64,000 nucleotides of DNA from Pseudomonas sp. MM213. Its GTDB lineage: Bacteria; Pseudomonadota; Gammaproteobacteria; Pseudomonadales; Pseudomonadaceae. Positions 1 through 64,000 of this stretch are shown in pieces. A program made the translations under genes and the position numbers. The notes under the pieces are model-generated. The model was given only the letters and a program-made list of their open reading frames with translations, was not told the DNA's origin and did no database searches. Positions within the stretch are counted from its first letter, which is position 1. Every line of letters begins with the position of its first letter. The DNA lies in the NCBI RefSeq assembly GCF_020423045.1, contig NZ_CP081943.1, forward strand, positions 1,860,001 to 1,924,000. Reading direction: 5' to 3'.

Positions 1-331
1 AGTAGAAGCGCGATCCGTTACGCATTGATCCCGTTTCCGTTGGGATTGCAGGGACAACAACAAATCTCGAAATCATCTTCACGTCCTCTCCAAGCACCTC
101 TTCACTATTAGCGGCTATGAGCCATCATCGCAAGAGACCGCAGTCAGTTTTCGATGAGAAGCACGAGCGGCCTGGAGAGGCTGGCAGCATCGTAGAAAGG
201 CATGAGCGAAGCGCTACCCCGTACCTCTAGCTGGGACGACCATCTATTCCTGAAGAGTTTCCTGCCGCTACGCTGACCCTCCTTCACGGAGGATTCGCGG
301 TGCCAAATTCAGAGCTGCACTCTTCACTGCT

Positions 332-508
332 ATGCAAAATCAATCAGAACCAACTCGCCCTGAGGCCGCCATCATGGAGCTGACCCTCAGGGCCGAGCAG
401 CACGGATCAGCAGAGGTCGCTAGTAACGTTCGAAGCGCTCTGGAGACCATCAATAAAAACGAAGAGTTCATAAAAATGACACTCGCGGTACTCATGAAAC
501 CGGAGTGA
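332..508 (+). CDS. Small hypothetical protein (58 aa)
   Basis: An ATG frame encodes 58 residues starting MQNQSEPTRPEAAIMELTLR and ending LAVLMKPE. The composition is protein-like: charged, predicted helical, with no membrane segment. No good Shine-Dalgarno sequence precedes the ATG; a downstream ATG at codon 15 is an alternative start. I do not recognise the family. The gene stands alone, 112 bases before a membrane protein on the same strand. An antisense frame over the same bases has less natural composition, so I prefer this strand. Bases 1-331 hold no other gene I can support. A 24-codon frame starting at 209 (MSEALPRTSSWDDH) could be the head of a truncated gene, but is too short to call. 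Confidence 0.45.
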   Translation: MQNQSEPTRPEAAIMELTLRAEQHGSAEVASNVRSALETINKNEEFIKMTLAVLMKPE

Positions 509-620
509 TCCAACCTGCTAGTAAGCGTTACGACCATGTTAATGGTATGTTATAAGATAACCACATTTGATCTGTCAGTCTTTCCTGGCAGCGCTACCCA
601 CTCCTTGCTTGCGACTTTCG

Positions 621-1793
621 ATGACAAACTATACTCAAATCCCACCGACCATTAGCGTAAGCCAACGCCTGCTGTCCATAGATGCCCTTCGGGGGTTAGT
701 GATCATTTTTATGCTGTTGGATCACGTGCGCGAGACGTTCTTTCTGCACCGACAAGTTGCCGACCCCATGGCCATCGACACCATCGAACCGGCGTTATTT
801 TTCAGCCGAGCTCTCACCCATTTATGTGCGCCAGTGTTCGTACTTCTAACTGGATTATCCGCTTACCTGTACGGCGAAAAACACCACGGTAAGAGCGATG
901 TGTCGAGCTTCCTGTTCACGCGTGGTCTAGTTCTGGTACTGCTTGAGTTCACCTTGGTGAATTTCGCTTGGACATTCCAGTTCCCGCCCAGTGTGATTTA
1001 CATGCAGGTGATATGGGCCATTGGTGTAAGCATGGTCGCCCTCGCTGCACTGGTCTGGCTACCTCGACCAATACTGTGTGTACTGGGTATGGTCATCATC
1101 ACCGGGCACAACCTGCTCGATTCGCTGCACTTCCCAGTCGGTTCAGCGATGCACGTGCCCTGGGCTATTCTGCATGATCGCGGCTGGCTCGAATTCGCTG
1201 ACAACTTGCGCGTGCGCAGCTCTTATCCTGTGCTGCCGTGGATCGGTGTGATCGCCTTGGGTTACTGCATCGGCCCATGGTTCGTTCGTTCAGCCCTCCC
1301 CACCATGCGTCAGCAATATCTGTTAGTGGCTGGGGTCGGTGCATTAATCAGCTTCTTAGCACTACGCCTTGTTAATGGTTATGGCGAGGCTCATTGGGTG
1401 TCCTATGAAAGCACCACACAAACCATCATGAGCTTCTTCAATATCACAAAATACCCACCTTCCCTGCTGTTCCTCTCTCTGACGCTAGGGGTGGGGCTGT
1501 TGCTTCTTCTTGGCTTTGAGCGGGCTCAGCAATGTAAGTGGATCAGCACCTTGGCGGTATTTGGTGCGGCACCGATGTTCTTCTATTTGCTCCATCTTTG
1601 CGTGCTGAAAATGCTGTATCTGATCAGCGTGGCATTATTCGGCTTGAACCAAGGTAACTACTTCGGTTTCGACGACATTTGGGCTGTGTGGCTGATGGCG
1701 GCGCTCCTGGCTACAACGCTGTACTTACCTGTGCGTTGGTTCGCCGCATTGAAGGCTCGTCGTCGTGATATCGGTTGGCTCAAATACTTCTGA
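621..1793 (+). CDS. DUF1624 / HGSNAT-like integral membrane protein
   Basis: A 390-residue polytopic inner-membrane protein with about ten hydrophobic segments. The N-terminal motif LLSIDALRGLVIIFMLLDHV matches the start of the DUF1624/heparan-alpha-glucosaminide acetyltransferase-like family, membrane proteins related to acyltransferases. A positively charged tail (KARRRD) follows the last segment. I chose the ATG at 621 because the peptide encoded upstream of it, from a TTG at 567, is unlike the family. The substrate cannot be read from sequence. The gene is monocistronic, followed directly by a riboswitch that seems not to belong to it. Confidence 0.8.
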   Translation: MTNYTQIPPTISVSQRLLSIDALRGLVIIFMLLDHVRETFFLHRQVADPMAIDTIEPALFFSRALTHLCAPVFVLLTGLSAYLYGEKHHGKSDVSSFLFTRGLVLVLLEFTLVNFAWTFQFPPSVIYMQVIWAIGVSMVALAALVWLPRPILCVLGMVIITGHNLLDSLHFPVGSAMHVPWAILHDRGWLEFADNLRVRSSYPVLPWIGVIALGYCIGPWFVRSALPTMRQQYLLVAGVGALISFLALRLVNGYGEAHWVSYESTTQTIMSFFNITKYPPSLLFLSLTLGVGLLLLLGFERAQQCKWISTLAVFGAAPMFFYLLHLCVLKMLYLISVALFGLNQGNYFGFDDIWAVWLMAALLATTLYLPVRWFAALKARRRDIGWLKYF

Positions 1794-1844
1794 AACGGAC
1801 ACAGGTTCGCCTCAGGCGGCGTGATCGACTAACATGCCGCCGCC

Positions 1845-2020
1845 GGTTTCCAAATGGGATTAATAGGGAATCCGTGATGCTAGCAACACATCAAACGGAA
1901 CTGCCCCCGCAACTGTAGGTGCTGAGCCTGCTCCTGAACTGCCACTGGAAATGATTTCTGGGAAGGCTGGAGCACGCTATGACACATCAGTCAGGAGACC
2001 TGCCGGCCAAGTAACAATCA
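1845..2020 (+). promoter_or_regulatory. Cobalamin (B12) riboswitch, apparently orphan
   Basis: The conserved cobalamin-aptamer elements occur in order: GGTTTCCAAATGGGATTAAT with AGGGAA near 1848-1872, the B12 box core GAACTGCCCCCGCAACTGT near 1900-1918, CCACTGG near 1942, TGGGAAGG near 1959, and GTCAGGAGACCTGCC near 1990. This is a textbook class of B12-sensing leader that normally precedes a TonB receptor or a cobalamin synthesis gene. Here the + strand has no credible gene behind it: the nitroreductase on the opposite strand begins 175 bases later, tail-first. A 32-codon minus-strand frame ending at 2093 (VALDIEYVRREIELLGKRL) may be a gene remnant. Its target was probably lost by rearrangement. 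Confidence 0.9.
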
Positions 2021-2195
2021 CTAACCGGCGGGGTGCCCGGGAAGGACATCCTTGCGCGCGCTTCACTCAGGTGATCGGCCATGCACTGCTTTTCAGCAGC
2101 GTTCGATGATGTTTAACCTCGCAAGCTTGGTGGGCAGACGCTTACCGAGAAGCTCGATTTCACGCCGGACGTATTCGATGTCGAGCGCCACAGCT

Positions 2196-2795
2196 CTATT
2201 TGAGAGGATGCCCTACACAGAAAAGGGCGACCGGAAAAAAGGGCCGTTCAAGACGCAAGGCTTCCTTCATCTTAATGTCATCAAACCCCATCACGACTAC
2301 ACCGCCCAGACCCGCTGCGGTGACCGCCAGATACATATTTTGAGCGGCTGCTCCAGCTTCGAAATCAACGTAGCGTGCCCCCCTTAGACCATCGGCTTGT
2401 TGAGCCGCGAAATGATCTATTGCGAGCGCTCGTTCAGCGACGATGGCGATGACGACAGGAGCGTCTTCCAACCACTTTTCATCGCCTAACGCCGCAGAGT
2501 TCAGCAATCCATCTTCGGTTAGATCGGCAATGAGGGAGAGTTTTCCTGCCAGGGAATCGTATGTGTATACCCCGGGTGCAAGCCCTTCTACTTGACGCAC
2601 AACCACCCTCAATACAAGTGGATGCAGAGCGTGTGCCGATGGTGCCGTTCGCCTTCCGTCCGTAGAGGTGCACCCCTGTCCGGCATAAAGGAATGTCTCC
2701 AGAACGGCCAGGCTCAGCGGCTCTTCACTGAAGGTTCTAACACTTCGCCTAGTGGATAGAAGGTCTTTCAGCAGCGCAGTGTTTTGGGTATCCAT
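2196..2795 (-). CDS. Nitroreductase family protein (SagB/ThcOx-like)
   Basis: A 199-residue FMN-dependent nitroreductase-fold protein. It starts with the family hallmark STRRSVRTFSEEPLS (FMN phosphate-binding arginines, residues 15-30). It then shows the SagB-like HALHPLVLRVVVRQVEGLAPGVY stretch, written here as HALHPL then a GLAPGVYTYD motif near residue 75. It ends with the GLGGVVVMGFDD active-site loop and a VALFCVGHPLK tail. SagB-type members oxidise azolines or act as general nitro/quinone reductases. The substrate here is unknown and no azoline-peptide genes lie nearby. It is convergent with the riboswitch, whose readthrough transcript would be antisense to its 3' end. Confidence 0.8.
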   Translation of the reverse strand: MDTQNTALLKDLLSTRRSVRTFSEEPLSLAVLETFLYAGQGCTSTDGRRTAPSAHALHPLVLRVVVRQVEGLAPGVYTYDSLAGKLSLIADLTEDGLLNSAALGDEKWLEDAPVVIAIVAERALAIDHFAAQQADGLRGARYVDFEAGAAAQNMYLAVTAAGLGGVVVMGFDDIKMKEALRLERPFFPVALFCVGHPLK

Positions 2796-3240
2796 CGACG
2801 TTCATCCATGCGAGTTTGTGCTGACAGTAGCAGACGCACGAACACTAACCTGGGAAACGTCTTCCCTGGTTGTCTCCCTCACCGCGCGCGAGGTCTGCCA
2901 GGTGCTGACGGACGTCGCGCGCTGTTGACGCTGGCGCCGAACTTAACTGTGTGCCGACGCAAGACTCACCCGCCGCCGAATCAGCACAAATCCAACACTG
3001 GCAACGGTTTGTGAGGAATCAGATTGGATCAGTGACATCTCGGCAACTGGGTATATTCGGCATCGGCGCCAACACTGTTCAGTTACTTGCTTGGTTCGTT
3101 TGAACTGGCTTAATAGTTCTGGATCAATGCTTACGGTAGTCCAGCGCTCTGGAGTCGTCGAAAACGCCTAACCTTTGTCCTCTCTTGCCCCTCCGAAGCT
3201 CCCTCACTCCACATACGATCAAGCCGGTTATTGCGCCATC
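2796..3240. other. Gene-free stretch between nitroreductase and AhpD-like gene
   Basis: About 445 bases with no frame I can support. Short open stretches on either strand have no recognisable motif, no ribosome-binding site and biased composition. It ends directly at the operator-containing promoter for the AhpD-like gene. Confidence 0.5.
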
Positions 3241-3269
3241 TTGCAAGCCTACCTTCTAGATGGTAGGCT
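3241..3269 (+). promoter_or_regulatory. Promoter with embedded CTACC-N8-GGTAG operator (site A)
   Basis: TTGCAA (3241-3246), a 17-base spacer and TAGGCT (3264-3269) form a sigma-70-like promoter. The spacer plus the start of the -10 carries a perfect 7-bp inverted repeat, GCCTACC/GGTAGGC (3247-3268). The site lies 60 bases before the AhpD-like gene. It has the same architecture as the sites at 5994, 30024 and 62801 on this strand and at 29895, 46688 and 49380 on the other. Confidence 0.7.
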
Positions 3270-3331
3270 TCGCTCAAATTCACAACACCTCCCGTAAACC
3301 TACAGGGCGCCTGTGCCCATGTGAGAATCCC

Positions 3332-3664
3332 ATGCAAGATTGGAATCAAACTCGTAAAGACATCAACGCCCGCCTGGTACAGCTGAATGGCCTGTCTCCA
3401 GAGACCATGAAAGGTGTGGCTTCCCTAGGGGGCGCCGGCGCAAAAACAAACCACCTGGATGCCAAAACGCGGGAGCTGATTTCGTTAGCTGTAGCAGTGA
3501 CTACCCGCTGCGATGGCTGCATCGCATTCCACGCTGCTGAGGCCAAGAAAATTGGCGTAACTGCTGAAGAGGTTGCTGAAGCCTTGGGTGTAGCAATCAA
3601 CATGAACGCCGGCGCGGCTCTGGTTTACAGCACTCACGTGCTGGACGCCTTCGACAAAGAGTAA
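3332..3664 (+). CDS. Carboxymuconolactone decarboxylase / AhpD-like protein, copy 1
   Basis: 110 residues with the AhpD-type active site RCDGCIAFH: Cys60, Cys63 and His67 in a C-x2-C-x3-H arrangement, preceded by the KTRELISLAVAV helix. Such proteins reduce peroxides or act in thiol-disulfide relay. About 102 of 110 residues are identical to the copy at 30114. The two genes also share a leader (CTACAGGGCG, then CATGTGAGAATCC) directly before the ATG, so this is a recent duplication including the promoter. Start chosen by this shared leader; a longer upstream frame crosses the promoter. It is probably derepressed by electrophile or oxidant stress through operator site A. Confidence 0.88.
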   Translation: MQDWNQTRKDINARLVQLNGLSPETMKGVASLGGAGAKTNHLDAKTRELISLAVAVTTRCDGCIAFHAAEAKKIGVTAEEVAEALGVAINMNAGAALVYSTHVLDAFDKE

Positions 3665-3757
3665 TTGGGAGTGCTTATCTGAAGTTAGGCTCTTACTGAG
3701 GCAGTCCGTCCGCTGTTCAATCCTGAGGATTGGCTGCCACTACCGAGAGTGTCTGAC

Positions 3758-3919
3758 ATGAGAAAGTCGCAAAATCCGATTCAAATTTATGTGTGGTCAG
3801 ATTTCGTCTGCCCTTTATGCTGGATTGCTAAGCGGCGCTTTTAAGCAGCCCTTGAGCAGGTGTGTGCACAAGCATCTGGTAGAGAAAAACTTGCACCTAC
3901 CGGTTCACAGACCAAGTAG
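3758..3919 (+). pseudogene. DsbA-family (FrnE-like) oxidoreductase remnant
   Basis: The ATG at 3758 opens [20 protein letters not shown], then CWIAKRRF, before an in-frame TAA at 3842. In frame beyond it comes AALEQVCAQ, then a TAG at 3917. The first 28 residues align with the intact FrnE-like protein at 43646 (VDIWSDYVCPWCWVAKRRFE), with CPLC in place of CPWC. The rest of the roughly 230-residue protein is absent, so this is a 5' remnant. It sits between the AhpD-like gene and the hydrolase. Confidence 0.8.
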
Positions 3920-3944
3920 CAAAGCCGTTCAAGGAAAATTCATC

Positions 3945-4697
3945 ATGAGCAAACAAAAGATAACGTTCCGAAACCCCCAGGGTATAAGCCTGTCAGGTCT
4001 GCTTGAAACGCCGGAGTCGCCCAGAGCCTACGCATTGTTCGCCCACTGCTTCACCTGTGGAAAGGATATTAAAGCTGCCGCCAGAATTGCTAGAGCGCTA
4101 GTCGACAATAATATCGCTGTACTCCGGTTTGATTTCACTGGCCTAGGCAGCAGTGATGGCGACTTCTCCAACAGCAATTTTTCCTCCAACGTTGCCGACC
4201 TGGTAGCGGCGGCGGAGTATTTGCGTGACACATATCAGGCTCCATCCATCTTGATTGGTCATAGCCTGGGTGGAGCCGCAGTCATAGCGGCGGCGAAGCA
4301 CATTCCAGAGGCAAAGGGTGTAGTGACAATCGGTGCCCCTGCTGAAGCGGCCCATGTCATGAAGCAGTTCAAAGGTCACGTAGAAGCGATCAGAGACATT
4401 GGTGAATATAAAGTAATGCTGGCAGGAAGAGAGTTCACCATAAAAAAACAGTTTCTCGATGATATTGAAGCCCAACAGCAGGATACAAATATCGCTAACC
4501 TACGACGCGCACTACTTGTTTTTCACTCCCCAGTGGACAGCGTTGTATTAATAGAGCAAGCCCAGAAAATTTACCTGACAGCTAAACACCCCAAGAGCTT
4601 CATTTCGCTCGACTCGGCTGACCACTTGCTTACTAACAATCAGGATGCGGATTATGTAGCGTCATGCATTACCGCCTGGAGCTCTAGGTATCTGTAA
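3945..4697 (+). CDS. Alpha/beta hydrolase (OsmC-associated type)
   Basis: 250 residues, cytoplasmic, no signal peptide. Motifs: [19 protein letters not shown] near residues 28-46, [13 protein letters not shown] near 63, nucleophile elbow GHSLGG near 106, and a late His in SADHLL near 227. This matches the hydrolase half of the 'bifunctional alpha/beta hydrolase/OsmC' family, but here the OsmC half is absent; a free-standing OsmC lies at 46077. The start ATG at 3945 is preceded by AAGGA; the longer frame upstream reads through the FrnE remnant. Likely role is hydrolysis of a small ester or thioester formed during electrophile or peroxide stress, but the substrate is inferred only from family. 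Confidence 0.8.
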
Positions 4698-4912
4698 TCC
4701 TAGGCTTTGCTTCCCGCTGAAAAATGCAATTACCAGGTCTCCTCACATGCAATATCGCTCAATACTGGAACTAAAAAGAGCCAGAGAACGATAAAGAGAG
4801 ATGTCACTTTGTTGCGATAGTGAGTCGGCACAGCAAGGAGAGAAAGTTACGACAAAAAGAAGCTCAGGGTCGATAAGGTTCTTGATAATTATGAGTACAA
4901 GTTTTTTCTCGG

Positions 4913-5104
4913 CGGTTGAAGATCATCGGCGATGGCATCGGCTAACGTTGTTAAACGTTGAGCGTCGCCATGCTGGGATCGGGGCTGAGGAACATACGCG
5001 AGCGCATCGAGCACTTTGGTAGCCGATTTCATATGGCATCAGCACCTGGCCGGAGCGAGCTGGATATCGTGATATCCATGAGTATCCCCTGCAAGAAGGT
5101 CTGA
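4913..5104 (+). pseudogene. Sensor histidine kinase 3' remnant (NarX/NreB type)
   Basis: One reading frame encodes RRLKIIGDGIG, two stop codons, then GSGLRNIRERIEHFGSRFHM and ASAPGRSELDIVIS before a final TGA at 5102. DGIG is the G1 box, and the GLRNIRERIE-FG-R-F--S-PG pattern is the G2/C-terminal ATPase segment of two-component kinases that pair with NarL-type regulators. No H-box or sensor region remains upstream. It ends 27 bases before the intact response regulator, so the kinase gene has decayed while its partner survives. Confidence 0.78.
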
Positions 5105-5131
5105 CTACATCGATAACAGTGGGCACCCTCA

Positions 5132-5764
5132 ATGAACTTATTAACACAAATCCGTTTAGCCTTGATCGATGATCACACCTTAGTGCGCGATGGGATCAGG
5201 GCTCTACTATCAGTCATTCCGACTGTGACAGTGGTTGGTGAGGCTGAAAATGGCAAGGATGCTATGGTGATGGTTGAGCACTGCAATCCAGATCTTCTGT
5301 TGGTCGACATCAATCTTCCCGACATGAACGGTCTTGAGTTGACGCGAAAAATACGCGACAGGTACCCCACCGTGAAGGTACTCGTGCTCAGCATGTATGA
5401 TAGTAAAGAGTATGTAAGTGAATCCCTACGCTCGGGCGCGAGTGGCTATGTATTGAAAAATGCACCCTCAAGAGAGATTGTCGCTGCGATTGAAGCAATT
5501 AAAAACGGAGGTACCTTCTACAGTGCTGAAATCGCACAAAAGCTCCTTCTAGATGATGGTACTACCAACGTTCTAACGCCCCGGGAAAGCCAAGTTTTAT
5601 ATAAAATTACCCAAGGGCTGAACAACAAGGAAATGGCACGAGAACTGGACATCAGCGTCAGGACTGTAGAAACCCATCGCATGAGCATTCGACGCAAACT
5701 CAACATCGACAAACCTGCTGCATTGGTAAAGTATGCAATAGACCATGGAATAATTCCAAGCTAA
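5132..5764 (+). CDS. NarL/FixJ-type LuxR response regulator, orphaned
   Basis: 210 residues. The receiver domain (about 8-125) has the acidic pair in ALIDDH, the phospho-acceptor in LLVDINLPDMNG, the conserved LSMYDSKEYV Thr/Ser region and a Lys in YVLKNAPS. A GerE/LuxR helix-turn-helix (about 145-205) reads LTPRESQVLYKITQGLNNKE, then MARELDISVRTVETH. It is a DNA-binding transcription regulator normally phosphorylated by a NarX-like kinase, but the adjacent kinase is a remnant. It may be driven by another kinase or be non-functional in practice. The start has no strong ribosome-binding site; translation was probably coupled to the lost kinase. Confidence 0.9.
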   Translation: MNLLTQIRLALIDDHTLVRDGIRALLSVIPTVTVVGEAENGKDAMVMVEHCNPDLLLVDINLPDMNGLELTRKIRDRYPTVKVLVLSMYDSKEYVSESLRSGASGYVLKNAPSREIVAAIEAIKNGGTFYSAEIAQKLLLDDGTTNVLTPRESQVLYKITQGLNNKEMARELDISVRTVETHRMSIRRKLNIDKPAALVKYAIDHGIIPS

Positions 5765-5993
5765 GGAATTTTCGCCAGTGCATATTTATAACACCCTCCA
5801 TTGGAACTGTATCGTTCATCCAGGACGAAAGCTATCTAACGCCCACCAGATGTGAGCGTCACTACTCGTGCTAATGCTAGATATAAAGGTCGACGAGAGT
5901 GGGCGAACTCGAATGTTAATTGATTTATAAGCTCGCAGCCCACCCCTCTCCTGCCCCATACTCCCTCACATGATGAAACAAGTCGGCCCGCCA

Positions 5994-6022
5994 TTGCAAC
6001 CCTACCAATCGGATGGTAGCTT
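5994..6022 (+). promoter_or_regulatory. Promoter with embedded CTACC-N8-GGTAG operator (site B, gor)
   Basis: TTGCAA (5994-5999), 17 bases, TAGCTT (6017-6022). CTACC (6002-6006) and GGTAG (6015-6019) are separated by 8 bases. The predicted transcript start is about 125 bases before gor. A second perfect palindrome, CTGGAAATTTCCAG, lies just downstream at 6034-6047. The 5765-5993 stretch before it shows no gene. Confidence 0.7.
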
Positions 6023-6154
6023 TCAAGCATCCTCTGGAAATTTCCAGGTAACCCTATGCGGCCTGTGCTCGATGAGTTGCTGACTTCCTACGATAGTCCG
6101 GCCCAATATTAGCCAACCAGTCATCACGCCGGTTGCCTGCCACGGAGATTGAAA

Positions 6155-7513
6155 ATGCCCTATGATTTTGACCTTTATGTAATTGGTGCCGGTTCCGGCG
6201 GTGTGCGGGCCGCGCGTTTCTCCGCCGGTTTTGGCGCGAAAGTGGCTGTGGCCGAAAGTCGCTACTTGGGTGGTACGTGTGTGAACGTTGGCTGCGTGCC
6301 GAAAAAACTGCTGGTCTACGGAGCGCACTTCGCCGAAGACTTCGAGCAATCGCAAGGTTTTGGCTGGACTCCGGGCGAGGCGAAGTTTGATTGGGCGACG
6401 CTGATTGCCAACAAGGATCGCGAAATCAATCGCCTGAACGACATCTACCGCAATCTGCTGGCCAACAGCGGCGTGACCTTGCATGAGGGTCACGCGAAAA
6501 TCGTCGATCCGCATACCGTCGAGATCAATGGCGAGCGCTACACCGCCAACAACATCCTGATCACTACTGGTGGCTGGCCGCAGATCCCCGAGATTCCGGG
6601 GCACGAACACGCGATCAGTTCCAATCAGGCATTCTTCCTTAAAGATCTGCCCAAGCGCGTTCTCGTGGTCGGTGGTGGTTACATTGCCGTGGAGTTTGCC
6701 GGGATCTTCCACGGCCTAGGCGCCAAGACCACGCTGCTGTATCGCGGTGATCTGTTCCTGCGCGGCTTCGACAGTGCAGTACGCAAACATTTGCAGGATG
6801 AGTTGACCAGGCGTGGCATGGATCTGCAATTCAATGCGGACATCGAGCGAATCGACAAACAAGCCGATGGCAGCCTGAAAGCAACCCTCAAGGATGGTCG
6901 TCAGCTTGAGGCGGACTGCGTGTTCTACGCTACCGGTCGACGTCCGATGCTCGACAACCTGGGCTTGGAAAACACTGGCGTCAAACTCGATAAGAAAGGT
7001 TTTGTCGAGGTCGATCAATTGTATCAAACCGCTGAACCGTCGATCCTGGCTCTGGGTGATGTGATTGGTCGGGTGCAGCTCACGCCGGTCGCTCTGGCTG
7101 AAGGCATGGCCGTTGCTCGGCGCTTGTTCAAGCCTGAGCAGTATCGTCCGGTGGATTACAAGATGATCCCGACGGCGGTGTTCAGCCAGCCTAACATCGG
7201 CACTGTCGGGTTGACCGAAGAAGAGGCGCGAGAGGCCGGGCACGAAGTGGTGATCTTTGAAAGCCGTTTCCGGCCGATGAAATTGTCGCTGACTGAATGT
7301 CAGGAGCGCACTTTGATGAAGCTGGTGGTGGACGCCAAGACCGACAAGGTCTTGGGCTGCCACATGGTCGGCCCGGAGGCCGGCGAGATCGTGCAGGGTT
7401 TGGCGATTGCGCTGAAGGCGGGCGCGACCAAGCGCGATTTCGACGAAACCATCGCCGTGCATCCGACGTCCGCTGAAGAGTTCGTCACCATGCGCACACC
7501 GGTTGAGGGTTAA
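6155..7513 (+). CDS. gor: Glutathione-disulfide reductase
   Basis: 452 residues, the usual length. It reduces GSSG to GSH with NADPH in the cytoplasm. The FAD site [12 protein letters not shown] is near residue 10, the redox disulfide [13 protein letters not shown] is near 40-52, and the NADPH site [13 protein letters not shown] is near 172. The second FAD motif [13 protein letters not shown] is near 298, and the C-terminal catalytic HPTSAEEF is near 436. The start ATG at 6155 follows CGGAGA. Site B places it under the same putative repressor as the electrophile-stress genes, which suits a role in restoring GSH after adduct formation. Confidence 0.97.
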
Positions 7514-7533
7514 CCGCTCTTCGGTGTATCTGA

Positions 7534-7571
7534 TGCGTCTGGCCCTGTCGCAACGACAGTAGCTAGACGCA
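7534..7571. terminator. Bidirectional hairpin between gor and the monooxygenase
   Basis: Nested inverted repeat: TGCGTCT/AGACGCA outside and CTGTCG-CAA-CGACAG inside, located between two converging genes. T-tracts are weak on both strands. Confidence 0.6.
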
Positions 7572-7585
7572 CGCTTTCGCCATCA

Positions 7586-10021
7586 TCACGAACTTGTTCT
7601 CTCCGCCTGTGAAAGTTGCTCACGGGCAAACTCACCCACTGTGTTCAGCGCTTTGGCCGCTGAGTGCAGGTAAAAGGCTTGAAGCTGAAAGACGTGCCAT
7701 CGTTCCGCGTACATCTCCAGCCGGCAATTCACCCCACTGTTGACTGCGTGTTCGGCCAAACGGATGGAATCGGATAACAGCAGTTCATGGTCGCCAACCT
7801 GAACCAGCATCGGAGGCAGTCCTTGCAGATCCACTCGCAATGGACTGGTCGTCGCCTCGGAGGCATACCAACCCAATCCCTGCTCAAGCCAACCGCGACG
7901 AATCATGGGGTCTTCCTTAAGTCGCGAGGTCATTGAGGCGCCAGTCAAGTGCTCGTCGGTTACCGGTGACATCAGCAGCAGCCCAGCGGCAAAACGCTCG
8001 TAACGATCTCGAAGCTTGAGGGCTAAGGCCAATACCAACGCAGCGCCCGCCGAATCGCCTGCGAGAAAAATCCGGTCGGCGGCATAACCTTGAGCCCGCA
8101 AGGCTTCATAGCATGCCAGCGCATCATGCAGTGCTGCTGGGGAGGGATGCTCTGGAGCCAATCGGTAATTCGCAACCCATACCGACATCCTAGATGCCTT
8201 GGCCAAGCGACTGGTGATGCTCCAGTGCGTGTCCGGGGAGCCGAGGCAAAACGCTCCGCCGTGCAGGTATAAAATGACACCGCCGTTCTCGCCTTGCTTG
8301 GGAGCAACCACTTGCACGGGAACGCCGTTGACCTGCTGGCGATATCGGATCACGCCAGTGGTACCGGGCATCAGCTGGGAAAGTCCCCTGACCACCCTTC
8401 TCTGCGCGACAACACCCAATCCCGGGCCGATCAGTGACCGAAATGTGGTGCGCAAGAAGCCCCGCAAAAAACGAGTTTTCAGCACTTCAAACCAATCTGG
8501 TGATTCCGCTATTGTGGCGCCGCTTTCGAACTGACGGCTAAAGCGGTACACGTGCAAAGCCGAGAGTCGCGTCAGCCAGCGATAGCTTAAGGTGAAGCCT
8601 GGCCAATTAGTGCTGTTGTTGCCGGCTTCATCGACGTACCAGCTCCGGCAGCCGTTCCACACCGTGTTGGCCAGGCGGTTCTGAATCTGTCGGTGGAAAC
8701 GGTCATACGCGCTCTGATCGATCTCAACTGTATTCGTCTCTGTTGCTTTCAAAGTGCGCAAGCATCGCATGATGTGGGCAATCTGGCTTTCAAGCATATA
8801 CACGATCGAGTTGTGGCCGAGGTTGGTGTTTGGGCCGTAGAGCATGAAGAAATTGGGAAAGTTCGGAACCGCTAGTCCAAGATAAGCACGGGTACCGTCG
8901 CGCCAAGCCTGGTTAAGGTTTATTCCGCCGCGCCCGACAATGCGCATCGGAGACAAAAATTCAGTGGCCGCGAACCCGGTGCCGTAGACAATCGCATCGA
9001 CCTCATGCCGTCTGCCGTCTGCGGTTTCAATTCCGTCCTCCGTAACCCGGACAATACCGTCGGTGACCAACTCCACGTTGGGCCGGCTCATTGTCTTGAG
9101 GTACTCGCTAGACAGCAAAATGCGTTTGCAGCCGAACGGATAATCAGGAGTAAGTTTCTGCCGCAGTACGGGATCAGTCACTTGCTCGGTCAGCAGCTTG
9201 CGAAATGGAATACCGACCGCCCACTTCATCAAAGACTTGAACCGGGTAAACGCCAGAGCTCGTGATTCATATCGGAGATATATTGATGCTCGATAAGCCT
9301 TCATCAACCAGGGAACATTGCGTAGCAGTGTTTTTTCTCGTTCGGAGTAAGCGCGGTCGGGACGTGGCATCACGTGCGCGGGTGAGCGCTGAAAAACCTT
9401 CAAGTGCTCCACTTGGTCGGCAATGGCCGGTACAAACTGAATAGCAGAGGCTCCGGTGCCGACTACCGCTACCCGCTTACCAGCTAGTGAGTAGCTGTGA
9501 TCCCAAGTGGCCGAGTGAAAGACGTGGCCTTTGAAATTATCCATGCCCGCCAATTTTGGAAATGCCGGGCGGCTCAGCTGTCCGGCTCCGCTTATCAACA
9601 ACGAAGCACTCAGTACAGTTCCGTCCTTCTGTATGACTTGCCACAGCGAAGTGGCTTCATCGAATTCAGCGGAGGCAACTTCAGCGCCAAAACGGATGTA
9701 TTTACTCAACCCATATTTTTCAGCGCAATGTTTCAGATAGTTATGAATTTCACCCTGCGGAGCGAACACCTGGCTCCAGCCCGGGTTGGGTTCAAACGAA
9801 AACGAATATAAGTGCGAAGGCACGTCACACGCTGCGCCAGGATATGTGTTGTCCCGCCAGACACCGCCTACGTCATGTTTTTTTTCAAGGATGACGAAGT
9901 CCTCGACGCCGGCCTTTTGCAACGCAACGGCCATGCCGATGCCAGCGAAACCAGTTCCGATAATGATCGCGGTCAGGGGCATTGCGGACTCAGGGTCGAC
10001 ATCAAAATCAAGCAACGACAT
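7586..10021 (-). CDS. Baeyer-Villiger-type flavin monooxygenase fused to alpha/beta hydrolase
   Basis: 811 residues in two parts. Residues 1 to about 500 form a class B flavoprotein monooxygenase: FAD motif IIGTGFAGIGMA (20-31), the GGVWRDNTYPGAACDVPSHL stretch (52-71), the Baeyer-Villiger fingerprint FKGHVFHSATWD (163-174) and the NADPH motif VGTGASAIQFVP. The C-terminal ~290 residues are a hormone-sensitive-lipase-type esterase: HGGAF oxyanion motif near 585, nucleophile GDSAG near 655, final His in ERWHVF near 773. The fused enzyme could oxidise a ketone to an ester or lactone and hydrolyse it. The start at 10021 follows GAGG with correct spacing and overlaps the upstream dehydrogenase gene by 14 bases, implying one operon. 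Confidence 0.88.
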   Translation of the reverse strand: MSLLDFDVDPESAMPLTAIIIGTGFAGIGMAVALQKAGVEDFVILEKKHDVGGVWRDNTYPGAACDVPSHLYSFSFEPNPGWSQVFAPQGEIHNYLKHCAEKYGLSKYIRFGAEVASAEFDEATSLWQVIQKDGTVLSASLLISGAGQLSRPAFPKLAGMDNFKGHVFHSATWDHSYSLAGKRVAVVGTGASAIQFVPAIADQVEHLKVFQRSPAHVMPRPDRAYSEREKTLLRNVPWLMKAYRASIYLRYESRALAFTRFKSLMKWAVGIPFRKLLTEQVTDPVLRQKLTPDYPFGCKRILLSSEYLKTMSRPNVELVTDGIVRVTEDGIETADGRRHEVDAIVYGTGFAATEFLSPMRIVGRGGINLNQAWRDGTRAYLGLAVPNFPNFFMLYGPNTNLGHNSIVYMLESQIAHIMRCLRTLKATETNTVEIDQSAYDRFHRQIQNRLANTVWNGCRSWYVDEAGNNSTNWPGFTLSYRWLTRLSALHVYRFSRQFESGATIAESPDWFEVLKTRFLRGFLRTTFRSLIGPGLGVVAQRRVVRGLSQLMPGTTGVIRYRQQVNGVPVQVVAPKQGENGGVILYLHGGAFCLGSPDTHWSITSRLAKASRMSVWVANYRLAPEHPSPAALHDALACYEALRAQGYAADRIFLAGDSAGAALVLALALKLRDRYERFAAGLLLMSPVTDEHLTGASMTSRLKEDPMIRRGWLEQGLGWYASEATTSPLRVDLQGLPPMLVQVGDHELLLSDSIRLAEHAVNSGVNCRLEMYAERWHVFQLQAFYLHSAAKALNTVGEFAREQLSQAERTSS

Positions 10022-11678
10022 AAGGTGCCTCATTCTTGTTATTGGCAATGGTCGAATCTTCCGGCGCTACGCACGATTTCACACGTTGAATCCCCCGAAT
10101 AAGATCAGCGGCTTTCTCAGCGATCATGATTGTCGGCGCGTTGGTGTTGCCGCCGATAAGAGTCGGCATGATTGAAGCATCAACAATGCGTAAACCCTGC
10201 AACCCATGCACGAGCAGGTTCGAGTCCACCACAGCAAGTGCGTCGACTCCCATCCGGCAGGTGCCCACTGGGTGATAAACGCTGTCGGTGCGACGTCGCA
10301 GGATGGCGCGAATCTGCTCATCGGTTCCAACTTCTGCGGTATACAGATCTTGAGTGATCCAACTGGCAAGAGCGGGAGCCTGCATCAGCCGACGGGTGAG
10401 TTTGAACGCCGCGACCATGTCTTCAAGATCTTGTGGGTCTTGAAGAAAGGCCGGATCAATCAAGGGCGCCGCTTGCGGATCATTGCTGGCCAGCGACACC
10501 GCACCGCGACTGCGTGGTCGCAGAAGGCAAAAATGGCAGGAAAGTCCATGGCCGAGTCGCAATTTGCGAGCATGATCCTCGACCGGCGCAACGACGAAAT
10601 GCAGTTGAATATCCGGCTTGTCCAAAGCCTCGCGAGTTTTAAGAAACGCCCCGCCTTCGGCAAAGTTCGAGGTCAACATACCCCGACGCTCATTTCGAAA
10701 ACGGACTACCTCTTTCAGCAGCTTGGCACCGCCAGCAATGGAGACGCCCATTGCATCGAGGCTGGTTGTTTTGTAAACGAAGACAAAGTCCGGGTGATCC
10801 TGCAGGTTTTGGCCTACCCCTGGAAGATTCAGCAGAACTGTGATGCCGTGGCGTTGCAGTTCCACCTCCGGCCCCACACCAGAAAGCATCAACAGTTGTG
10901 GCGTCTGAAAGGCTCCGGCGGCAAGGATTACTTCTCGATGTGCCCGTAACACGTGAATCTGGCCATGTTGAAGAACTTCCACACCTACGGCGCGGGTACC
11001 TTCGAACAGGATGCGTTGAACCTGTGTCCGGGTTTTCACCGTTAGATTGTTGCGTACACCGATATGAGGAAGAAGATAGGCTCGTGCTGCACTACAACGC
11101 TCGCCATGCTTTTGCGTAACTTGGTAAATACCTACACCTTCCTGGTCGGCACCGTTGAAGTCGTCGTTGAGCGGCAACCCGGTCTGGCGGGCCGCGTCCA
11201 GAAATCGCTGCTGAAATGGGTTGTCGGAACGAAGATCGCTTACCCACAAAGGCCCGCCTCGACCGTGCAATTCGTTGTCGATTCGCTCGTTGTGTTCGCT
11301 GAGGCGGAAATAAGGCAGCACGTCTCTGAACGCCCAGCCGGTATTCCCCAACGAAGCCCAATGGTCGTAATCCCATCGATGCCCGCGAACATAAATCATG
11401 GCGTTGATCGCTGATGAACCGCCCAATGTCTTACCGCGAGGTTGGTAGCCTTTACGACCAGCAAGAGCTAATTGCGGAACGGTTTCGAATGACCAGTTAT
11501 TTACCGAAGTCGGCACCATGGCCACGACGGCGGCTGGGACATTGACCAGACTTGATTGACCGCCTCCCCCCGCCTCCAGAACACAAACGCTGACGTTCCG
11601 ATCTTCGGTCAACCTGCTCGCAACCACACACCCACCGGAACCACCACCCACTACAATGTAATCGAAGGTCTTTTTCAT
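10008..11678 (-). CDS. GMC-family FAD-dependent alcohol oxidoreductase
   Basis: 556 residues, typical for choline-dehydrogenase/AlkJ-like members. N-terminal FAD site VVGGGSGGCVVASRL; GMC signature 1 region GKTLGGSSAINAMIYVRGH near 83-101; signature 2 GAFQTPQLLMLSGVGP near 255; C-terminal catalytic segment YHPVGTCRMG and the NTNAPTIMIAEKAADLI tail. It oxidises an alcohol to an aldehyde or ketone. It is the first gene of an operon with the monooxygenase-esterase fusion: alcohol to ketone, ketone to ester, ester to acid plus alcohol is a coherent pathway. I took the ATG at 11678 (MKKTFDYIVVGG); one six codons upstream is possible. Confidence 0.88.
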   Translation of the reverse strand: MKKTFDYIVVGGGSGGCVVASRLTEDRNVSVCVLEAGGGGQSSLVNVPAAVVAMVPTSVNNWSFETVPQLALAGRKGYQPRGKTLGGSSAINAMIYVRGHRWDYDHWASLGNTGWAFRDVLPYFRLSEHNERIDNELHGRGGPLWVSDLRSDNPFQQRFLDAARQTGLPLNDDFNGADQEGVGIYQVTQKHGERCSAARAYLLPHIGVRNNLTVKTRTQVQRILFEGTRAVGVEVLQHGQIHVLRAHREVILAAGAFQTPQLLMLSGVGPEVELQRHGITVLLNLPGVGQNLQDHPDFVFVYKTTSLDAMGVSIAGGAKLLKEVVRFRNERRGMLTSNFAEGGAFLKTREALDKPDIQLHFVVAPVEDHARKLRLGHGLSCHFCLLRPRSRGAVSLASNDPQAAPLIDPAFLQDPQDLEDMVAAFKLTRRLMQAPALASWITQDLYTAEVGTDEQIRAILRRRTDSVYHPVGTCRMGVDALAVVDSNLLVHGLQGLRIVDASIMPTLIGGNTNAPTIMIAEKAADLIRGIQRVKSCVAPEDSTIANNKNEAPYVVA

Positions 11679-11901
11679 TATTGTTTTCTCACGCACAAGA
11701 CCGTGCGAAGTCCCAAACGTCTAAATCAGAAACGTCTAAAAGCGAGTTCTGATTCACGCCAAGCACCGAGACGGCCTTTATTGTTGTTAAAACGGCTAAC
11801 GGAACATGGATGATGGTGACGCCCATCAGGGAAGAGACCAATGCTGGAAAGGGCCAACTGCTTTATTATTTGGGCCAATCTTTCGCAATAGGCAAAGAGG
11901 C

Positions 11902-12918
11902 ATGAGCTTTCGGGATTTTACGCGCGGCCCCGCCAGCGCCTTGTTACAGCTCGAATTCGGTCGTGAAAAAGGCCTGTCGGTCACTAAAGTTCTTGCGGGC
12001 TCTGGGCTGACTCAGGCGCAATTGGGTGATCCGAATGTCGAGTTGACCGCCGACCAGGAGCTACGCTTGATCAGCAATTTGCTGACGCTTCTGGGGAATC
12101 CATCCGGCTTGGGATTTGAAGTTGGTACACGCTATCACTTCTCCACCTATGGCCTGTTCGGTTACGGCTTGATTAGCAGTGCGACTACAGGTGATGCCTT
12201 GGCACTGGCGTTGCGCTTTCTGCCGCTCACCTACGCTTTCACCGTCATTTTGTATGAAGAGCAAGGCAATGATGGTGTGTTGACCTTTCAAGCACCTGGG
12301 CTAGCGTCAGACTTGCGTGACTTTGTGCTGGGTCGGGATATGGCTGCAGCAGCGGTGTTGCTGAAAGAGTTGGCTGGTGAACACTTCGCACTGTCGCATT
12401 TTACCCTCAGAGCCACTGCGCCAATGCTACCTGGCAACGATCACCTTTTGGGTACCCCTCCGGCCTACTCGGCCAGCTGCAATAGCCTGTCCTTCAATCG
12501 CGCGTTCCTGTCTCACCCCTTGCCCCAGGCCAATGCCGTCACGGTAAGCATGTGCGAACAGATGTGCACAAAATTGATGCAAAGCAGAGTCGCCCGCTCG
12601 GGCATGACTGCCCTAGTGCAGCACTACCTAACTAGCTTAGACAACACACCACCGGATCTTTCCGAAATAGCCCGTCTTACCCACATCAGCACGCGCACCC
12701 TGAAGCGCCGACTGAGCGATGAAGGCACCACATTTCGGGCCCTGCTTGCTGAGGCCCGCAGCTGTAGTGCCATCGAGATGCTTAAGGACTCGCGACTGAG
12801 TCTGACCAGGATCGCTGAGCGACTAGGCTTTAGTGACTTATCGAGCTTTTCTCAAGCGTTCAAGCGGTGGCATGGGGTAGCACCAACTAATTTTCGCGAC
12901 TCAAAAAAACAAAACTGA
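11902..12918 (+). CDS. AraC-family regulator (arabinose-binding-like N-domain)
   Basis: 338 residues. The N-terminal ~200 residues match the AraC-type ligand-binding/dimerisation domain of OruR/ArgR-like proteins. The C-terminal region carries two helix-turn-helix motifs: DLSEIARLTHISTRTLKRRL near 252-271 and LTRIAERLGFSDLSSFSQAF near 304-323, ending KRWHGVAPTNFRD. It is transcribed divergently from the alcohol oxidoreductase/monooxygenase operon and probably activates it in response to the substrate. I chose the ATG at 11902 because the 32 residues before it are unlike the family. Confidence 0.87.
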   Translation: MSFRDFTRGPASALLQLEFGREKGLSVTKVLAGSGLTQAQLGDPNVELTADQELRLISNLLTLLGNPSGLGFEVGTRYHFSTYGLFGYGLISSATTGDALALALRFLPLTYAFTVILYEEQGNDGVLTFQAPGLASDLRDFVLGRDMAAAAVLLKELAGEHFALSHFTLRATAPMLPGNDHLLGTPPAYSASCNSLSFNRAFLSHPLPQANAVTVSMCEQMCTKLMQSRVARSGMTALVQHYLTSLDNTPPDLSEIARLTHISTRTLKRRLSDEGTTFRALLAEARSCSAIEMLKDSRLSLTRIAERLGFSDLSSFSQAFKRWHGVAPTNFRDSKKQN

Positions 12919-13331
12919 AGACCGGAAAGGCCTCTGAGCTAATCCATCTCGGCATTACCAAAAAATAGTCAATAGCGCTCGCGGCATCTTCCTGTTCAAA
13001 AATAAAGCGCTTTTCCGATAAGTGAATTTGTTCAGCTAGGTCGGATCACCCACTGCTCACTTCGAAACAACTACGGACGGAAACTCCCACTTAGTAGACG
13101 CGAAATTGCACACGACGCGCTGATTAAATAATTATTTTACAAGAATCGCCATCTGTAGAAATAAATTCTAATTTCTCGACGATTTATGCAAAAAAACGGA
13201 AAATTTTCCGTGGTGAGATGCCCTATATTTTGTTGAAGCCCATGTGTCGTAAATAGCTTGTAGCTGAGCACCACAATGAGTTTTTAGCCAAGCCGTGGGA
13301 CGTCAAAACCATTAGCAACTGAGAGGTGATC
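12919..13331. other. AT-rich intergenic region with 16-bp palindrome
   Basis: No gene is visible in 412 bases. The right half is unusually AT-rich and likely holds the promoter of the aldehyde dehydrogenase. A perfect 16-bp palindrome, ACGGAAAATTTTCCGT, lies at 13196-13211, 120 bases before the start codon, and could bind a dimeric regulator. Confidence 0.4.
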
Positions 13332-14764
13332 ATGGAACAAATACCATTGTTTATTGGCGGTGTATGGCGTAACACGCATCCCAGTGAATCGATCCCCGTA
13401 ATCAATCCGGCAACGGAAGAGCAGATCGGACTCATTGCGAAAGCTAGCTTGGCTGACATTGAAGATGCGGCAATCGCTGCGGAGAAAGGTTTTGCCACCT
13501 GGAAGCAGGTGTCTGCGCTCGATCGCGCAACGATTATGCACAAAGCGGCAAACCTGATTCGTGAGCGCGCAGAAAATATCGCGCTAATCCTTACCGCTGA
13601 GCACGGAAAGCCCCTGGCTGAGGCGATGGGTGAAGTCGCCGCAACTGCGGACACAATCGATTGGCACGCTGAAGAAGGCAGGCGCGCGTATGGGCGTGTC
13701 ATCCCGTCTCGCGCATTAGGTATTCATCAGTTTACCTTGATGGAGCCTATCGGGCCTGTAGTGGGATTTGCGCCATGGAACTTCCCCCTCATTCAAGCCG
13801 TAAAAAAAGTCGCTGGTGCCTTGGCTGCCGGCTGTTCGATCATTTTGAAAGGTGCGACCGAGGCACCGTCCTGTGCTGTCGAGCTCGTCAAAGCACTCGC
13901 TGACGCTGGCGTTTCTCCTGGAGCAGTCAACCTGCTGTTTGGCGACTCGGGCCAAATTTCTGAGTATTTGATTGCCCATCCCTCTATCCGGAAAGTGACC
14001 TTCACCGGATCTACGCCAGTGGGAAAAAGCTTGCGAGCCTCGCAGGGTTGCACATGAAGCGATCCACGATGGAGCTGGGTGGCCACGCGCCGGTAATCAT
14101 TATGGACGACGCGGACATCGCTACCGCAGTCAAGATTTCTGTCGCCGCTAAATATCGAAATGCAGGCCAAGTCTGTGTCTCCCCGACTCGCTTCATTGTT
14201 CACTCTAAAGTGTTCGACGAGTTTGTTTCCCGTTTCGTGGAAGGCGCACGCGCCATCAAGGTGGGCGACGGTCTTGATCCGACGGTGACTATGGGCCCAA
14301 TGGCTCACCTTGGCCGGCTTAAGGCAACAGAAGAACTCGTGGCGGATGCGGTATCCCATGGAGCGAAGCTGGAGACTGGCGGCAACCGCGTAGGCGACAA
14401 GGGTTATTTCTTCGAACCCACCGTTCTCACGAATGTACCGGTGACCGCTCGCGCCATGGTTGAAGAACCCTTCGGGCCGATTGCGTTGATCAATTCTTTT
14501 GACGACATCGATGAAGCCATCAAGGAAGCGAACAGACTGCCATACGGCCTCTCTGCATACGCATACACGCGATCGCTTAGCTCGGCTAATAAGCTGTTTA
14601 ACGGCATCGAGTCTGGCGCCATCTCGATCAACCATCACAGCGTTGCCCTACCCGAGCACCCGTTTGGCGGCGTAAAAGATTCCGGATACGGAACCGAAGG
14701 TGGCCCTGGCGCACTGGATGCTTTCATGACCACGAAGTTCGTTTCGCTTGCGAGCGTTCTTTAA
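13332..14764 (+). pseudogene. NAD(P)-dependent succinate-semialdehyde-type dehydrogenase, frameshifted
   Basis: Two adjacent frames encode the two parts of one ~478-residue aldehyde dehydrogenase. The first (to 14057) runs from MEQIPLFIGGVWR through APWNFPLIQAVKKVAGALAA to FTGSTPVGKSL, then goes out of frame. The second resumes at HMKRSTMELGGHAPVIIMDD and holds the catalytic Glu (MELGG) and Cys (GQVCVSP) plus the EEPFGPIA and HPFGGVKDSGYG motifs. The junction near 14031-14036 reads AGCTTGCGAGC; restoring one G (TTGGCG) gives the expected SLASLAG. A one-base deletion is therefore implied, either real or a sequencing error. The start follows GAGAGG. It heads a run of catabolic genes. Confidence 0.88.
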
Positions 14765-14846
14765 GGTTCGGCGAACGTGTTTTTTTAGTCGCTATCGAGC
14801 ACTGCTGCATTCAGGAAATAACGCGTCGCTAACTATTGGAACTCAT

Positions 14847-15344
14847 ATGCTTACTCCGAACATTATCGAGCGTCTTGTCGGCGCAAACGAAAACTCTCCG
14901 CTCGCGATGGCCATTGCTGAGCGGGCAGAAATTATGGCGCTGAGTCAAGCGAGCCATGATGCAGTGATCATTCCGAAGGATCCCGGTGGTCTGTCACATG
15001 CAGAACGTGCAGCCCTTGCTGAACGAATCGCTCGGTTGAGCAACTCTGAAGAATTGGCTGATCACTACCATGCTTGTCTTGAGACAGCAGGTGGCGAAGA
15101 AGGCCTTTATGTTGCCGCCAATCCTCAGCAGTCCGCTTACGGGGATGAACGCTTTATGGCGATCATCCGATTCACGGATCTGGTCACTCAAAAGCCGCGA
15201 GAAGCTACAAAGCAAGATATCGATACGTTAAAGGCCGCTGGGATTTCAGAACCGGACATCGTAAGGCTCACTGAAGTCCTCGCTTTCGTGAACTACCAGC
15301 TCCGGGTCGTAGCAGGATTCAAAATTGCAGGAGAAATGAAATGA
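14847..15344 (+). CDS. CMD-domain (AhpD-related) protein
   Basis: 165 residues. It belongs to the all-helical carboxymuconolactone decarboxylase/AhpD superfamily by general layout (SHAERAALAERIARLSNSEE, DERFMAIIRFTDLVTQKP, then a C-terminal FVNYQLRVVAGFKIAGE helix). The usual CxxC pair is not present, so it is probably the non-catalytic partner of the next gene. The two form a common neighbouring pair, sometimes named CMD domain protein and alkylhydroperoxidase domain protein. The stop overlaps the next start (ATGA), indicating translational coupling. The ATG at 14847 is preceded by a weak TTGGA. Confidence 0.7.
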   Translation: MLTPNIIERLVGANENSPLAMAIAERAEIMALSQASHDAVIIPKDPGGLSHAERAALAERIARLSNSEELADHYHACLETAGGEEGLYVAANPQQSAYGDERFMAIIRFTDLVTQKPREATKQDIDTLKAAGISEPDIVRLTEVLAFVNYQLRVVAGFKIAGEMK

Positions 15345-15916
15345 GCCAGGTCGTGCATAATTTCACCGTATCGGTGCCTCACTGGTCGCCGTACATCAAG
15401 CCAGTTGAGTTAGAAAGTGCGAGCCAAGAGCAGCTTGATGCGATGAAAGTGACTCCGTCGAGCAAAAAGATCTCGGAGTATGTGCTCACTCTCGCTCATG
15501 ACCCTGAGTCGCTCGCGGTGCGATCCCCTTTGTTCAACGCCATTATGTATGGCCGTGCTGGCTTGCCCCCAGCTGAGCGTGAACTGGGGGCGATTGGTTC
15601 TTCAATTGTTAATCGATGCGTCTACTGCGCCGCAGTACACGGCGCCCGATACAATCAGCTGACCAAAAGCACAGAGCTGGTCGCAAAAATCTTTGCAGAC
15701 GAAACCGAAGCACAATTGGATGAGCGCTCTCAGGCGTTGTTTGACTTTGCGGTTGAGTTGGCCAAATCACCTCCAGTGCTGAATGCACGGCATGCCGATG
15801 CCTTAAAAGAACTCGGCTTTGACACGCTTGGGGTTGTCGACCTCGTGCTGGCCACAGCCATCTTCGGTTGGGCAAACCGCCTGATGCATGTTTTAGGTGA
15901 ACCCGTAAAAATCTGA
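15341..15916 (+). CDS. Alkylhydroperoxidase-domain protein (CxxC)
   Basis: 191 residues. The segment LPPAERELGAIGSSIVNRCV, then YCAAVHGARYNQL, carries the AhpD-type C-x2-C-x3-H site (CVYCAAVH, about residues 94-101) preceded by the conserved Glu. The family reduces peroxides or acts in uncharacterised peroxidase-related steps. The start overlaps the stop of the preceding CMD protein by four bases. Together with the dehydrogenase it is probably part of a catabolic operon generating reactive intermediates. Confidence 0.8.
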   Translation: MSQVVHNFTVSVPHWSPYIKPVELESASQEQLDAMKVTPSSKKISEYVLTLAHDPESLAVRSPLFNAIMYGRAGLPPAERELGAIGSSIVNRCVYCAAVHGARYNQLTKSTELVAKIFADETEAQLDERSQALFDFAVELAKSPPVLNARHADALKELGFDTLGVVDLVLATAIFGWANRLMHVLGEPVKI

Positions 15917-15946
15917 TCAGACGTTCCATTGAAGTGATATCAAAAT

Positions 15947-15971
15947 AGCGGGCAGCCCCAAACTGCCCGCT
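15947..15971. terminator. Stem-loop terminator
   Basis: A 9-bp perfect stem, AGCGGGCAG/CTGCCCGCT, with a 7-base loop lies 30 bases after the alkylhydroperoxidase gene. The + side lacks a T-run. The remaining ~260 bases before the next AraC gene show no gene. Confidence 0.6.
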
Positions 15972-16229
15972 TGTCAAAATGATTGAGTTCAATAGCTGCA
16001 GCTCCACACTACGATTTACCCCCCTCCCTTTTCTTTGACTCCCAACCCACTACGCGTATCTCGAAGCGAAATCGACGCGGCCGGCCAGGCCTTGGAATAT
16101 CCCTATCAGACGTGCTACACAGTTTGTCGTAACACTTCGATGGCCCTGAGCAACCGATTTGCAATACAACACCTAGTAGGGTCTCGTCTCGTTCCAACCA
16201 AGCAATGCACTGCGGCTAACGGATATAAA

Positions 16230-17345
16230 ATGACCCGACCTCTCACCGTCAGTGCCACTTGGCTTGTAGGCGTCATCGAGGAACTGACTCGGCAAGGTAT
16301 CGAGCCTTCCCGTTTGGGCGCTCCCTGGACTCAACACTGGGAAGACGTGGCGCCTACGCGGCAGCTGCAACTCGTGCAAGTGAGGAGGCTTTGGCAGCGC
16401 GCGATGCAACTCTCCCAGGATCCGCTGCTCGGCTTGAAGGTTGGCGTAGCACTGCCACTGCAATCGATGAACGTCGTAGCACTGGTGTTGATGCACAGTA
16501 GCTCCTTACGCCAGGCGCTCGCCCATACGGTCAGGCTGCAGCAATTGGTTAGCAACTCTGGTCGTTTTTTAATTGAACCTGCTTCCAACAATGGTGTTCA
16601 GCTGGTTTACCACGTAACACCCAGCCCGGTTGCCATGCATCCAGCCCAGATAGATTCGCTGTTTGCCGCGTACATGCGCCTGCTCTATAACTGTATGCCG
16701 GCTGACCGTAGGCCAACCAGAATTGAGCTACCTGGTACTGACGCGTGTTTAGCCGACCGCTATCAAGTCTATTTTGATTCTCCGGTCATTCTCGGAGTCG
16801 AGCACGCTCGTGCCGTATTTGGCGCTGAACAGCTGGACTCACCCTGGCAGGCTGCTGATCCAACACTGCTTCGCATTCTACTCGGGCGCGCTGAGGCGAT
16901 GATTAAAACCCAGGGTCGCTCGGACACGCTTCTTGATTACGTCAGTGCAGCCATCGCCGCGCAGGGATTTTCCCAGGCGAATTGCGACAGCGTAGCGCGC
17001 TCGCTGGATCTCAGCAGACGTACTCTTCAGCGTCGATTGGCTGAGCGCGGTTCATCCTTCCGCCAATTACTGGAAGCGGTGCGTATGAGCGAGGCATTGG
17101 AAGGCCTGGCTGATCCCGAACTACCGCTTGTCTTGCTGGCAGAACGGCTGGGCTACGCTGAGCCCAGTGCGTTTTCGCATGCTGTGCGAGGTCACTTCGG
17201 TAAGGCACCCAGTGCACTGCGCCATGAATTGGCAGGCAGCTTATCTGCAGGAGGAAAGGCCCTTGCAATCAACAGCACTGAGAGTTCCCACCACCAAATT
17301 ACGACATGTGAAGCCAATTCAACCCGGTGCGAAGTTGAGGGCTAA
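16230..17345 (+). CDS. AraC-family regulator
   Basis: 371 residues. The N-terminal arabinose-binding-like domain starts MTRPLTVSATWLVGVIEELT. The C-terminal DNA-binding region has SVARSLDLSRRTLQRRLAER and LAERLGYAEPSAFSHAVRGH, ending FGKAPSALRHEL. It is same-family as the regulator at 11902 but clearly diverged. The ATG at 16230 follows AACGGA. The last four bases overlap the end of the convergent CrtI-like gene. Probable targets are the flanking CMD/dehydrogenase genes or the CrtI-like/TauD genes. Confidence 0.85.
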   Translation: MTRPLTVSATWLVGVIEELTRQGIEPSRLGAPWTQHWEDVAPTRQLQLVQVRRLWQRAMQLSQDPLLGLKVGVALPLQSMNVVALVLMHSSSLRQALAHTVRLQQLVSNSGRFLIEPASNNGVQLVYHVTPSPVAMHPAQIDSLFAAYMRLLYNCMPADRRPTRIELPGTDACLADRYQVYFDSPVILGVEHARAVFGAEQLDSPWQAADPTLLRILLGRAEAMIKTQGRSDTLLDYVSAAIAAQGFSQANCDSVARSLDLSRRTLQRRLAERGSSFRQLLEAVRMSEALEGLADPELPLVLLAERLGYAEPSAFSHAVRGHFGKAPSALRHELAGSLSAGGKALAINSTESSHHQITTCEANSTRCEVEG

Positions 17346-18940
17346 AGCTCTCGAAAAAGGTCGCGCTCAAGAACCGCACTCGCCGCGACCAGCCCACTGA
17401 CCATCGCGCCACTGACTCCGGCAGCAGTCACATCCTGTCCGCCGAAGTACAGGCCTTTAACAGGGCCGTGTGCACGCATCCATCGCTGTGCAAAACGAAG
17501 CGGCGTTTGCTCATAACCCATGAAATTGCCGTGGCTGCGGTTTAGAAAGTGATTGAAAGTTAGAGGTGTAGCTAACTCGGCATGAGCAATGCGTCCGCCG
17601 ATTTGAGGATAATGTTTTAAGGCCACGGCCAAGAGGTCTTCGCTCAGTCTTGCCGTCATGTCCTCGTACTCTGCACCTCTGTGCTTCCACTTCGTGCCGG
17701 TGAAACGCTCGAACACCGACCAATCAGTCAGGCCGCATATGTCCATCGTGCTCTGCTTAGGGTGGCGGTCGGCCCAACTGGGATCCCGTAGTGATGGATG
17801 GGCAATGAAATGCAGGGGCATGGGCTGTCGAACTGGATCAGCTTTGTACCGAGCGAGATTCGCTGGGAGATCGTTGCTTGGGTGCACCCAAAGATTGGCT
17901 GGGTGAATGTTCAGATCTGCATTTGCGATGTCGAAGCCAAGGTTAAGCACAGCAAAACATTGAGTGGTACCAATGCTCTTAGTTACCTCGCCCAAAGGCT
18001 GGGTCAGTTCAGGATCAGCATTAGCCAGAAGCGGTACGGTCTGAGAGATACCAATCGCACTGACGACTCTGTCCGAGCGAATCTGGCTTCCATCAGCGGT
18101 TTGTACACCCACCACACAACCATCACACATTTCGATGCTCACAACTTCTGCCGCCACCAGGCAAGCTCCTCCTGCAGCACGAACGGTGTCGGCCATTGCT
18201 GTGGCGATGCGTTGCGAGCCGCCAACGGGGTAGCTAGCGCCATCGATGTAGTGGCTGAATACCATGGCATGAATCGCAAAAGAGGCCTCCGCAGGGGAAT
18301 TGCAGTAGTCGCCGTAGTTCCCACACCAGACTGCTTTGAGGTCAGCATTGTCAGTTAACTCGTCCAAAACATCCTGCACTGTGCGCTGTGCAAGTGGCAT
18401 GAATGCAGCCTGAGCCTTGGTGAAAGCTGCCTCAGAAACTGAATGTGGCAAGGCCCGCTCTCCGAAGAAAGATTTCGCAGCCCGGCTTGCCTCACCCACT
18501 AGCTCTACGTAACGATCGATCGCGCTCGCTTCCTTCGGAAAGTAGTCCTTAAGCCGATCCTTGTAGGCTTGTGCACCGGCCATATGATCGTAGCTATTGG
18601 CACCTACAATAATGCGATTGTAATTTTCGGGCATGGGCGCCCATTCAAGCTGACCGCCTGAGACTTTGTCGAAAAGGCGATAGAGTCCACTCGTTTTGCG
18701 GTGTACCTCCCCCATATAGTGCAGGCCTACGTCCCACTCGAAGCCTTGGCGTTTGAAGGACTGCAAACAGCCGCCCAACACCGCGTGGCGTTCGAGCACC
18801 AAAACGCGCTGTCCTTCGAGAGCCAACAATGCGGCTGTGCTTAGGCCGCCTGCACCGGAACCGATAACGATCGTGTCGAACCCGCCGTCTAGCTCACCAC
18901 GGGCCAACGCACGCTTAAAACTCATATCGTAACCGCCCAT
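17342..18940 (-). CDS. CrtI/retinol-saturase-like FAD oxidoreductase
   Basis: 532 residues. N-terminal dinucleotide-binding motif IVIGSGAGGLSTAALLALEG (about 25-44), then RHAVLGGCLQSFKRQGFEWD typical of phytoene-desaturase/all-trans-retinol-saturase relatives, and a C-terminal GLYFGGQDVTAAGVSGAMVS FAD segment. Members saturate, desaturate or isomerise conjugated double bonds. No carotenoid synthesis genes are near, so the substrate is more likely a catabolic unsaturated compound. The start at 18940 follows GGGGA. It is divergent from the TauD-like dioxygenase. Confidence 0.82.
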   Translation of the reverse strand: MGGYDMSFKRALARGELDGGFDTIVIGSGAGGLSTAALLALEGQRVLVLERHAVLGGCLQSFKRQGFEWDVGLHYMGEVHRKTSGLYRLFDKVSGGQLEWAPMPENYNRIIVGANSYDHMAGAQAYKDRLKDYFPKEASAIDRYVELVGEASRAAKSFFGERALPHSVSEAAFTKAQAAFMPLAQRTVQDVLDELTDNADLKAVWCGNYGDYCNSPAEASFAIHAMVFSHYIDGASYPVGGSQRIATAMADTVRAAGGACLVAAEVVSIEMCDGCVVGVQTADGSQIRSDRVVSAIGISQTVPLLANADPELTQPLGEVTKSIGTTQCFAVLNLGFDIANADLNIHPANLWVHPSNDLPANLARYKADPVRQPMPLHFIAHPSLRDPSWADRHPKQSTMDICGLTDWSVFERFTGTKWKHRGAEYEDMTARLSEDLLAVALKHYPQIGGRIAHAELATPLTFNHFLNRSHGNFMGYEQTPLRFAQRWMRAHGPVKGLYFGGQDVTAAGVSGAMVSGLVAASAVLERDLFREL

Positions 18941-19230
18941 CGTTCGTCCCCTTCCATACCCTTCCCGGGATTTTTATTGATCATTGCGGCGCAGTCGCTA
19001 CGCAGGTCGGCTCAGTGTGGGTACGTAGGCAATCGGCGTGAATGGCACCACACGCCAAAGATTTGTTACGACACGACAATTCAAAAGCGGGGAAAACAGC
19101 CGCCGAAGGTATTGGCATCTCAGATCAATTCTCTGTCGCAAGGGAGCAACGACAGCAGCGGACTGACATCGGAGAATCGCTTCACGGTCATCCTGTGATT
19201 TTTTTAGTAAAAACGAGAGAAGGGACTGCG

Positions 19231-20109
19231 ATGATGGAGAGCGACTTCAGGCATATTCATGTGGAACCCGAGGCTCACGGTTTCGGAGCTAGGGTTACTG
19301 GTATTTCGATTGATCAGCCATTAGCGACAGCTGTGCTTGAAGAGGTAAAGAAAGCGTGGGCCAGGCACTCAGTCATTTACTTTCCGGATCAGCCACTCTC
19401 CCACACACAACTGGAGGCGTTCACGCTTCAGTTTGGTGAGTTCGGAATAGACCCTTATATCGTCCCGATGGAGGCTCATCCGCACATTCTCGAACTCAGA
19501 CGCAAGGCTGATGAAAAGGCAGTTAACTTTGGTGCCCAGTGGCACTCAGACTGGAGCTTTCAGGAACAGCCGCCGGCGGGAACCATCCTACATTCCAAGA
19601 TCACTCCGCCCGTGGGTGGCGATACGTTATTTGCCGACGGCTATCGTGCCTACGATGACCTTTCTGAGACGATGAAAGGACTCATGAATCATCTCGTCGC
19701 GATACATTCTGCGAGCATGCCCTATGGCAAAAATGGCCTATTCGCAAAAGAGACTGAAGCACGCTCAATGAAGATAGTGGTCAGTGAAGACGCCGACAAA
19801 ACCTGGCCACACCCGCTGGTACGTGTACATCCCGTAACGGGTCGCAAATCTCTCTACGTGAGCCCTGTCTACACGCAGGGTATTCAGGGTTTGACTCATG
19901 GAGAATCAACGGCGCTGCTGAGTTATTTGTATCAGCACATGGTGCAGGACACATATGTCTACCGTCACCGATGGGCGCCGGACATGCTTACCCTGTGGGA
20001 CAACCGCTGTACGCTACACAATGCAGACGGTGGCTACGACGGTCACCTACGGCTCATGCATCGAACAACCATCTCAGGCGAACGCCCCATTGGTGTTGCC
20101 GTCGTTTAA
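19231..20109 (+). CDS. TauD/TfdA-family Fe(II)/2-oxoglutarate dioxygenase
   Basis: 292 residues. The metal triad is visible: HSD in QWHSDWSFQEQPPAG near residue 105 and the distal His in HLRLMHRTTI near 276, with the 2-oxoglutarate-binding Arg following. The TPPVGGDTLFADGYRAYDDL motif is typical of the family; here it reads ITPPVGGDTLFADGYRAYDD. Members hydroxylate sulfonates, phenoxyacids or similar compounds to break C-S or C-O bonds. The ATG at 19231 follows GAGAAGGGA. The adjacent EthD gene follows after 25 bases, so they form an operon. Confidence 0.88.
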   Translation: MMESDFRHIHVEPEAHGFGARVTGISIDQPLATAVLEEVKKAWARHSVIYFPDQPLSHTQLEAFTLQFGEFGIDPYIVPMEAHPHILELRRKADEKAVNFGAQWHSDWSFQEQPPAGTILHSKITPPVGGDTLFADGYRAYDDLSETMKGLMNHLVAIHSASMPYGKNGLFAKETEARSMKIVVSEDADKTWPHPLVRVHPVTGRKSLYVSPVYTQGIQGLTHGESTALLSYLYQHMVQDTYVYRHRWAPDMLTLWDNRCTLHNADGGYDGHLRLMHRTTISGERPIGVAVV

Positions 20110-20134
20110 TCAATAAACCAGGGAAATACACCCA

Positions 20135-20449
20135 ATGATTGACGTAAGCATTCTGTACCCGAATGAAGCTGGTGCAACCTTCGACTTCGATTACTATCGT
20201 GAGCAGCATATGACGATGATTAAGCAGAAGATGGCCGGGGCCTGCAGTCACTTCACTATTGAAAAAGGCCTTCAAGGCCCAGTACCTGGAAGCGCTCCGA
20301 CCTACATTGCGATAGGTCATCTATTCTTCGAATCACTCGACGCATTCGCCTCCGCATTCGGGCCGCATGCCAAGGCTATCGGAGCGGACATCGCCAATTA
20401 CACCAGTATCAAGCCCATCATTCAGATCAGCGAAGTGATCGTCGGCTGA
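20135..20449 (+). CDS. EthD-domain protein
   Basis: 104 residues matching the dimeric alpha+beta barrel EthD family: MIDVSILYPNEAG, FDFDYYREQHMTMIKQKM with its conserved YYREQH, and ITPIIQISEV-like C-terminus (KPIIQISEVIVG). EthD proteins accompany ether- or quinone-degrading oxygenases, sometimes as monooxygenase-like or cyclase helpers. Here it is the second gene after the TauD-like dioxygenase. Confidence 0.85.
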   Translation: MIDVSILYPNEAGATFDFDYYREQHMTMIKQKMAGACSHFTIEKGLQGPVPGSAPTYIAIGHLFFESLDAFASAFGPHAKAIGADIANYTSIKPIIQISEVIVG

Positions 20450-20479
20450 TCCCCAAAAAACCGATTGGCGCACACCGAG

Positions 20480-20508
20480 AGGCACCTGTTTTCAAGAACC
20501 AGGTGCCT
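20480..20508. terminator. Stem-loop terminator
   Basis: A 9-bp stem, AGGCACCTG/CAGGTGCCT, with an 11-base loop 30 bases after the EthD stop, between converging genes. Confidence 0.65.
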
Positions 20509-20550
20509 AATCATTTAAAGCTTGCATAAGAGCCATAAAATTATTAATAA

Positions 20551-21690
20551 CTAATAATGAGCCACAACACTATTGCCGCATATATTTTTACAGAGGCTGA
20601 TCAGTGACACATCCGAACTCTTTCCGTCGAGAAACAAATTCAAATATTTCTCATAAGGCCTTATGTCAATATTGGCTTCTTTAAGCCAATCAGCATCGTA
20701 ATACGTAGAGGCATAACGATCTCCCGAATCGCAAATCACCGATACTATCGAACCTGTCTGTTTCTGTGAGCGCATTTGCTCCGCGATACAACAAACACCA
20801 AAGAAATTCGTTCCCGTAGAACCACCAACACGGCGCGATAACCGCTCTGAAAGAACGTGCATGGCAGCAAGTGAAGCGGCGTCTGGAATCTTGATCATGT
20901 GATCGATGACATCAGGGATAAACGAAGGCTCTACCCTAGGCCGACCGATACCTTCGATGCGAGACGGAGTCGCACAAGTGCTCGCCTTATCCCCAGTATC
21001 GTAGGATTCGTAGAAAGCGGAATGTTCAACATCAACTACACAAAGTCGAGTATTCAGATGCTTATACTTGATATACCTTCCGATTGTGGCTGACGTTCCT
21101 CCAGTGCCGGCACTCATAACCACCCAAGCTGGTTCAGGATCTTTCTCCATCGCCATTTGCGAAAATATACTTTCGGCGATGTTATTGTTGCCACGCCAGT
21201 CAGTAGCGCGTTCTGCATTTGTAAACTGGTCTAAGTAATGACCACCCGTTTCATGAGCAAGTTGCTCGGCGACCGTATAGATAGCCCCAGGATTGTCAAC
21301 AAAGTGACATGTCCCCCCTAATCGATTGATAGCATCGATTTTTTGGCAACTGGTGGAACGCTGCATTACTGCAGTAAAAGGCAGATTTAGGAGCTTGGCG
21401 AAATACGCCTCACTGACAGCTGTTGAGCCAGAAGATGCCTCGACTAACAAAGTACCTTTTTTTATCCAGCCATTGCAGATGCCATACAGGAAAAGCGATC
21501 GTGCCAAGCGGTGCTTCAGACTGCCTGTAGGATGAGTAGACTCATCTTTCAGATAAATCGATATTCCAGGCAACCCATTAAAATCTAAAGGAATCAGATG
21601 TGTATCGGCAGAACGATTAGCATCCCCCTGCAACACGCCAATCGCCCAGCGTGTCCACTCTTTATCCTGATTTCCGAGATTAAGATTCAT
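20551..21690 (-). CDS. Cds1-like PLP-dependent cysteine desulfhydrase / cysteine synthase family
   Basis: 379 residues of the fold-type II PLP family. The PLP lysine is K59 in HPTGSLKHR; the phosphate/substrate loops are [20 protein letters not shown] (near 85) and [20 protein letters not shown] (near 195), with [10 protein letters not shown] near the C-terminus. The long C-terminus and GSLKHR motif resemble Cds1-type L-cysteine desulfhydrases, which yield H2S, pyruvate and ammonia, rather than classical CysK. It is last in a minus-strand run with RidA, a flavin monooxygenase, an amino-acid oxidase-like protein and an amino-acid ABC transporter. Confidence 0.8.
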
Positions 21691-21722
21691 AAATATCCTG
21701 TATTTGGCTACTGACTCAACAT

Positions 21723-22100
21723 TCAGTCCAAAGCGACAATTGCGTCTACTGCGACGAGGGCACCTTTCGGTAGTGCGGAAACCTCGAACGTGGCGCGAGC
21801 GGGGAACGGTGAAGAAAAATAGCTCGCATACACTTCATTCAACCTGGCGAAATCACCTAAGTTCGTAACCATTATTGTTGTTTTGATAGTCTTCGAAATA
21901 TCGGTACCCGCTGCTCCAGCAATCGCTGAAATATTACTGAGGCACTGTTTCATTTGAAGCAAGGCATCTTCCGCCACTAGCTCTCCCTTGGAAGGGTCAA
22001 TACCGAGCTGTCCCGAAACAAACAGATATTCGCCATGACATACTGCTTGCGAATATGGGCCAACTGCAGCAGGCGCTAACAAAGTGGAAATATTTTTCAT
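21723..22100 (-). CDS. RidA family enamine/imine deaminase
   Basis: 125 residues. Canonical motifs: [12 protein letters not shown] near residues 9-20, GQLGIDP near 31, and the catalytic Arg with [20 protein letters not shown] near 99-118. RidA hydrolyses 2-aminoacrylate and other imines made by PLP lyases or amino-acid oxidases. Both kinds of enzyme flank it (Cds1-like on one side, DAO-like on the other), which supports an imine-quenching role in this pathway. Confidence 0.93.
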
Positions 22101-22204
22101 AAAAATATCCTACCCCTTATTAAGAATATTAAAATTCACAGCTTCGAAATTAGTAAAGGTACCGATTGCCGATACCTTTCATGGGCTGAACAACGACACT
22201 TAAT

Positions 22205-23707
22205 TCAATCAGCGAAAATCTTGCTTGTTTGAGTTGAATTACTGAAGGGAACGACCCCTACCATCTCAAGCTCAGCATAATCGGTAAATTTATTATAAAT
22301 TTCTTCAGCATCCTCAAGATATAGCGATTTGGTGATACCACACACCGCGCGAGGAACCGAATATCTAAACCCGCTGATAGCAGAGCCGGAAAGCCCCATA
22401 CTTACGAGCGCACTGTAGGTGAAATTAAATATCTTCGAAATGTAGGGAGCTTCCCCAGGCCTTTTTTCGACAAACTCAAAATTATCGCCCAAGTATGGAT
22501 GACTGGAAATTTGAGCGTCTTCCTCTCCATGAATCGGGCTATATATGTCTTGCCAGAGTGCTATGTCATTGGCAATTTTTGAAAGCTCCGGACGTAGAGA
22601 AAAATCATTCACAAAACCAACGGCGACTATCAAGTAGTCCACTTTGAGCTTGTCCCCAGACGCAAGGGTGATCTCAACTTGTTCTTTTCCATCATCAATT
22701 ACGAGTTTTACTCCTTCCCAGGCCGCATTGGTACGAACGCTCGCACCTTCTAAGCCTGACAAGCGATTGTAGGCGTCCTGCGGAGCTGGAATGTTGTACC
22801 TGAACATATGCCGCATGTATTTCCACTTCAGGCGATCATCCATATCAGCGTAATGATTAAGAAACCCTGCTTTTGCCATCCAGATCTGAGGATTAATACG
22901 CTGGATATCCTTGCGACGAATACAAACAGTCGCTTCTAACGCTCCCGCCTCAAGCGCGGTCGAAGCGTTATCGAATGCAGATGCGCCTGCACCGAGAACA
23001 GCTATCTTCTTCCCTACAAGCTTGGAAAAATCAATATACTCTCCTGAAGAAGCATATCGATCTTTGGGCAATGCCGATGAAATAAACTTAGGTACATGCC
23101 ATGCCCCGCTGCCATCAACACCTGTGGCTACAACTACTCTGCGAGCATAAACAACCTCGCGAGCCGATATTTCCCCTTGACCGTCGAATCTGTTCAGCTC
23201 TAGTCGAAACAGTTTGTCTTCTGGGATGACGTTGGAGACACCAGTAAGATTCTCGACTGGAATCTTCAGCGTATCGCGACACCATGTAAGATACTCTTGC
23301 CAGTCACCTTTCGGAATTTTGATCAGCTCTTCCCAAGCCTCTTCGCCGTATTTGGCTGTGTACCAGGCTTGAGGTGCAAGACTGGTTAAGGACGCATCAA
23401 TACCTGGCAAATGCTTTACGGTACGCAAAGTGCGCATCCGCGCCGTATTGTTCCATGGGCCTTCCAGTCCCTTGGGCTGCTGATCAAAAACTACGATGTT
23501 ATCAACCCGTTCGCGCAAAAGACCCGCCGCGATTGCCAGCCCGCCTTGGCCTCCCCCGATGATAGCAACGTCATAGACATGCTTGCCGCTAGGGTGCGTC
23601 TTGGGCAGCACCCAAGGGTCATGGGGAAAACGTAGAACGTGGAGATCGGCCTGTACCCTGGACGCCAGTTCATCTAGAGCACTACATTCTGTTGATTTCA
23701 CACTCAT
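22205..23707 (-). CDS. Flavin-dependent N/S-monooxygenase-like protein
   Basis: 500 residues. FAD motif VAIIGGGQGGLAIAAGLLRE near 48-67, a second Rossmann site KIAVLGAGASAFDNASTALE near 225, and LIVAVGFVNDFSLRPEL near the C-terminus. It has the layout of NAD(P)H/FAD monooxygenases related to YUCCA/SidA-type enzymes; no exact substrate family is recognised. A start with AGGTGAAG spacing supports 23707. It probably oxidises the imported amine or sulfur compound handled by the neighbouring genes. Confidence 0.78.
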   Translation of the reverse strand: MSVKSTECSALDELASRVQADLHVLRFPHDPWVLPKTHPSGKHVYDVAIIGGGQGGLAIAAGLLRERVDNIVVFDQQPKGLEGPWNNTARMRTLRTVKHLPGIDASLTSLAPQAWYTAKYGEEAWEELIKIPKGDWQEYLTWCRDTLKIPVENLTGVSNVIPEDKLFRLELNRFDGQGEISAREVVYARRVVVATGVDGSGAWHVPKFISSALPKDRYASSGEYIDFSKLVGKKIAVLGAGASAFDNASTALEAGALEATVCIRRKDIQRINPQIWMAKAGFLNHYADMDDRLKWKYMRHMFRYNIPAPQDAYNRLSGLEGASVRTNAAWEGVKLVIDDGKEQVEITLASGDKLKVDYLIVAVGFVNDFSLRPELSKIANDIALWQDIYSPIHGEEDAQISSHPYLGDNFEFVEKRPGEAPYISKIFNFTYSALVSMGLSGSAISGFRYSVPRAVCGITKSLYLEDAEEIYNKFTDYAELEMVGVVPFSNSTQTSKIFAD

Positions 23708-23790
23708 TTTTCTTCACCTATCAACATAGATCCGAAATATAGGTCATCTCGTCGCAAACAGCCCTAGAGGCCACTCATATCGCTATTTTG

Positions 23791-23967
23791 CTAATCGGGC
23801 TCGATAAAGTCAGTGTATTCTTCCTTCATCAAAAGCAGTTTCCAATCTTCACCGCTAAACCCAGGAAAAACCGAATAAACTTCTAAAAAATGCACAACTC
23901 TTGGTATTATTTTCCCAGGATTCGCTAACGCGTGAACGAAGTCCTCCAACAGCACTGCAGAGCCCAC
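23791..23967 (-). CDS. Small unidentified frame or gene remnant (58 aa)
   Basis: A GTG frame encodes a protein-like peptide beginning VGSAVLLEDFVHALANPGKI and ending WKLLLMKEEYTDFIEPD. It lies in the same frame as the oxidase gene just upstream, separated from it by a TAG at 23986 and a poly-A stretch. There is no ribosome-binding site. It may be the 3' end of a lost gene, a small protein, or part of a longer C-terminus cut off by a stop mutation. I do not recognise the family. Confidence 0.35.
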   Translation of the reverse strand: MGSAVLLEDFVHALANPGKIIPRVVHFLEVYSVFPGFSGEDWKLLLMKEEYTDFIEPD

Positions 23968-23985
23968 GATTTTTTTTCGTTTTGG

Positions 23986-25290
23986 CTACGTAAAAAGTAA
24001 CGTATTACGATAGAAACGAATTCCAGCGTCATATGCTTCTAACGCGATCTCACGCATTGGATATTTCGTAGACTTTCTTAGTGGCAACGGAGTAACTACG
24101 TCATCGCCGAGTGCGATCTTAGCCAGCATTTTTCCGAAATAAGCGTTTGGCGCAATGCCTCGCCCGTTGCATCCAATGGTTGCAAAGATGCCCGGGCGCG
24201 GTTCAACGAGATGCGGCAATCTGTCGACCGTTTGGCCAAGCGTGCCCGACCACCGATAGCCCCATTTGAATGTAGGCGCGAATGGGTAGACAAACTTCAT
24301 TGCGCGGTTTACCCAGTTATCCCCTTCTGAATGAATGGGAAGGAATCCAATAGATCCAACATGAAGACGCCCTACCGGGTCATATCTGAACCACAGCGGT
24401 ATCTTATGGGTGTCCCACATGGCGATGTAATGAGGCAAAATTCGTTCTCTCCACTCAGGAGGCAACGGATCAGCAGTGGCGATACCGAAAGCACCCAGAG
24501 GCATTATTTCCTCTTTGAAACCTGGTACCAGATCATTGCTGTATGCGTTGGTTGAGAGAATGACCTTGTCGGCTTTTATTGTGGTATTGCCGGTGGTAGC
24601 AACCCATCCGTTACCTGAAGGTTCCAGGGATGTCACTTTAGACCCGGTGGAAATTCTAAGACCTCTGGCGACTGCGGCTCGCGCTAACCCGCGCACGTAG
24701 GCAAGCGGTTGAAGCGTAAATCCGCGATGATCGATCAGCGCAGCTTTGTATCGGGTCGATCCGTTCATCTCTTCGAGTTCAGAGCCATAGACCATCTGAA
24801 CATTCGCGCCCAAGGCTTGCCAATCCGAGGCTTGGGTTTCGAGTTCTCGTGTTTTCTGAGGAGACGTTGAACAGCGGATGATAGGCCTCTCGTCAGCGGC
24901 ACAATCAATATCGTAATCGCGTATCAACTGACGGACGACGTCTGGGGCGCTACCCAATTCCTTCAAGAAGAGCTGGCCATAATCGGGGCCTAACGCGCGG
25001 AGGATTTGTTCGGGCGAGAGGAACTGGCCGGGATTCACTTGCCCAGCGTTCCGACCGCTCGCACCAGAACCAATTTCTTGGGCCTCAACCAATATCGTCT
25101 TAGCACCGCGCTCCGCACAGTGGAGTCCGGCCGTCACGCCGTTAAATCCGCCACCGATGATCAACACATCGCACGATTCTTGCCGTGCAAGGATCACGCT
25201 TTCTGGCTTTGCCCCACCAGTCGCAGACCACATTGAATGGCCGATCTCAGATTCTTGTCCGCTAATGAAAGGTCTATCGCCATTAAACAT
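23986..25290 (-). CDS. DAO-family FAD-dependent amine/amino-acid oxidoreductase
   Basis: 434 residues. FAD-binding motif DVLIIGGGFNGVTAGLHCAE near residues 41-60, EIGSGASGRNAGQVNPGQFL typical of PuuB/glycine-oxidase-like DAO proteins, and a C-terminal IGCNGRGIAPNAYFGKMLAK FAD segment. It deaminates an amine or amino acid to an imine, matching the neighbouring RidA. The ATG at 25290 has GTAGGA at suitable distance. It is directly downstream of the ABC transporter genes, so it likely acts on the imported solute. Confidence 0.85.
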   Translation of the reverse strand: MFNGDRPFISGQESEIGHSMWSATGGAKPESVILARQESCDVLIIGGGFNGVTAGLHCAERGAKTILVEAQEIGSGASGRNAGQVNPGQFLSPEQILRALGPDYGQLFLKELGSAPDVVRQLIRDYDIDCAADERPIIRCSTSPQKTRELETQASDWQALGANVQMVYGSELEEMNGSTRYKAALIDHRGFTLQPLAYVRGLARAAVARGLRISTGSKVTSLEPSGNGWVATTGNTTIKADKVILSTNAYSNDLVPGFKEEIMPLGAFGIATADPLPPEWRERILPHYIAMWDTHKIPLWFRYDPVGRLHVGSIGFLPIHSEGDNWVNRAMKFVYPFAPTFKWGYRWSGTLGQTVDRLPHLVEPRPGIFATIGCNGRGIAPNAYFGKMLAKIALGDDVVTPLPLRKSTKYPMREIALEAYDAGIRFYRNTLLFT

Positions 25291-25366
25291 AGTCATCCTA
25301 CTTCGCTACGAGCGCTTAAATTATTAACCGTTATCAATCGCTACAAAGGGTTTGTTTTTTGCTTAA

Positions 25367-26032
25367 CTAAATAGCCATGGTATGCAAAATCTTCCGCTCC
25401 AGCGCCGTGACAGCGCGAGTAATAGGAAACGCAATTACAAAATAAATTACTGCAGCAGCGGTCAACAGCTCCACCGGATGCCCCGTTCGGTTAGATATGT
25501 TTTGACTAACGAACATCAAGTCGGCCATACCCACGGCGGAGACGAGTGCACTCTCCTTAAACAAGCTAGTGCAATTCGATAAAAGCGTGGGGGCCGCTCT
25601 GAGGAGCGCCTGCGGTAGAAGAACGTACAATGTATGGACACGGTAAGTCAGTCCGAGAGCAACCCCCGCATCATGTTGCTCTTTGCTAACGAAGCTGAAC
25701 GACGCACGAAATGTCTCACTGGTTATCGCCGCCATATACAACGTAAGTGCAATAATTCCGCAAGTCAGGTTTGAGAGTTCAATACCCAATACTAGAGGCA
25801 AGCAGAAGAACATCCAGAACAGCTGAATCAGAACAGGAGTCCCACGAAACAACGCCACATATACGGTGCTAATTCCATATATAATTTTGTTTTTTGAGCT
25901 CCTCGCTATGGCAACCATAAAGCCTAAAGCGCATCCCAATATCACACAGATCGCGGTGAGCTTTAGAGTTAGTAAAAGGCCATATAGCAAAGCAGCCTTG
26001 TAATCGAAGATTACTGAGAAGTCTAGTTCCAT
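25367..26032 (-). CDS. Amino-acid ABC transporter permease
   Basis: 221 residues with about five membrane segments and the His/Glu/Met-family permease signature: ARSSKNKIIYGISTVYVALF then RGTPVLIQLFWMFF, and the EAA-loop EQHDAGVALGLTYR. Polar amino-acid uptake type. It lies 10 bases downstream of a second permease, forming the usual heteromeric pair. Confidence 0.93.
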   Translation of the reverse strand: MELDFSVIFDYKAALLYGLLLTLKLTAICVILGCALGFMVAIARSSKNKIIYGISTVYVALFRGTPVLIQLFWMFFCLPLVLGIELSNLTCGIIALTLYMAAITSETFRASFSFVSKEQHDAGVALGLTYRVHTLYVLLPQALLRAAPTLLSNCTSLFKESALVSAVGMADLMFVSQNISNRTGHPVELLTAAAVIYFVIAFPITRAVTALERKILHTMAI

Positions 26033-26042
26033 GGCCGCGTCC

Positions 26043-26711
26043 TCATGAGTTTTCCGCTTTGCGGCGGCGCTCTATGTATTCTACGAGCTGAGATATTGGG
26101 AACGATATCGCAAAGTATATGAGTGCAATAACCGTGAACACCTCGATAGGACGATAGGTATCTGTGGCCAAGATCTTTCCCATATACATAAGGTCTTGCA
26201 ACGCTACGATCGCCACGAGTGCCGTTTGCTGAAAAGCGCCGATACCATTTGCAACTAATACAGGAAGAGCTGAGCGAAACGCCTGGGGCAGGACTACATA
26301 GACCGTTCGTTGAAACGGAGAGAGGCCCAACGCAATAGTCGCGTCGTACTGATTGCTTTGCACTCCCTGGATGGCCGCCCTGTACGCTTCTGCGTTGAAC
26401 GCTGCGAGATTAAGCCCAATCGCCAAGATCCCCATAGTCAATGCATCTATGTACACATCGAATATGATAGGTATGCAGTAGAAAAACCATACGATCTGGA
26501 TGAGAGCAGGAGTACAGCGAAAGAACTCAATGAACAGAGTGAAAGGCCAACGGAGTATCGGATTGGGGCTCATTACCAAGAGCGCAATAACGAAACCCAG
26601 AGTCAACCCTATGATGTTCGCCGCCACGGTGAGCTGTAGGGTTACGACCAACCCTTTCAGTAGTGGCCAGAGCCCATTCGCGATAAAGAACAAATCAAAT
26701 TGATAGTTCAC
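26043..26711 (-). CDS. Amino-acid ABC transporter permease
   Basis: 222 residues, about five membrane segments. Family motif FRCTPALIQIVWFFYCIPII and the EAA loop SNQYDATIALGLSPFQR. It uses a GTG start preceded by AGGAG and overlaps the end of the ATPase gene by 17 bases, so translation is coupled. It pairs with the permease at 25367. Confidence 0.93.
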   Translation of the reverse strand: MNYQFDLFFIANGLWPLLKGLVVTLQLTVAANIIGLTLGFVIALLVMSPNPILRWPFTLFIEFFRCTPALIQIVWFFYCIPIIFDVYIDALTMGILAIGLNLAAFNAEAYRAAIQGVQSNQYDATIALGLSPFQRTVYVVLPQAFRSALPVLVANGIGAFQQTALVAIVALQDLMYMGKILATDTYRPIEVFTVIALIYFAISFPISQLVEYIERRRKAENS

Positions 26712-27498
26712 GTCCGACTCCTACAGTCTCGCCAATATGAAAGACTCTCTGTATGAACTCTCTCGTTCGAGCTTCCTTGGGCCTCCCAAGTACCTGTTCC
26801 GGGGGGCCATCTTCGACAACCACACCGCCAGCGCAGAAAATGACGCGAGAAGCGATATTCCTGGCAAAGTGCATATCGTGAGTCACGATCACCATCGGCA
26901 TGGATTGTTCAGCCAAATGCATAATGACTTGCTCGACTTCAGCGACAAGCTCAGGATCAAGAGCCGACGTAACTTCGTCGAATAGCATCAATTTTGGGTC
27001 GAGCATCAAAGCCCTGGCGATAGCCACTCGCTGCTTTTGTCCACCAGACAGGTGGGCTGGATAGGCTTTTTCCTTTCCTTCCAATCCAAATCTGGCCAAC
27101 AAACCACGCGCTCGCTGTTCTGCCGATTGTCTTGACTCTCCCCGAGCCTTGATCGGCGCAAGTGTCAGATTTTGTAAAATATTCAGGTGCGGAAACAAAG
27201 TGTAATGCTGGAAAACCATACCGATGTTACGACGAATATCCTTATCAATTACGGTTCTTCCGAACTTATCAGTCGTAATATAGTTTTTACCTTGAAACAG
27301 TAATTGGCCTTTATCAATATCTTCTAGACCCATCAACACTCGTAGCAACGTGCTTTTTCCGCCACCACTCGGCCCAATCACGACGACACGGTCACCAGGG
27401 CACATGCTAATGTCCAAACCTTGCAGCACAGGTTTTACGCCGCCTGCGTAGCTCTTGTGCAGCCCCTTCATTTCTACGAGATAGTTTGTATTTGCCAT
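26695..27498 (-). CDS. Amino-acid ABC transporter ATP-binding protein
   Basis: 267 residues. Walker A GPSGGGKST near 43-51, Q-loop MVFQHYTLFPHL near 94, signature LSGGQKQRVAIARAL near 149, Walker B LMLFDEVTSALDP near 170, and switch His in IVTHDMHFA. GlnQ/HisP type. The start has GGAG eight bases upstream. Confidence 0.96.
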   Translation of the reverse strand: MANTNYLVEMKGLHKSYAGGVKPVLQGLDISMCPGDRVVVIGPSGGGKSTLLRVLMGLEDIDKGQLLFQGKNYITTDKFGRTVIDKDIRRNIGMVFQHYTLFPHLNILQNLTLAPIKARGESRQSAEQRARGLLARFGLEGKEKAYPAHLSGGQKQRVAIARALMLDPKLMLFDEVTSALDPELVAEVEQVIMHLAEQSMPMVIVTHDMHFARNIASRVIFCAGGVVVEDGPPEQVLGRPKEARTREFIQRVFHIGETVGVGRELSI

Positions 27499-27544
27499 TA
27501 GCTTCTACTCCAAATTCAGACAGCCACTACCATTCACAAGAAAA

Positions 27545-28366
27545 TTATTTAGTCTCGTGCGCGATAGCTTTTTTGATTAGCTCATCCATATGACCGGTCG
27601 CGACGGCATCATTGATATAAAGGTCTAATACTTGAAGATCAGCGTATGAGGTATCACGCCGTAGGCCGAATGAAACACCTTTTTTATCGATCGCTGGTAC
27701 AGGTCTAAGAACTACCGCCCAGTCGGGGTGAGAAGCGGCGAAAAGGTCATTAGCTGCCGATGTATCGAAAATCACATCAGCTCGTTTGGACATAACAGCC
27801 AAACGGATTTCGTCGGGGCCAGGCAGCCGCATGATCGATGCGTTTTTGATGATGGCCGTTAAAGATTTATCCTGAGCCGTGCCAGATGACACCGCGATGG
27901 TGACTCCCGGTTGGTCGATATCAGCAACTCCCTTAGGCTGATTCGTCTTGGGATTTTTCTGGTTGTAAATAAAGGTCGATTCGGTAGCTGAAAGGTTTTT
28001 AGAGAACACGATAGAGAGCGCACGTTGCGGGGTAGCCGTAAGTGCCGGTGCCAAATCCCATTTTCTGGATTGCAAGCCAGCGATCATGTTGTCCCAACTG
28101 GTGTCCACAAAGACCGGCTTGACCTTCAGTATTTCTGCGAACTCTCTGCATGCGTCGACAAAGAAACCTGAATACTCCCCTGTGGCCGGGTCTTTCATGA
28201 TGTAGGGCGGAGCCTCCGCCGTGCCACATCGAATAGATCCAGATTTTTGGGCTGCGGCCCATATGCCATCCCCCTCTCCCTCGGCGTAAACGCCTGATGA
28301 TCCGGAAACCACTCCTACTAGAACCAATGCCGGTAACAGACGCATGCCCATACGTTTGAAAATCAT
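27545..28366 (-). CDS. Periplasmic amino-acid-binding protein of ABC transporter
   Basis: 273 residues. A signal peptide (about residues 1-28, MIFKRMGMRLLPALVLVGVV then ending YAEG) precedes a type-3 solute-binding domain: IRCGTAEAPPYIMKDPATGE and DVIFDTSAANDLFAASHPDW. The ATG at 28366 has GGGAGA at correct spacing; the frame extends 10 codons further without support. It is the first gene of the ABC-oxidase-RidA-Cds1 run, divergent from an Lrp regulator. Confidence 0.9.
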   Translation of the reverse strand: MIFKRMGMRLLPALVLVGVVSGSSGVYAEGEGDGIWAAAQKSGSIRCGTAEAPPYIMKDPATGEYSGFFVDACREFAEILKVKPVFVDTSWDNMIAGLQSRKWDLAPALTATPQRALSIVFSKNLSATESTFIYNQKNPKTNQPKGVADIDQPGVTIAVSSGTAQDKSLTAIIKNASIMRLPGPDEIRLAVMSKRADVIFDTSAANDLFAASHPDWAVVLRPVPAIDKKGVSFGLRRDTSYADLQVLDLYINDAVATGHMDELIKKAIAHETK

Positions 28367-28641
28367 ATCGGTATCTCCCAGTGATGCGCCGGCCAAGCGC
28401 AGATTCGAGGGGATGGCCCTCTGAGCCTCTTGTTATTTTCAGCGCGCCCGCTTTGGGGCTGGGACGCACCTCTTTTTTTCTCCCTGATGAAGCACTCCGC
28501 TCGATCCGTCTCGTTGTTGAAAAAAGACTACCATTTGACAATAGGTAAACTATTGCAAAATTTCCACACCTGAACCTCTTGACTTGGAAGCCACTTCCAA
28601 TGTTTTCTCTATCTGTGCAATATTTTTTCGAGGCTGTGTAA

Positions 28642-29145
28642 ATGACCAGTTCTTCAAAGCTGCCGGATCGCTCCTCCCGTCTAGACCGTATCGATCGTCG
28701 AATACTGGCGGGCCTTCAGCGCGACGCTACTCAGCCCGTGACCGAGCTCGCAGAGCAGGTCGGGCTCTCCATGACGCCTTGCTGGCGCAGAATTCAACGC
28801 CTGGAACAGCAAGGTTTCATAAAGAAACGTGTCGCCATCCTCGACAGAACGACGCTGAATGCAAAAGTGACAGTGTTCATCATGATTAAAACTAGAGAGC
28901 ACTCCATCGAATGGATAGATCGTTTCTATCAAGCGACTCGCGATATGACAGAAATTGTTGATATCTATCGGATGAGCGGCGAGGTTGATTATTTGATCCG
29001 CGCTTTCTTGCCGGATATCCAAGCCTATGACGTGCTTTATAAAAAAATCATCGGTCAGTTACCCGTAGCGAACATCACGTCCATGTTTGCAATGGAAGAA
29101 ATAAAATCAACAAGTGAAGTACCGCTTGATTTTATTCCAGACTAA
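28642..29145 (+). CDS. Lrp/AsnC-family transcription regulator
   Basis: 167 residues. N-terminal winged HTH (about 12-62): LDRIDRRILAGLQRDATQPV, then TELAEQVGLSMTPCWRRIQR. C-terminal RAM ligand domain with SGEVDYLIRAFLPDIQAYD. It is divergent from the amino-acid ABC transporter operon and probably senses its substrate. The 270-base gap between them should hold both promoters and Lrp sites. Confidence 0.93.
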   Translation: MTSSSKLPDRSSRLDRIDRRILAGLQRDATQPVTELAEQVGLSMTPCWRRIQRLEQQGFIKKRVAILDRTTLNAKVTVFIMIKTREHSIEWIDRFYQATRDMTEIVDIYRMSGEVDYLIRAFLPDIQAYDVLYKKIIGQLPVANITSMFAMEEIKSTSEVPLDFIPD

Positions 29146-29156
29146 ATCAGCTTCAG

Positions 29157-29187
29157 AGGCAGCTCTTCGTATCCAGACGAGCTGCCT
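29157..29187. terminator. Bidirectional stem-loop terminator
   Basis: Stem AGGCAGCTC/GAGCTGCCT (9 bp) with a 13-base loop between the converging Lrp and acpH genes. Confidence 0.65.
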
Positions 29188-29190
29188 GGT

Positions 29191-29802
29191 CTAAACGCTA
29201 ACCATCGGAATTGGCAATTTTTTTCCTATTTCCGAACCGGGTTGGGCGTACTGCCACAGCAATGGATAGAACTCTAGGAAATCCGCACTTAGCGGCTCAT
29301 ACAGAGCTGTCAGCTCTTCGTATGCCCCACGCAAGCCATCTGGTTGGGATAGGCGCAGGGAGATGACTTCCAGCCCATGGCCGATCATCGAAAAATCCCT
29401 ATACGCTCCAAGCCAATCTTCCGCGATGATCAACGGCGCGATTTGAGCCAATCGTTCCGGCAAAGCGGGCTCGTCCTCTAAAAGCCGGTAGACCTTCTGA
29501 GAAAAAACGTCTAGGGACACATTGGCGTATCGCTCCCAATCCCGCGCTAGGCAATGATCGAAAAACATATCGAGCGCGATTCCCGCATAGCGACGTCTTG
29601 TTGCCGGGAATCGATCAAGCGCCCTTCTAACCAATGGATGGGAATCCGTAAAAGCATCAATTTGGCGATGCAGCCTGATTGCCTCTTCAGTCGCTGCAGA
29701 ATAATTTCCTGAAAGCCTCCCCTTTACAAAATCCCCATAGAGACTCCCCAGCAGCTGCTGCGGCTCCTGACCGCCTAAGTGAAGATGTGCAAGGTAGTTC
29801 AT
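29191..29802 (-). CDS. acpH: Acyl carrier protein phosphodiesterase
   Basis: 203 residues, the usual AcpH size. MNYLAHLHLG start, GSLYGDFVKGRL near 19, RLHRQIDAFTDSHP near 44, and IALDMFFDHCLARDWERY near 74 with the HD-like metal residues. The enzyme cleaves 4'-phosphopantetheine from holo-ACP. Its promoter, 93 bases upstream, carries the same operator as the oxidative/electrophile genes, an unexpected regulatory partner. Confidence 0.93.
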   Translation of the reverse strand: MNYLAHLHLGGQEPQQLLGSLYGDFVKGRLSGNYSAATEEAIRLHRQIDAFTDSHPLVRRALDRFPATRRRYAGIALDMFFDHCLARDWERYANVSLDVFSQKVYRLLEDEPALPERLAQIAPLIIAEDWLGAYRDFSMIGHGLEVISLRLSQPDGLRGAYEELTALYEPLSADFLEFYPLLWQYAQPGSEIGKKLPIPMVSV

Positions 29803-29894
29803 CAGCGATTCCTGCTAGCTATGTGGCTTTCTGAATGAGCATCCGTCGGATTGATGGAGTCGGGCTCCTCCCGTCCGAAATCCCCTCCACAGGA

Positions 29895-29923
29895 ACACTA
29901 CCATTCACTAGGTAGGTCATCAA
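29895..29923 (-). promoter_or_regulatory. Promoter with embedded CTACC-N8-GGTAG operator (site G, acpH)
   Basis: On the minus strand: TTGATG, 17 bases (ACCTACCTAGTGAATGG), TAGTGT. The inverted repeat CTACC-N8-GGTAG occupies the spacer and start of the -10, as in the other sites. It points toward acpH. Confidence 0.65.
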
Positions 29924-30023
29924 TACCAGATTTAGAGCCGCCCAACCACCCTCGTATGGCAGCTAACGGTCGACCGTATATGCCTTCAGAATGACATGAT
30001 AAAACCGAATGTCGCATCACCTA

Positions 30024-30052
30024 TTGCAAGCCTACCAACTAGATGGTAGCGT
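30024..30052 (+). promoter_or_regulatory. Promoter with embedded CTACC-N8-GGTAG operator (site C)
   Basis: TTGCAA (30024-30029), spacer GCCTACCAACTAGATGG, TAGCGT (30047-30052). It drives AhpD copy 2 and the old yellow enzyme. A perfect leader palindrome, GGGCGTTAACGCCC (30087-30100), lies 13 bases before the ATG. Confidence 0.72.
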
Positions 30053-30113
30053 ATATGCAGATTCAAAATTATCCCGCGAACCTACAGGGCGTTAACGCCC
30101 ATGTGAGAATCCT

Positions 30114-30446
30114 ATGCAAGATTGGAAGCAAACTCGTCAAGACATCAATGCCCGCTTGGTACAGCTGAATGGCTTGTCTCCTGAGACCTTGAAAGGCATG
30201 GCTGCGCTAGGTGGTGCCGGCGCGAAAACAAACCACCTGGATGCCAAAACCCGGGAACTGATTTCGCTAGCTGTGGCGGTGACCACCCGCTGTGATGGCT
30301 GCATTGCTTTCCACGCAGCTGAAGCCAAGAAACTTGGTGTGACCAGCGAAGAGGTAGCCGAAGCATTGGGTGTAGCCATCAACATGAACGCTGGTGCTGC
30401 GCTGGTCTACAGCACCCACGTACTCGACGCGTTCGACAAATCCTAA
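30114..30446 (+). CDS. Carboxymuconolactone decarboxylase / AhpD-like protein, copy 2
   Basis: 110 residues; Cys60-x2-Cys63-x3-His67 (RCDGCIAFH). It differs from copy 1 at eight positions only (residues 5, 9, 26, 29, 31, 74, 78 and 110). Unlike copy 1, it has an intact downstream partner: the ene-reductase 44 bases later. The pair suggests joint handling of an electrophile or organic peroxide. Confidence 0.9.
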   Translation: MQDWKQTRQDINARLVQLNGLSPETLKGMAALGGAGAKTNHLDAKTRELISLAVAVTTRCDGCIAFHAAEAKKLGVTSEEVAEALGVAINMNAGAALVYSTHVLDAFDKS

Positions 30447-30490
30447 ATCAAACGCCGACCTACCACCCTTCAACGACGTCGAGATTCATC

Positions 30491-31609
30491 ATGAATAAGC
30501 TGTTTACTCCCTACAATCTGGCCGGTATTTCCTTGAAGAACCGCGTCGTCATGGCCCCCATGACTCGCACCCGAACCTTGGACAACATTCCAAATGAGTC
30601 CAATGCGTTGTATTACGCACAACGTGCCTCTGCCGGTTTGCTGATCACAGAAGGCCTGCCGATTTCCGACGAGGCTCGTGGTTATCTTTACACCCCTGGC
30701 ATTTACGCTGATGAGCACTTGCCAGGTTGGCGCAAAGTTACCGACGCTGTGCATGCCAAGGGCGGGAAGATTTTTGCGCAACTCTGGCACGTTGGCCGCA
30801 TGTCCCATGTCTCGGTGCATGGCATGGCGCCCGTCTCCTCGGGGACAGTGCCTGCTGTGGACACTACGGTGTATGCCTGGATTGAGCCTGGCAAAGCCGG
30901 CCCAGTTCAACCCAGCGCACCACGTGCATTGGAAACTGACGAAGTGAAACGCGTTATCGCGGACTTCGTGAAATCTGCGCGCATGGCGATGGATGCCGGT
31001 TTTGACGGTATCGAAATCATGGCTGCCAATGGGTTCCTGTTCGATCAGTTCCTTAGCAGCGCCCTGAACACTCGTACCGACCAGTACGGTGGCTCCATCG
31101 CCAACCGTCAACGCTTCCTGTTGGAAACCATTGACGCGATTGCTGCTGAAATCGGTGGTTCGAAGATCGGCGTGCGGTTCTCGCCGTTTGGTCGCCTGTA
31201 TGACTTCGGTGTGTACGAAGGCGAAGAAGAAACCTGGATGAGCATGGCGGCTGCCCTCAATGAAAGAGAGCTGGCGTTTGTTCACTTGAATTACCAGCCG
31301 ACCATCCTCGCCGCGCAAACACCACCAGGTTTCGGCGCAGCGTTCCGCGAGGCTTACAAAGGCACCTTGATGGCTGCCGGTGGCTTTACCAAAGAAATCG
31401 CAGAATCTGAACTGGCCAAAGGTGAACTCGACCTCATCGCTTTCGGCACCGCCTACATCGCAAACCCTGATCTGGTAGAGCGTATGAAGAACGGCTGGCC
31501 GTTGGCAGAGGGCGATCGCTCGACTTACTACGGGGTGAGCGGCTCGATTGACAAGGGCTATACCGATTACCCGAATTACGTAAACGCTGCGCAAACTGTT
31601 CCGGCGTAA
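30491..31609 (+). CDS. Old yellow enzyme family alkene reductase (NemA-like)
   Basis: 372 residues, TIM-barrel FMN enzyme. LFTPYNLAGISLKNRVVMAP start (here NKLFTPYNLAGISLKNR), PMTRTRT substrate/FMN region, AQLWHVGRMSH near 98, the DGIEIMAANGFLFDQFLSS stretch with the HxxN-type pair replaced by AAN, and DQYGGSIANRQRF near 196. It reduces activated alkenes such as N-ethylmaleimide, enones and nitro-compounds with NADPH. In enterobacteria nemA is repressed by NemR, a TetR protein; the operator here is of similar kind. Confidence 0.93.
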   Translation: MNKLFTPYNLAGISLKNRVVMAPMTRTRTLDNIPNESNALYYAQRASAGLLITEGLPISDEARGYLYTPGIYADEHLPGWRKVTDAVHAKGGKIFAQLWHVGRMSHVSVHGMAPVSSGTVPAVDTTVYAWIEPGKAGPVQPSAPRALETDEVKRVIADFVKSARMAMDAGFDGIEIMAANGFLFDQFLSSALNTRTDQYGGSIANRQRFLLETIDAIAAEIGGSKIGVRFSPFGRLYDFGVYEGEEETWMSMAAALNERELAFVHLNYQPTILAAQTPPGFGAAFREAYKGTLMAAGGFTKEIAESELAKGELDLIAFGTAYIANPDLVERMKNGWPLAEGDRSTYYGVSGSIDKGYTDYPNYVNAAQTVPA

Positions 31610-31621
31610 CTACGTTAAAGC

Positions 31622-31651
31622 ACAGCCTACGTTTAGCAATACGTAGGCTGT
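31622..31651 (+). terminator. Stem-loop terminator after the ene-reductase
   Basis: A perfect 11-bp stem, ACAGCCTACGT/ACGTAGGCTGT, with an 8-base loop, 12 bases after the stop. It suggests the repeat-protein gene is transcribed separately or by readthrough. Confidence 0.65.
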
Positions 31652-31712
31652 CACGCTCTAAACCTTCACCGGCTATTGAAAATAAACATGAAGGACGTTA
31701 GGGAGAAAAATT

Positions 31713-32696
31713 ATGAACCGTAAATTTGTTTCCGGATTGTTTTTATCAGCAGTAGGAATATACGCTTTAGGGCTTCAATCGCAATTCCTTGCAGAGGCAC
31801 AAGAAGTCTCCAGAGCATTTGTGGTTGATAGCCAAGCCACACCTACCACGGTCGCGTCTGATGGGGCTGATCATGTCGGAGCAGGCGCAGTGGCACGAAG
31901 TGGGGCTGAGCACGGCACAGGTCAGGTGGCTGCCGATGGAGCCGACCATGTCGGGGCAAAACGTGTAGCCGCTGACGGTGCCGACCATGTCGGGGCAAAA
32001 GACGTAGCTGCTGATGGTGCCGACCATGTCGGGGCAAAAAGCGTAGCTGCTGACGGTTCCGACCATGTCGGGGCAAAAGACGTAGCTGCTGACGGTGCCG
32101 ACCATGTTGGGGCAAAAGGCGTAGCTGCTGACGGTGCCGACCACGTCGGAGCAAAAAGCGTAGCCGCCGATGGTGCCGACCATGTTGGGGCAAAAGGCGT
32201 AGCCGCTGACGGTGCCGACCATGTCGGGGCAAAAAGCGTAGCCTCCGATGGTGCCGACCATGTCGGGGCAAAACGTGTAGCCGCTGACGGTGCCGACCAT
32301 GTCGGGGCAAAAAGCGTAGCCTCCGATGGTGCCGACCATGTCGGGGCAAAACGTGTAGCCGCTGACGGTGCCGACCATGTCGGGGCAAAAGACGTAGCTG
32401 CTGACGGTGCCGACCATGTTGGGGCAAAAGGCGTAGCTGCTGACGGTGCCGACCACGTCGGAGCAAAAAGCGTAGCCGCCGATGGTGCCGACCATGTTGG
32501 GGCAAAAGGCGTAGCCGCTGACGGTGCCGACCATGTCGGGGCCAAAAGCGTAGCCTCCGATGGTGCCGACCATGTCGGGGCCAAAAGCCTGGCCGCTGAT
32601 GGCTCGGATCGCGTGGGTAGAAATCAAGTAGCTTCCAATGAAACCAGAATCCGGGTCGGTGGTATCGGCTCAGATGCGGTGGCTTCATCTAGGTAG
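31713..32696 (+). CDS. Secreted 13-residue tandem-repeat protein of unknown function
   Basis: 327 residues. A signal-like N-terminus (about 1-30: MNRKFVSGLFLSAVGIYALG, then a small-residue cut region LAEAQ) is followed by about 20 copies of a 13-residue unit, VAADGADHVGAKx (residues 47-305), and a short tail ending SDAVASSR. Positions D4, G5, [AS]6, D7, H8, V9 and G10 are nearly invariant; position 13 alternates K-followed R, D, S or G. Very low sequence complexity, no membrane segments after the signal. Similar short Asp-Gly repeats occur in secreted Pseudomonas proteins of unknown role. The ATG has GGGAGAAAAAT before it. It sits between the ene-reductase and tautomerase/Kef genes, hence probably a periplasmic stress-related factor. 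Confidence 0.85.
   Translation: MNRKFVSGLFLSAVGIYALGLQSQFLAEAQEVSRAFVVDSQATPTTVASDGADHVGAGAVARSGAEHGTGQVAADGADHVGAKRVAADGADHVGAKDVAADGADHVGAKSVAADGSDHVGAKDVAADGADHVGAKGVAADGADHVGAKSVAADGADHVGAKGVAADGADHVGAKSVASDGADHVGAKRVAADGADHVGAKSVASDGADHVGAKRVAADGADHVGAKDVAADGADHVGAKGVAADGADHVGAKSVAADGADHVGAKGVAADGADHVGAKSVASDGADHVGAKSLAADGSDRVGRNQVASNETRIRVGGIGSDAVASSR
31851..32627 (+). repeat. 39-bp tandem repeat array (about 20 copies) inside the repeat gene
   Basis: Units are 39 bases (13 codons); the second is 36. Copies 3-19 are near identical with synonymous GCT/GCC, GTC/GTT and third-base changes. A higher-order copy exists: units 6-11 recur as 14-19, exactly 312 bases apart (for example 32079 and 32391). 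The unit length is a multiple of three, so the minus strand is open in all three frames here, which explains several long but spurious antisense frames. Confidence 0.95.
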
Positions 32697-32912
32697 TTTG
32701 TCTACCTAAATTATGTGCCTGTCCAAGCTGCTTGGGCTGAAGCGTAAATAGTTCAGACAAACACCTTACGTTCAGCTCTGCGTTGGATGGGCCTCGTAAT
32801 ACAGACCTGCCTGTCATGTCCAGGTGTATGTGAAAAGCTGTTCCTGCAATCCGACCTCCCAAAGTCACGAAGATATGGGCGTCTTCGACACTGACCAATA
32901 GCCCTCATTGAA
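32697..32912. other. Intergenic region after the repeat gene
   Basis: No gene seen. A 7-bp hairpin, TAGGTAG-TTTGT-CTACCTA (32690-32708), overlaps the stop codon of the repeat gene. Confidence 0.45.
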
Positions 32913-32924
32913 ATGGAGCACACT

Positions 32925-33143
32925 ATGCCATTAGTCATCATTAAAGGTATTGAAGGCGTTTTCACGGAAGAACAAAAAGCCGAGGCGATTCATAAAGTTA
33001 CCGAGGCCATGGTCTCAGTTGAGGGTGAAAACATGCGCGCCCTCACTTGGGTTCTTTTTGAGGAAGTTAAAAGCGGTAGCTGGGGTATTGCCGGCGAGCA
33101 GATCACAGCTGAAAAGGTGCTGAAGATCCAAGCTGGTGGATAA
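32925..33143 (+). CDS. 4-oxalocrotonate tautomerase family protein
   Basis: 72 residues. It begins Met-Pro (MPLVIIKGIEGVFTEEQKAE), so removal of Met exposes the catalytic Pro1 of the tautomerase superfamily. The core includes VTEAMVSVEGENMRALTWVL. The ATG at 32925 has GGAG eight bases upstream; an upstream ATG at 32913 would bury Pro1 and is rejected. It may tautomerise or dehalogenate reactive carbonyl products. Confidence 0.9.
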   Translation: MPLVIIKGIEGVFTEEQKAEAIHKVTEAMVSVEGENMRALTWVLFEEVKSGSWGIAGEQITAEKVLKIQAGG

Positions 33144-33161
33144 AGCGCTAACCTGATTATT

Positions 33162-33228
33162 CAGCCCTTCCTGATTTTGGTGCATCAGGTCTTTCGAGAC
33201 CTGCCCCTATCTTCAAGGAGGGCTTTTT
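33162..33228 (+). terminator. Terminator-like compound hairpin
   Basis: An outer pairing of CAGCCCTTCCT with AAGGAGGGCT encloses AGGTC-TTTCGA-GACCT; the structure is followed by TTTTT. Confidence 0.6.
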
Positions 33229-33245
33229 CATTGAAGGCGCATCCA

Positions 33246-33274
33246 TTGCGCCTTAGATATTTGAATGGTAACCA
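33246..33274 (+). promoter_or_regulatory. Promoter like the CTACC-GGTAG group with a degenerate left half (site H)
   Basis: TTGCGC (33246-33251), 17-base spacer CTTAGATATTTGAATGG, TAACCA (33269-33274). The right half (GAATGGTA) matches sites E and G, but CTACC is degraded. It lies 57 bases before the kefF-like gene. Confidence 0.45.
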
Positions 33275-33331
33275 CCCGTTATGTGAATACTTTAATACCC
33301 ATCGACCTAACGGACATCCTGGAGGCCATCA

Positions 33332-33853
33332 TTGATTCTTATCATTTACGCCCATCCCTACCCCGAAAAATCACATGTTAACCAAGCAATGCTCAAACGA
33401 GCATCCAGCAATCCCGACGTGGTAATACGCTCCCTGTACGACCTTTATCCAGACTTCAATGTCGACGTTGAAGCCGAACAGCGGGTAGTCGAACAAGCAC
33501 AGCTGCTCGTATTGCAACATCCGATGTACTGGTACAGCTCCCCGCCTCTTCTGAAATTGTGGATCGATAAAGTATTCACTCACGGTTGGGCATACGGTAA
33601 AGGCTCTGTCGCCCTCAAAGATAAGAGCTTGATTTGGGCCGTCACGACGGGTGGCGAGCACGATCATTTCCACATAGGCGACCACCCAGGTTTCTCGGTG
33701 TTGGCTCAACCCCTTCACGCAACGGCAATCTATTGCAACATGCACTGGCTGAACCCGATTGTGGTGCACGGCGCGTATGCAGCTGCACCCGAGGCCCTAG
33801 ACTCACAAATCGAGCACTATTACGCGCGCTTGGCCTCCTGGAAGGAAGATTGA
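33332..33853 (+). CDS. KefF/MdaB-like NAD(P)H quinone oxidoreductase
   Basis: 173 residues, flavodoxin-like fold. [20 protein letters not shown] start, [20 protein letters not shown] near 63-82 and [12 protein letters not shown] near 104. The TTG start has GGAGG six bases upstream. It ends one base before the Kef antiporter start. It is the typical ancillary subunit activating Kef efflux and a quinone reductase. Confidence 0.93.
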
Positions 33854-33854
33854 T

Positions 33855-35681
33855 ATGGAGACTCATAGTCTGATTGAGATGCTCATTTACTTGGGCTCGG
33901 CTGCCTTGATAGTCCCAATCGCCGTTCGGTTAGGACTTGGCCCGGTTCTAGGTTATCTGTTGGCCGGCTGCCTGATCGGCCCGTGGGGCCTGAAGCTGGT
34001 AACTGATGTGGAATCCATCCTGCACTTTGCTGAAATCGGCGTAGTTTTGATGTTGTTTATCATTGGCCTCGAACTTGATCCCAAACGTCTTTGGGCCATG
34101 CGCCGAATGGTCTTCGGTGGCGGCGCATTGCAGATGCTGGCCTGCGGTGTTGCAATTGCCGTGTTTTGCGCCGCACTGGGCTTGAACTGGACAGCAGCAC
34201 TGTTGGTTGGGTTGACGCTGAGTCTGTCGTCGACCGCCATCGCCATGCAGGCCATGAACGAGCGAAACATGATCCCTACCGCAGTGGGTCGCAGCAGCTT
34301 TGCCGTGCTGTTGTTTCAGGACATCGCGGCGATTCCGCTGGTCGCGATGATTCCATTGTTAGCAACAAATGGTGGTACGCCTTCCGGCGCAGAACTCGCG
34401 CTGTCCATCGCAAAAATCGTCGGTGCGATCGTCGCGGTGGTGCTCTTGGGTCAGTACGTTTCCCGGCCCGTTCTGCGCTTTGTCGCGCGCTCAGGCTTGC
34501 GCGAAATCTTCAGTGCCGTTGCGCTGTTTCTGGTGTTTGGATTCGGGTTGTTGCTGGAAGAGGCAGGATTGTCCATGGCTATGGGCGCATTTCTCGCCGG
34601 CGTCCTGTTAGCCAGTTCGGAATACCGGCACGCGCTGGAAAGTGACATCGAGCCATTCAAGGGACTGCTGCTCGGTTTGTTCTTTATCGGCGTCGGCATG
34701 TCGATCGACTTCGGCACGCTGATCGATGCGCCACTGAAAGTCTTAACGCTGACCTTGGGTTTTATCCTGATCAAGCTGCTGATTATCAAACTCCTTGGTC
34801 GCTTCCTGAGTGTCCCTACTGAACAGCGCTCTTGGCAGGCGGTGTTTCTCGGTCAGGGCAGTGAGTTCGCCTTCGTCGTGTTTGGCGCAGCAACGGTTGC
34901 CGGCATCCTGGTCGACCCCTGGGGTAAAAGCCTGACCTTGGCGGTAGCGCTGTCCATGTGCGTCACACCTCTGCTGATCCTTGTGCTCAATCGCCTGGAG
35001 TCCGCAAGAAAACAGGACAATCAGGAAGCGGACACCATCGACCAGCGCAATCCTCGGGTAATCATCGCCGGCTTTGGTCGATTCGGCCAAATCGCGGGCC
35101 GTCTATTAATGTCCTGTGGCTTTGAAGTAGTGGTGCTGGATCACGATCCCGATCATATCGAGACGTTGCGCAAGTTCGGGGTCAAGGTGTTCTACGGCGA
35201 CGCGACCCGCCTCGATTTGCTGCACGCCGCCGGTGCTGCACAAGCAGTGGTGTTGATCAACGCGATCGACAATCAGGAAGACAACCTGGCATTGACCCGG
35301 CTGGCTCAAGAGCATTTTCCTTCCCTGAAGCTGGTGGTGCGCGCTCGCGATATGGGGCACATCATTACCCTACGTCAGATGGGCATAGAGGCAGTCGAGC
35401 GGGAAACTTTTGAGAGCGCTTTGTCCCTTGGACGCAAAGCGCTGGAACAACTGGGCGTAGGGCCCTACGAGGCCCGTGAACGCGCGGATCGATTCCGCCG
35501 CCTGAACCAGGAAATGCTTGAAGAAATGGCCGCGCAGCCCGAGGACGACACTGAGTTCAAGTACGACGCATACAAGCGGGCCAACGCCCTTCTGACGGAA
35601 ATTTTCAACGAAGACCGTGCTCATCCGATCAACAATTGGCCTGAACATGATAGAAGCAGGCAAGAGGAAACACGAAGCTAA
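33855..35681 (+). CDS. Glutathione-gated K+/H+ antiporter (KefB/KefC type)
   Basis: 608 residues. The N-terminal ~385 form about 12 membrane segments of the CPA2 family ([34 protein letters not shown]). A regulatory RCK/TrkA-N domain starts near 399 with [16 protein letters not shown] and continues to about 515 ([20 protein letters not shown]). Kef systems are inhibited by GSH and opened by GSH adducts, acidifying the cytoplasm to protect against electrophiles. Immediate linkage to the KefF-like gene, and to ene-reductase and gor through a shared promoter type, strongly supports electrophile defence. Confidence 0.95.
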
Positions 35682-35874
35682 ACTATCCTCATGATCGGGG
35701 CGCCTGAAAGACCAGAAATGATGATTTGCGTACTAAAGAGCGCGTAAACCGTGAGGCAACAACTCCGTAATCTCACTGGTTGGCTTCGTCGGAAGGCGTT
35801 TAATGAAGAACTTCAGGTAAGCGGTAATCGCCCGGGCAATACACCTTTGTCCCACCTTCGATCAAAGCGGCGGT

Positions 35875-35909
35875 GTCCACCTAACCTAAATTAGGTGGAC
35901 TCCATTTTT
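35875..35909 (+). terminator. Rho-independent terminator of the kef operon
   Basis: A perfect 10-bp stem, GTCCACCTAA/TTAGGTGGAC, with a 6-base loop, followed by TCCATTTTT, between converging genes. Confidence 0.75.
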
Positions 35910-35936
35910 AGCCTATCAAAGTGGATGCGTACACAC

Positions 35937-36668
35937 TTAGATAGCAGTCGTTAGGTAGCCACCATCCACAGGAAGAACGACTCCATTTATAAACGATGCG
36001 GCATCAGAAGCCAGGAAAGCAATTGCCTTGGCAACCTCTTCGGCAGTGCCAAACCGCTTCATCGGAGTTCGAGACAGCAATTTAGCCCTCTTGGCCTCGT
36101 CATCGATTTTTTCTAATAAGGGGGTTGCAATCCAGCCCGGAGCAACCGCGTTTACACGAATATTATCAGGTGCGTAGGCCTCCGCGAGAGACTTGGTAAG
36201 CTGAACAATCCCCCCTTTTGCTGCCGCATATGCGACAAGCTTGCCACCGCCGAAAAATGAGAACATTGAAGCAATGTTGATAATGGATCCGCCTTGCTTT
36301 GCCAACAAAGGGTATGACAGGTTAATGAGCCTATAAACGGCTTGCAGTTGTACTGATAGCACTTGGTTAAAAGCCTCCCACTCGACTTCTCTCTCTCCCA
36401 GGGTGCCTCCAGCTGCTGGCACCAGAATATCGAGGCGATCAAGGCTCTCAATGACTTTTTTGAGCGCCGCATCGTCAGTGACGTTGACTTCTCGAAGATC
36501 GAGGTCAACCCCAGGCGTGACTTTTGTTTCATCCGCGCCGAGACCTATAGCAACGACCTTAGCGCCGTGACGAGCGAAAAATTCAGCCGTTGACTGCCCA
36601 ATACCCGAGGTACCGCCGCTAACGAGTACAACTTTTCCTTTAAATAAATCGCTGATATAGGTAGTCAT
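35937..36668 (-). CDS. SDR-family NAD(P)-dependent oxidoreductase
   Basis: 243 residues, classical SDR. GGTSGIGQ cofactor motif at 18-25, NxAxG-like PAAGG near 86, catalytic Ser in INIASMFS, YAAAK near 148, and LPVDGGYLTTAI C-terminus. It heads a catabolic set with a porin, MFS carrier and cupin dioxygenase. Confidence 0.92.
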   Translation of the reverse strand: MTTYISDLFKGKVVLVSGGTSGIGQSTAEFFARHGAKVVAIGLGADETKVTPGVDLDLREVNVTDDAALKKVIESLDRLDILVPAAGGTLGEREVEWEAFNQVLSVQLQAVYRLINLSYPLLAKQGGSIINIASMFSFFGGGKLVAYAAAKGGIVQLTKSLAEAYAPDNIRVNAVAPGWIATPLLEKIDDEAKRAKLLSRTPMKRFGTAEEVAKAIAFLASDAASFINGVVLPVDGGYLTTAI

Positions 36669-36765
36669 TACAACCTCAAGGAGTTAGTTTCATGGTAAAA
36701 AACAACTGTTGAATCCCAAGAAAGAACCGCTGCAATAAGCAAGAAGCATTGAGTTAAAAAATATT

Positions 36766-38034
36766 TCAAAGTCCAAGCATTGAGCCCACATCAAGCATGA
36801 CTTGGAGGCCAACAACGAAGCCATTGCTGCTCAGTTCTCGGGCCCCAGGGTTATAGTAATTGTCAGGGTTAATCAGGTATTGAATGCTCGGCTCGACCGC
36901 CAGGTTATGGCTCAACGCAAAATGGCCATTAGCTTCCAGTGCGTAGATATTTTTATCGCCCAAGCGAGGATCGCCAAAGTTGGTGATACGTTCTCGTTGC
37001 TGGAACTCCAACTGGTGAGGATTGACCCGCATATAGCTGGTTTTGAAATTCAGCTTGTCTTGCGGTCGATCGAAAGGCGCGAGGTAGGTTAATCCACCTT
37101 CTGCGAAATGACTGAAGGGTTGCTTGCTGTCCGCTGCCGCCGAAACTGAACCGAACATTTGTAGGCCCTGTCCATCAGCGCGCCATAGGGTTTGCCGGAA
37201 CTTGAAGAAGGCTCCGGCAGTGCCATGATCACTGGTACCGGTCAATGGATCCGACTGTTTTGAAGAGTTGAAGTAAGCATTAAGTTCGTATTGCGTATTG
37301 TCGTCACTAGGTTTACTACCTATCCCCACTAGAAAGCTGGTGCCGCTAGCGTCGTCGGTACTGAAGTCCAAACCTTTACGCTTTTTCAAGTAGTCGACAG
37401 GGTTGGATTCAAACGCACCGGCGTGTACATACAGGCTCGGGTTTACCTGATACTTCAGATAGCCACCCCAGGCACCGAAGGGTGGTGGCAGCACACCGCT
37501 GGAGGCGTCTAGGATTGGATCAGTGCAGGTAACCACCGTTTCGCAATTGTAGATGTAAAAGTAGCGTCGGGCATTAGTGCGCCCCATATGCAAGTCGAGC
37601 TGTCCATCGAGCCATTTTTGCTCGAAGGTCATAAGACTCAACTGGTTGGCGGCGATGTCATTGTGAAGAGGGGCGCCAGCAAAGTAGGTGCCTGCTGCGC
37701 CCTGCCAGTTATGCGAAGTAGGCTGCCCAGTGCCATTGTCGAGAATGAACAATGTTTCTTCAAAATGAAACGCCGCGCCATCTAGGCCTGCCAAGGTCGC
37801 GAGGTCAACATCGGCACCTAGGTATAAGTCGCCACTGTTGCCAAAGCTATTGTGCCTGGGGCCAGTGTCGAGATTCTTCATAGACAAGCTCGAGAATTGC
37901 ACATGGGGCTGAATGCCATAATTGGACATTTTCTCGCCAAGCTCTACTAGAGGGCCTTCATTGTTTTGCGCCCAAGCTTGGGGAAACAGGAATGCGGTTA
38001 CCAGAAAAACGCCAAAACGTATTAGATAGCTCAT
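36766..38034 (-). CDS. Outer-membrane carbohydrate-selective porin (OprB-like)
   Basis: 422 residues. Signal peptide (about 1-22, ending FPQAWA before QNN), then a beta-barrel with regular amphipathic strands and GYLKYQVNPSLYVHAGAFES; last residues end hydrophobic. OprB/CoxB-like or aromatic-acid porin. ATG at 38034. It likely admits the substrate of the adjacent MFS transporter. Confidence 0.78.
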   Translation of the reverse strand: MSYLIRFGVFLVTAFLFPQAWAQNNEGPLVELGEKMSNYGIQPHVQFSSLSMKNLDTGPRHNSFGNSGDLYLGADVDLATLAGLDGAAFHFEETLFILDNGTGQPTSHNWQGAAGTYFAGAPLHNDIAANQLSLMTFEQKWLDGQLDLHMGRTNARRYFYIYNCETVVTCTDPILDASSGVLPPPFGAWGGYLKYQVNPSLYVHAGAFESNPVDYLKKRKGLDFSTDDASGTSFLVGIGSKPSDDNTQYELNAYFNSSKQSDPLTGTSDHGTAGAFFKFRQTLWRADGQGLQMFGSVSAAADSKQPFSHFAEGGLTYLAPFDRPQDKLNFKTSYMRVNPHQLEFQQRERITNFGDPRLGDKNIYALEANGHFALSHNLAVEPSIQYLINPDNYYNPGARELSSNGFVVGLQVMLDVGSMLGL

Positions 38035-38296
38035 GGTCAATACTCTTTTTTATTTTTGTAATGAGTAACTATGTCAACACTTCACTATCGACAGGACGTG
38101 GCAGGTAAAAGCGCCAATACCGCTTCCACCGTCCAAGTTTGTATATAGTTCGTTTGCGTATTCCAGCGCTTCACAGTGAAGATATTGCATCATGTTCAGG
38201 CGCACGCTAGATAGCGCTGATCAACACTTTACTAATGCGGCCTACTGCCATGTTCCTCGGCAGCAGCTGTGCAACATGTCAGGAACAATGTCACAG

Positions 38297-39541
38297 CTAG
38301 CTTCCCTCAATAGCATGAGTTGATGACGGCTGACGCTGGAGTACGGCGGGAGCAGTCTCCTTAAGAAACAGCGACAAGAGCGCTGCCAGCACCGCACCAC
38401 TACTGGATATCCACATCACTATGGACAAGCCAAAACGGTCTGCGGCGAAACCGGCTACGGTCGGCGCTACAAACCCGCCGATTAGCTCACCCACACCCAT
38501 GATCATGCCCAGAGCCGTGGCCATCACTTCCCTAGGCACGGTTTCCGCCGGAATGGTCGACATAAAAAGTGTGAAACAGCCCAGTCCGGTAAAGGTCAAC
38601 ACCATCAGTATCCCGAGAATTAGCGGTGACGGAGCAAACAGCAGCGCCATCGGGCAACACGCCGAAATCAGAGAGAAAATCACCAAAGTGGGACGTCGAC
38701 CGATTCGGTCAGAAATGGCGGGCACCACAAATCCCCAGAGCACCCATGCTGCGCCCAGACAGCTCATGATCGCGCTCATACTGGGCGGGGTGTATCCGCG
38801 ATCGGTCACTAGGAAAGTCGGAGTAAAGGAGATAAGGATGACGAACCAAGTCAGAAACACGCAACTGATCAAGGTGCATAGCACAATGTTTCGGCTTTTT
38901 AGCAAGGCCAAGCGGTTTCCGGGTTCTTTATCTCGAATGATTGGCGTAGGGCGTGGATCATCTCGCCGGACGTATCGCCATAAGAGCCAAGCTATCAAAA
39001 GGCCCGGCAGCAAGGAAACTATGAATGCGTGTCGCCACCCATATGCCTCAGCTAGGTGTATTAATACTGGAGGCCCGACCACCGCACCAAGCAAGCCAGC
39101 CGCCGACCCCTGCAACAATCCCATATTGAGACCGCGTCGATGAGATGATGAGGCCTCCACCATCATCGACTGGGACAACGGCAATATTGGCCCCTCGGCC
39201 AAACCCATGATCCCACGAAACAGCAGCAAACTAAGAAACCCTGTGACCAGCCCAGAAAGCGCCGAACACAAGGAAAACAAGATCACTGCAATTATTAAGA
39301 GTGGCTTCCTCACCCCTTTGCGGTCTGACCAAGCTCCCACCAGCGCTCCTGATAGCGCCCAAGCGAGAGCTAATACAGAAGACAGCATGCCCAGATGACT
39401 GTTGCTCAAATTCAGCTCGGCAGACATGTATGGAAACAGAAAGGACAGCGCCAAACGATCAAAAAACACAAAGCCAAAAGTCAGAAATAGCACACATAGC
39501 AAAGTGTTTTCGTAACCGGCTTTATTATTATTGTCAGCCAT
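38297..39541 (-). CDS. MFS transporter (ACS-like)
   Basis: 414 residues, about 12 membrane segments. The A-loop GAWSDRKGVRKPLLI, RGIMGLAEGPILPLSQSMMV near 108, and PAISDRIGRRPTLVIF near 262 mark the major facilitator superfamily, aromatic-acid/anion type. Located between porin and dioxygenase genes, so probably imports the aromatic substrate. Confidence 0.92.
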   Translation of the reverse strand: MADNNNKAGYENTLLCVLFLTFGFVFFDRLALSFLFPYMSAELNLSNSHLGMLSSVLALAWALSGALVGAWSDRKGVRKPLLIIAVILFSLCSALSGLVTGFLSLLLFRGIMGLAEGPILPLSQSMMVEASSSHRRGLNMGLLQGSAAGLLGAVVGPPVLIHLAEAYGWRHAFIVSLLPGLLIAWLLWRYVRRDDPRPTPIIRDKEPGNRLALLKSRNIVLCTLISCVFLTWFVILISFTPTFLVTDRGYTPPSMSAIMSCLGAAWVLWGFVVPAISDRIGRRPTLVIFSLISACCPMALLFAPSPLILGILMVLTFTGLGCFTLFMSTIPAETVPREVMATALGMIMGVGELIGGFVAPTVAGFAADRFGLSIVMWISSSGAVLAALLSLFLKETAPAVLQRQPSSTHAIEGS

Positions 39542-39562
39542 AGTTATTCTCCGAAGAGCGAG

Positions 39563-40096
39563 TTAGCGAAATAGGCGATCCACAGCGTCAGCGCCCAAGC
39601 CAACCTTTTCATAGTGCTCACGGCACAAGGCAATGTAAGAGTGCACATCGAAGTAACCAGTGGACTCGCCCTGCTCGTCTAGCCAGATCAGTGGCCCTTT
39701 GACAATAAAAAACACACGCATAGGCTCTTCGTGGTCATACGCGACCAAAGTGTGACCTTCGCCCGGTGTTTCATAAACAAAGTCTCCTGCGGTCGCCGTC
39801 CAATCGTGCTCCAGGTAGCCCCATTTGCCGGAGAGGGTATAAGCGAAAACCTCATGGGGGTGATAGTGCCTATTGACCAGACCAGCGCGACTGGACATCA
39901 AAATATCGCACCAGCGGTTTTCACTTGGGGAAATCCACAAAGGTCGTGAAGAAACGGTTTCAGTGAAAGGCACGTAGAGTCGCAAGTCATCGCTGGCCGC
40001 ATTGGGAAGATAGACCTCAGGTTTAGCGTCAGGCATTAAGCAATTTGCAATAGGCTGCAGGTCTTTCCAAAATTCGGTGCTGGCTAATTCGGGCAT
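39563..40096 (-). CDS. Cupin dioxygenase, 2,4'-dihydroxyacetophenone dioxygenase-like
   Basis: 177 residues. A cupin fold with metal ligands in RHYHPHEVFAYTLSGKWGYL (HxH then Glu) and a later HTLV in GEGHTLVAYD. The whole sequence matches the family of 2,4'-dihydroxyacetophenone dioxygenase, which cleaves a C-C bond of the side chain. The ATG at 40096 has AGAGG before it; the 23 residues further upstream are rejected. Confidence 0.82.
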   Translation of the reverse strand: MPELASTEFWKDLQPIANCLMPDAKPEVYLPNAASDDLRLYVPFTETVSSRPLWISPSENRWCDILMSSRAGLVNRHYHPHEVFAYTLSGKWGYLEHDWTATAGDFVYETPGEGHTLVAYDHEEPMRVFFIVKGPLIWLDEQGESTGYFDVHSYIALCREHYEKVGLGADAVDRLFR

Positions 40097-40339
40097 GGTC
40101 GGCCTCTGATTGTTGGGAGAGTGCGACCACTTTAAGGCGAGAAATTCAGATCGGTTTGACCACAACTGACATCATTGTTGCCTGAATCGGACGGAGGCTT
40201 TTTGGGCTGGCAGAACAATCGATTTGGCCCGGCGAGTCAGTTGACATGGGCTATTGCCCAGAGGTTAATTGGGCCTCTGAAAGCCTCGTGATTTGCCTTG
40301 CTTGCCTGAGCGTTTTCAAAAACAACGAGAATAATAAAA

Positions 40340-41314
40340 ATGAAGACAGGCACCTTGCTCGACACCCGACGGGCGACTACCGATTGCGTCCCCCTTGACC
40401 AGCGCCTGGCCTTCTGGGAGCAGTACAACGCATCTACCTTGGTGGGCCTCAAATGCTCGTCCTATAGCGAGACAGGATTCGCCGCTAGCGAGGACAATCT
40501 GAGTCTGGAAAGCATGCGGGTAGCTCATATCGTCGCCAACGAGCACGTTATTGAACGTGACGGCTCGATGATTCGTGCGGTGCCCAAGGCGTCCGTTTTC
40601 GTGTCTCTTGTCACAGGAAGTGCTTCGTTTTTCTTTCAGAACGGCAGCTGCCATTTACTGGAGCCTGGAGAACTGATGGTGTATCGCACAGACAAACCCT
40701 ACCTGTTTGGGTTTTCCGGCTCCATGCGCAAGTTCATATTCGACATTCCCCAGGAAGTTTTTGCCAGTCATTGCTTGAGCCGTTTCGAAACTGCACTGAA
40801 AATCAGCGCTCACACCGGCACGCAACGCTTGCTGATGCGCACACTCGCTGAGCGCACCCGAGGCTTTTTCGAGCAGCCACTTAGCCAGGACGCAGATAAT
40901 TATCAAGACGATGCATTAGAGTTGCTGGGCAACATAATTGCGGGCCAGGTCGGCCAGCGCCGGGGCAATGCGCTAAGCGCCTCATATTTATTGGCCGCCA
41001 AGCAATGCATTATGGAGCAGTTGGCTGATCCGACTTTGAGCTGCGAGCGAGTTGCGGCTCAAACCGGAGTCTCTACACGACATCTTGCACGGCTGTTTGC
41101 GTTGGAAGACACTCAGCCGCATCGCTTCATTTTGGAAAAGCGCCTGCAACGAGCTTACCGCTTGCTGAATAGCGAACAGGTTAGGGGACTGGATATTTCT
41201 GAGGTTGCCTACCGCCAAGGTTTTACCAGTCAAGCCCACTTCGCTAGGGCCTTCAAGGCGCGCTACGGACAAACACCTTCCGAGGTTCGAGCGATGGCCT
41301 TAGGAAAAACTTGA
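40340..41314 (+). CDS. AraC-family regulator (FeaR/NphR-like)
   Basis: 324 residues. N-terminal AraC_binding_2-like domain (VPLDQRLAFWEQYNASTLVG) and two C-terminal HTHs: SCERVAAQTGVSTRHLARLF and DISEVAYRQGFTSQAHFARA, ending FKARYGQTPSEVRAM. Divergent from the dioxygenase-MFS-porin-SDR operon, which it presumably activates. The intergenic gap is 243 bases. Confidence 0.9.
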   Translation: MKTGTLLDTRRATTDCVPLDQRLAFWEQYNASTLVGLKCSSYSETGFAASEDNLSLESMRVAHIVANEHVIERDGSMIRAVPKASVFVSLVTGSASFFFQNGSCHLLEPGELMVYRTDKPYLFGFSGSMRKFIFDIPQEVFASHCLSRFETALKISAHTGTQRLLMRTLAERTRGFFEQPLSQDADNYQDDALELLGNIIAGQVGQRRGNALSASYLLAAKQCIMEQLADPTLSCERVAAQTGVSTRHLARLFALEDTQPHRFILEKRLQRAYRLLNSEQVRGLDISEVAYRQGFTSQAHFARAFKARYGQTPSEVRAMALGKT

Positions 41315-41329
41315 GGATGCGTCGTGCCT

Positions 41330-41650
41330 TCAGCATTTTACGTCCAATTCGGCAAGGAGCTCAGTCAACGTTGCTGACAGTTGCTGGTCTTGGCGCTTGT
41401 AATACGTCCACTTACCTACTTTAGTCGCCACAACGAGGCCTTGATCACTGAGAGCCTTCAGGCAAAGCGAAGTGGCCGGCTGCGATAGCCCGGCCTTTTC
41501 CTGAATGAGACTGGCACAAACGCCATAGACGTCGAAGGCGTATATCTGCGTCTGGTCGTGGAACGCCGTAAAAGGGTCTTTTAGCCACGCCAATACCTTT
41601 CTGCGTACTGGACTGGAGAGTATTTTCAGCGTCTCATTCAAATCCGGCAT
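41330..41650 (-). CDS. ArsR-family winged-helix repressor
   Basis: 106 residues. LKILSSPVRRKVLAWLKDP start, then SQPATSLCLKALSDQGLVVA recognition helix with a cysteine, and a C-terminal helix. It lacks a clear metal-binding ELCVCDL motif, so it may sense a redox or organic signal. Transcribed downstream of the old yellow enzyme; the operator at 42859 is its likely site. Confidence 0.88.
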   Translation of the reverse strand: MPDLNETLKILSSPVRRKVLAWLKDPFTAFHDQTQIYAFDVYGVCASLIQEKAGLSQPATSLCLKALSDQGLVVATKVGKWTYYKRQDQQLSATLTELLAELDVKC

Positions 41651-41700
41651 TTGGCTTGGTTCCTACGCACGCAGAGTGTCCCTGCTACAAACGGATTATC

Positions 41701-42825
41701 TTAAGCGTTGCAGAATGGATAGTCGATGTAACCTTCCTCTCCTCCGCCATAGAGCGTAGCCGCGTTAACCGGATTCAGTTCGAGCCCGTTCCTGAGGCGA
41801 TGAGGGAGGTCTGGATTTGCGATGAAGGTGCGGCCAAATCCGAACAAGTCTCCGTAACCTTTGGCGAGAACCTCTTTTGCTTTCGCTTCTGTATAGCGAC
41901 CGGAATACATGATCGGCGCAGAATATACCTGGCGCAGTGCCTCGCGAAATGAAGCTGGCAAGTCAGGGGCATTCTCCCAGTCAGCCTCGGCAATCGACAA
42001 GTAGCCCACTCCCAGCTCCTCAAGAATCTTGGCCGCCTCGATATATGTATGGTGAGGATCTTGCTCCACAAGGCCTAAGTAGACACGCTCCTCTTCAGTC
42101 GTCTCGAACAACGGAGCGAACCGCACCCCTACCCGGTTACCACCGAAGACACTGATCACCGCTTCGCAGATTTCACGAAGGAACCTGAGGCGGTTATCCA
42201 GCGAGCCACCATATTCATCGGTTCGGCAGTTGGTGTGCTCGGAAATGAACTGATTAACCAGGTAGCCGTTGGCGCAATGAAGTTCGACGCCGTCGAAACC
42301 AGCTTTTTTAGCGTTCAATGCGGCCGCGTGATAAAGACCCACCAGCTCTTTGACTTCCTCGGTCGTCAGCTCGACCGGCTCACTTGGATCAGTAAGTACA
42401 CCAGCTTGCGGGCCTGTTTCGATAAAGACTTTCACTGCTGTGGCACGGATGGCGGATGGCGCAATGGGGGGACGGTTATCGGGTTGGAGACTGGTGTGTG
42501 AAACCCGGCCAACGTGCCAAAGCTGGCAGAAAATAACCGATCCTTCTGCATGGACTGCATCGATGACTTTGCGCCAGCCTTCTACTTGGGCATCACTGTG
42601 AATTCCCGGAGTCCAGGCGTAGCCCTGCCCGCGTGGTTCAATCTGGGTTCCCTCTGTGACCATGAAGCCTGCAGTTGCCCGCTGCCGATAATAGGCGGCC
42701 ATGAGGTCATTGGGGATATTACCCGGTTGAGAACTTCTGGATCGGGTCAGCGGCGGAAGGGCGATCCGGTTTTTAAGTTTCAGATCGCCTAGGGCAAGAG
42801 GTTGGAACAGGCTAAGGTCAGTCAT
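41701..42825 (-). CDS. Old yellow enzyme family alkene reductase, second copy (NemA-like)
   Basis: 374 residues. LFQPLALGDLKLKNRIALPP then LTRSRS; FCQLWHVGRVSHTSLQPDNR near 97; substrate pair within FDGVELHCANGYLVNQFISE (HCAN); DEYGGSLDNRLRF near 190. It reduces N-ethylmaleimide-like or nitroester substrates with NADPH. It is more typical of NemA/XenB than the copy at 30491. Operon with ArsR. Confidence 0.94.
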   Translation of the reverse strand: MTDLSLFQPLALGDLKLKNRIALPPLTRSRSSQPGNIPNDLMAAYYRQRATAGFMVTEGTQIEPRGQGYAWTPGIHSDAQVEGWRKVIDAVHAEGSVIFCQLWHVGRVSHTSLQPDNRPPIAPSAIRATAVKVFIETGPQAGVLTDPSEPVELTTEEVKELVGLYHAAALNAKKAGFDGVELHCANGYLVNQFISEHTNCRTDEYGGSLDNRLRFLREICEAVISVFGGNRVGVRFAPLFETTEEERVYLGLVEQDPHHTYIEAAKILEELGVGYLSIAEADWENAPDLPASFREALRQVYSAPIMYSGRYTEAKAKEVLAKGYGDLFGFGRTFIANPDLPHRLRNGLELNPVNAATLYGGGEEGYIDYPFCNA

Positions 42826-42858
42826 GATGTCTCGAGGATGATGAGCGGAGAATACACA

Positions 42859-42888
42859 TTAACACATTCGAATGTATTAATGTGTTAA
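42859..42888. promoter_or_regulatory. ArsR-type operator before the ene-reductase
   Basis: A perfect 10-bp inverted repeat, TTAACACATT/AATGTGTTAA, with 10 bases between. A second palindrome, ACATTCGAATGT (42864-42875), overlaps the left arm. It lies 34 bases before the ene-reductase ATG; the ArsR gene two genes down is the likely binder (autoregulation). Confidence 0.7.
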
Positions 42889-43241
42889 GTGCTTTTGCCT
42901 CCTCGCTCTTCGTTTTCATCCGGCGGTCATTCAGCCTTCTACGCAACGCCAAGACATAGCGGGCCTCATACCGCCACTAAGCATGCGGTGGCCGCTGCGA
43001 TAGGCGCCGGCTGCACAAAGCCCCGATTGCACGAACTCTTGGGACGATTTGGATGTTGAAGGGTTTTCGTTAAGAGGGCTTAAAAGCAGTTGAAGGGGTA
43101 TGGGCGGGTTTCACGGGCGATGCGGGAGAATGCGCTGAAAGCCCGGAGCGGTAGTGTATGTAGAATTTTTTCCAGTTGAGGCACGGAAAACCGTGATTAT
43201 TTCGCTAGTCGCGCGCCCATAACAAGCTGATCTGCATTTTC
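42889..43241. other. Gene-free region
   Basis: About 350 bases with no supportable gene. No recognisable terminator tract or element was found beyond the operator at its left end. Confidence 0.5.
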
Positions 43242-43586
43242 CTAGACGACCTCCTTTAGCTCAGAAACGATTGCCTTCTTCAACGCGGCAACCGATCGAG
43301 AGCCGGCCAGAACCAAGCGTAACCGCCCTTCGTGAAAAATCGCCAAGGATGGCACTGACCGGATACCGTACATTTGGGAAATCGTCGGCGAAACAGCCAC
43401 ATCAATCTTCCCGAATGCGGCGCGGGAGCGCAGCTTTTCTGCCAAGTCGTGAAAGACCGGCTTCATTTCCTGGCAAGGCTTGCACCAAGAGGCCGAAAAC
43501 AGCACGACACTGCTTCCTTTTGCGACGAATCGAGCGAATTTTTCAGCGCTCAAATCTACAATATGACTCACATGTACCTTATCCAT
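43242..43586 (-). CDS. Thioredoxin-fold protein
   Basis: 114 residues. Active site SASWCKPCQEM near residues 31-41, cis-Pro in SVPSLAIF near 77. Single thioredoxin domain with no signal peptide: cytoplasmic disulfide reductase. Last gene of the OsmC-SDR-TetR-FrnE run, 60 bases after the FrnE-like gene. Confidence 0.93.
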   Translation of the reverse strand: MDKVHVSHIVDLSAEKFARFVAKGSSVVLFSASWCKPCQEMKPVFHDLAEKLRSRAAFGKIDVAVSPTISQMYGIRSVPSLAIFHEGRLRLVLAGSRSVAALKKAIVSELKEVV

Positions 43587-43645
43587 AACACCACTCCAAA
43601 ATCAGAGATTGCGGCACCAACAGGTACCGCACAGTCTCACCAGCA

Positions 43646-44341
43646 TTAATTACATCCATCGATACCGCAGACTTGACCGCTGAACGACTCCTCCTCGCCC
43701 TTTGCTTCCAAATACATTTGATTCAATGCTTGGAGAAAGTCCTCTGTAGGCTGAGCACCCGACATGGAAAATGCATTATTGAACACAAAAAACGGTACAC
43801 CTGAGCCGAATTTGGCGGCTGCGTGCTCGTCTTCCTGCATCTGAAGGCGCAATTCCATGGACGACCAGGCGAGTCGAATCGACTCATCAGATACCCCTAC
43901 AGATTTTGCTATCGACTCTAAACTGCCTCGGTCGAACAGTGATTTACCCTGGGTGGTACTTTGCTCATAGAGCGCTTCCACCAGGTTTTTCTTCACTGCT
44001 TCATCTTCGACTGCTTTGACTAATACGTGCGCATCCGCAGTGTCACCAAACAGCATGGTTTCGAAACGGTAATCAAGCCCCGAAGATTGGCCATATTGCT
44101 TCACCGTACTCATCATGGTTACAGCAGCGGCTGGACTACCCAATTTACGCTTGAGGGCTCCTACCATAGGCTCAGCAACGTGGTTCGGGGCTAGACGGTA
44201 AGCTCTAACGTTGACTTGAACGCTGTCCTTGTGAGGGAAGTTTTCAAGCGCTTTTTCAAAACGACGCTTAGCGACCCAGCACCAAGGACAGACGTAATCA
44301 GACCAAATATCTACTACGAATTTCTTCGAAACACTGCTCAT
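43646..44341 (-). CDS. DsbA-family FrnE-like thiol oxidoreductase
   Basis: 231 residues, no signal peptide, so cytoplasmic. VDIWSDYVCPWCWVAKRRFE holds the CPWC active site; cis-Pro loop GVPFFVFNNAFSMSGAQ near 181. The C-terminal VCGIDGCN supplies an extra cysteine pair, like the second motif in FrnE of Deinococcus. It is the intact counterpart of the 5' remnant at 3758. Confidence 0.93.
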   Translation of the reverse strand: MSSVSKKFVVDIWSDYVCPWCWVAKRRFEKALENFPHKDSVQVNVRAYRLAPNHVAEPMVGALKRKLGSPAAAVTMMSTVKQYGQSSGLDYRFETMLFGDTADAHVLVKAVEDEAVKKNLVEALYEQSTTQGKSLFDRGSLESIAKSVGVSDESIRLAWSSMELRLQMQEDEHAAAKFGSGVPFFVFNNAFSMSGAQPTEDFLQALNQMYLEAKGEEESFSGQVCGIDGCN

Positions 44342-44406
44342 AAATCACTCAGTTTTAAAGGAAATAGAAGAAGTCGTCGCTATTGCGGGAAGGCTAAAAG
44401 CGACTG

Positions 44407-45030
44407 TTAACAACTCTGTTGATGCCCACTGGTATGTCTGATCTCACGAGCAGCCATTGCGGCTGATCGCTCCACCGATTCGAGCAAGCAGTCGAACCCA
44501 GCTAAGGGATCTGCTGATCTGCCCAATGTCCAATCAATGAGACTCGCCCCCTCTAATGCGCTCAACAGCATGAATGCATAGGATTGAGCGGGCTTGGCCA
44601 GTAACCAGCCTTTCTGAATAGCAGCCTCACTGATGGCTCTCTGGAGCCAGTCAAGTTGCGTCTCGAAAAAGACTCGAGTAAGAACTTGAAGCGATGAAGG
44701 TAGTGCAGCCATTTCTGCCGCCAGTGCGCCACACAAAGGTAGAAGCCCATCATTCGCACTGACAACAAACAGACGAGAAAAAGCTCGAAGCCGCATCAAA
44801 GGATCCTTATCAGTGTCTTCAATTGACCTAATGGTCGCTTCGAAGCGATTGATTGAGTCTTTGATCAACTCTTGACCGAGACACTCTTTGGTCGGGAAGT
44901 GATGATGAATGCTGGCTTTTCTAATACCAATCGTCGCGGCTAGATCAGCGTAACTAAATGCTGAGTAGCCCTTAGACCTCATCTGGTTTTCCGCGACTTT
45001 TAACAGCGCTGCTCTTGTCGAAACAGACAT
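44407..45030 (-). CDS. TetR-family regulator 1, candidate redox sensor
   Basis: 207 residues. N-terminal HTH: YSAFSYADLAATIGIRKASI then HHHFPTKECL (about 22-52). The ligand domain carries LLPLCGALAAEMAALPSSL, with Cys100, shared with the second TetR. NemR-type regulators sense electrophiles via a cysteine in this region. It sits in the operon driven by site F, with OsmC, SDR, FrnE and Trx, so autoregulation is expected. Best candidate repressor for the CTACC-GGTAG promoters. Confidence 0.9.
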   Translation of the reverse strand: MSVSTRAALLKVAENQMRSKGYSAFSYADLAATIGIRKASIHHHFPTKECLGQELIKDSINRFEATIRSIEDTDKDPLMRLRAFSRLFVVSANDGLLPLCGALAAEMAALPSSLQVLTRVFFETQLDWLQRAISEAAIQKGWLLAKPAQSYAFMLLSALEGASLIDWTLGRSADPLAGFDCLLESVERSAAMAAREIRHTSGHQQSC

Positions 45031-45205
45031 TGAAAACTCCTGCGGCTAGGGTTCAGCCGCCCTACACCAAAAGCTGGCAAGCTGATGCCAACTGGGCCAG
45101 TCAAATGGCCTTGGATTAACGTTCGAGCCATTGCACCTCCCAGCACTCTTGGTGATGGAATGGAAGTCGACTTAGGCGACTTCCATCAGACAGCGTTAGC
45201 TGAAA

Positions 45206-45979
45206 TCAGGCACGAACGGCCATAATTCCCGCATCCACGTCCCAGATAGCACCGGTCACCCAGGATGTCTTGTCCGACAGCAGGAACACGATGGTGTTGG
45301 CCACATCTTCCGGAACACCAACTCGGCCCAGTGGGTGAAAATCGTTCAGCGACTTCATCGCTTCTGGGATCGCCTCTTTGTCCATGAAACCTTCATAGAT
45401 CGAGGTGTGAACGATCCCTGGCGAGACGGCGTTGACGCGGATACCCGAGTGAGCCAATTCAATTGCCAGGTTACGGGTCAAGGCGTGCAGACCTGCCTTC
45501 GCCATGGAGTAGGCAGAGGCCGGCGAACCTGCCAGTGCGGCCTGTGCACCGATGGAGCCGACGTTGACAATTGACCCTTCGCGCTTGGCGGCGAGCATGT
45601 TCTTGACTACTGCCTGGGTGATGAAGAACGTCGCACGGTTGAGAGACAGGTACATGTCGTACTCAGCTTCGTCGTGCTCGGTGAAGGCTTTGGGAATGAA
45701 TATGCCAGCGGAGTTCACCATCAGGCTGATATCGCTATGGTTGGCGTTGATTTCGTTGCGAACGAAATTCATGCCATCTTCAGTCATGAGGTTTGCGACT
45801 ATCACAGAAACCGGGCCAAGCGCGCTCAACTCGCTACGGACGGCGTCTGCCTTGTCTTGTTTGCTGCCAGTCAACACCACACTGCCACCAGCTTTCAGCA
45901 CCATGCGGGCAGTTTCCAGACCCATACCACTGGTACCACCTACAACAAGCAATTTCTTACCTTTGAAAAAATCGTTCAT
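45206..45979 (-). CDS. SDR-family oxidoreductase
   Basis: 257 residues, classical [18 protein letters not shown] near 11, NSAGIF near 88, VNVGSIG Ser region near 138, YSMAK near 157, and [17 protein letters not shown]-terminal. Reduces a carbonyl with NAD(P)H. Positioned between OsmC and TetR in the site F operon. Confidence 0.92.
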
Positions 45980-46076
45980 TTCATGCTCCAGTTAACTAAA
46001 TTTCCGAAAATTGCAGCGCCAGAGATCATTCGTCTGCTGGCGCTCTTAGGGTTCAGAGAGTCAAACCCGACGAAAA

Positions 46077-46631
46077 TCAGTCCTCACGAACCTCGAGGGT
46101 CGGCACCATACGGATGGCTTTCGAGAAGTTGGCATAGTTGACCGACGTCTTGAGTACATTCTTGTGCAACTCTTCCACGCGTTCACGGGGCGCATCGGTG
46201 TGCAGGCGAACGACGAAGCTCACTTCGTCGTAGCCTGGGTTGACGCTCTCGTCGAGGCCCAAGAAACCACGCAGGTCGAGGGTACCGTCCGTCTCAATTT
46301 CCAGACTGTGGATCTTGATACCCATCATGGCGGCGTTGGCCGCATAGCCCACCGACATGCAAGCGTTGAGAGCGGCCATTAGCAGTTCTTGAGGGTTAGG
46401 CGCAGTGTTCTGGCCCAGCAACTCATTTGGCTCATCGGCGACAATTTCGAAATCACGCGAATAGGTCTCACCGGCCAAGCTGTAGCGGCTGACTTTCGCC
46501 ACAGAGCGAGTCTGGCCTTTCCACTGGGTCTTGACGTTAAAGCTCGCGTGACGCTTGGTAGCATCCTCAGCAACGCCTTGGGCAAACTGCTGCAGGGCAG
46601 CTACGTCAATACCATTCAGGTTATTCGTCAT
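46077..46631 (-). CDS. OsmC-family peroxiredoxin-like protein
   Basis: 184 residues. OsmC fold: NTAPNPQELLMAALNACMSV holds the conserved Glu and first catalytic Cys; the second OsmC Cys is not evident, replaced by VNYANFSKAIR. Length fits the OsmC/YhfA-like group. It reduces organic hydroperoxides or handles acylated thiols. The ATG at 46631 has AGAGGA eight bases before it. First gene of the site F operon. Confidence 0.9.
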   Translation of the reverse strand: MTNNLNGIDVAALQQFAQGVAEDATKRHASFNVKTQWKGQTRSVAKVSRYSLAGETYSRDFEIVADEPNELLGQNTAPNPQELLMAALNACMSVGYAANAAMMGIKIHSLEIETDGTLDLRGFLGLDESVNPGYDEVSFVVRLHTDAPRERVEELHKNVLKTSVNYANFSKAIRMVPTLEVRED

Positions 46632-46687
46632 TTGATAAGTCCTCTGTGGAATGCATTTTTGCGAGTGGGTTGTTGTTCGACGAAATA

Positions 46688-46716
46688 ACTCTACCAACTG
46701 GTAGGATGGGTTGCAA
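46688..46716 (-). promoter_or_regulatory. Promoter with embedded operator variant (site F, osmC-tetR operon)
   Basis: Minus strand: TTGCAA, 17 bases (CCCATCCTACCAGTTGG), TAGAGT. Here CTACC and GGTAG are only 4 bases apart (CTACCAGTTGGTAG), four bases closer than the others, but the -35/-10 frame is the same. It is 57 bases before osmC. Confidence 0.6.
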
Positions 46717-47017
46717 TAGGATTTTTGTTAAATCTGATGAGCCACCCAAGCTGCTAATGAAGCAACCGGCTCTCAAGCCACATTAAACGTAGCGCATAGC
46801 AAAGCACCGCCTGTCCGAGCGGACAGACGGAGGCAGCACCTGAACAGGCATGCGCACGTAACATTTTGTGTTTGGGCGAAGAAATACCGCTAAGGAGAGA
46901 ATATCTTTAGCGCATCTGAGGGATAACGAGATGGGGCCCACCTAAAAAGATGGGCAGAAACAATAACTTGAGGAGAAATCTGCTAGCCAAATGGCAACAA
47001 GATGTTCTAAGCGTAAG
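46717..47017. other. Gene-free region between osmC promoter and second TetR
   Basis: No gene visible. A 7-bp perfect hairpin, CTGTCCG-AG-CGGACAG, is at 46811-46826. Confidence 0.5.
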
Positions 47018-47581
47018 TTACGATACGATAATATTTTTCAAAATCAAATCAAACCCAGACTGATCAACCACCTTGTCGTTGAGCGCCCAGGAAACAAAAC
47101 TGCTACCTTCAAGCAAGCTCAAAATCGCTCGTGAGATCTCTTTAGGATTGAGATCTGCTTTTATCACCTTCTGGGATTGACCTATTACTAGGTTACTTTC
47201 CAACCAGGCAATATGTATTTCGAAGAATTTTTTGGTCAACTCTTTAAGGCTGTCAGGTAGAGCAGAAAGTTCAGCAGCAAGCGCACCGCAAAGAGGTAGC
47301 ATTCCATTTTTTGAGCTATCGACAAACAGCGCTGAAAACTCTTTCAATCGAACGATTGTATCGGAGCTTTCTTCGTTTATTAACTCCAAATTCTTGGCAA
47401 ACCTAAAAAGATAACTCTCAATAACGGCAATTCCGAGCCCTTCCTTTGTAGGAAAGTGGTGATGAATACTCGCCTTTTTTATACCAATTTCGTCAGCCAA
47501 ATCTGCATAGCTAAATGCAGCGTAGCCTTTGGTGCGCAGCAACATCTCGGCGGTGGTTAAAAGGTCGGAACGCGTACTCAT
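47018..47581 (-). CDS. TetR-family regulator 2, paralogue of regulator 1
   Basis: 187 residues. HTH YAAFSYADLADEIGIKKASI then HHHFPTKEGL, and the shared MLPLCGALAAELSALPDSL with Cys98. About half of its residues match regulator 1. It sits downstream of the amino-acid permease but has its own promoter at 47611-47639. It may control a subset of the CTACC-GGTAG sites or compete with regulator 1. Confidence 0.9.
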   Translation of the reverse strand: MSTRSDLLTTAEMLLRTKGYAAFSYADLADEIGIKKASIHHHFPTKEGLGIAVIESYLFRFAKNLELINEESSDTIVRLKEFSALFVDSSKNGMLPLCGALAAELSALPDSLKELTKKFFEIHIAWLESNLVIGQSQKVIKADLNPKEISRAILSLLEGSSFVSWALNDKVVDQSGFDLILKNIIVS

Positions 47582-47610
47582 AAAGCCTACCTAGAATTTT
47601 TGATACATGC

Positions 47611-47639
47611 ATATTAACTGTCTTAGCACTATAGTTCAA
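47611..47639 (-). promoter_or_regulatory. Sigma-70-type promoter of tetR 2
   Basis: Minus strand TTGAAC, 17 bases, TAATAT, 30 bases before the start codon. No CTACC-GGTAG inverted repeat in the spacer. Confidence 0.6.
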
Positions 47640-47644
47640 CTCAA

Positions 47645-47682
47645 AGCGATGAGAGAACGTCGTGAAACGTGCCCTCATCGCT
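47645..47682 (-). terminator. Stem-loop between permease and tetR 2
   Basis: AGCGATGAG/CTCATCGCT, a perfect 9-bp stem 7 bases after the permease stop on the minus strand, enclosing an ACGT-containing inner pair. Confidence 0.6.
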
Positions 47683-47688
47683 ATTAAG

Positions 47689-49176
47689 CTAGACTCCTAC
47701 ATGGTTGGAAGTGCCCTCAATCTCTTCCGAGCCCGTTGCTTTGGAGCGGACGGTCTTCGACCATCCCAGCATCAGTGCTCCCGCGACTAACGGTATAGAA
47801 AGAACAGTGTAAGTTCCGTTGGGATAATCGAAGCCCAAGAGAACCAATACCAAGAGCAAAAAACCAAGAGTTAACCAAGAGGTGAACGGCGCGCCAGGCA
47901 TCCTAAATGAGACCATCGCGACCTCCCCTCTTTTTACGGCGCGACGGTAATTTATTTGAGATAAGACGATAAAGGCCCACGTAGAGAGAATCCCCAACGT
48001 TACCAGGTTCAACAACAGTTCGAATAGCTGAGATGGAATCAAGAAGTTCAAAAGCACACCAAAAACGTTAATCCCCATGGTAACCAAGATCCCCATATAG
48101 GGTACCCCTTGGGTGCTCATACGCTTAAATAGTTTTGGCGCTGACCCACCCATGGCTAGCGATCTCAACACGCGCCCAGTGGCATACAAACCAGAATTGA
48201 GACTTGAGAGCGCCGCCGTCATTACAACGATGTTCATAATGGAGCCAATTCCAGGAATACCAAGCGCCTCAAAGAAAGTTACAAAAGGACTAACGTTGGC
48301 GCTATAGGCTGTCCACGGCAGTACAGTGACAAGCAAGAATACTGAACCCACGTAAAACAGACTTATTCTCCAGATCACACCATTGATTGCTTTTGGGATA
48401 ACACTTCTAGCATCCGCCGTCTCACCGGCAGCGGTTCCCACCAACTCTATGCTCGCATAAGCAAAGATTACGCCTTGCACGATGATGATTGCTGGCAGAA
48501 GCCCATGAGGAAATATACCCCCGTTATCCGCGATCAAATGCAGGCCAGGAATATGTCCTGCCACCTCATGGCCAGTAGCAAAAAAGAACGACCCGATCAC
48601 CAAAAAAATACTGATTGCCGCGACTTTTATCACGGCGAACCAGAATTCCATTTCGCCAAACCATTTGACACCGACCATATTCATCAATGTCACTACACCC
48701 AAAGCGCTTAGAGCGAATACCCACTGCGGAACATCCGAAAACACACTCCAGTATTTCATGTAAATAGCAATGGCTGTTATATCAACAACACCTGTTAATG
48801 CCCAAACTACGAAATACATCCAACCCGCAACGAAAGAAGCACGCTCCCCCATAAACTCCCTTGTATAGGATACAAAACTCCCACTGCTTGGACGGTGCAT
48901 CACAAGCTCACCCAGCGCCCTCAAAATGAAAAAAGCAAATACTCCACAAACCAAATAAACTAACGCAAGTGCAGGCCCCGCAATTTGCAGTCTAGCCCCA
49001 GCGCCCAAGAACAATCCAGTACCGATGGCTCCACCTAGCGCCATCATTTGCACATGACGCTTCTTTAAATGCTTTGAATATCCGCTTTCATGGGAATCAA
49101 GCCAGTTCGACCTATCGTTTAGTTCGCTGCTGCATTGAACTGCTGAGAGGGGTTGTATTTTTTTTTGTTTTTTCAT
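47689..49176 (-). CDS. Amino-acid permease (APC family, AnsP/AroP-like)
   Basis: 495 residues, 12 membrane segments. Family motif HLKKRHVQMMALGGAIGTGL (about 36-55), then FLGAGARL; ELVMHRPSSGSFVSYTREF near 92; the usual EGTS-like tail. Sequence feel is closest to L-asparagine permease AnsP. Substrate inferred only. Its ~200-base leader is preceded by site E. Confidence 0.9.
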   Translation of the reverse strand: MKKQKKIQPLSAVQCSSELNDRSNWLDSHESGYSKHLKKRHVQMMALGGAIGTGLFLGAGARLQIAGPALALVYLVCGVFAFFILRALGELVMHRPSSGSFVSYTREFMGERASFVAGWMYFVVWALTGVVDITAIAIYMKYWSVFSDVPQWVFALSALGVVTLMNMVGVKWFGEMEFWFAVIKVAAISIFLVIGSFFFATGHEVAGHIPGLHLIADNGGIFPHGLLPAIIIVQGVIFAYASIELVGTAAGETADARSVIPKAINGVIWRISLFYVGSVFLLVTVLPWTAYSANVSPFVTFFEALGIPGIGSIMNIVVMTAALSSLNSGLYATGRVLRSLAMGGSAPKLFKRMSTQGVPYMGILVTMGINVFGVLLNFLIPSQLFELLLNLVTLGILSTWAFIVLSQINYRRAVKRGEVAMVSFRMPGAPFTSWLTLGFLLLVLVLLGFDYPNGTYTVLSIPLVAGALMLGWSKTVRSKATGSEEIEGTSNHVGV

Positions 49177-49379
49177 GTTTCACCCAAGCGATTAATTTGC
49201 AGTTTTTTTTCTTATCCCTTGCAAACTTAACTTCTTCTTCCCATTCCAAACGGGAAGTGCGAGAGAAGCCTTGAGCTCACAGCGCCGTAAAAGACACTAA
49301 ACCTCTCCCGCTCAATACCATTGCACGCTCAGATCATCGCTATTCGGTCGACCAGGTAGCGAAATTCCGAGACACAAAA

Positions 49380-49408
49380 AACCTACCATTCACATGGTAG
49401 CCATGCAA
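49380..49408 (-). promoter_or_regulatory. Promoter with embedded CTACC-N8-GGTAG operator (site E)
   Basis: Minus strand: TTGCAT, 17 bases (GGCTACCATGTGAATGG), TAGGTT. It points toward the amino-acid permease. A weaker half-site (CAACC-TTAT-GGTAG, 49465-49478) lies on the metC side. No gene is seen between 49177 and 49565. Confidence 0.65.
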
Positions 49409-49565
49409 ATTCTATTTTTAAGTATTTTTAAATCTTTGTTTTTAAACGTATTTTATTTACATGCCAACCTTATGGTAGACATCTAAGATGAATAGCATTT
49501 TAATCTTGAATCTGCGGCAGATAGCGCGCAACCCAACCTCACCAACGCAAGAATTGGAAGCCGGT

Positions 49566-50735
49566 ATGAAAAAATACAAAACCGTACAAACCCTACTTGC
49601 CCACGCTTCTATCGAGCCTGAGCAGCATCATGGCTTCGTGAATACACCTGTTTACCGGGGTTCTACCGTAGCTTTCCCTACGTGTGAATCGATGCGCGAA
49701 GGACGCCAAAAATATACGTATGGCCGGTGGAACAACCCTTCGACGGAGGCATTGACTCAAGCCCTCCAGCAGTTGGAGGGAGCGGAAGGCACGGTCCTTT
49801 GCCCTTCAGGTCTCTCCGCATGTACGACTGCCATACTGTCCGTGGTGGGAGCTGGGGATCACCTCCTGATTGCCGACAACGTGTATTCGCCGATAAGGGC
49901 ATTCTGTGAGCAGGTGGGTCACCGCCTGGGAATCGAGGTCTCGTTCTACGACCCGACAATAGGTGCCGGCATCGTAGATTTCCTCAAGCCAAACACTAAG
50001 GCCATCTATACCGAATCTCCTGGCTCCTTGACTCTGGAAATACAAGACATCCCGGCGATAGCCAAGGTTGCCCATGAGCATGACATCCTGGTTATTGCAG
50101 ACAATACATGGGGTACACCGCTTTACTTTCCGTCACTCGAACTTGGTGTGGATCTTTCCATCATGGCCGCGACGAAATATATCGTCGGTCACTCCGATGC
50201 TGTTCTTGGTACTGTTTCGGCTTCAAAGCGTGCGTGGGACAGCCTTAAACGATTCCATTTCAACATGGGCTTGTTTGCCAGCCCTGATGACGTGACGCTG
50301 GCACTTCGGGGAATGAGGACGCTAGATGTTCGACTTGAACGTCATTATAAAAACGCGACGATGGTGGCTAAGTGGCTGGAAACACGCGAGGAAGTTGAGG
50401 CAGTTTATTATCCTGCATTAGAGTCTCACCCTCAGCACCACTTATGGAAAAGGGATTTTAAAGGAGCATCGGGTTTACTGTCCTTCGTGACCAAACCTTC
50501 CACACAAGCAGCAGCAGACGCACTCTTGGATAACTTATCGCTGTTTTCAATTGGCTACTCTTGGGGCGGTTTTGAAAGCTTGGCGATGATCGCAGATCCC
50601 AAACCCGTTAGAAGCGCGACCTCATGGGAGGTTGATGGGCACCTTGTGCGGCTTCATATTGGTCTTGAAGACCCATCTGACCTGATCGACGATCTCGAAA
50701 AAGGCTTTGCGAAATTTAATATGCTACGTGGCTAA
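49566..50735 (+). CDS. metC: Cystathionine beta-lyase family protein (MetC-like)
   Basis: 389 residues, Cys/Met-metabolism PLP fold. YGRWNNPSTEALTQALQQLE near 54-73, the SGLSACTTAILSV loop near 79, and the PLP Lys in MAATKYIVGHSDAV near 204. E. coli MetC type, splitting cystathionine or cysteine to release pyruvate, ammonia and thiol or H2S. The ATG at 49566 has GGAAG before it; the frame extends 26 codons upstream without support. It neighbours the sulfide-oxidation operon, which would deal with H2S produced. Confidence 0.85.
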   Translation: MKKYKTVQTLLAHASIEPEQHHGFVNTPVYRGSTVAFPTCESMREGRQKYTYGRWNNPSTEALTQALQQLEGAEGTVLCPSGLSACTTAILSVVGAGDHLLIADNVYSPIRAFCEQVGHRLGIEVSFYDPTIGAGIVDFLKPNTKAIYTESPGSLTLEIQDIPAIAKVAHEHDILVIADNTWGTPLYFPSLELGVDLSIMAATKYIVGHSDAVLGTVSASKRAWDSLKRFHFNMGLFASPDDVTLALRGMRTLDVRLERHYKNATMVAKWLETREEVEAVYYPALESHPQHHLWKRDFKGASGLLSFVTKPSTQAAADALLDNLSLFSIGYSWGGFESLAMIADPKPVRSATSWEVDGHLVRLHIGLEDPSDLIDDLEKGFAKFNMLRG

Positions 50736-50756
50736 TTTTCAGTAAGCTGATTATAT

Positions 50757-50788
50757 GCACAGCCCCTAATTGGGCTGTGCTTGCTTTT
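50757..50788 (+). terminator. Rho-independent terminator of metC
   Basis: Perfect 9-bp stem GCACAGCCC/GGGCTGTGC, 6-base loop, then TTGCTTTT. Confidence 0.85.
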
Positions 50789-50843
50789 CTGCCGGAATAT
50801 TTTACCCCAAGATTAAAATCTTCAAACTGCTCGCCGATAAGAC

Positions 50844-52160
50844 TCATCTATCTCCTTCTAAAATCTGGATCCGACGATAAAGCGTTCGCTCACTAATCCC
50901 CAATTCCTTGGCTAAATCTGCTCGCGACCCCTCGAACCCATTAAGCACCTGGGCAAGGTTTTTTAGGGACTTACTATTTCTATTATTTTTTTTGTACTGG
51001 GAGATGTGGCCAGTCACATTCGTAGGCAAATCTTTTTCCCGTACAATCCCGTCGTCACTGAACAGACGCGCCCGTTCAAGAATATTTTTTAGCTCCCTGA
51101 TATTCCCCGGAAATGAATACAGCGTGAGGCGCTTCAATGCTTCCTCGTCAATCTCAGCCCGACTGCCAGGTGCAATTCGTTTTAGATGACTTTCTATCAG
51201 CAGCGGCAAATCGTCTAAACGCTCTCTCAATGGCGGAAGCGTTATAGGGAAAGCGCTGATTCTGTAGTAGAGGTCTTCGCGAAAAGTGCCAAGTTCAACC
51301 ATATCCTTCAAAGGCTTATGAGTTGCAACAACGAGACGGAAATCAGAATGGATCGTCCGTAAACTACCCACAGGTCTAAAACTGCCCGATTCAATTAGAC
51401 GCAACAATTTGACTTGCATGGAGAGAGGCACATCGCCTATTTCGTCCAGAAAAAGCGTACCACCATGCGCAGCCTCTGCAAGCCCAATTTTCTTACTGAG
51501 CGCGCCTGTGAATGCTCCTTTTTCATGGCCAAATAATTCACTCTCGAACAGCGACTCTGAAAGGCCAGTGCAGTCGACTACAACCAGAGGTGCCTTTGAG
51601 CGCGGACTACCCATATGGAGTGCCCTAGCGAACAGCTCTTTACCGGTTCCCGACTCCCCCTGCAAAAGAACGGGAATCGGGGAAGGCGCCGCTCGCTGCA
51701 GCGCGCTCAACGCCTGTTTAAAAGACGGCGACACGCCCACTAGCCCCTGCTTTTGCGGCTGCGCAGACGCTATGTCTACGGTGATCAATCTTTCAACGTA
51801 AGCAACCACCTGGCCCTGGCGATCCAAAATGGGACGGAGCTCAACATCAACGTGTTCTGGCCCCCGGGGAGTGTGATGGATATGCAGTACCCTTTCCGCA
51901 GCATGGCTATCAAAGGCCTTTCGCATTGGACAAAGCTCACCCGCCTGATCGCAGGGAACGGCATAGCCATGCGAAACCTTGAAGCATTTGGAGCCAACGT
52001 GTGGTGTTCCCTCAACACCAAAATGCCTTTGATAGGCCTTGTTGGAGGCGATGACGTTGTACTCGACATCCAGGACGATGGTGGGTCTATCGTCATGCTC
52101 AAGGTAAGAAATCAACGCTTGAACATCTACATTGCTCGTAGTGATTAGCCCACTACTCAT
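50844..52160 (-). CDS. fisR: Sigma-54-dependent sulfide regulator FisR
   Basis: 438 residues. A PAS-like sensor (about 1-140) has cysteines C59, C70 and C77 with the C-x10-C-x6-C spacing known for FisR, where they sense polysulfide. AAA+ domain: Walker A GESGTGKE near 168, GAFTGA sigma-54 contact near 215, Walker B FLDEIGD near 240. C-terminal Fis-type HTH ADLAKELGISERTLYRRIQI. The ATG at 52160 has GGAGA before it; the longer frame upstream is rejected. It is divergent from the persulfide dioxygenase/SQR operon that FisR activates in related bacteria. Confidence 0.93.
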   Translation of the reverse strand: MSSGLITTSNVDVQALISYLEHDDRPTIVLDVEYNVIASNKAYQRHFGVEGTPHVGSKCFKVSHGYAVPCDQAGELCPMRKAFDSHAAERVLHIHHTPRGPEHVDVELRPILDRQGQVVAYVERLITVDIASAQPQKQGLVGVSPSFKQALSALQRAAPSPIPVLLQGESGTGKELFARALHMGSPRSKAPLVVVDCTGLSESLFESELFGHEKGAFTGALSKKIGLAEAAHGGTLFLDEIGDVPLSMQVKLLRLIESGSFRPVGSLRTIHSDFRLVVATHKPLKDMVELGTFREDLYYRISAFPITLPPLRERLDDLPLLIESHLKRIAPGSRAEIDEEALKRLTLYSFPGNIRELKNILERARLFSDDGIVREKDLPTNVTGHISQYKKNNRNSKSLKNLAQVLNGFEGSRADLAKELGISERTLYRRIQILEGDR

Positions 52161-52186
52161 AATCGTCTCCCGAACACGTATGTTTC

Positions 52187-52236
52187 CTGCCAAATACTGC
52201 CATAGACTGCCAGGCAACTGCCAAAAATAATGGCAG
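52187..52236 (+). promoter_or_regulatory. Helically phased CTGCCA repeats, likely FisR upstream activating site
   Basis: CTGCCA occurs at 52187, 52197, 52207 and 52218 (10, 10 and 11 bases apart, one DNA turn each) with the inverted TGGCAG at 52231. They lie about 90-120 bases before the sigma-54 promoter, the usual place for enhancer binding. Confidence 0.6.
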
Positions 52237-52304
52237 ACACGGATACCTCGCCCCGGAAACTCAGGAAACACGCTGTTTAGAGCGTTCAATGGAGAGATCA
52301 ACAC

Positions 52305-52320
52305 TGGCATGGATCTTGAG
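52305..52320 (+). promoter_or_regulatory. Sigma-54 promoter of the sulfide-oxidation operon
   Basis: TGGCAT-GGATC-TTGAG: the GG at -24 and the G of the -12 element have the correct 10-base spacing; the usual -12 GC is GA here. It is about 35 bases before the dioxygenase start. Confidence 0.55.
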
Positions 52321-52354
52321 ACTGCTGACATAGCAGCTATTCAGGAGCTATCTA

Positions 52355-53239
52355 ATGTATTTCGGCGAAAAAATACTGGTCGAAGAATTCTTTGACGAAG
52401 CGACTTCGACGTTCAGCTATCTGTTGCTTGACCGCTCAACCATGCAGTGTGCGCTCATCGATAGCGTGCTTGATTACGATCCGAAATCGGGCCGCACAAA
52501 AACGGAATCAGCCGACAGAATCGTTGCACGCGTGACGGAGCTGGGTGCATCCGTTGAATGGATCCTCGAGACTCATCTACATGCCGATCACTTGACTGCT
52601 GCACAATATTTAAAACAACGGCTAGGCGGCAAGATTGGTATCGGAAACAGAATAAAAGACGTTCAAAAAGTCTTTAGCCACTTGTTCCATACGGAAGAAG
52701 AACTTAGAAGCGGTTCCGACCAGTTTGATATTTTGTTTGATGACAACGATACGTTTCATATCGGCAGCTTAACCGCCCAAGCGTTGCATACGCCTGGGCA
52801 CACACCTGCCTGCATGACCTATCTTATCCAGGATGAACAAACAGGGCTCGCGTTCGTGGGCGATACATTGTTCATGCCTGATTACGGCACAGCAAGGTGC
52901 GACTTCCCAGGAGGGGACGCCAGAACACTCTTTCGGTCAATACATAAAATTTTGGCGCTTCCTGAATCAACCAACATCTTCATGTGCCACGATTACCGTC
53001 CCAATGGTCGACCTCTTGCGTTTATTACCAGTGTGAAAGCACAAAAACAGGAGAACATTCATGTTCGCGAAGGTACAAGCGAAGACACATTCGTGAGCAT
53101 GCGAGAAAAACGAGATGCAACACTGGATATGCCAGTTCTTATATTGCCATCCGTCCAAATCAATATGCGAGGCGGAAACATGCCAGAACCAGAGACGAAT
53201 GGCATCCGCTATCTGAAAATACCGCTCAACACGCTTTAA
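52355..53239 (+). CDS. pdo: Persulfide dioxygenase (ETHE1/Blh-like)
   Basis: 294 residues, metallo-beta-lactamase fold. Metal motif THLHADH at about 73-79, HTPGHTPAC near 145, the GDTLFMPDYGTARCDFPGG loop near 169, and MCHDY near 208. It oxidises glutathione persulfide to sulfite using Fe(II) and O2. First gene of the FisR-controlled operon; the sulfide:quinone reductase-containing protein follows. Confidence 0.93.
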   Translation: MYFGEKILVEEFFDEATSTFSYLLLDRSTMQCALIDSVLDYDPKSGRTKTESADRIVARVTELGASVEWILETHLHADHLTAAQYLKQRLGGKIGIGNRIKDVQKVFSHLFHTEEELRSGSDQFDILFDDNDTFHIGSLTAQALHTPGHTPACMTYLIQDEQTGLAFVGDTLFMPDYGTARCDFPGGDARTLFRSIHKILALPESTNIFMCHDYRPNGRPLAFITSVKAQKQENIHVREGTSEDTFVSMREKRDATLDMPVLILPSVQINMRGGNMPEPETNGIRYLKIPLNTL

Positions 53240-53262
53240 CGCTTTAACGCTTTAACGCTTTA
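53231..53262 (+). repeat. Four tandem 8-bp repeats (ACGCTTTA)
   Basis: Four perfect copies of ACGCTTTA span the dioxygenase stop codon and intergenic region; probable slipped-strand expansion. Confidence 0.9.
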
Positions 53263-53291
53263 ACCTTGCGTAGTTATCAACGGAAAATAAT

Positions 53292-54968
53292 ATGAATACT
53301 TACAAATTAAGTTCGGATTTTTCTATTGCGCCGCAACTCACCGTGGTCGATGTGAAGCAACTGGCTGAGCTCGGGATTCGTACTCTCATCTGCAACAGGC
53401 CGGATGGCGAGGCACCCGACCAGCCAACACATGTAACGATCCGCCAAGCAGCCGAAGCAGAAGGCATGACGTTTCACTACCTGCCCACCCAAGCATCGGC
53501 CATCGCTGATGAAACGGTAGATTCCTTCGTCGCAATTTTAAAGGAAGCGTCGAGACCTGTGGTTGCCTACTGTAGAACTGGCACCCGGGCGGCGATGCTG
53601 TGGGCGCTCTCTGAAGCAGGCAAGCAGAGTCTGTCCGCCATACTCGAAAGAACCAAAAGCGCACAGGTGGATGTTTCTTCAATTGTGCGCAGAATCAGCA
53701 ATGGTGGACGCACCAGCAATGCAATGGCTACAACTCATCACCAGATCGTCATTGTTGGTGCCGGTTCTGCAGGCATTGCCACCGCAGCCAGCCTGAAGTC
53801 ACGAGAACCGAATCTGGATATCGCACTAATCGACCCTGCTGACGCGCACTACTATCAACCTGGGTGGACTATGGTCGGCGGAGGCATCTTCGAGGCTGAA
53901 TCTACTGTAAGGACTATGGCTTCTGTCATGCCTCGAGGTGTGACGTGGATCAAAGCAGCTGTAACTGCTTTCGACCCACAGGCCAATGCAGTCGTCCTCG
54001 ATGGAGGGAGAGTTATTCAGTACGACCAGCTTGTCGTCTGCCCTGGCTTGAAGCTCGATTGGTCGGCTATCAAAGGACTAACTGAGACATTAGGCTCCAA
54101 TGGCGTAACCTCTAATTATCGCTACGATCTTGCGCCTTATACTTGGAAACTTGTCCAGGAACTCAAATCAGGCAAGGCCCTCTTTACGCAGCCTCCAATA
54201 CCAATCAAGTGTGCGGGTGCGCCTCAGAAAGCGCTCTATCTCTCATGCGATCACTGGTTGAAAAACGATCGGCTGGCGCAGATAAAAACGCAATTTTTCA
54301 ATGCCGGCGGCGTGCTATTCGGCGTTGCCGACTACGTCCCTGCCCTCATGTCGTACATGGAAAAATATGCGGTCGACTTGAAATTCAGCCACAAGCTGGT
54401 TGCCGTGGATGGCCCCAACAAACAAGCGACTTTCGAACGTACCAATAAAGACGGGAGTACTGAGACCGTCTTGGAGTCGTTTGACATCCTCCACGTGGTG
54501 CCTCCGCAGGTTGCTCCTAACTTTATTCGCTCAAGCCCGCTTGTGGATGATGCGGGATGGGTCAACGTAGACCCGTCGACCTTGGCTCACCGCAAATTTT
54601 CTAATATTTGGGCCTTAGGTGATGTGATCAACACCTCAAATGCGAAAACCATGGCGGCTGCACGTAAACAAGCGCCGGTTGTAGCGAACAATGTCCTGGT
54701 TAACCTGGAGATGAGGCCGCGTCAAGCTACGTATAACGGCTATGGCTCCTGCCCTCTGACGGTTGAGCGTGGAAAAGTTATCTTGGCCGAGTTTATATAT
54801 GGCGGAAAACTAGCGCCTACGTTTGCCACCTGGTTTCTGGATGGACGCAAACCCTCTCGTTTGAGTTGGTTTCTGAAAGAGAGAATTCTCCCGCCGTTCT
54901 ACTGGCACTGCATGCTGAAAGGCCGTGAATGGTTCGCTGACTCGGAAGTAAGTCAGGCGGAGCATTAA
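53292..54968 (+). CDS. sqr: DUF442 phosphatase-like/sulfurtransferase domain fused to sulfide:quinone oxidoreductase
   Basis: 558 residues. Residues 1-~115 match the DUF442/TIGR01244 domain with a CRTGTRA loop near 94 (Cys-x5-Arg). Residues ~149-558 are an SQR: FAD motif QIVIVGAGSAGIATAASLKS, VVCPGLKLDW and IKCAGAPQKALYLSCD with the conserved cysteines, then NIWALGDVINTSNAKTMAAA. SQR oxidises sulfide to persulfide or polysulfide with quinone. The N-terminal domain may move the sulfane sulfur to glutathione, feeding the upstream dioxygenase. Confidence 0.92.
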   Translation: MNTYKLSSDFSIAPQLTVVDVKQLAELGIRTLICNRPDGEAPDQPTHVTIRQAAEAEGMTFHYLPTQASAIADETVDSFVAILKEASRPVVAYCRTGTRAAMLWALSEAGKQSLSAILERTKSAQVDVSSIVRRISNGGRTSNAMATTHHQIVIVGAGSAGIATAASLKSREPNLDIALIDPADAHYYQPGWTMVGGGIFEAESTVRTMASVMPRGVTWIKAAVTAFDPQANAVVLDGGRVIQYDQLVVCPGLKLDWSAIKGLTETLGSNGVTSNYRYDLAPYTWKLVQELKSGKALFTQPPIPIKCAGAPQKALYLSCDHWLKNDRLAQIKTQFFNAGGVLFGVADYVPALMSYMEKYAVDLKFSHKLVAVDGPNKQATFERTNKDGSTETVLESFDILHVVPPQVAPNFIRSSPLVDDAGWVNVDPSTLAHRKFSNIWALGDVINTSNAKTMAAARKQAPVVANNVLVNLEMRPRQATYNGYGSCPLTVERGKVILAEFIYGGKLAPTFATWFLDGRKPSRLSWFLKERILPPFYWHCMLKGREWFADSEVSQAEH

Positions 54969-54971
54969 AAT

Positions 54972-55802
54972 ATGGATGAGCACAGCATGCTGGCCGTCGT
55001 TCTTGGCGCGGTCATTGGAGGTGTTTTGGCCATGACTGGTGCAGGCGGGGGAATCCTCGCCATTCCTGTATTGGTTTTCGGTCTAGGTTTATCAATGACT
55101 CAGGCGGCCCCCGTCGGGCTGCTAGCAGTGGCTTTAGCTTCCGGCGTCGGAGCTGTGCTCGGATTGAAGCAAGGCGTCGTTCGATATAAAGCAGCTGCCT
55201 TCATATCATCGATTGGAATCGTGGCTGCGCCGCTAGGCTTACACTTGGCTCAGCGCATTCCCAACAAGCCTCTCGCACTCGTATTTTCGTTGGTGCTGGT
55301 GTACGCAAGCGTGCGCATGTTGCGCAATGCAAGTCGGGAAATCCGTAATGGCGGTGCCGCTCCACGACGCGAGGTGTTGCCCTGCGTACTTAATCCGGCA
55401 AAGGGCCGGTTACGTTGGACGCTGCCCTGTGCTCGAGTATTGGCGTTAACCGGTTTCACGTCGGGTTTACTGTCAGGCTTGCTGGGTGTCGGAGGAGGTT
55501 TCGTCATCATTCCGACCCTGACGCGATACACCAATCTGGAAATGAAAAGTATTGTCGCAACTTCTCTTGCGGTGATCGCGTCGGTTTCAATCGGCGGAGT
55601 GATTGCAGCCGCGATCAGCGGCGTTATGTATTGGCAAGCAGCGGTACCGTTTGCCGTCGGTGCGGTTTTAGGGTTGATCGCGGGAAGGCAGCTAGCTCAC
55701 AAGCTGGCCATTCCTCGTTTACAACAGGCGTTCTCGATCGTCGGAATCGTCGCAGCCATCATGCTGGGAGCCAGCGTATTCGATTTAGGTCTGGGATCAT
55801 GA
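54972..55802 (+). CDS. TauE/SafE-family sulfite exporter-like membrane protein
   Basis: 276 residues, eight or so membrane segments. ALGAVIGGVLAMTGAGGGIL-type repeats: VLAMTGAGGGILAIPVLVFG near 17 and LLSGLLGVGGGFVIIPTL near 170. It starts three bases after the SQR fusion stop. It likely exports sulfite made by the dioxygenase. Confidence 0.93.
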   Translation: MDEHSMLAVVLGAVIGGVLAMTGAGGGILAIPVLVFGLGLSMTQAAPVGLLAVALASGVGAVLGLKQGVVRYKAAAFISSIGIVAAPLGLHLAQRIPNKPLALVFSLVLVYASVRMLRNASREIRNGGAAPRREVLPCVLNPAKGRLRWTLPCARVLALTGFTSGLLSGLLGVGGGFVIIPTLTRYTNLEMKSIVATSLAVIASVSIGGVIAAAISGVMYWQAAVPFAVGAVLGLIAGRQLAHKLAIPRLQQAFSIVGIVAAIMLGASVFDLGLGS

Positions 55803-55829
55803 CATGCCAGACAAATTCTAAAATCAGCA

Positions 55830-55851
55830 AGCGCCTCCACTTGGAGACGCT
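55830..55851. terminator. Stem-loop terminator
   Basis: AGCGCCTCC-ACTT-GGAGACGCT with one mismatch, between converging tauE-like and FAH-family genes. Confidence 0.55.
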
Positions 55852-55869
55852 CATTTGCCGAGTTACGGA

Positions 55870-56715
55870 TTACCTGGCTGGCACAACCTTCTGCCGCTGC
55901 TCTCCTAAGCCGTCAATCCATAAATGGATCTGATCGCCGGGGTGTAGCCACTGAGGCTCCGGTTTCATCCCCATGCCTACCCCCGGAGGAGTGCCTGTGC
56001 AAATTACGTCACCGGGATGCAGCGTCATGTACCGACTGCAGTAAGACACAATCTGCGCAACAGAAAAGATCATCGTTTTCGAGTTACCTGTTTGGCGCCG
56101 TTCACCGTTTATGTCCAGCCACATATCGAGGTTCTGCGGATCCGCGATCTCATCTCGAGTCACCAGCCAAGGCCCAATCGGGCCGAAAGTGTCACATCCC
56201 TTGCCTTTATCCCATTGCGAACTTTGCATCTGGAAAGCCCGCTCAGAAACATCGTTCACCAAGCAGTAACCAGCTACGTAATCCAGAGCATTGGTTTCGG
56301 ACACGTATTTAGCTTCACTTCCAATCACTACCCCCAGCTCAAGCTCCCAATCAAGCTTTGTGGAATGCCGAGGCTGAACGATGTCGTCATTCGGCCCGGA
56401 GAGGCAGCTGATGGCTTTATGAAAGATGATGGGTTCGGTGGGAATCGCCATGCCAGCTTCTTCAGCATGATCTCGGTAGTTGAGTCCAATGGCGATAAAT
56501 TTACGCACTTGGGCCACGGGGACTCCGTAACGAACGCCCTCCTCTACCACCGGCAATTCAGCGATGTCTAGCTTCGATAGTTCAGCAAGAGCTGCAGGGG
56601 CCAGTACCGCAGCATCGATATCGGTGACATGCGCAGAGAGATCGCGGATCCGACCATTGGTGTCCAGCAAACCTGGACGCTCCTTGCCTGGTGGGCCAAA
56701 ACGACAAAGCTTCAT
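55870..56715 (-). CDS. Fumarylacetoacetate hydrolase family protein
   Basis: 281 residues. Motifs FIAIGLNYRDHAEEAGMAIP near 72, DWELELGVVIGS near 123 with metal-ligand acids, and GDVICTGTPPGVGMGMKP near 235. Members hydrolyse acylpyruvates or decarboxylate catabolic intermediates. Divergent from the GntR gene, its probable regulator. No neighbouring pathway gene identifies the substrate. Confidence 0.9.
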   Translation of the reverse strand: MKLCRFGPPGKERPGLLDTNGRIRDLSAHVTDIDAAVLAPAALAELSKLDIAELPVVEEGVRYGVPVAQVRKFIAIGLNYRDHAEEAGMAIPTEPIIFHKAISCLSGPNDDIVQPRHSTKLDWELELGVVIGSEAKYVSETNALDYVAGYCLVNDVSERAFQMQSSQWDKGKGCDTFGPIGPWLVTRDEIADPQNLDMWLDINGERRQTGNSKTMIFSVAQIVSYCSRYMTLHPGDVICTGTPPGVGMGMKPEPQWLHPGDQIHLWIDGLGEQRQKVVPAR

Positions 56716-56958
56716 TACTACCTCCGCTGTCTTCTAAAAAAGTGGAACGAGCATCAATGGAGGCCGTTGAAAAAAGCGCAGCCTCGATCGAAGTGGGATC
56801 TGTGCTCTGTCAGCGCGCTGAGCGCTCCAGTCCGATGAAGGCCCTGTGGGGAGCAGTCTTAGCAATCAGCGACTCTTTTGGTAATTGAGCAAATCCATCT
56901 TATGGCATAAAATATATTTTTATCAATAAACAATATTTTAGCTTTGAGAGAGAAGGTA

Positions 56959-57642
56959 ATGGTAGAAAGCGCGGCCAAAAGTCTCACTCAGGCGACATAC
57001 GAACGCCTACGCAGAGACGTTTTGTCCTGTGTGTTGCCACCTGGAAGTAGAGTCAATGTGAAGGAGCTAGCTGGACAGTACAAAGCCAGCGCAGGCGCAG
57101 TACGAGAGGCCCTGTCCAGAATGACCTCCGAAGGGCTTGTCATTGCTGAACCTCAAAAAGGATTTCGAATTTCAGCTGTTTCGCTGGCGGATCTGAACGA
57201 CATCACGCAGGCCCGAATTGAGATAGAAACGAGCTGCCTTCGCCACTCCCTCGAAAACGGCAATGTCGCTTGGGAGGCAGGGTTGGTTTCGGCCTACCAC
57301 TGTCTTTCGAGGATTGCGGGGCCTGACACCTGCGACCATGAAGCTGACGCCTGGAATACAGCACATGAGGCGTTTCACGAAGCACTGGTCAGCGCCTGCC
57401 CAAACACTTGGCTGTTGCGAATGCGAGCAATGCTATTCGAACAAACGGCGCGCTATCGGGCGATGTCGATAGCAATGACTGCCAAGAATAGGGATATCGG
57501 TGATGAACACAGGAGGCTCCTCGATGCAGCCTTAGCAAAAGATGCGACCAAGGCCAGTGAGCTGTTGATTCATCACATTCAGACGACTTCCGCAGCTCTG
57601 ATAAAGGGTCTGGCGAGTATCCAAGCAATGAAGGAGCAATAG
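56959..57642 (+). CDS. GntR-family regulator (FadR/FCD type)
   Basis: 227 residues. N-terminal winged HTH: QATYERLRRDVLSCVLPPGS and VKELAGQYKASAGAVREALS. C-terminal FCD domain with metal-binding His/Asp (DAWNTAHEAFHEALVSAC). ATG at 56959 follows AGAAGG. Divergent from the FAH gene. A 44-codon frame starting at 56757 between them looks like the head of a lost membrane protein but is unsupported. Confidence 0.88.
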   Translation: MVESAAKSLTQATYERLRRDVLSCVLPPGSRVNVKELAGQYKASAGAVREALSRMTSEGLVIAEPQKGFRISAVSLADLNDITQARIEIETSCLRHSLENGNVAWEAGLVSAYHCLSRIAGPDTCDHEADAWNTAHEAFHEALVSACPNTWLLRMRAMLFEQTARYRAMSIAMTAKNRDIGDEHRRLLDAALAKDATKASELLIHHIQTTSAALIKGLASIQAMKEQ

Positions 57643-57782
57643 CGCTGAGTTGGCGCATCACCTCTTTAATAATATTGCGGTTCGCCCAAATTGACTGGAT
57701 CGCAATCAAATTCGAGCGGCGGCAAACGGGCAAGGAGTGGCTGGCGCCGCAGAATATCGACTCCAACCACATCGGAGTCGGT

Positions 57783-58331
57783 ATGAAAAAATCATTTTTA
57801 GTCGCCGGCATCATGGCGCTTTCGTTGGCCGCAGGTATTACTCAAGCCCAAGAGTTCAAGGTGCAAAGCAGCAGCCCATTGAACGGACATCTTCAACAGG
57901 CCCAGTTCGCCAATGCGTTCGGCTGCAACGGCAAAAATCTTTCCCCTCAAATATCCTGGAGCGGCGCTCCGCAAGGTACGAAAAGCTATGTGGTGACTAT
58001 GTATGATCCCGACGCACCTACCGGATCAGGCTGGTGGCACTGGGTACTGGCGAACGTACCTGAAAATGTAAATGAGCTAAAGGAAGGCGCGGGCAGCTCT
58101 GGAGGCAAACTTCCAGCCGGCACACTTGAGGTCAGGGGCGATAGCGGTATGCCTGGTTACCTTGGAGCCTGTCCGCCTGAAGGGCAGACACATAATTTCC
58201 TCATCACCGTTCATGCCTTGAATGTCGATAAGCTCGAATTGCCACCTACTGCCACACCGGCGATGCTGGGCTTTATGGTGCTGGGCAGCTCACTTGGCAA
58301 AGCAACACTCACGGTACAAGGCAACCGCTGA
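57783..58331 (+). CDS. YbhB/YbcL family (PEBP) periplasmic protein
   Basis: 182 residues. Signal peptide about 1-22 (ITQAQ cleavage). PEBP core: GKNLSPQISWSGAPQGTKSY near 54, MYDPDAPTGSGWWHWVLANV near 78, GACPPEGQTHNFLITVHAL near 128. A Raf-kinase-inhibitor-like fold of unknown bacterial role. Overlaps the AraC gene start by one base (TGATG). Confidence 0.9.
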   Translation: MKKSFLVAGIMALSLAAGITQAQEFKVQSSSPLNGHLQQAQFANAFGCNGKNLSPQISWSGAPQGTKSYVVTMYDPDAPTGSGWWHWVLANVPENVNELKEGAGSSGGKLPAGTLEVRGDSGMPGYLGACPPEGQTHNFLITVHALNVDKLELPPTATPAMLGFMVLGSSLGKATLTVQGNR

Positions 58332-59170
58332 TGTCGATGACGAACGCTTACGACTCCTACAGTGCTCTGCGCATCATTACTCGACCTGGTGTCGGGACAG
58401 CAGGAGTCGTTCTCCAGCAACAAAATCTGGAGTTCAAGCGTTTGTATATCGAAAGCCCTGTGCTGATTTACGTTGAGAAAGGCATGAAAGCTGTACGGTG
58501 GCCGGGAGGAGAGTATTTGATCCGCGCAGGCGAGGCGATCATCGTGGCAGGTGGTCAATCGCTCGATATAACCAACAGGTTAGCGGAAGACGGTAGCTAC
58601 CGAGCTCACTGGCTGGTGTGGGATGAAACGCTGATCGCCTTAAATGCAGAATCCAATCCAGATTTGCCGGTCATTCAACATGCCCTGCCCATGAGAAGCG
58701 ATATCGCAGATTTTGCAGTATCGCTTCATCGTGCAATTCAGGCGGTGGAAGACAGCACCGTCCCGACCATGATTGCTCGTCATCGCTTGCAGGAGCTTTT
58801 GGTGTGGATCGGCATAAACGGAGGACGACTTGAGCAGTCACGAGTGCTGACAATGGCGGTCAAAGTCAGACGCCTCATCGGAAGAGATCTAGCCAACGAA
58901 TGGAGCGCCGGAACCGTAGCGTCAGCATTTGCGATGAGCGAGGCCACTATGCGCCGTAGATTGGCTGAGGAAGGAACTAACCTAAGCAATCTGCTGATCG
59001 ATGCTCGCATGTCATTTGCGCTGCAGCTACTCCAATCGACAGCTCAGCCGGTGATGCAGATAGCACTTTCCGTCGGCTATCAAACGCCGTCTCAATTTGC
59101 TGTCCGATTTCGAGATAGATTTGGCTTTCCACCGACTGCGATCAGGGGGCATCGACGAGATTTTCTTTGA
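58331..59170 (+). CDS. AraC-family regulator
   Basis: 279 residues. An N-terminal cupin-like domain (YIESPVLIYVEKGMKAVRWP) and C-terminal HTHs: TVASAFAMSEATMRRRLAEE and VMQIALSVGYQTPSQFAVRF, ending RFGFPPTAIRGHRR. Translationally coupled to the PEBP gene, which it likely controls. Two candidate starts (58331, 58337) are close together. Confidence 0.88.
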   Translation: MSMTNAYDSYSALRIITRPGVGTAGVVLQQQNLEFKRLYIESPVLIYVEKGMKAVRWPGGEYLIRAGEAIIVAGGQSLDITNRLAEDGSYRAHWLVWDETLIALNAESNPDLPVIQHALPMRSDIADFAVSLHRAIQAVEDSTVPTMIARHRLQELLVWIGINGGRLEQSRVLTMAVKVRRLIGRDLANEWSAGTVASAFAMSEATMRRRLAEEGTNLSNLLIDARMSFALQLLQSTAQPVMQIALSVGYQTPSQFAVRFRDRFGFPPTAIRGHRRDFL

Positions 59171-59252
59171 TGGTTGCTGATCATTTCTGACAGTTGACCA
59201 AAGCGCATGGTCGATTCCCTTCCCTGTATTGGAAACACTGCTTCGGGCATCG

Positions 59253-59878
59253 TCAGCGTCTTTGGGTAGTGAGGCCTCTAACAACGATGGTCATCCATTG
59301 CGCCAATAACCGCTCCATCAATTCCGGACTGGTCGGAGCTGAATCCGCTCGCCACATTAAACTCAGGACGCCATTAGCTGCTGCCCACATCGAGGTAGTA
59401 GCAAGATATGGGTCTACGGTCGGATCAATCGAACCGTCAGAGATTCCGTCGGCAATGGCTGCTTCCATTTTGCTGTTTTGGTGCCTTACCAACTCGCTCA
59501 CACGCGATAAAGCTTCTGGCTCATTAGGAGGATCCGCTAGCAACCGGAACTCATTTGGGCGTTCAAAAGCGAACCGAAAGTAACCTTTAGCGGCCATTTG
59601 AAGTCGCTCTAAAGGCGTCCCAGCTGCCGCATAAGCGGCATCCATGTAGGCCTTGTTTTCCTCAAAGGCCCTTTCAGCAACTGCCATAAGCAACGCTGAT
59701 CGTCCACCAATTCGGTTGTAGATGGTCTGCACCGCAACGTCTGCTCGTTCAGCGACGGCTTCGAGCGTCAAAGCGACTGCTCCCCCTCCAAAATCAGGGC
59801 TTCGGCGTTTTCGATAATTGCTAGCCGCGTGGCTTCAGCCTTGCGTTGGGTGCGTGTGGGAAAGGTGATTTTTGTCAT
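59253..59878 (-). pseudogene. TetR-family regulator, frameshifted at a G-run
   Basis: The minus strand has an N-terminal part, MTKITFPTRTQRKAEATRLA then NAEALILEGEQSL, that runs out of frame, and a second frame continuing LTLEAVAERADVAVQTIYNR through the ligand domain (ending VRGLTTQRR). Together they make a ~208-residue TetR protein. The break is in GGAGGGGGAGCA around 59780-59790. The shift may be real, a sequencing error, or a phase-variable switch. It lies divergent to an alpha/beta hydrolase. Confidence 0.85.
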
Positions 59879-59959
59879 GGCGCGAGTATACATGAAGAAA
59901 TTTATTGTAAGGCATTCCAATTTTGGAATAGCATCAAAAAAAACAATAAGGACTCCACC

Positions 59960-60871
59960 ATGCCCCAACGTCTAGATGTGTCGTTTCCGTCCAAGGGCGC
60001 AAGCTGCGCCGCCTGGCTGTACTTGCCGGAAGAGCCCTGCCCGCACCCGGTGGTCGTGATGGCTCACGGTCTTGGTGGAGTACGAGAAATGCGCTTGGAT
60101 GCTTTTGCTGAGCGGTTCTGCGAGGCCGGGTATGCCTGCCTGGTATTCGACTACCGAAACTTTGGGGCGAGCGAAGGTGAACCTCGGCAACTCCTGGATA
60201 TAGCGAGCCAACAGGAGGACTGGCGATCAGCCGTCGCCTATGCCCGCACCCAAAAGGAGTTGGATCCGGCAAAGGTAATTCTGTGGGGATCCTCTTTCAG
60301 CGGAGGACATGTGATCCACACTGCCGTTGCTGACGAAAAAATCGCAGCGGTAATCGCCCAGTGTCCTTTCACCGACGGCCTAGCGTCGTTTTTCAAAGTC
60401 AACCTGCTGACTTCGCTCAAATTGACCATGCTAGGCGTAGCAGACGTGGCCTGCTCGATACTTGGTATTGCGCCAGTACCGGTAAAAATTGCGGGGCCAA
60501 AGGGTTCCGCTGCGCTTATGACTGCTAACGATGCCGAATCTGGATACCTCGGTTTGATACCAGCCAAATACCCTTTCAAAAATTTCGTGGCGGCGCGTTT
60601 TGCACTGAATATCGCTCTTTACCGGCCGGGAAAGAAAACAACAAAGCTTTTTTGTCCCATTTTGTTCTGTATCTGCGAGACGGATACCGTTGCCCCTGCT
60701 GGCCCGACACTGCACTACGCCAAACGAGCTATGGATGCTGAGATTCACATTTGCCAAGAAGGCCATTTCGATATCTATGTCGGAGAAGCCTTCGAGCGAG
60801 TTATCGAGAAGGAGATTGCCTTTCTCAAACGCCGTGTTTCACGCTGCGCGGCACGCTTTCACCCCGAATAA
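59960..60871 (+). CDS. Alpha/beta hydrolase (DLH/acetyl-xylan-esterase-like)
   Basis: 303 residues. HGLGGVREMRLDAFAERFCE near 35, FDYRNFGASEGEPR near 64, nucleophile WGSSFSGGH near 106, Asp region CETDTVAP near 240 and His in EGHFDIYVGE near 270. Cytoplasmic. The ATG at 59960 has AAGGA before it. Operon with the SDR; divergent TetR is broken, so expression may be constitutive. Confidence 0.88.
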   Translation: MPQRLDVSFPSKGASCAAWLYLPEEPCPHPVVVMAHGLGGVREMRLDAFAERFCEAGYACLVFDYRNFGASEGEPRQLLDIASQQEDWRSAVAYARTQKELDPAKVILWGSSFSGGHVIHTAVADEKIAAVIAQCPFTDGLASFFKVNLLTSLKLTMLGVADVACSILGIAPVPVKIAGPKGSAALMTANDAESGYLGLIPAKYPFKNFVAARFALNIALYRPGKKTTKLFCPILFCICETDTVAPAGPTLHYAKRAMDAEIHICQEGHFDIYVGEAFERVIEKEIAFLKRRVSRCAARFHPE

Positions 60872-60932
60872 CTGAGTTACCAAAGTCAGATTAGATAGCC
60901 GGCAATTAGAAACTATACATGAGGACATAATA

Positions 60933-61706
60933 ATGAATAACAAACCTACCGTATTCATCACAGGCGCAGCCAAAGGCATCGGCGCCGAAACTGCACTAAT
61001 GTTTTCCAAACAGGGATACCGTGTAGCCGCAACCGACGCCAACGAAAAAGATCTGGAAAAGCTAAAGAAAATTTTAGGCAACGAGCATTTTTATCGTCGA
61101 CTGGACGTAACCAACTCTGAGGACTTTGCTGCGGCGCTGAAAGAGTTTGCTTTAGAACACGGCGAAGTAATTGACATACTGATCAATAATGCGGGGATAG
61201 CTTTTATTGATGACTTTGAAAAGATATCACTTGAAAAACATCTTGCATTAACAGACGTGAATATTAAAGGGGTGCAAATCGGAACCTTTCACGCGCTTCA
61301 ATACTTAAAGAAAAGTTCACAACCGTCAATGATCAGCATGTGCTCTCTTAGCTCGGAGTATGGAGTACCGAGTGAGGCCTCATATTCAGCGAGCAAATTT
61401 TGGGTAAAGGGATTTACTGAGGCGATCAACATCGAATGGGATCGCCATGGCATTTACGTATGCGATGTAATGCCCAATTTTGTTGCAACCCCTATGATGC
61501 AAGGACTAGACGGAAAAATTGTAAAATCAATTGGCATTAAGCTTAACGCTGATGATGTAAGCGCTACCATCTGGAAAGCAGTACAGAACCGCAAACGCAT
61601 CCACTGGGAAGTAGACACATGGCGCCCTCGCCTACTCCGCGCCATTAATAAACTGCTACCAAAAAACGTCCGCAGAGCTGCTATGAAACACCTAAGCGGC
61701 TACTAA
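60933..61706 (+). CDS. SDR-family oxidoreductase
   Basis: 257 residues: ITGAAKGIGAETALMF near 9, NNAGIAF near 89, SMCSLSSEYG Ser region, YSASKFWVKGF near 151. Canonical TGxxxGxG and YxxxK. Follows the hydrolase by about 60 bases. The tail is basic (KNVRRAAMKHLSGY). Confidence 0.92.
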   Translation: MNNKPTVFITGAAKGIGAETALMFSKQGYRVAATDANEKDLEKLKKILGNEHFYRRLDVTNSEDFAAALKEFALEHGEVIDILINNAGIAFIDDFEKISLEKHLALTDVNIKGVQIGTFHALQYLKKSSQPSMISMCSLSSEYGVPSEASYSASKFWVKGFTEAINIEWDRHGIYVCDVMPNFVATPMMQGLDGKIVKSIGIKLNADDVSATIWKAVQNRKRIHWEVDTWRPRLLRAINKLLPKNVRRAAMKHLSGY

Positions 61707-61856
61707 TCAACCATAAAACCAAGACGCTTCATCACACTGCAAACTTATGTGCCTCGTAAAAGATTTTCGGCGCGAGCGGCTGCCTGACCGTATTCACAGC
61801 ATCACTATGTTTCTGCAATAAACGATTGTTAGCCACCCAAAAAATAAATCCAATAA

Positions 61857-61877
61857 AAGGCTATTCCAAATAGCCTT
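61857..61877 (+). promoter_or_regulatory. Hairpin abutting the ompW-like ribosome-binding site
   Basis: AAGGCTATT-CCA-AATAGCCTT, perfect 9-bp stem, ends immediately before GGGAG and 11 bases before the ATG. It may affect ribosome access. Confidence 0.5.
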
Positions 61878-61888
61878 GGGAGATAACT

Positions 61889-62593
61889 ATGACCAGCAAA
61901 AATAAAAATAATATCTTGGTGACCCTGCTCTTTATTGTATTTTTCTGTTCAAGAGCCCACGCGGAGTCCGATCAGCCGATGAATGCTGTGAAACTAGGGT
62001 TTGCTGACATTCACTTTCACACCAGCACAAGCGATTTAGAAGGCCCAGCTGGCACGACACCACCAGGAATTACAGCGAACATCAACAACACCCAAACGCT
62101 AGCAATAATCTATGAGCGTCAAATTTCCGGGCCTTGGTCTATAGTTTTACAAGGTGGCGCACCTCCAACCTTGAAAGTTGATGCTACTGGCACTGCAAAG
62201 TCGCTTGGTAAAATCGCTACTGCGAAAGCTTGGTTCCCAGCTGTCATTCTGAAATACACCTTTCGCGACGTTTTTGGTTTTCGTCCTTACGTTGGAGCTG
62301 GAGTAAACTATACGTTCTATACTGACAAGCATATGACTGATGCTTATACAAATGGATTCGGTGGCACATCAAGCTCAGCCAAGCTGGATGATACCTGGGG
62401 CGGCGTGATGAAGTTTGGTGCGGAGTTTCCTCTTTCCGACAATTGGGTGTTTGACGTAGGGTACTCTCATTATTGGATAAAAACGAAGGCCACTATTGCC
62501 ACAGAAACACCGGGCATCGGCAGAATTGAAAGAACTATCCAAGCCAAGGCCAATCCAGATGCATTTGGCTTGTTGATTGGATATAAATTTTAA
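61889..62593 (+). CDS. OmpW-family outer-membrane protein
   Basis: 234 residues. Signal peptide about 1-25 (cleaved near AHAESD), then an eight-stranded barrel: LGFADIHFHTSTSDLEGPAG, YVGAGVNYTFYTD and a C-terminal DAFGLLIGYKF ending in Phe, as outer-membrane proteins do. OmpW-like proteins let small hydrophobic compounds enter. GGGAG precedes the ATG. Confidence 0.92.
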   Translation: MTSKNKNNILVTLLFIVFFCSRAHAESDQPMNAVKLGFADIHFHTSTSDLEGPAGTTPPGITANINNTQTLAIIYERQISGPWSIVLQGGAPPTLKVDATGTAKSLGKIATAKAWFPAVILKYTFRDVFGFRPYVGAGVNYTFYTDKHMTDAYTNGFGGTSSSAKLDDTWGGVMKFGAEFPLSDNWVFDVGYSHYWIKTKATIATETPGIGRIERTIQAKANPDAFGLLIGYKF

Positions 62594-62667
62594 ATATTCA
62601 GTCAAGCCCCCCAAAAAATAAACTAGACAAGCAAAATCCAACAGCTCGCCCTTCGCTCCGCTCTGTA

Positions 62668-62700
62668 CCGATCAATCGACATCGCATGCCGATTGATCGG
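62668..62700. promoter_or_regulatory. 11-bp inverted repeat downstream of ompW-like gene
   Basis: CCGATCAATCG/CGATTGATCGG with an 11-base loop; no T-tract follows, so it is either a weak terminator or an operator. Confidence 0.45.
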
Positions 62701-62800
62701 CCTTAGGGAAAAGCCACCATAGCGAAATGCGTCACCGACTCAACCTAGAGCCTCCCGGCGAATTGGTACCCAGACTGAACGCCATATCAGTACATTTCAG

Positions 62801-62829
62801 TTGCACGCCTACCTACTGGATGGTAACCT
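62801..62829 (+). promoter_or_regulatory. Promoter with embedded operator variant (site D, EamA exporter)
   Basis: TTGCAC, spacer GCCTACCTACTGGATGG (17), TAACCT. The right half is GGTAA instead of GGTAG. It is 97 bases before the transporter start codon. Confidence 0.6.
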
Positions 62830-62925
62830 TCATTTGCGCCCCTATGATAAGTCGCAAGTAAGACCCGATTTACTCAACGCCGCCGGAAGTAGTTAGCGGA
62901 AAAATCCTATTTTTGGAGCCGCTTG

Positions 62926-63813
62926 ATGAGACGAATAATACTTGACTCGTCAACCTTAAAAAACACCAAAGAAGTAGTGATACTCACTACTTTGGCAATG
63001 CTGGCATTCGCAGCCAATTCTGTGCTTTGCCGGCTTGCGCTTCGTCATACAGAAATTGATGCTACTTCCTTCACACTCATACGCCTAGTAAGCGGAGCTA
63101 TCATGCTCTGGGTGCTCCTAGCGATTAAAGGTGCCACTTCCCGCCCCTCAGGAACGTGGTTTGGTGCTTTCACTCTGTTCGCCTACGCGTTTGCTTTTTC
63201 ATACGCATATTTGAACCTGGAAACTGGAACTGGCGCGTTACTTTTGTTCGGCGCCGTACAACTTACCATGCTTGGTTACGGGTACTGCAAAGGCGAGAGG
63301 ATGCAAGGAGTCGCAGTTGTAGGGCTACTGCTTGCTATTGGAGGTCTTGTGGCCTTGTTATTACCCGGGACAAGTGCGCCTGCGCTTGGTAGCGCTGGAA
63401 TTATGCTGTTGTCAGGCATTGCATGGGCCGGATACTCATTAATCGGCAAGCAATCGAACGACCCACTCGCATCGACTACGGGAAATTTCTTGCGAGCCGT
63501 CCCTATGATGCTTTTGGCTTCGATCCCCTTCGTTAATGACTTTTCGATCGATTTTTTGGGGGCTCTTTGCGCCATTGCGTCTGGGACAATTGCCTCAGGT
63601 GTTGGTTATGCAATCTGGTACGCGGCGATACGTTCGCTTTCATCGTTTCGAGCAGCAACCATCCAATTGAGTGTTCCCGTCTTAGCGTCTCTCGCTGGGG
63701 TACTCATCCTGGGTGAGCACCTCACCGTTCGCTTAGCACTGACATCGCTGGCAGTGTTAGGAGGAATTGGCTTGGTGCTTAGCGACAAGCGTTTAGCAAA
63801 TGGCGCTAATTGA
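62926..63813 (+). CDS. EamA/DMT-family exporter
   Basis: 295 residues, about ten membrane segments in two EamA repeats. TTLAMLAFAANSVLCRLALR near 23, FTLIRLVSGAIMLWVLLAI near 47, and LVPVLASLAGVLILGEHLT-like second-half end (SVPVLASLAGVLILGEHLTV). The ATG at 62926 has GGAG before it; a TTG one codon upstream is possible. It probably effluxes a toxic metabolite under site D control. Confidence 0.92.
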   Translation: MRRIILDSSTLKNTKEVVILTTLAMLAFAANSVLCRLALRHTEIDATSFTLIRLVSGAIMLWVLLAIKGATSRPSGTWFGAFTLFAYAFAFSYAYLNLETGTGALLLFGAVQLTMLGYGYCKGERMQGVAVVGLLLAIGGLVALLLPGTSAPALGSAGIMLLSGIAWAGYSLIGKQSNDPLASTTGNFLRAVPMMLLASIPFVNDFSIDFLGALCAIASGTIASGVGYAIWYAAIRSLSSFRAATIQLSVPVLASLAGVLILGEHLTVRLALTSLAVLGGIGLVLSDKRLANGAN

Positions 63814-63980
63814 TTTCTCGGATCCCAATCGCCACCGGTGGCATTCGCGGGGGCGGACGTAGCTTCCATCTCATCGATTCAGATGGCTATGAGTTGGCCC
63901 CTTGGTCAGCAAGCGAATCGAATGCCCTGTCCGTTCGGCACTTTGAAGGTTGATTTTTAGGCTGGCCATTGAAACACTGA

Positions 63981-63998
63981 GTACCGACCGATCGGTAC
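63981..63998. promoter_or_regulatory. TetR-type palindrome at the window edge
   Basis: GTACCGA-CCGA-TCGGTAC, a perfect 7-bp inverted repeat with 4-base centre. Probably the operator of a gene just outside the window. The 63814-63980 stretch holds no gene I can support. Confidence 0.5.
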
Positions 63999-64000
63999 AG

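Follow-up and report, generated by a model that had tools for sequence, protein, structure and literature searches.

The closest described system is AltR of Pantoea ananatis, a TetR repressor that represses its own gene and the alt genes via an inverted-repeat operator (PMC13178969), and AltR control of alt genes is already known from this organism. The sections of the 2026 Pantoea paper considered here report that deletion of altR raises expression of the alt genes, that repression requires the inverted repeat in front of altR and that the response to thiosulfinates depends on Cys100 (PMC13178969). The protein is de-repressed by allicin and methicin and not by NEM, diamide or H2O2, bleach being unnamed among the agents tested in the first part of the Discussion (PMC13178969). 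The published box, CAATCTAC-N6-GTAGATTG, overlaps the -10 box and the RBS, a further repeat termed IR2 (TTACCAAC-N6-GTTGGTAA) is unexplained, and the same sections settle neither the recognition of IR2 by AltR nor the DNA specificity of the protein (PMC13178969). The second point of comparison is PfAR-1, for which genomic clones with the gene sets discussed below gave allicin resistance; the main text of that paper names tetR and reports no operator, a word that occurs in it 0 times (PMC7119367). Our search of the open literature, covering titles and the starts of abstracts, returned no operator for Pseudomonas alt genes. The fit of the Pseudomonas operator into the promoter spacer is new, as are the operator itself, its wide conservation and its two half-site spacings.

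The genes of the window, a 64,000-nucleotide stretch of the Pseudomonas sp. MM213 genome with a G+C content of 51.6%, form a putative allicin/thiosulfinate-tolerance (alt) island resembling the PfAR-1 repeats. Two gene sets occur in an order identical to that described in the consulted parts of the PfAR-1 paper for genomic islands RE1-RE3 (PMC7119367), with one extra repeat-protein ORF here between oye and the 4-OT-like ORF. Clustering of the sites is expected, and the view in the original prediction that these are unlinked operons, unusual within 60 kb, is not borne out. Two AhpD-like genes encode proteins that are 94% identical: copy 1, with a CMD domain, spans 3332..3664 (plus strand; the in-frame ATG at 3332 gives 110 residues, the length of copy 2, and the listed ORF starts at 3260) and copy 2 spans 30114..30446 (plus strand). 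Copy 2 is followed on the same strand by the ene-reductase gene oye (Oxidored_FMN; 30491..31609), the repeat gene, a 76-residue ORF (32913..33143) and kefF with kefC (33332..35681). The 76-residue product is a probable 4-oxalocrotonate tautomerase (4-OT), a name suggested by its size, the look of its sequence and its position within the gene order of PfAR-1. The window further contains gor (glutathione-disulfide reductase, 6149..7513, plus strand; NF004776 above its cut-off), an acpH-like ACP phosphodiesterase gene (29191..29802, minus strand; Pfam ACP_PD above its cut-off, NCBIfam below its own) and an EamA-family exporter gene (62923..63813, plus strand). On the minus strand, osmC (46077..46631, with its ATG at 46631 and a listed ORF start at 46697) is the first gene of osmC-sdr-tetR-dsbA-trx, which continues with an SDR dehydrogenase gene (45206..45979), the TetR 2 gene (44407..45030), a DsbA/FrnE-like gene (43646..44341) and a thioredoxin gene (43242..43586). 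An amino-acid (asparagine-permease-like) transporter gene (47689..49176, minus strand), with the TetR 1 gene behind it (47018..47581, minus strand), diverges from a cystathionine beta-lyase-like (cbl) gene (49488..50735, plus strand), the two sharing one operator region at 49380. Genes for AraC, Lrp and LuxR-type response-regulator proteins are also present.

All seven candidate operator-promoters of the original prediction were recovered at their coordinates and on their strands, with hexamers exactly 17 bp apart. Their general form is TTGnnn-17 bp-TA(G/A)nnT, the spacer being filled by CTACC-N8-GGTAG or a near form. Six spacers had been claimed to hold CTACC-N8-GGTAG; five do so perfectly, with palindromes at 3249, 6002, 29898, 30032 and 49383, and the sixth, at 62809, has one mismatch (right arm GGTAA). 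The perfect sites are 3241..3269 (plus strand; TTGCAA, TAGGCT), 5994..6022 (plus; TTGCAA, TAGCTT), 29895..29923 (minus; TTGATG, TAGTGT), the divergent 30024..30052 (plus; TTGCAA, TAGCGT), which has the top matrix score in the window, and 49380..49408 (minus; TTGCAT, TAGGTT), located between the divergent permease and cbl genes. The one-mismatch site spans 62801..62829 (plus; TTGCAC, TAACCT). At 46688..46716 (minus; TTGCAA, TAGAGT), CATCCTACCAGTTGGTAG contains an imperfect N8 palindrome at 46691, whose left arm CATCC has two mismatches, alongside an exact inner CTACC-N4-GGTAG; this is the site to which the original prediction gave four bases. A TTG lies exactly 8 bp upstream in 64/178 orientations of 89 distinct exact palindromes, against 0-11 for each of 27 other offsets tested.

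Within the window, TTGCANNNCTACCNNNNNNATGGTAGNNT with ≤3 mismatches has seven matches versus 0.06 expected from shuffles, and 0/100 shuffles reach seven. The complete-genome scan proposed in the original prediction returned these same sites and none beyond: across 6.75 Mb, the 29-bp pattern (≤3 mismatches) has seven matches, every one in the window. Seven bare palindromes are listed genome-wide at 0 mismatches, five of them in the window. The perfect palindromes at 277727 and 1223972 were rejected as regulon members, being devoid of the wwCTAGww centre and, by eye, of a nearby alt gene, as was a one-mismatch site at 1926450 inside an unrelated TetR reading frame. A matrix match at 61564 (score 15.2; chance expectation 0.05) was rejected because it is located within a reading frame (60933-61706).

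Both window repressors carry the TetR_N domain (PF00440) and are of AltR type, with 47% identity to each other. The recognition helix KASIHHHFPTKE is common to TetR 1, TetR 2 and Pantoea AltR; it is exact in 66/81 aligned AltR-type proteins and differs by one or two residues in the other 15. The predicted sensing cysteine, which stands in LPLCGAL as Cys98 of TetR 1 and Cys100 of TetR 2, is conserved in 81/81. The NCBIfam AcuR model (NF051457) gives 44.2 and 50.9 bits for the window TetRs, below its cut-off of 247. The 46688 site precedes osmC-sdr-tetR2 and the 49380 site precedes permease-tetR1, each probably a single transcript; since both repressor genes belong to operator-headed units, the repressors would limit themselves.

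To follow the motif across related pseudomonads, we used a strict form, which catches 5/7 window sites, and a threshold of E≤1e-25 for AltR presence in a sample of 249 Pseudomonas genomes. The strict motif occurs in 17/249 genomes and AltR in 19/249; all 17 are among the 19, and none of the 230 genomes without AltR has the motif (Fisher p ~2e-24). In the other two AltR genomes, variants with 1-2 mismatches occur instead. Thirty of the 33 strict sites lie within ~50 kb of an altR gene on the same contig, and the remaining three come from a single fragmented assembly, in which they sit on a different contig. A symmetrised matrix trained on 12 Pseudomonas sites matches 53/53 altR loci outside training, or 52/52 without L073, which shares part of its contig with training locus L050; because the loci were identified through their TetR gene, the counts are inflated by relatedness. 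Shuffled loci gave 2/53 and 20 column-permuted palindromic matrices gave 0 to 6 of 53. In 35/53 loci, the match is just before the tetR gene or ≤150 bp after it, and alpha-, beta- and gammaproteobacteria alike retain the palindrome next to altR. A class-level sample of 274 genomes yielded neither the motif nor an AltR relative above 35% identity outside the MM213 genome; as none of the other 273 has such a relative, the motif test there is empty. The link between motif and AltR-type TetR is strong though indirect. On a P. aeruginosa plasmid, a perfect site accompanies a lone AhpD gene.

Counted per gene, with the window and training loci included, a site lies upstream of ahpD in 43/55 copies, osmC in 35/48, permease in 8/10, gor in 3/3, cbl in 4/5 and eamA in 2/5 only; none was found upstream of trx (0/32), kefF (0/22), kefC (0/20), MFS (0/11) or araC (0/11). 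Copies of oye (6/47), sdr (8/47) and dsbA (7/44) are mostly without a site, as would be anticipated only with transcription running in from upstream genes. The eighth, right-half-only site at 33246 and the separate control of kefF-kefC, both part of the original prediction, find no support: this sequence scores about -3 with the site matrix, versus 18-28 for the seven, and the 22 distinct site-free kefF copies include that of the window. Located on the same strand behind ahpD, oye, the repeat gene and the 4-OT-like ORF, kefF-kefC may be expressed by read-through from upstream.

We consider it highly probable that the seven sites are operators of AltR-type TetR repressors controlling an alt island, and the sequences agree with the original idea of an operator that lies within the -35/-10 spacer and is recognized by a TetR protein, with the window's two tetR genes as candidates. 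The 18-bp palindrome, with a rough consensus of CTACC-wwCTAGww-GGTAG, fills the 17-bp spacer, and the -10 box (TAGnnT) takes its first three bases from the right arm. With a repressor dimer bound, both the spacer and the beginning of the -10 box would be covered, leaving RNA polymerase unable to open the promoter. Reaction of a thiosulfinate with the conserved cysteine (TetR 2 Cys100, TetR 1 Cys98) would release the repressor, and all seven promoters would fire, serving both ahpD genes, gor, acpH, osmC-sdr-tetR2-dsbA-trx, permease-tetR1 and the EamA exporter. Such a common landing site, possibly used by both TetRs, very likely lets the bacterium turn on its defence against garlic- and onion-type toxins at once. 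Because the alt island is like the PfAR-1 repeats, thiosulfinate, rather than NEM or HOCl, is the likely ligand; the electrophile or reactive-chlorine signal suggested originally does not match the Pantoea homologue, which answers allicin and methicin, not NEM, diamide or H2O2, in the sections cited (PMC13178969).

How the repressors share the sites can be read in other ways. TetR 1 might be responsible for the permease/beta-lyase promoter and TetR 2 for all others, with only minor cross-binding, a division of labour that we regard as rather doubtful. The permease sites do form a subgroup of their own (for example, CTACC-ATGTGAAT-GGTAG), which accompanies the gene for TetR 1 here and in loci of P. 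kilonensis, P. brassicacearum and P. thivervalensis (L057, L063, L064), but the two recognition helices are identical. Moreover, the sole AltR-type match in genomes G039, G071, G213 and G233 is 45-48% identical to TetR 2, and these genomes have permease-, ahpD- and osmC-like sites between them; thus a protein other than TetR 2, be it TetR 1 or another sub-type, seems to read the common form. QacR-like repressors bind as two dimers side by side, and each N8 site could hold two overlapping dimers shifted by 4 bp, the N4-type core at osmC/tetR promoters being a single-dimer form; this is possible, and we would not favour it. Among sites scoring ≥14, CTAC-N6-GTAG is common at osmC (28/32) and tetR (21/26) and scarce at ahpD (4/36), permease (0/7) and gor (0/3), and only 6/32 osmC sites hold an exact N8 palindrome, so a single fixed dimer footprint might be insufficient to account for every site. 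The Pantoea AltR box and the AcuR operator are likewise written with N6 in the cited parts of the two reports. Against two dimers, the split between cores is a trend and no rule: the N6 core occurs at 48/76 sites with altR in the downstream unit versus 17/77 others, counts that involve related sequences and leave out 12/165 distinct sites with no known gene adjoining. A rule that the N6 core marks promoters driving altR is thereby only partly borne out, with many exceptions.

Readings in which the motif is foreign to AltR fare far worse. It is very improbable that it is a strong common promoter, and no operator, that was copied from place to place in the island by duplication. The ahpD promoters and genes do look like a duplicated pair, given their near-identical proteins, but the palindrome has been preserved amid variable flanks and a variable central 8 bp, it accompanies altR in three proteobacterial classes, and its absence from all 230 AltR-free Pseudomonas genomes strongly disfavours this origin. 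We attach just as little credence to sites that belong to another island regulator (AraC, Lrp or LuxR-type) and merely co-occur with altR. The window does contain araC, lrp and response-regulator genes, and LysR- or AraC-type genes occur in some plasmid stretches (L100, L101, L105); in five site-bearing plasmid clusters (L098, L099, L103, L104, L106), however, altR is the only annotated regulator within the stretch examined, and the sites often adjoin altR itself (35/53 loci).

Several known systems bear comparison. Sites were found in 3/3 PfAR-1 loci examined (L039, L049, L051). AcuR of Rhodobacter sphaeroides, a distant relative in sequence, is likewise a TetR repressor with an inverted repeat over its own promoter, but in the consulted parts of its report the operator is TAATAGAC-N6-GTCTATTA, the ligand acrylate and the operon leaderless (PMC3017554); that operator has 0 matches in the window at ≤3 mismatches. 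NemR of E. coli, called an AltR homologue in the cited sections (PMC13178969), is a redox-cysteine TetR repressor over a reductase gene and answers NEM, bleach and diamide, whereas Pantoea AltR answers neither NEM nor diamide.

Pantoea AltR is the nearest match, with an identical recognition helix and cysteine. Our Pseudomonas-trained matrix has five strong matches in the Pantoea alt cluster, all intergenic, including the places of the AltR box and IR2. One site there is the exact published box and other box-like sites have 2-4 mismatches; given this variation, the published box, with 0 matches in the window at ≤3 mismatches, was not taken as defining the protein family, and the window element is filed as a variant. 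The CTAC-N6-GTAG core of the box occurs only at 46688 among the seven. Simple displacement of the published dyad by 2 bp was rejected, as 3/5 Pantoea sites hold an exact CTAC-N6-GTAG, which supports both registers in Pantoea. As a tentative generalization, which we hold to be less likely than not, AltR across Proteobacteria might read one half-site at two spacings, the inner CTACC-N4-GGTAG being favoured at osmC/altR promoters and the wider CTACC-N8-GGTAG at other effectors, and in Pseudomonas the right arm would merge into the -10 box for both. Spacing would determine how strongly or in what order promoters are released, the code in Pseudomonas would be shared by two paralogues whose recognition helices are identical, and the Pantoea AltR box and IR2 would be variants of one operator. 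The site can serve to flag probable thiosulfinate-responsive promoters in further genomes, among them those of acpH and the permease gene, perhaps not yet counted in the alt kit, and that of the AhpD gene of the P. aeruginosa plasmid. Unlike the Pantoea box, the element here has the form CTACC-N8-GGTAG and occupies the -35/-10 spacer of seven promoters spread over 60 kb; one 18-bp core that covers both Pantoea boxes and the whole Pseudomonas island is a testable answer to the question posed by the Pantoea system.

The seven promoters of the original prediction (3241, 5994, 30024 and 62801 on the forward strand; 29895, 46688 and 49380 on the reverse strand) are all present as described, each with a TTG hexamer and a 17 bp spacer followed by a −10 hexamer, which reads TAGnnT at six sites and TAACCT at 62801. 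The CTACC-N8-GGTAG palindrome claimed for six spacers is perfect in five and has one mismatch in the other, at 62809; the palindrome at 46691, in the site at 46688 (site F), differs from it at two positions. A 29-bp pattern (TTGCANNNCTACCNNNNNNATGGTAGNNT, up to three mismatches) yields seven matches in the window versus 0.06 expected from shuffles, and the genome-wide scan that had been proposed (6,746,355 bases) returns the same seven and no others. Seven bare palindromes are listed genome-wide, five of them within the window; the two outside lack the centre typical of most true sites and were rejected. The spacer element is real and very probably functional.

We trained a matrix on 12 distinct sites from Pseudomonas (the window plus loci L027-L052), with at least 14 bits counting as a match. 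The geometry was analyzed on 89 exact palindromes, all distinct, which came from 65 of the 81 sources and were read in 178 orientations: TTG lies exactly 8 bp upstream of the palindrome in 64 orientations and in 0–11 at each of the 27 other offsets tested. Among sites scoring at least 14, the cutoff for all promoter-class counts of TTG position and core, TTG occupies that position on the strand of the gene in all 32 osmC and all 7 permease promoters, in 30/36 ahpD promoters and in 15/26 tetR promoters. Since this offset recurs across sources and promoter classes, the operator-in-spacer layout is conserved and not peculiar to MM213, and the spacer-filling arrangement noticed in this strain is kept at other loci. 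The palindrome centre is mostly (A/T)(A/T)C(T/C)|(A/G)G(A/T)(A/T).

The four-base spacing noted at site F is no stray, as the same core recurs in osmC and tetR promoters. Exact CTAC-N6-GTAG, equivalent to CTACC-N4-GGTAG once the fifth base is kept, occurs in 28 of 32 osmC and 21 of 26 tetR promoters, 4 of 36 ahpD promoters, and none of the seven permease or three gor promoters. The core is present at 48/76 sites driving altR versus 17/77 other sites, and as a rule for altR-driving sites it amounts to a trend. One repressor dimer may accommodate both spacings, or two dimers may occupy the N8 sites. A doubled operator, CTACCTACC-N4-GGTAGGTAG, which brings several spacings together, lies upstream of tetR in three loci (L061, L065 and L067), one from a Gluconobacter genome and the others from metagenome bins; the Bifidobacterium title of one bin looks like a binning error.

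We related the motif to AltR, the TetR repressor of allicin/thiosulfinate tolerance (alt) genes in Pantoea ananatis, across 249 evenly drawn Pseudomonas genomes, MM213 included. A strict pattern (TTG, CTACC, TGGTAG and T fixed, no mismatches), which matches five of the seven window sites, was found in 17 genomes, all of them among the 19 encoding an AltR-type protein (E≤1e-25), and in 0/230 genomes without one; the other two AltR genomes have forms of it that differ at one or two positions. The strict motif is thus confined to AltR-bearing genomes in the survey of related pseudomonads that the original prediction had called for. Relatedness makes the Fisher p values (2.0e-24; 2.6e-23 leaving MM213 out) too small, but the absence of the strict site from the 230 genomes stands. 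Of the strict sites, 33 in all, 30 share a contig with an altR gene that is at most about 50 kb away; the remaining three come from a different contig of a single fragmented assembly.

Loci were also collected with TetR 2, the AltR-type repressor encoded in the osmC unit at 46688; the best 80 of 119 relatives gave 70 distinct loci, supplemented with ten plasmid stretches. The matrix has a match in all 53 altR loci outside the training set (L053-L096, L098-L106), or 52/52 upon removal of L073, which overlaps training locus L050, compared with 2/53 shuffled loci and 0 to 6 of 53 for 20 column-permuted palindromic matrices. In 35/53 loci a match lies just upstream of tetR or no more than 150 bp downstream of it. 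Among the hosts are Stenotrophomonas, Achromobacter, Burkholderia, Gluconobacter, Hyphomicrobium, Sphingobium and Enterobacterales, with several held-out loci again from Pseudomonas; as judged from these matches, the link between site and altR extends far beyond Pseudomonas. In a class-level sample of 274 genomes, neither the motif nor an AltR relative above 35% identity turned up outside MM213, and that sample does not bear on the link. On the P. aeruginosa plasmid pF021, a lone AhpD gene (L097:14930-15333), 93% identical to the second AhpD copy of the window and flanked by two IS30 transposase copies, has a perfect operator-promoter; within the 30 kb fetched, none of the other window genes tested has a relative, altR included, and this effector has moved with its switch and apparently without its repressor.

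Genes with a site within 300 bp upstream were counted over distinct upstream regions, once each, window and training loci included, excluding relatives with identity below 40%, cover below 50%, a start past residue 12 or less than 150 bp upstream available (filters that removed the gor copies in L053 and L098). A site precedes ahpD in 43/55 regions, osmC in 35/48, gor in 3/3, acpH in 6/8, the permease gene in 8/10, the beta-lyase gene in 4/5, eamA in 2/5 and tetR in 27/99, the acpH and beta-lyase (cbl) counts reusing physical sites of the divergent ahpD and permease counts. Sites are rarer before genes mostly internal to units (oye 6/47, sdr 8/47, dsbA 7/44) and absent before trx (0/32), MFS (0/11), araC (0/11), oprB (0/6), response-regulator (0/6) and lrp (0/3) genes. 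The proposal that kefF-kefB is a unit with an operator of its own is not supported, with no site before kefF (0/22) or kefC (0/20), and the eighth site at 33246, which scores about −3 versus 18–28 for the seven, is rejected. Expression of kefF-kefC would be by read-through.

Family searches identified in the window two AhpD-like genes, gor, acpH, an ene-reductase, kefF-kefC, osmC, an SDR, two TetRs, DsbA/FrnE, thioredoxin, an amino-acid permease, cystathionine beta-lyase and an EamA exporter; a 76-codon ORF (32913-33143, forward strand) is 4-oxalocrotonate tautomerase-like by size and place only. By this gene content, the window is an alt island, and close packing of the seven operons is therefore expected: the closeness regarded as unusual for unlinked operons within 60 kb is normal for such an island. 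Searching with TetR 2 gave three loci for the allicin-resistant Pseudomonas PfAR-1 and two for P. salomonii ICMP 14252, in agreement with the copy numbers in the PfAR-1 paper (PMC7119367). P. fluorescens FW300-N2E3 encodes a protein 97% identical to TetR 2.

Between oye and the tautomerase-like ORF sits a 327-codon ORF (31713-32696, forward strand) whose start resembles a signal peptide by eye. It contains a 39-bp unit repeated about 17 times in tandem (repeats similar to VAADGADHVGAKS) and has a single marginal match in Pfam and none in NCBIfam. A nitroreductase-fold gene (2196-2795, reverse strand), weakly similar to SagB-type dehydrogenases, diverges from the first operator unit. Between operator-bearing units, 7586-28396 encodes FMO/hydrolase, GMC oxidoreductase, amine oxidase, TauD dioxygenase, PALP, DAO and ABC genes, and the matrix scan finds no operator for this metabolic cluster. 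At 50844-55802, a sigma-54 activator gene diverges from genes for a metallo-beta-lactamase-fold protein, a BLH-phosphatase/pyridine-nucleotide-reductase fusion and a TauE exporter; this set adjoining the allicin genes looks like sulfide/persulfide oxidation, and no matrix match of at least 14 lies upstream of it.

TetR 1, encoded behind the permease gene of the 49380 unit, and TetR 2 are 47% identical and have the same recognition helix and an LPLCGAL cysteine motif (Cys98 and Cys100, respectively). The cysteine is conserved in 81/81 aligned proteins, 66 of which contain KASIHHHFPTKE exactly. In Pantoea AltR, de-repression by allicin or methicin needs Cys100, and NEM, diamide and H2O2 have no de-repressing effect (PMC13178969). 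Four genomes (G039, G071, G213, G233) whose only matches are 45–48% identical to TetR 2 still have sites, which suggests that other family proteins also read the operator. Our computations establish the site, its geometry, its restriction to the island, its linkage to altR and the conserved sensor cysteine; repression, operator requirement and thiosulfinate release come from the Pantoea work (PMC13178969). In MM213, the TetRs would bind the seven operators, both using the same sites, the bound repressor would block RNA polymerase and the ligand would be a thiosulfinate.

Neither the published Pantoea AltR box nor the AcuR operator has a match in the window at up to three mismatches. The P. ananatis PNA 97-1R alt cluster (L098) contains five matches to the Pseudomonas matrix (16.6–19.0 bits; the null expects zero and the next scores 7.8), one each upstream of osmC, an aminotransferase-like gene and altR, one in the EamA–thioredoxin intergenic region and one separating the second thioredoxin gene from the ene-reductase. 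They coincide with all matches in the stretch (up to four mismatches) to the AltR box or to IR2, the cluster's second inverted repeat, two elements that the Pantoea authors were unable to unite firmly (PMC13178969). Exact CTAC-N6-GTAG is also held by three of the five sites, and both registers are supported in the Pantoea cluster. The element is a variant of a type reported from a single enterobacterium in 2026; as far as the literature searched shows, in the parts available, its Pseudomonas form, exact spacer fit, wide conservation and two spacings are new.
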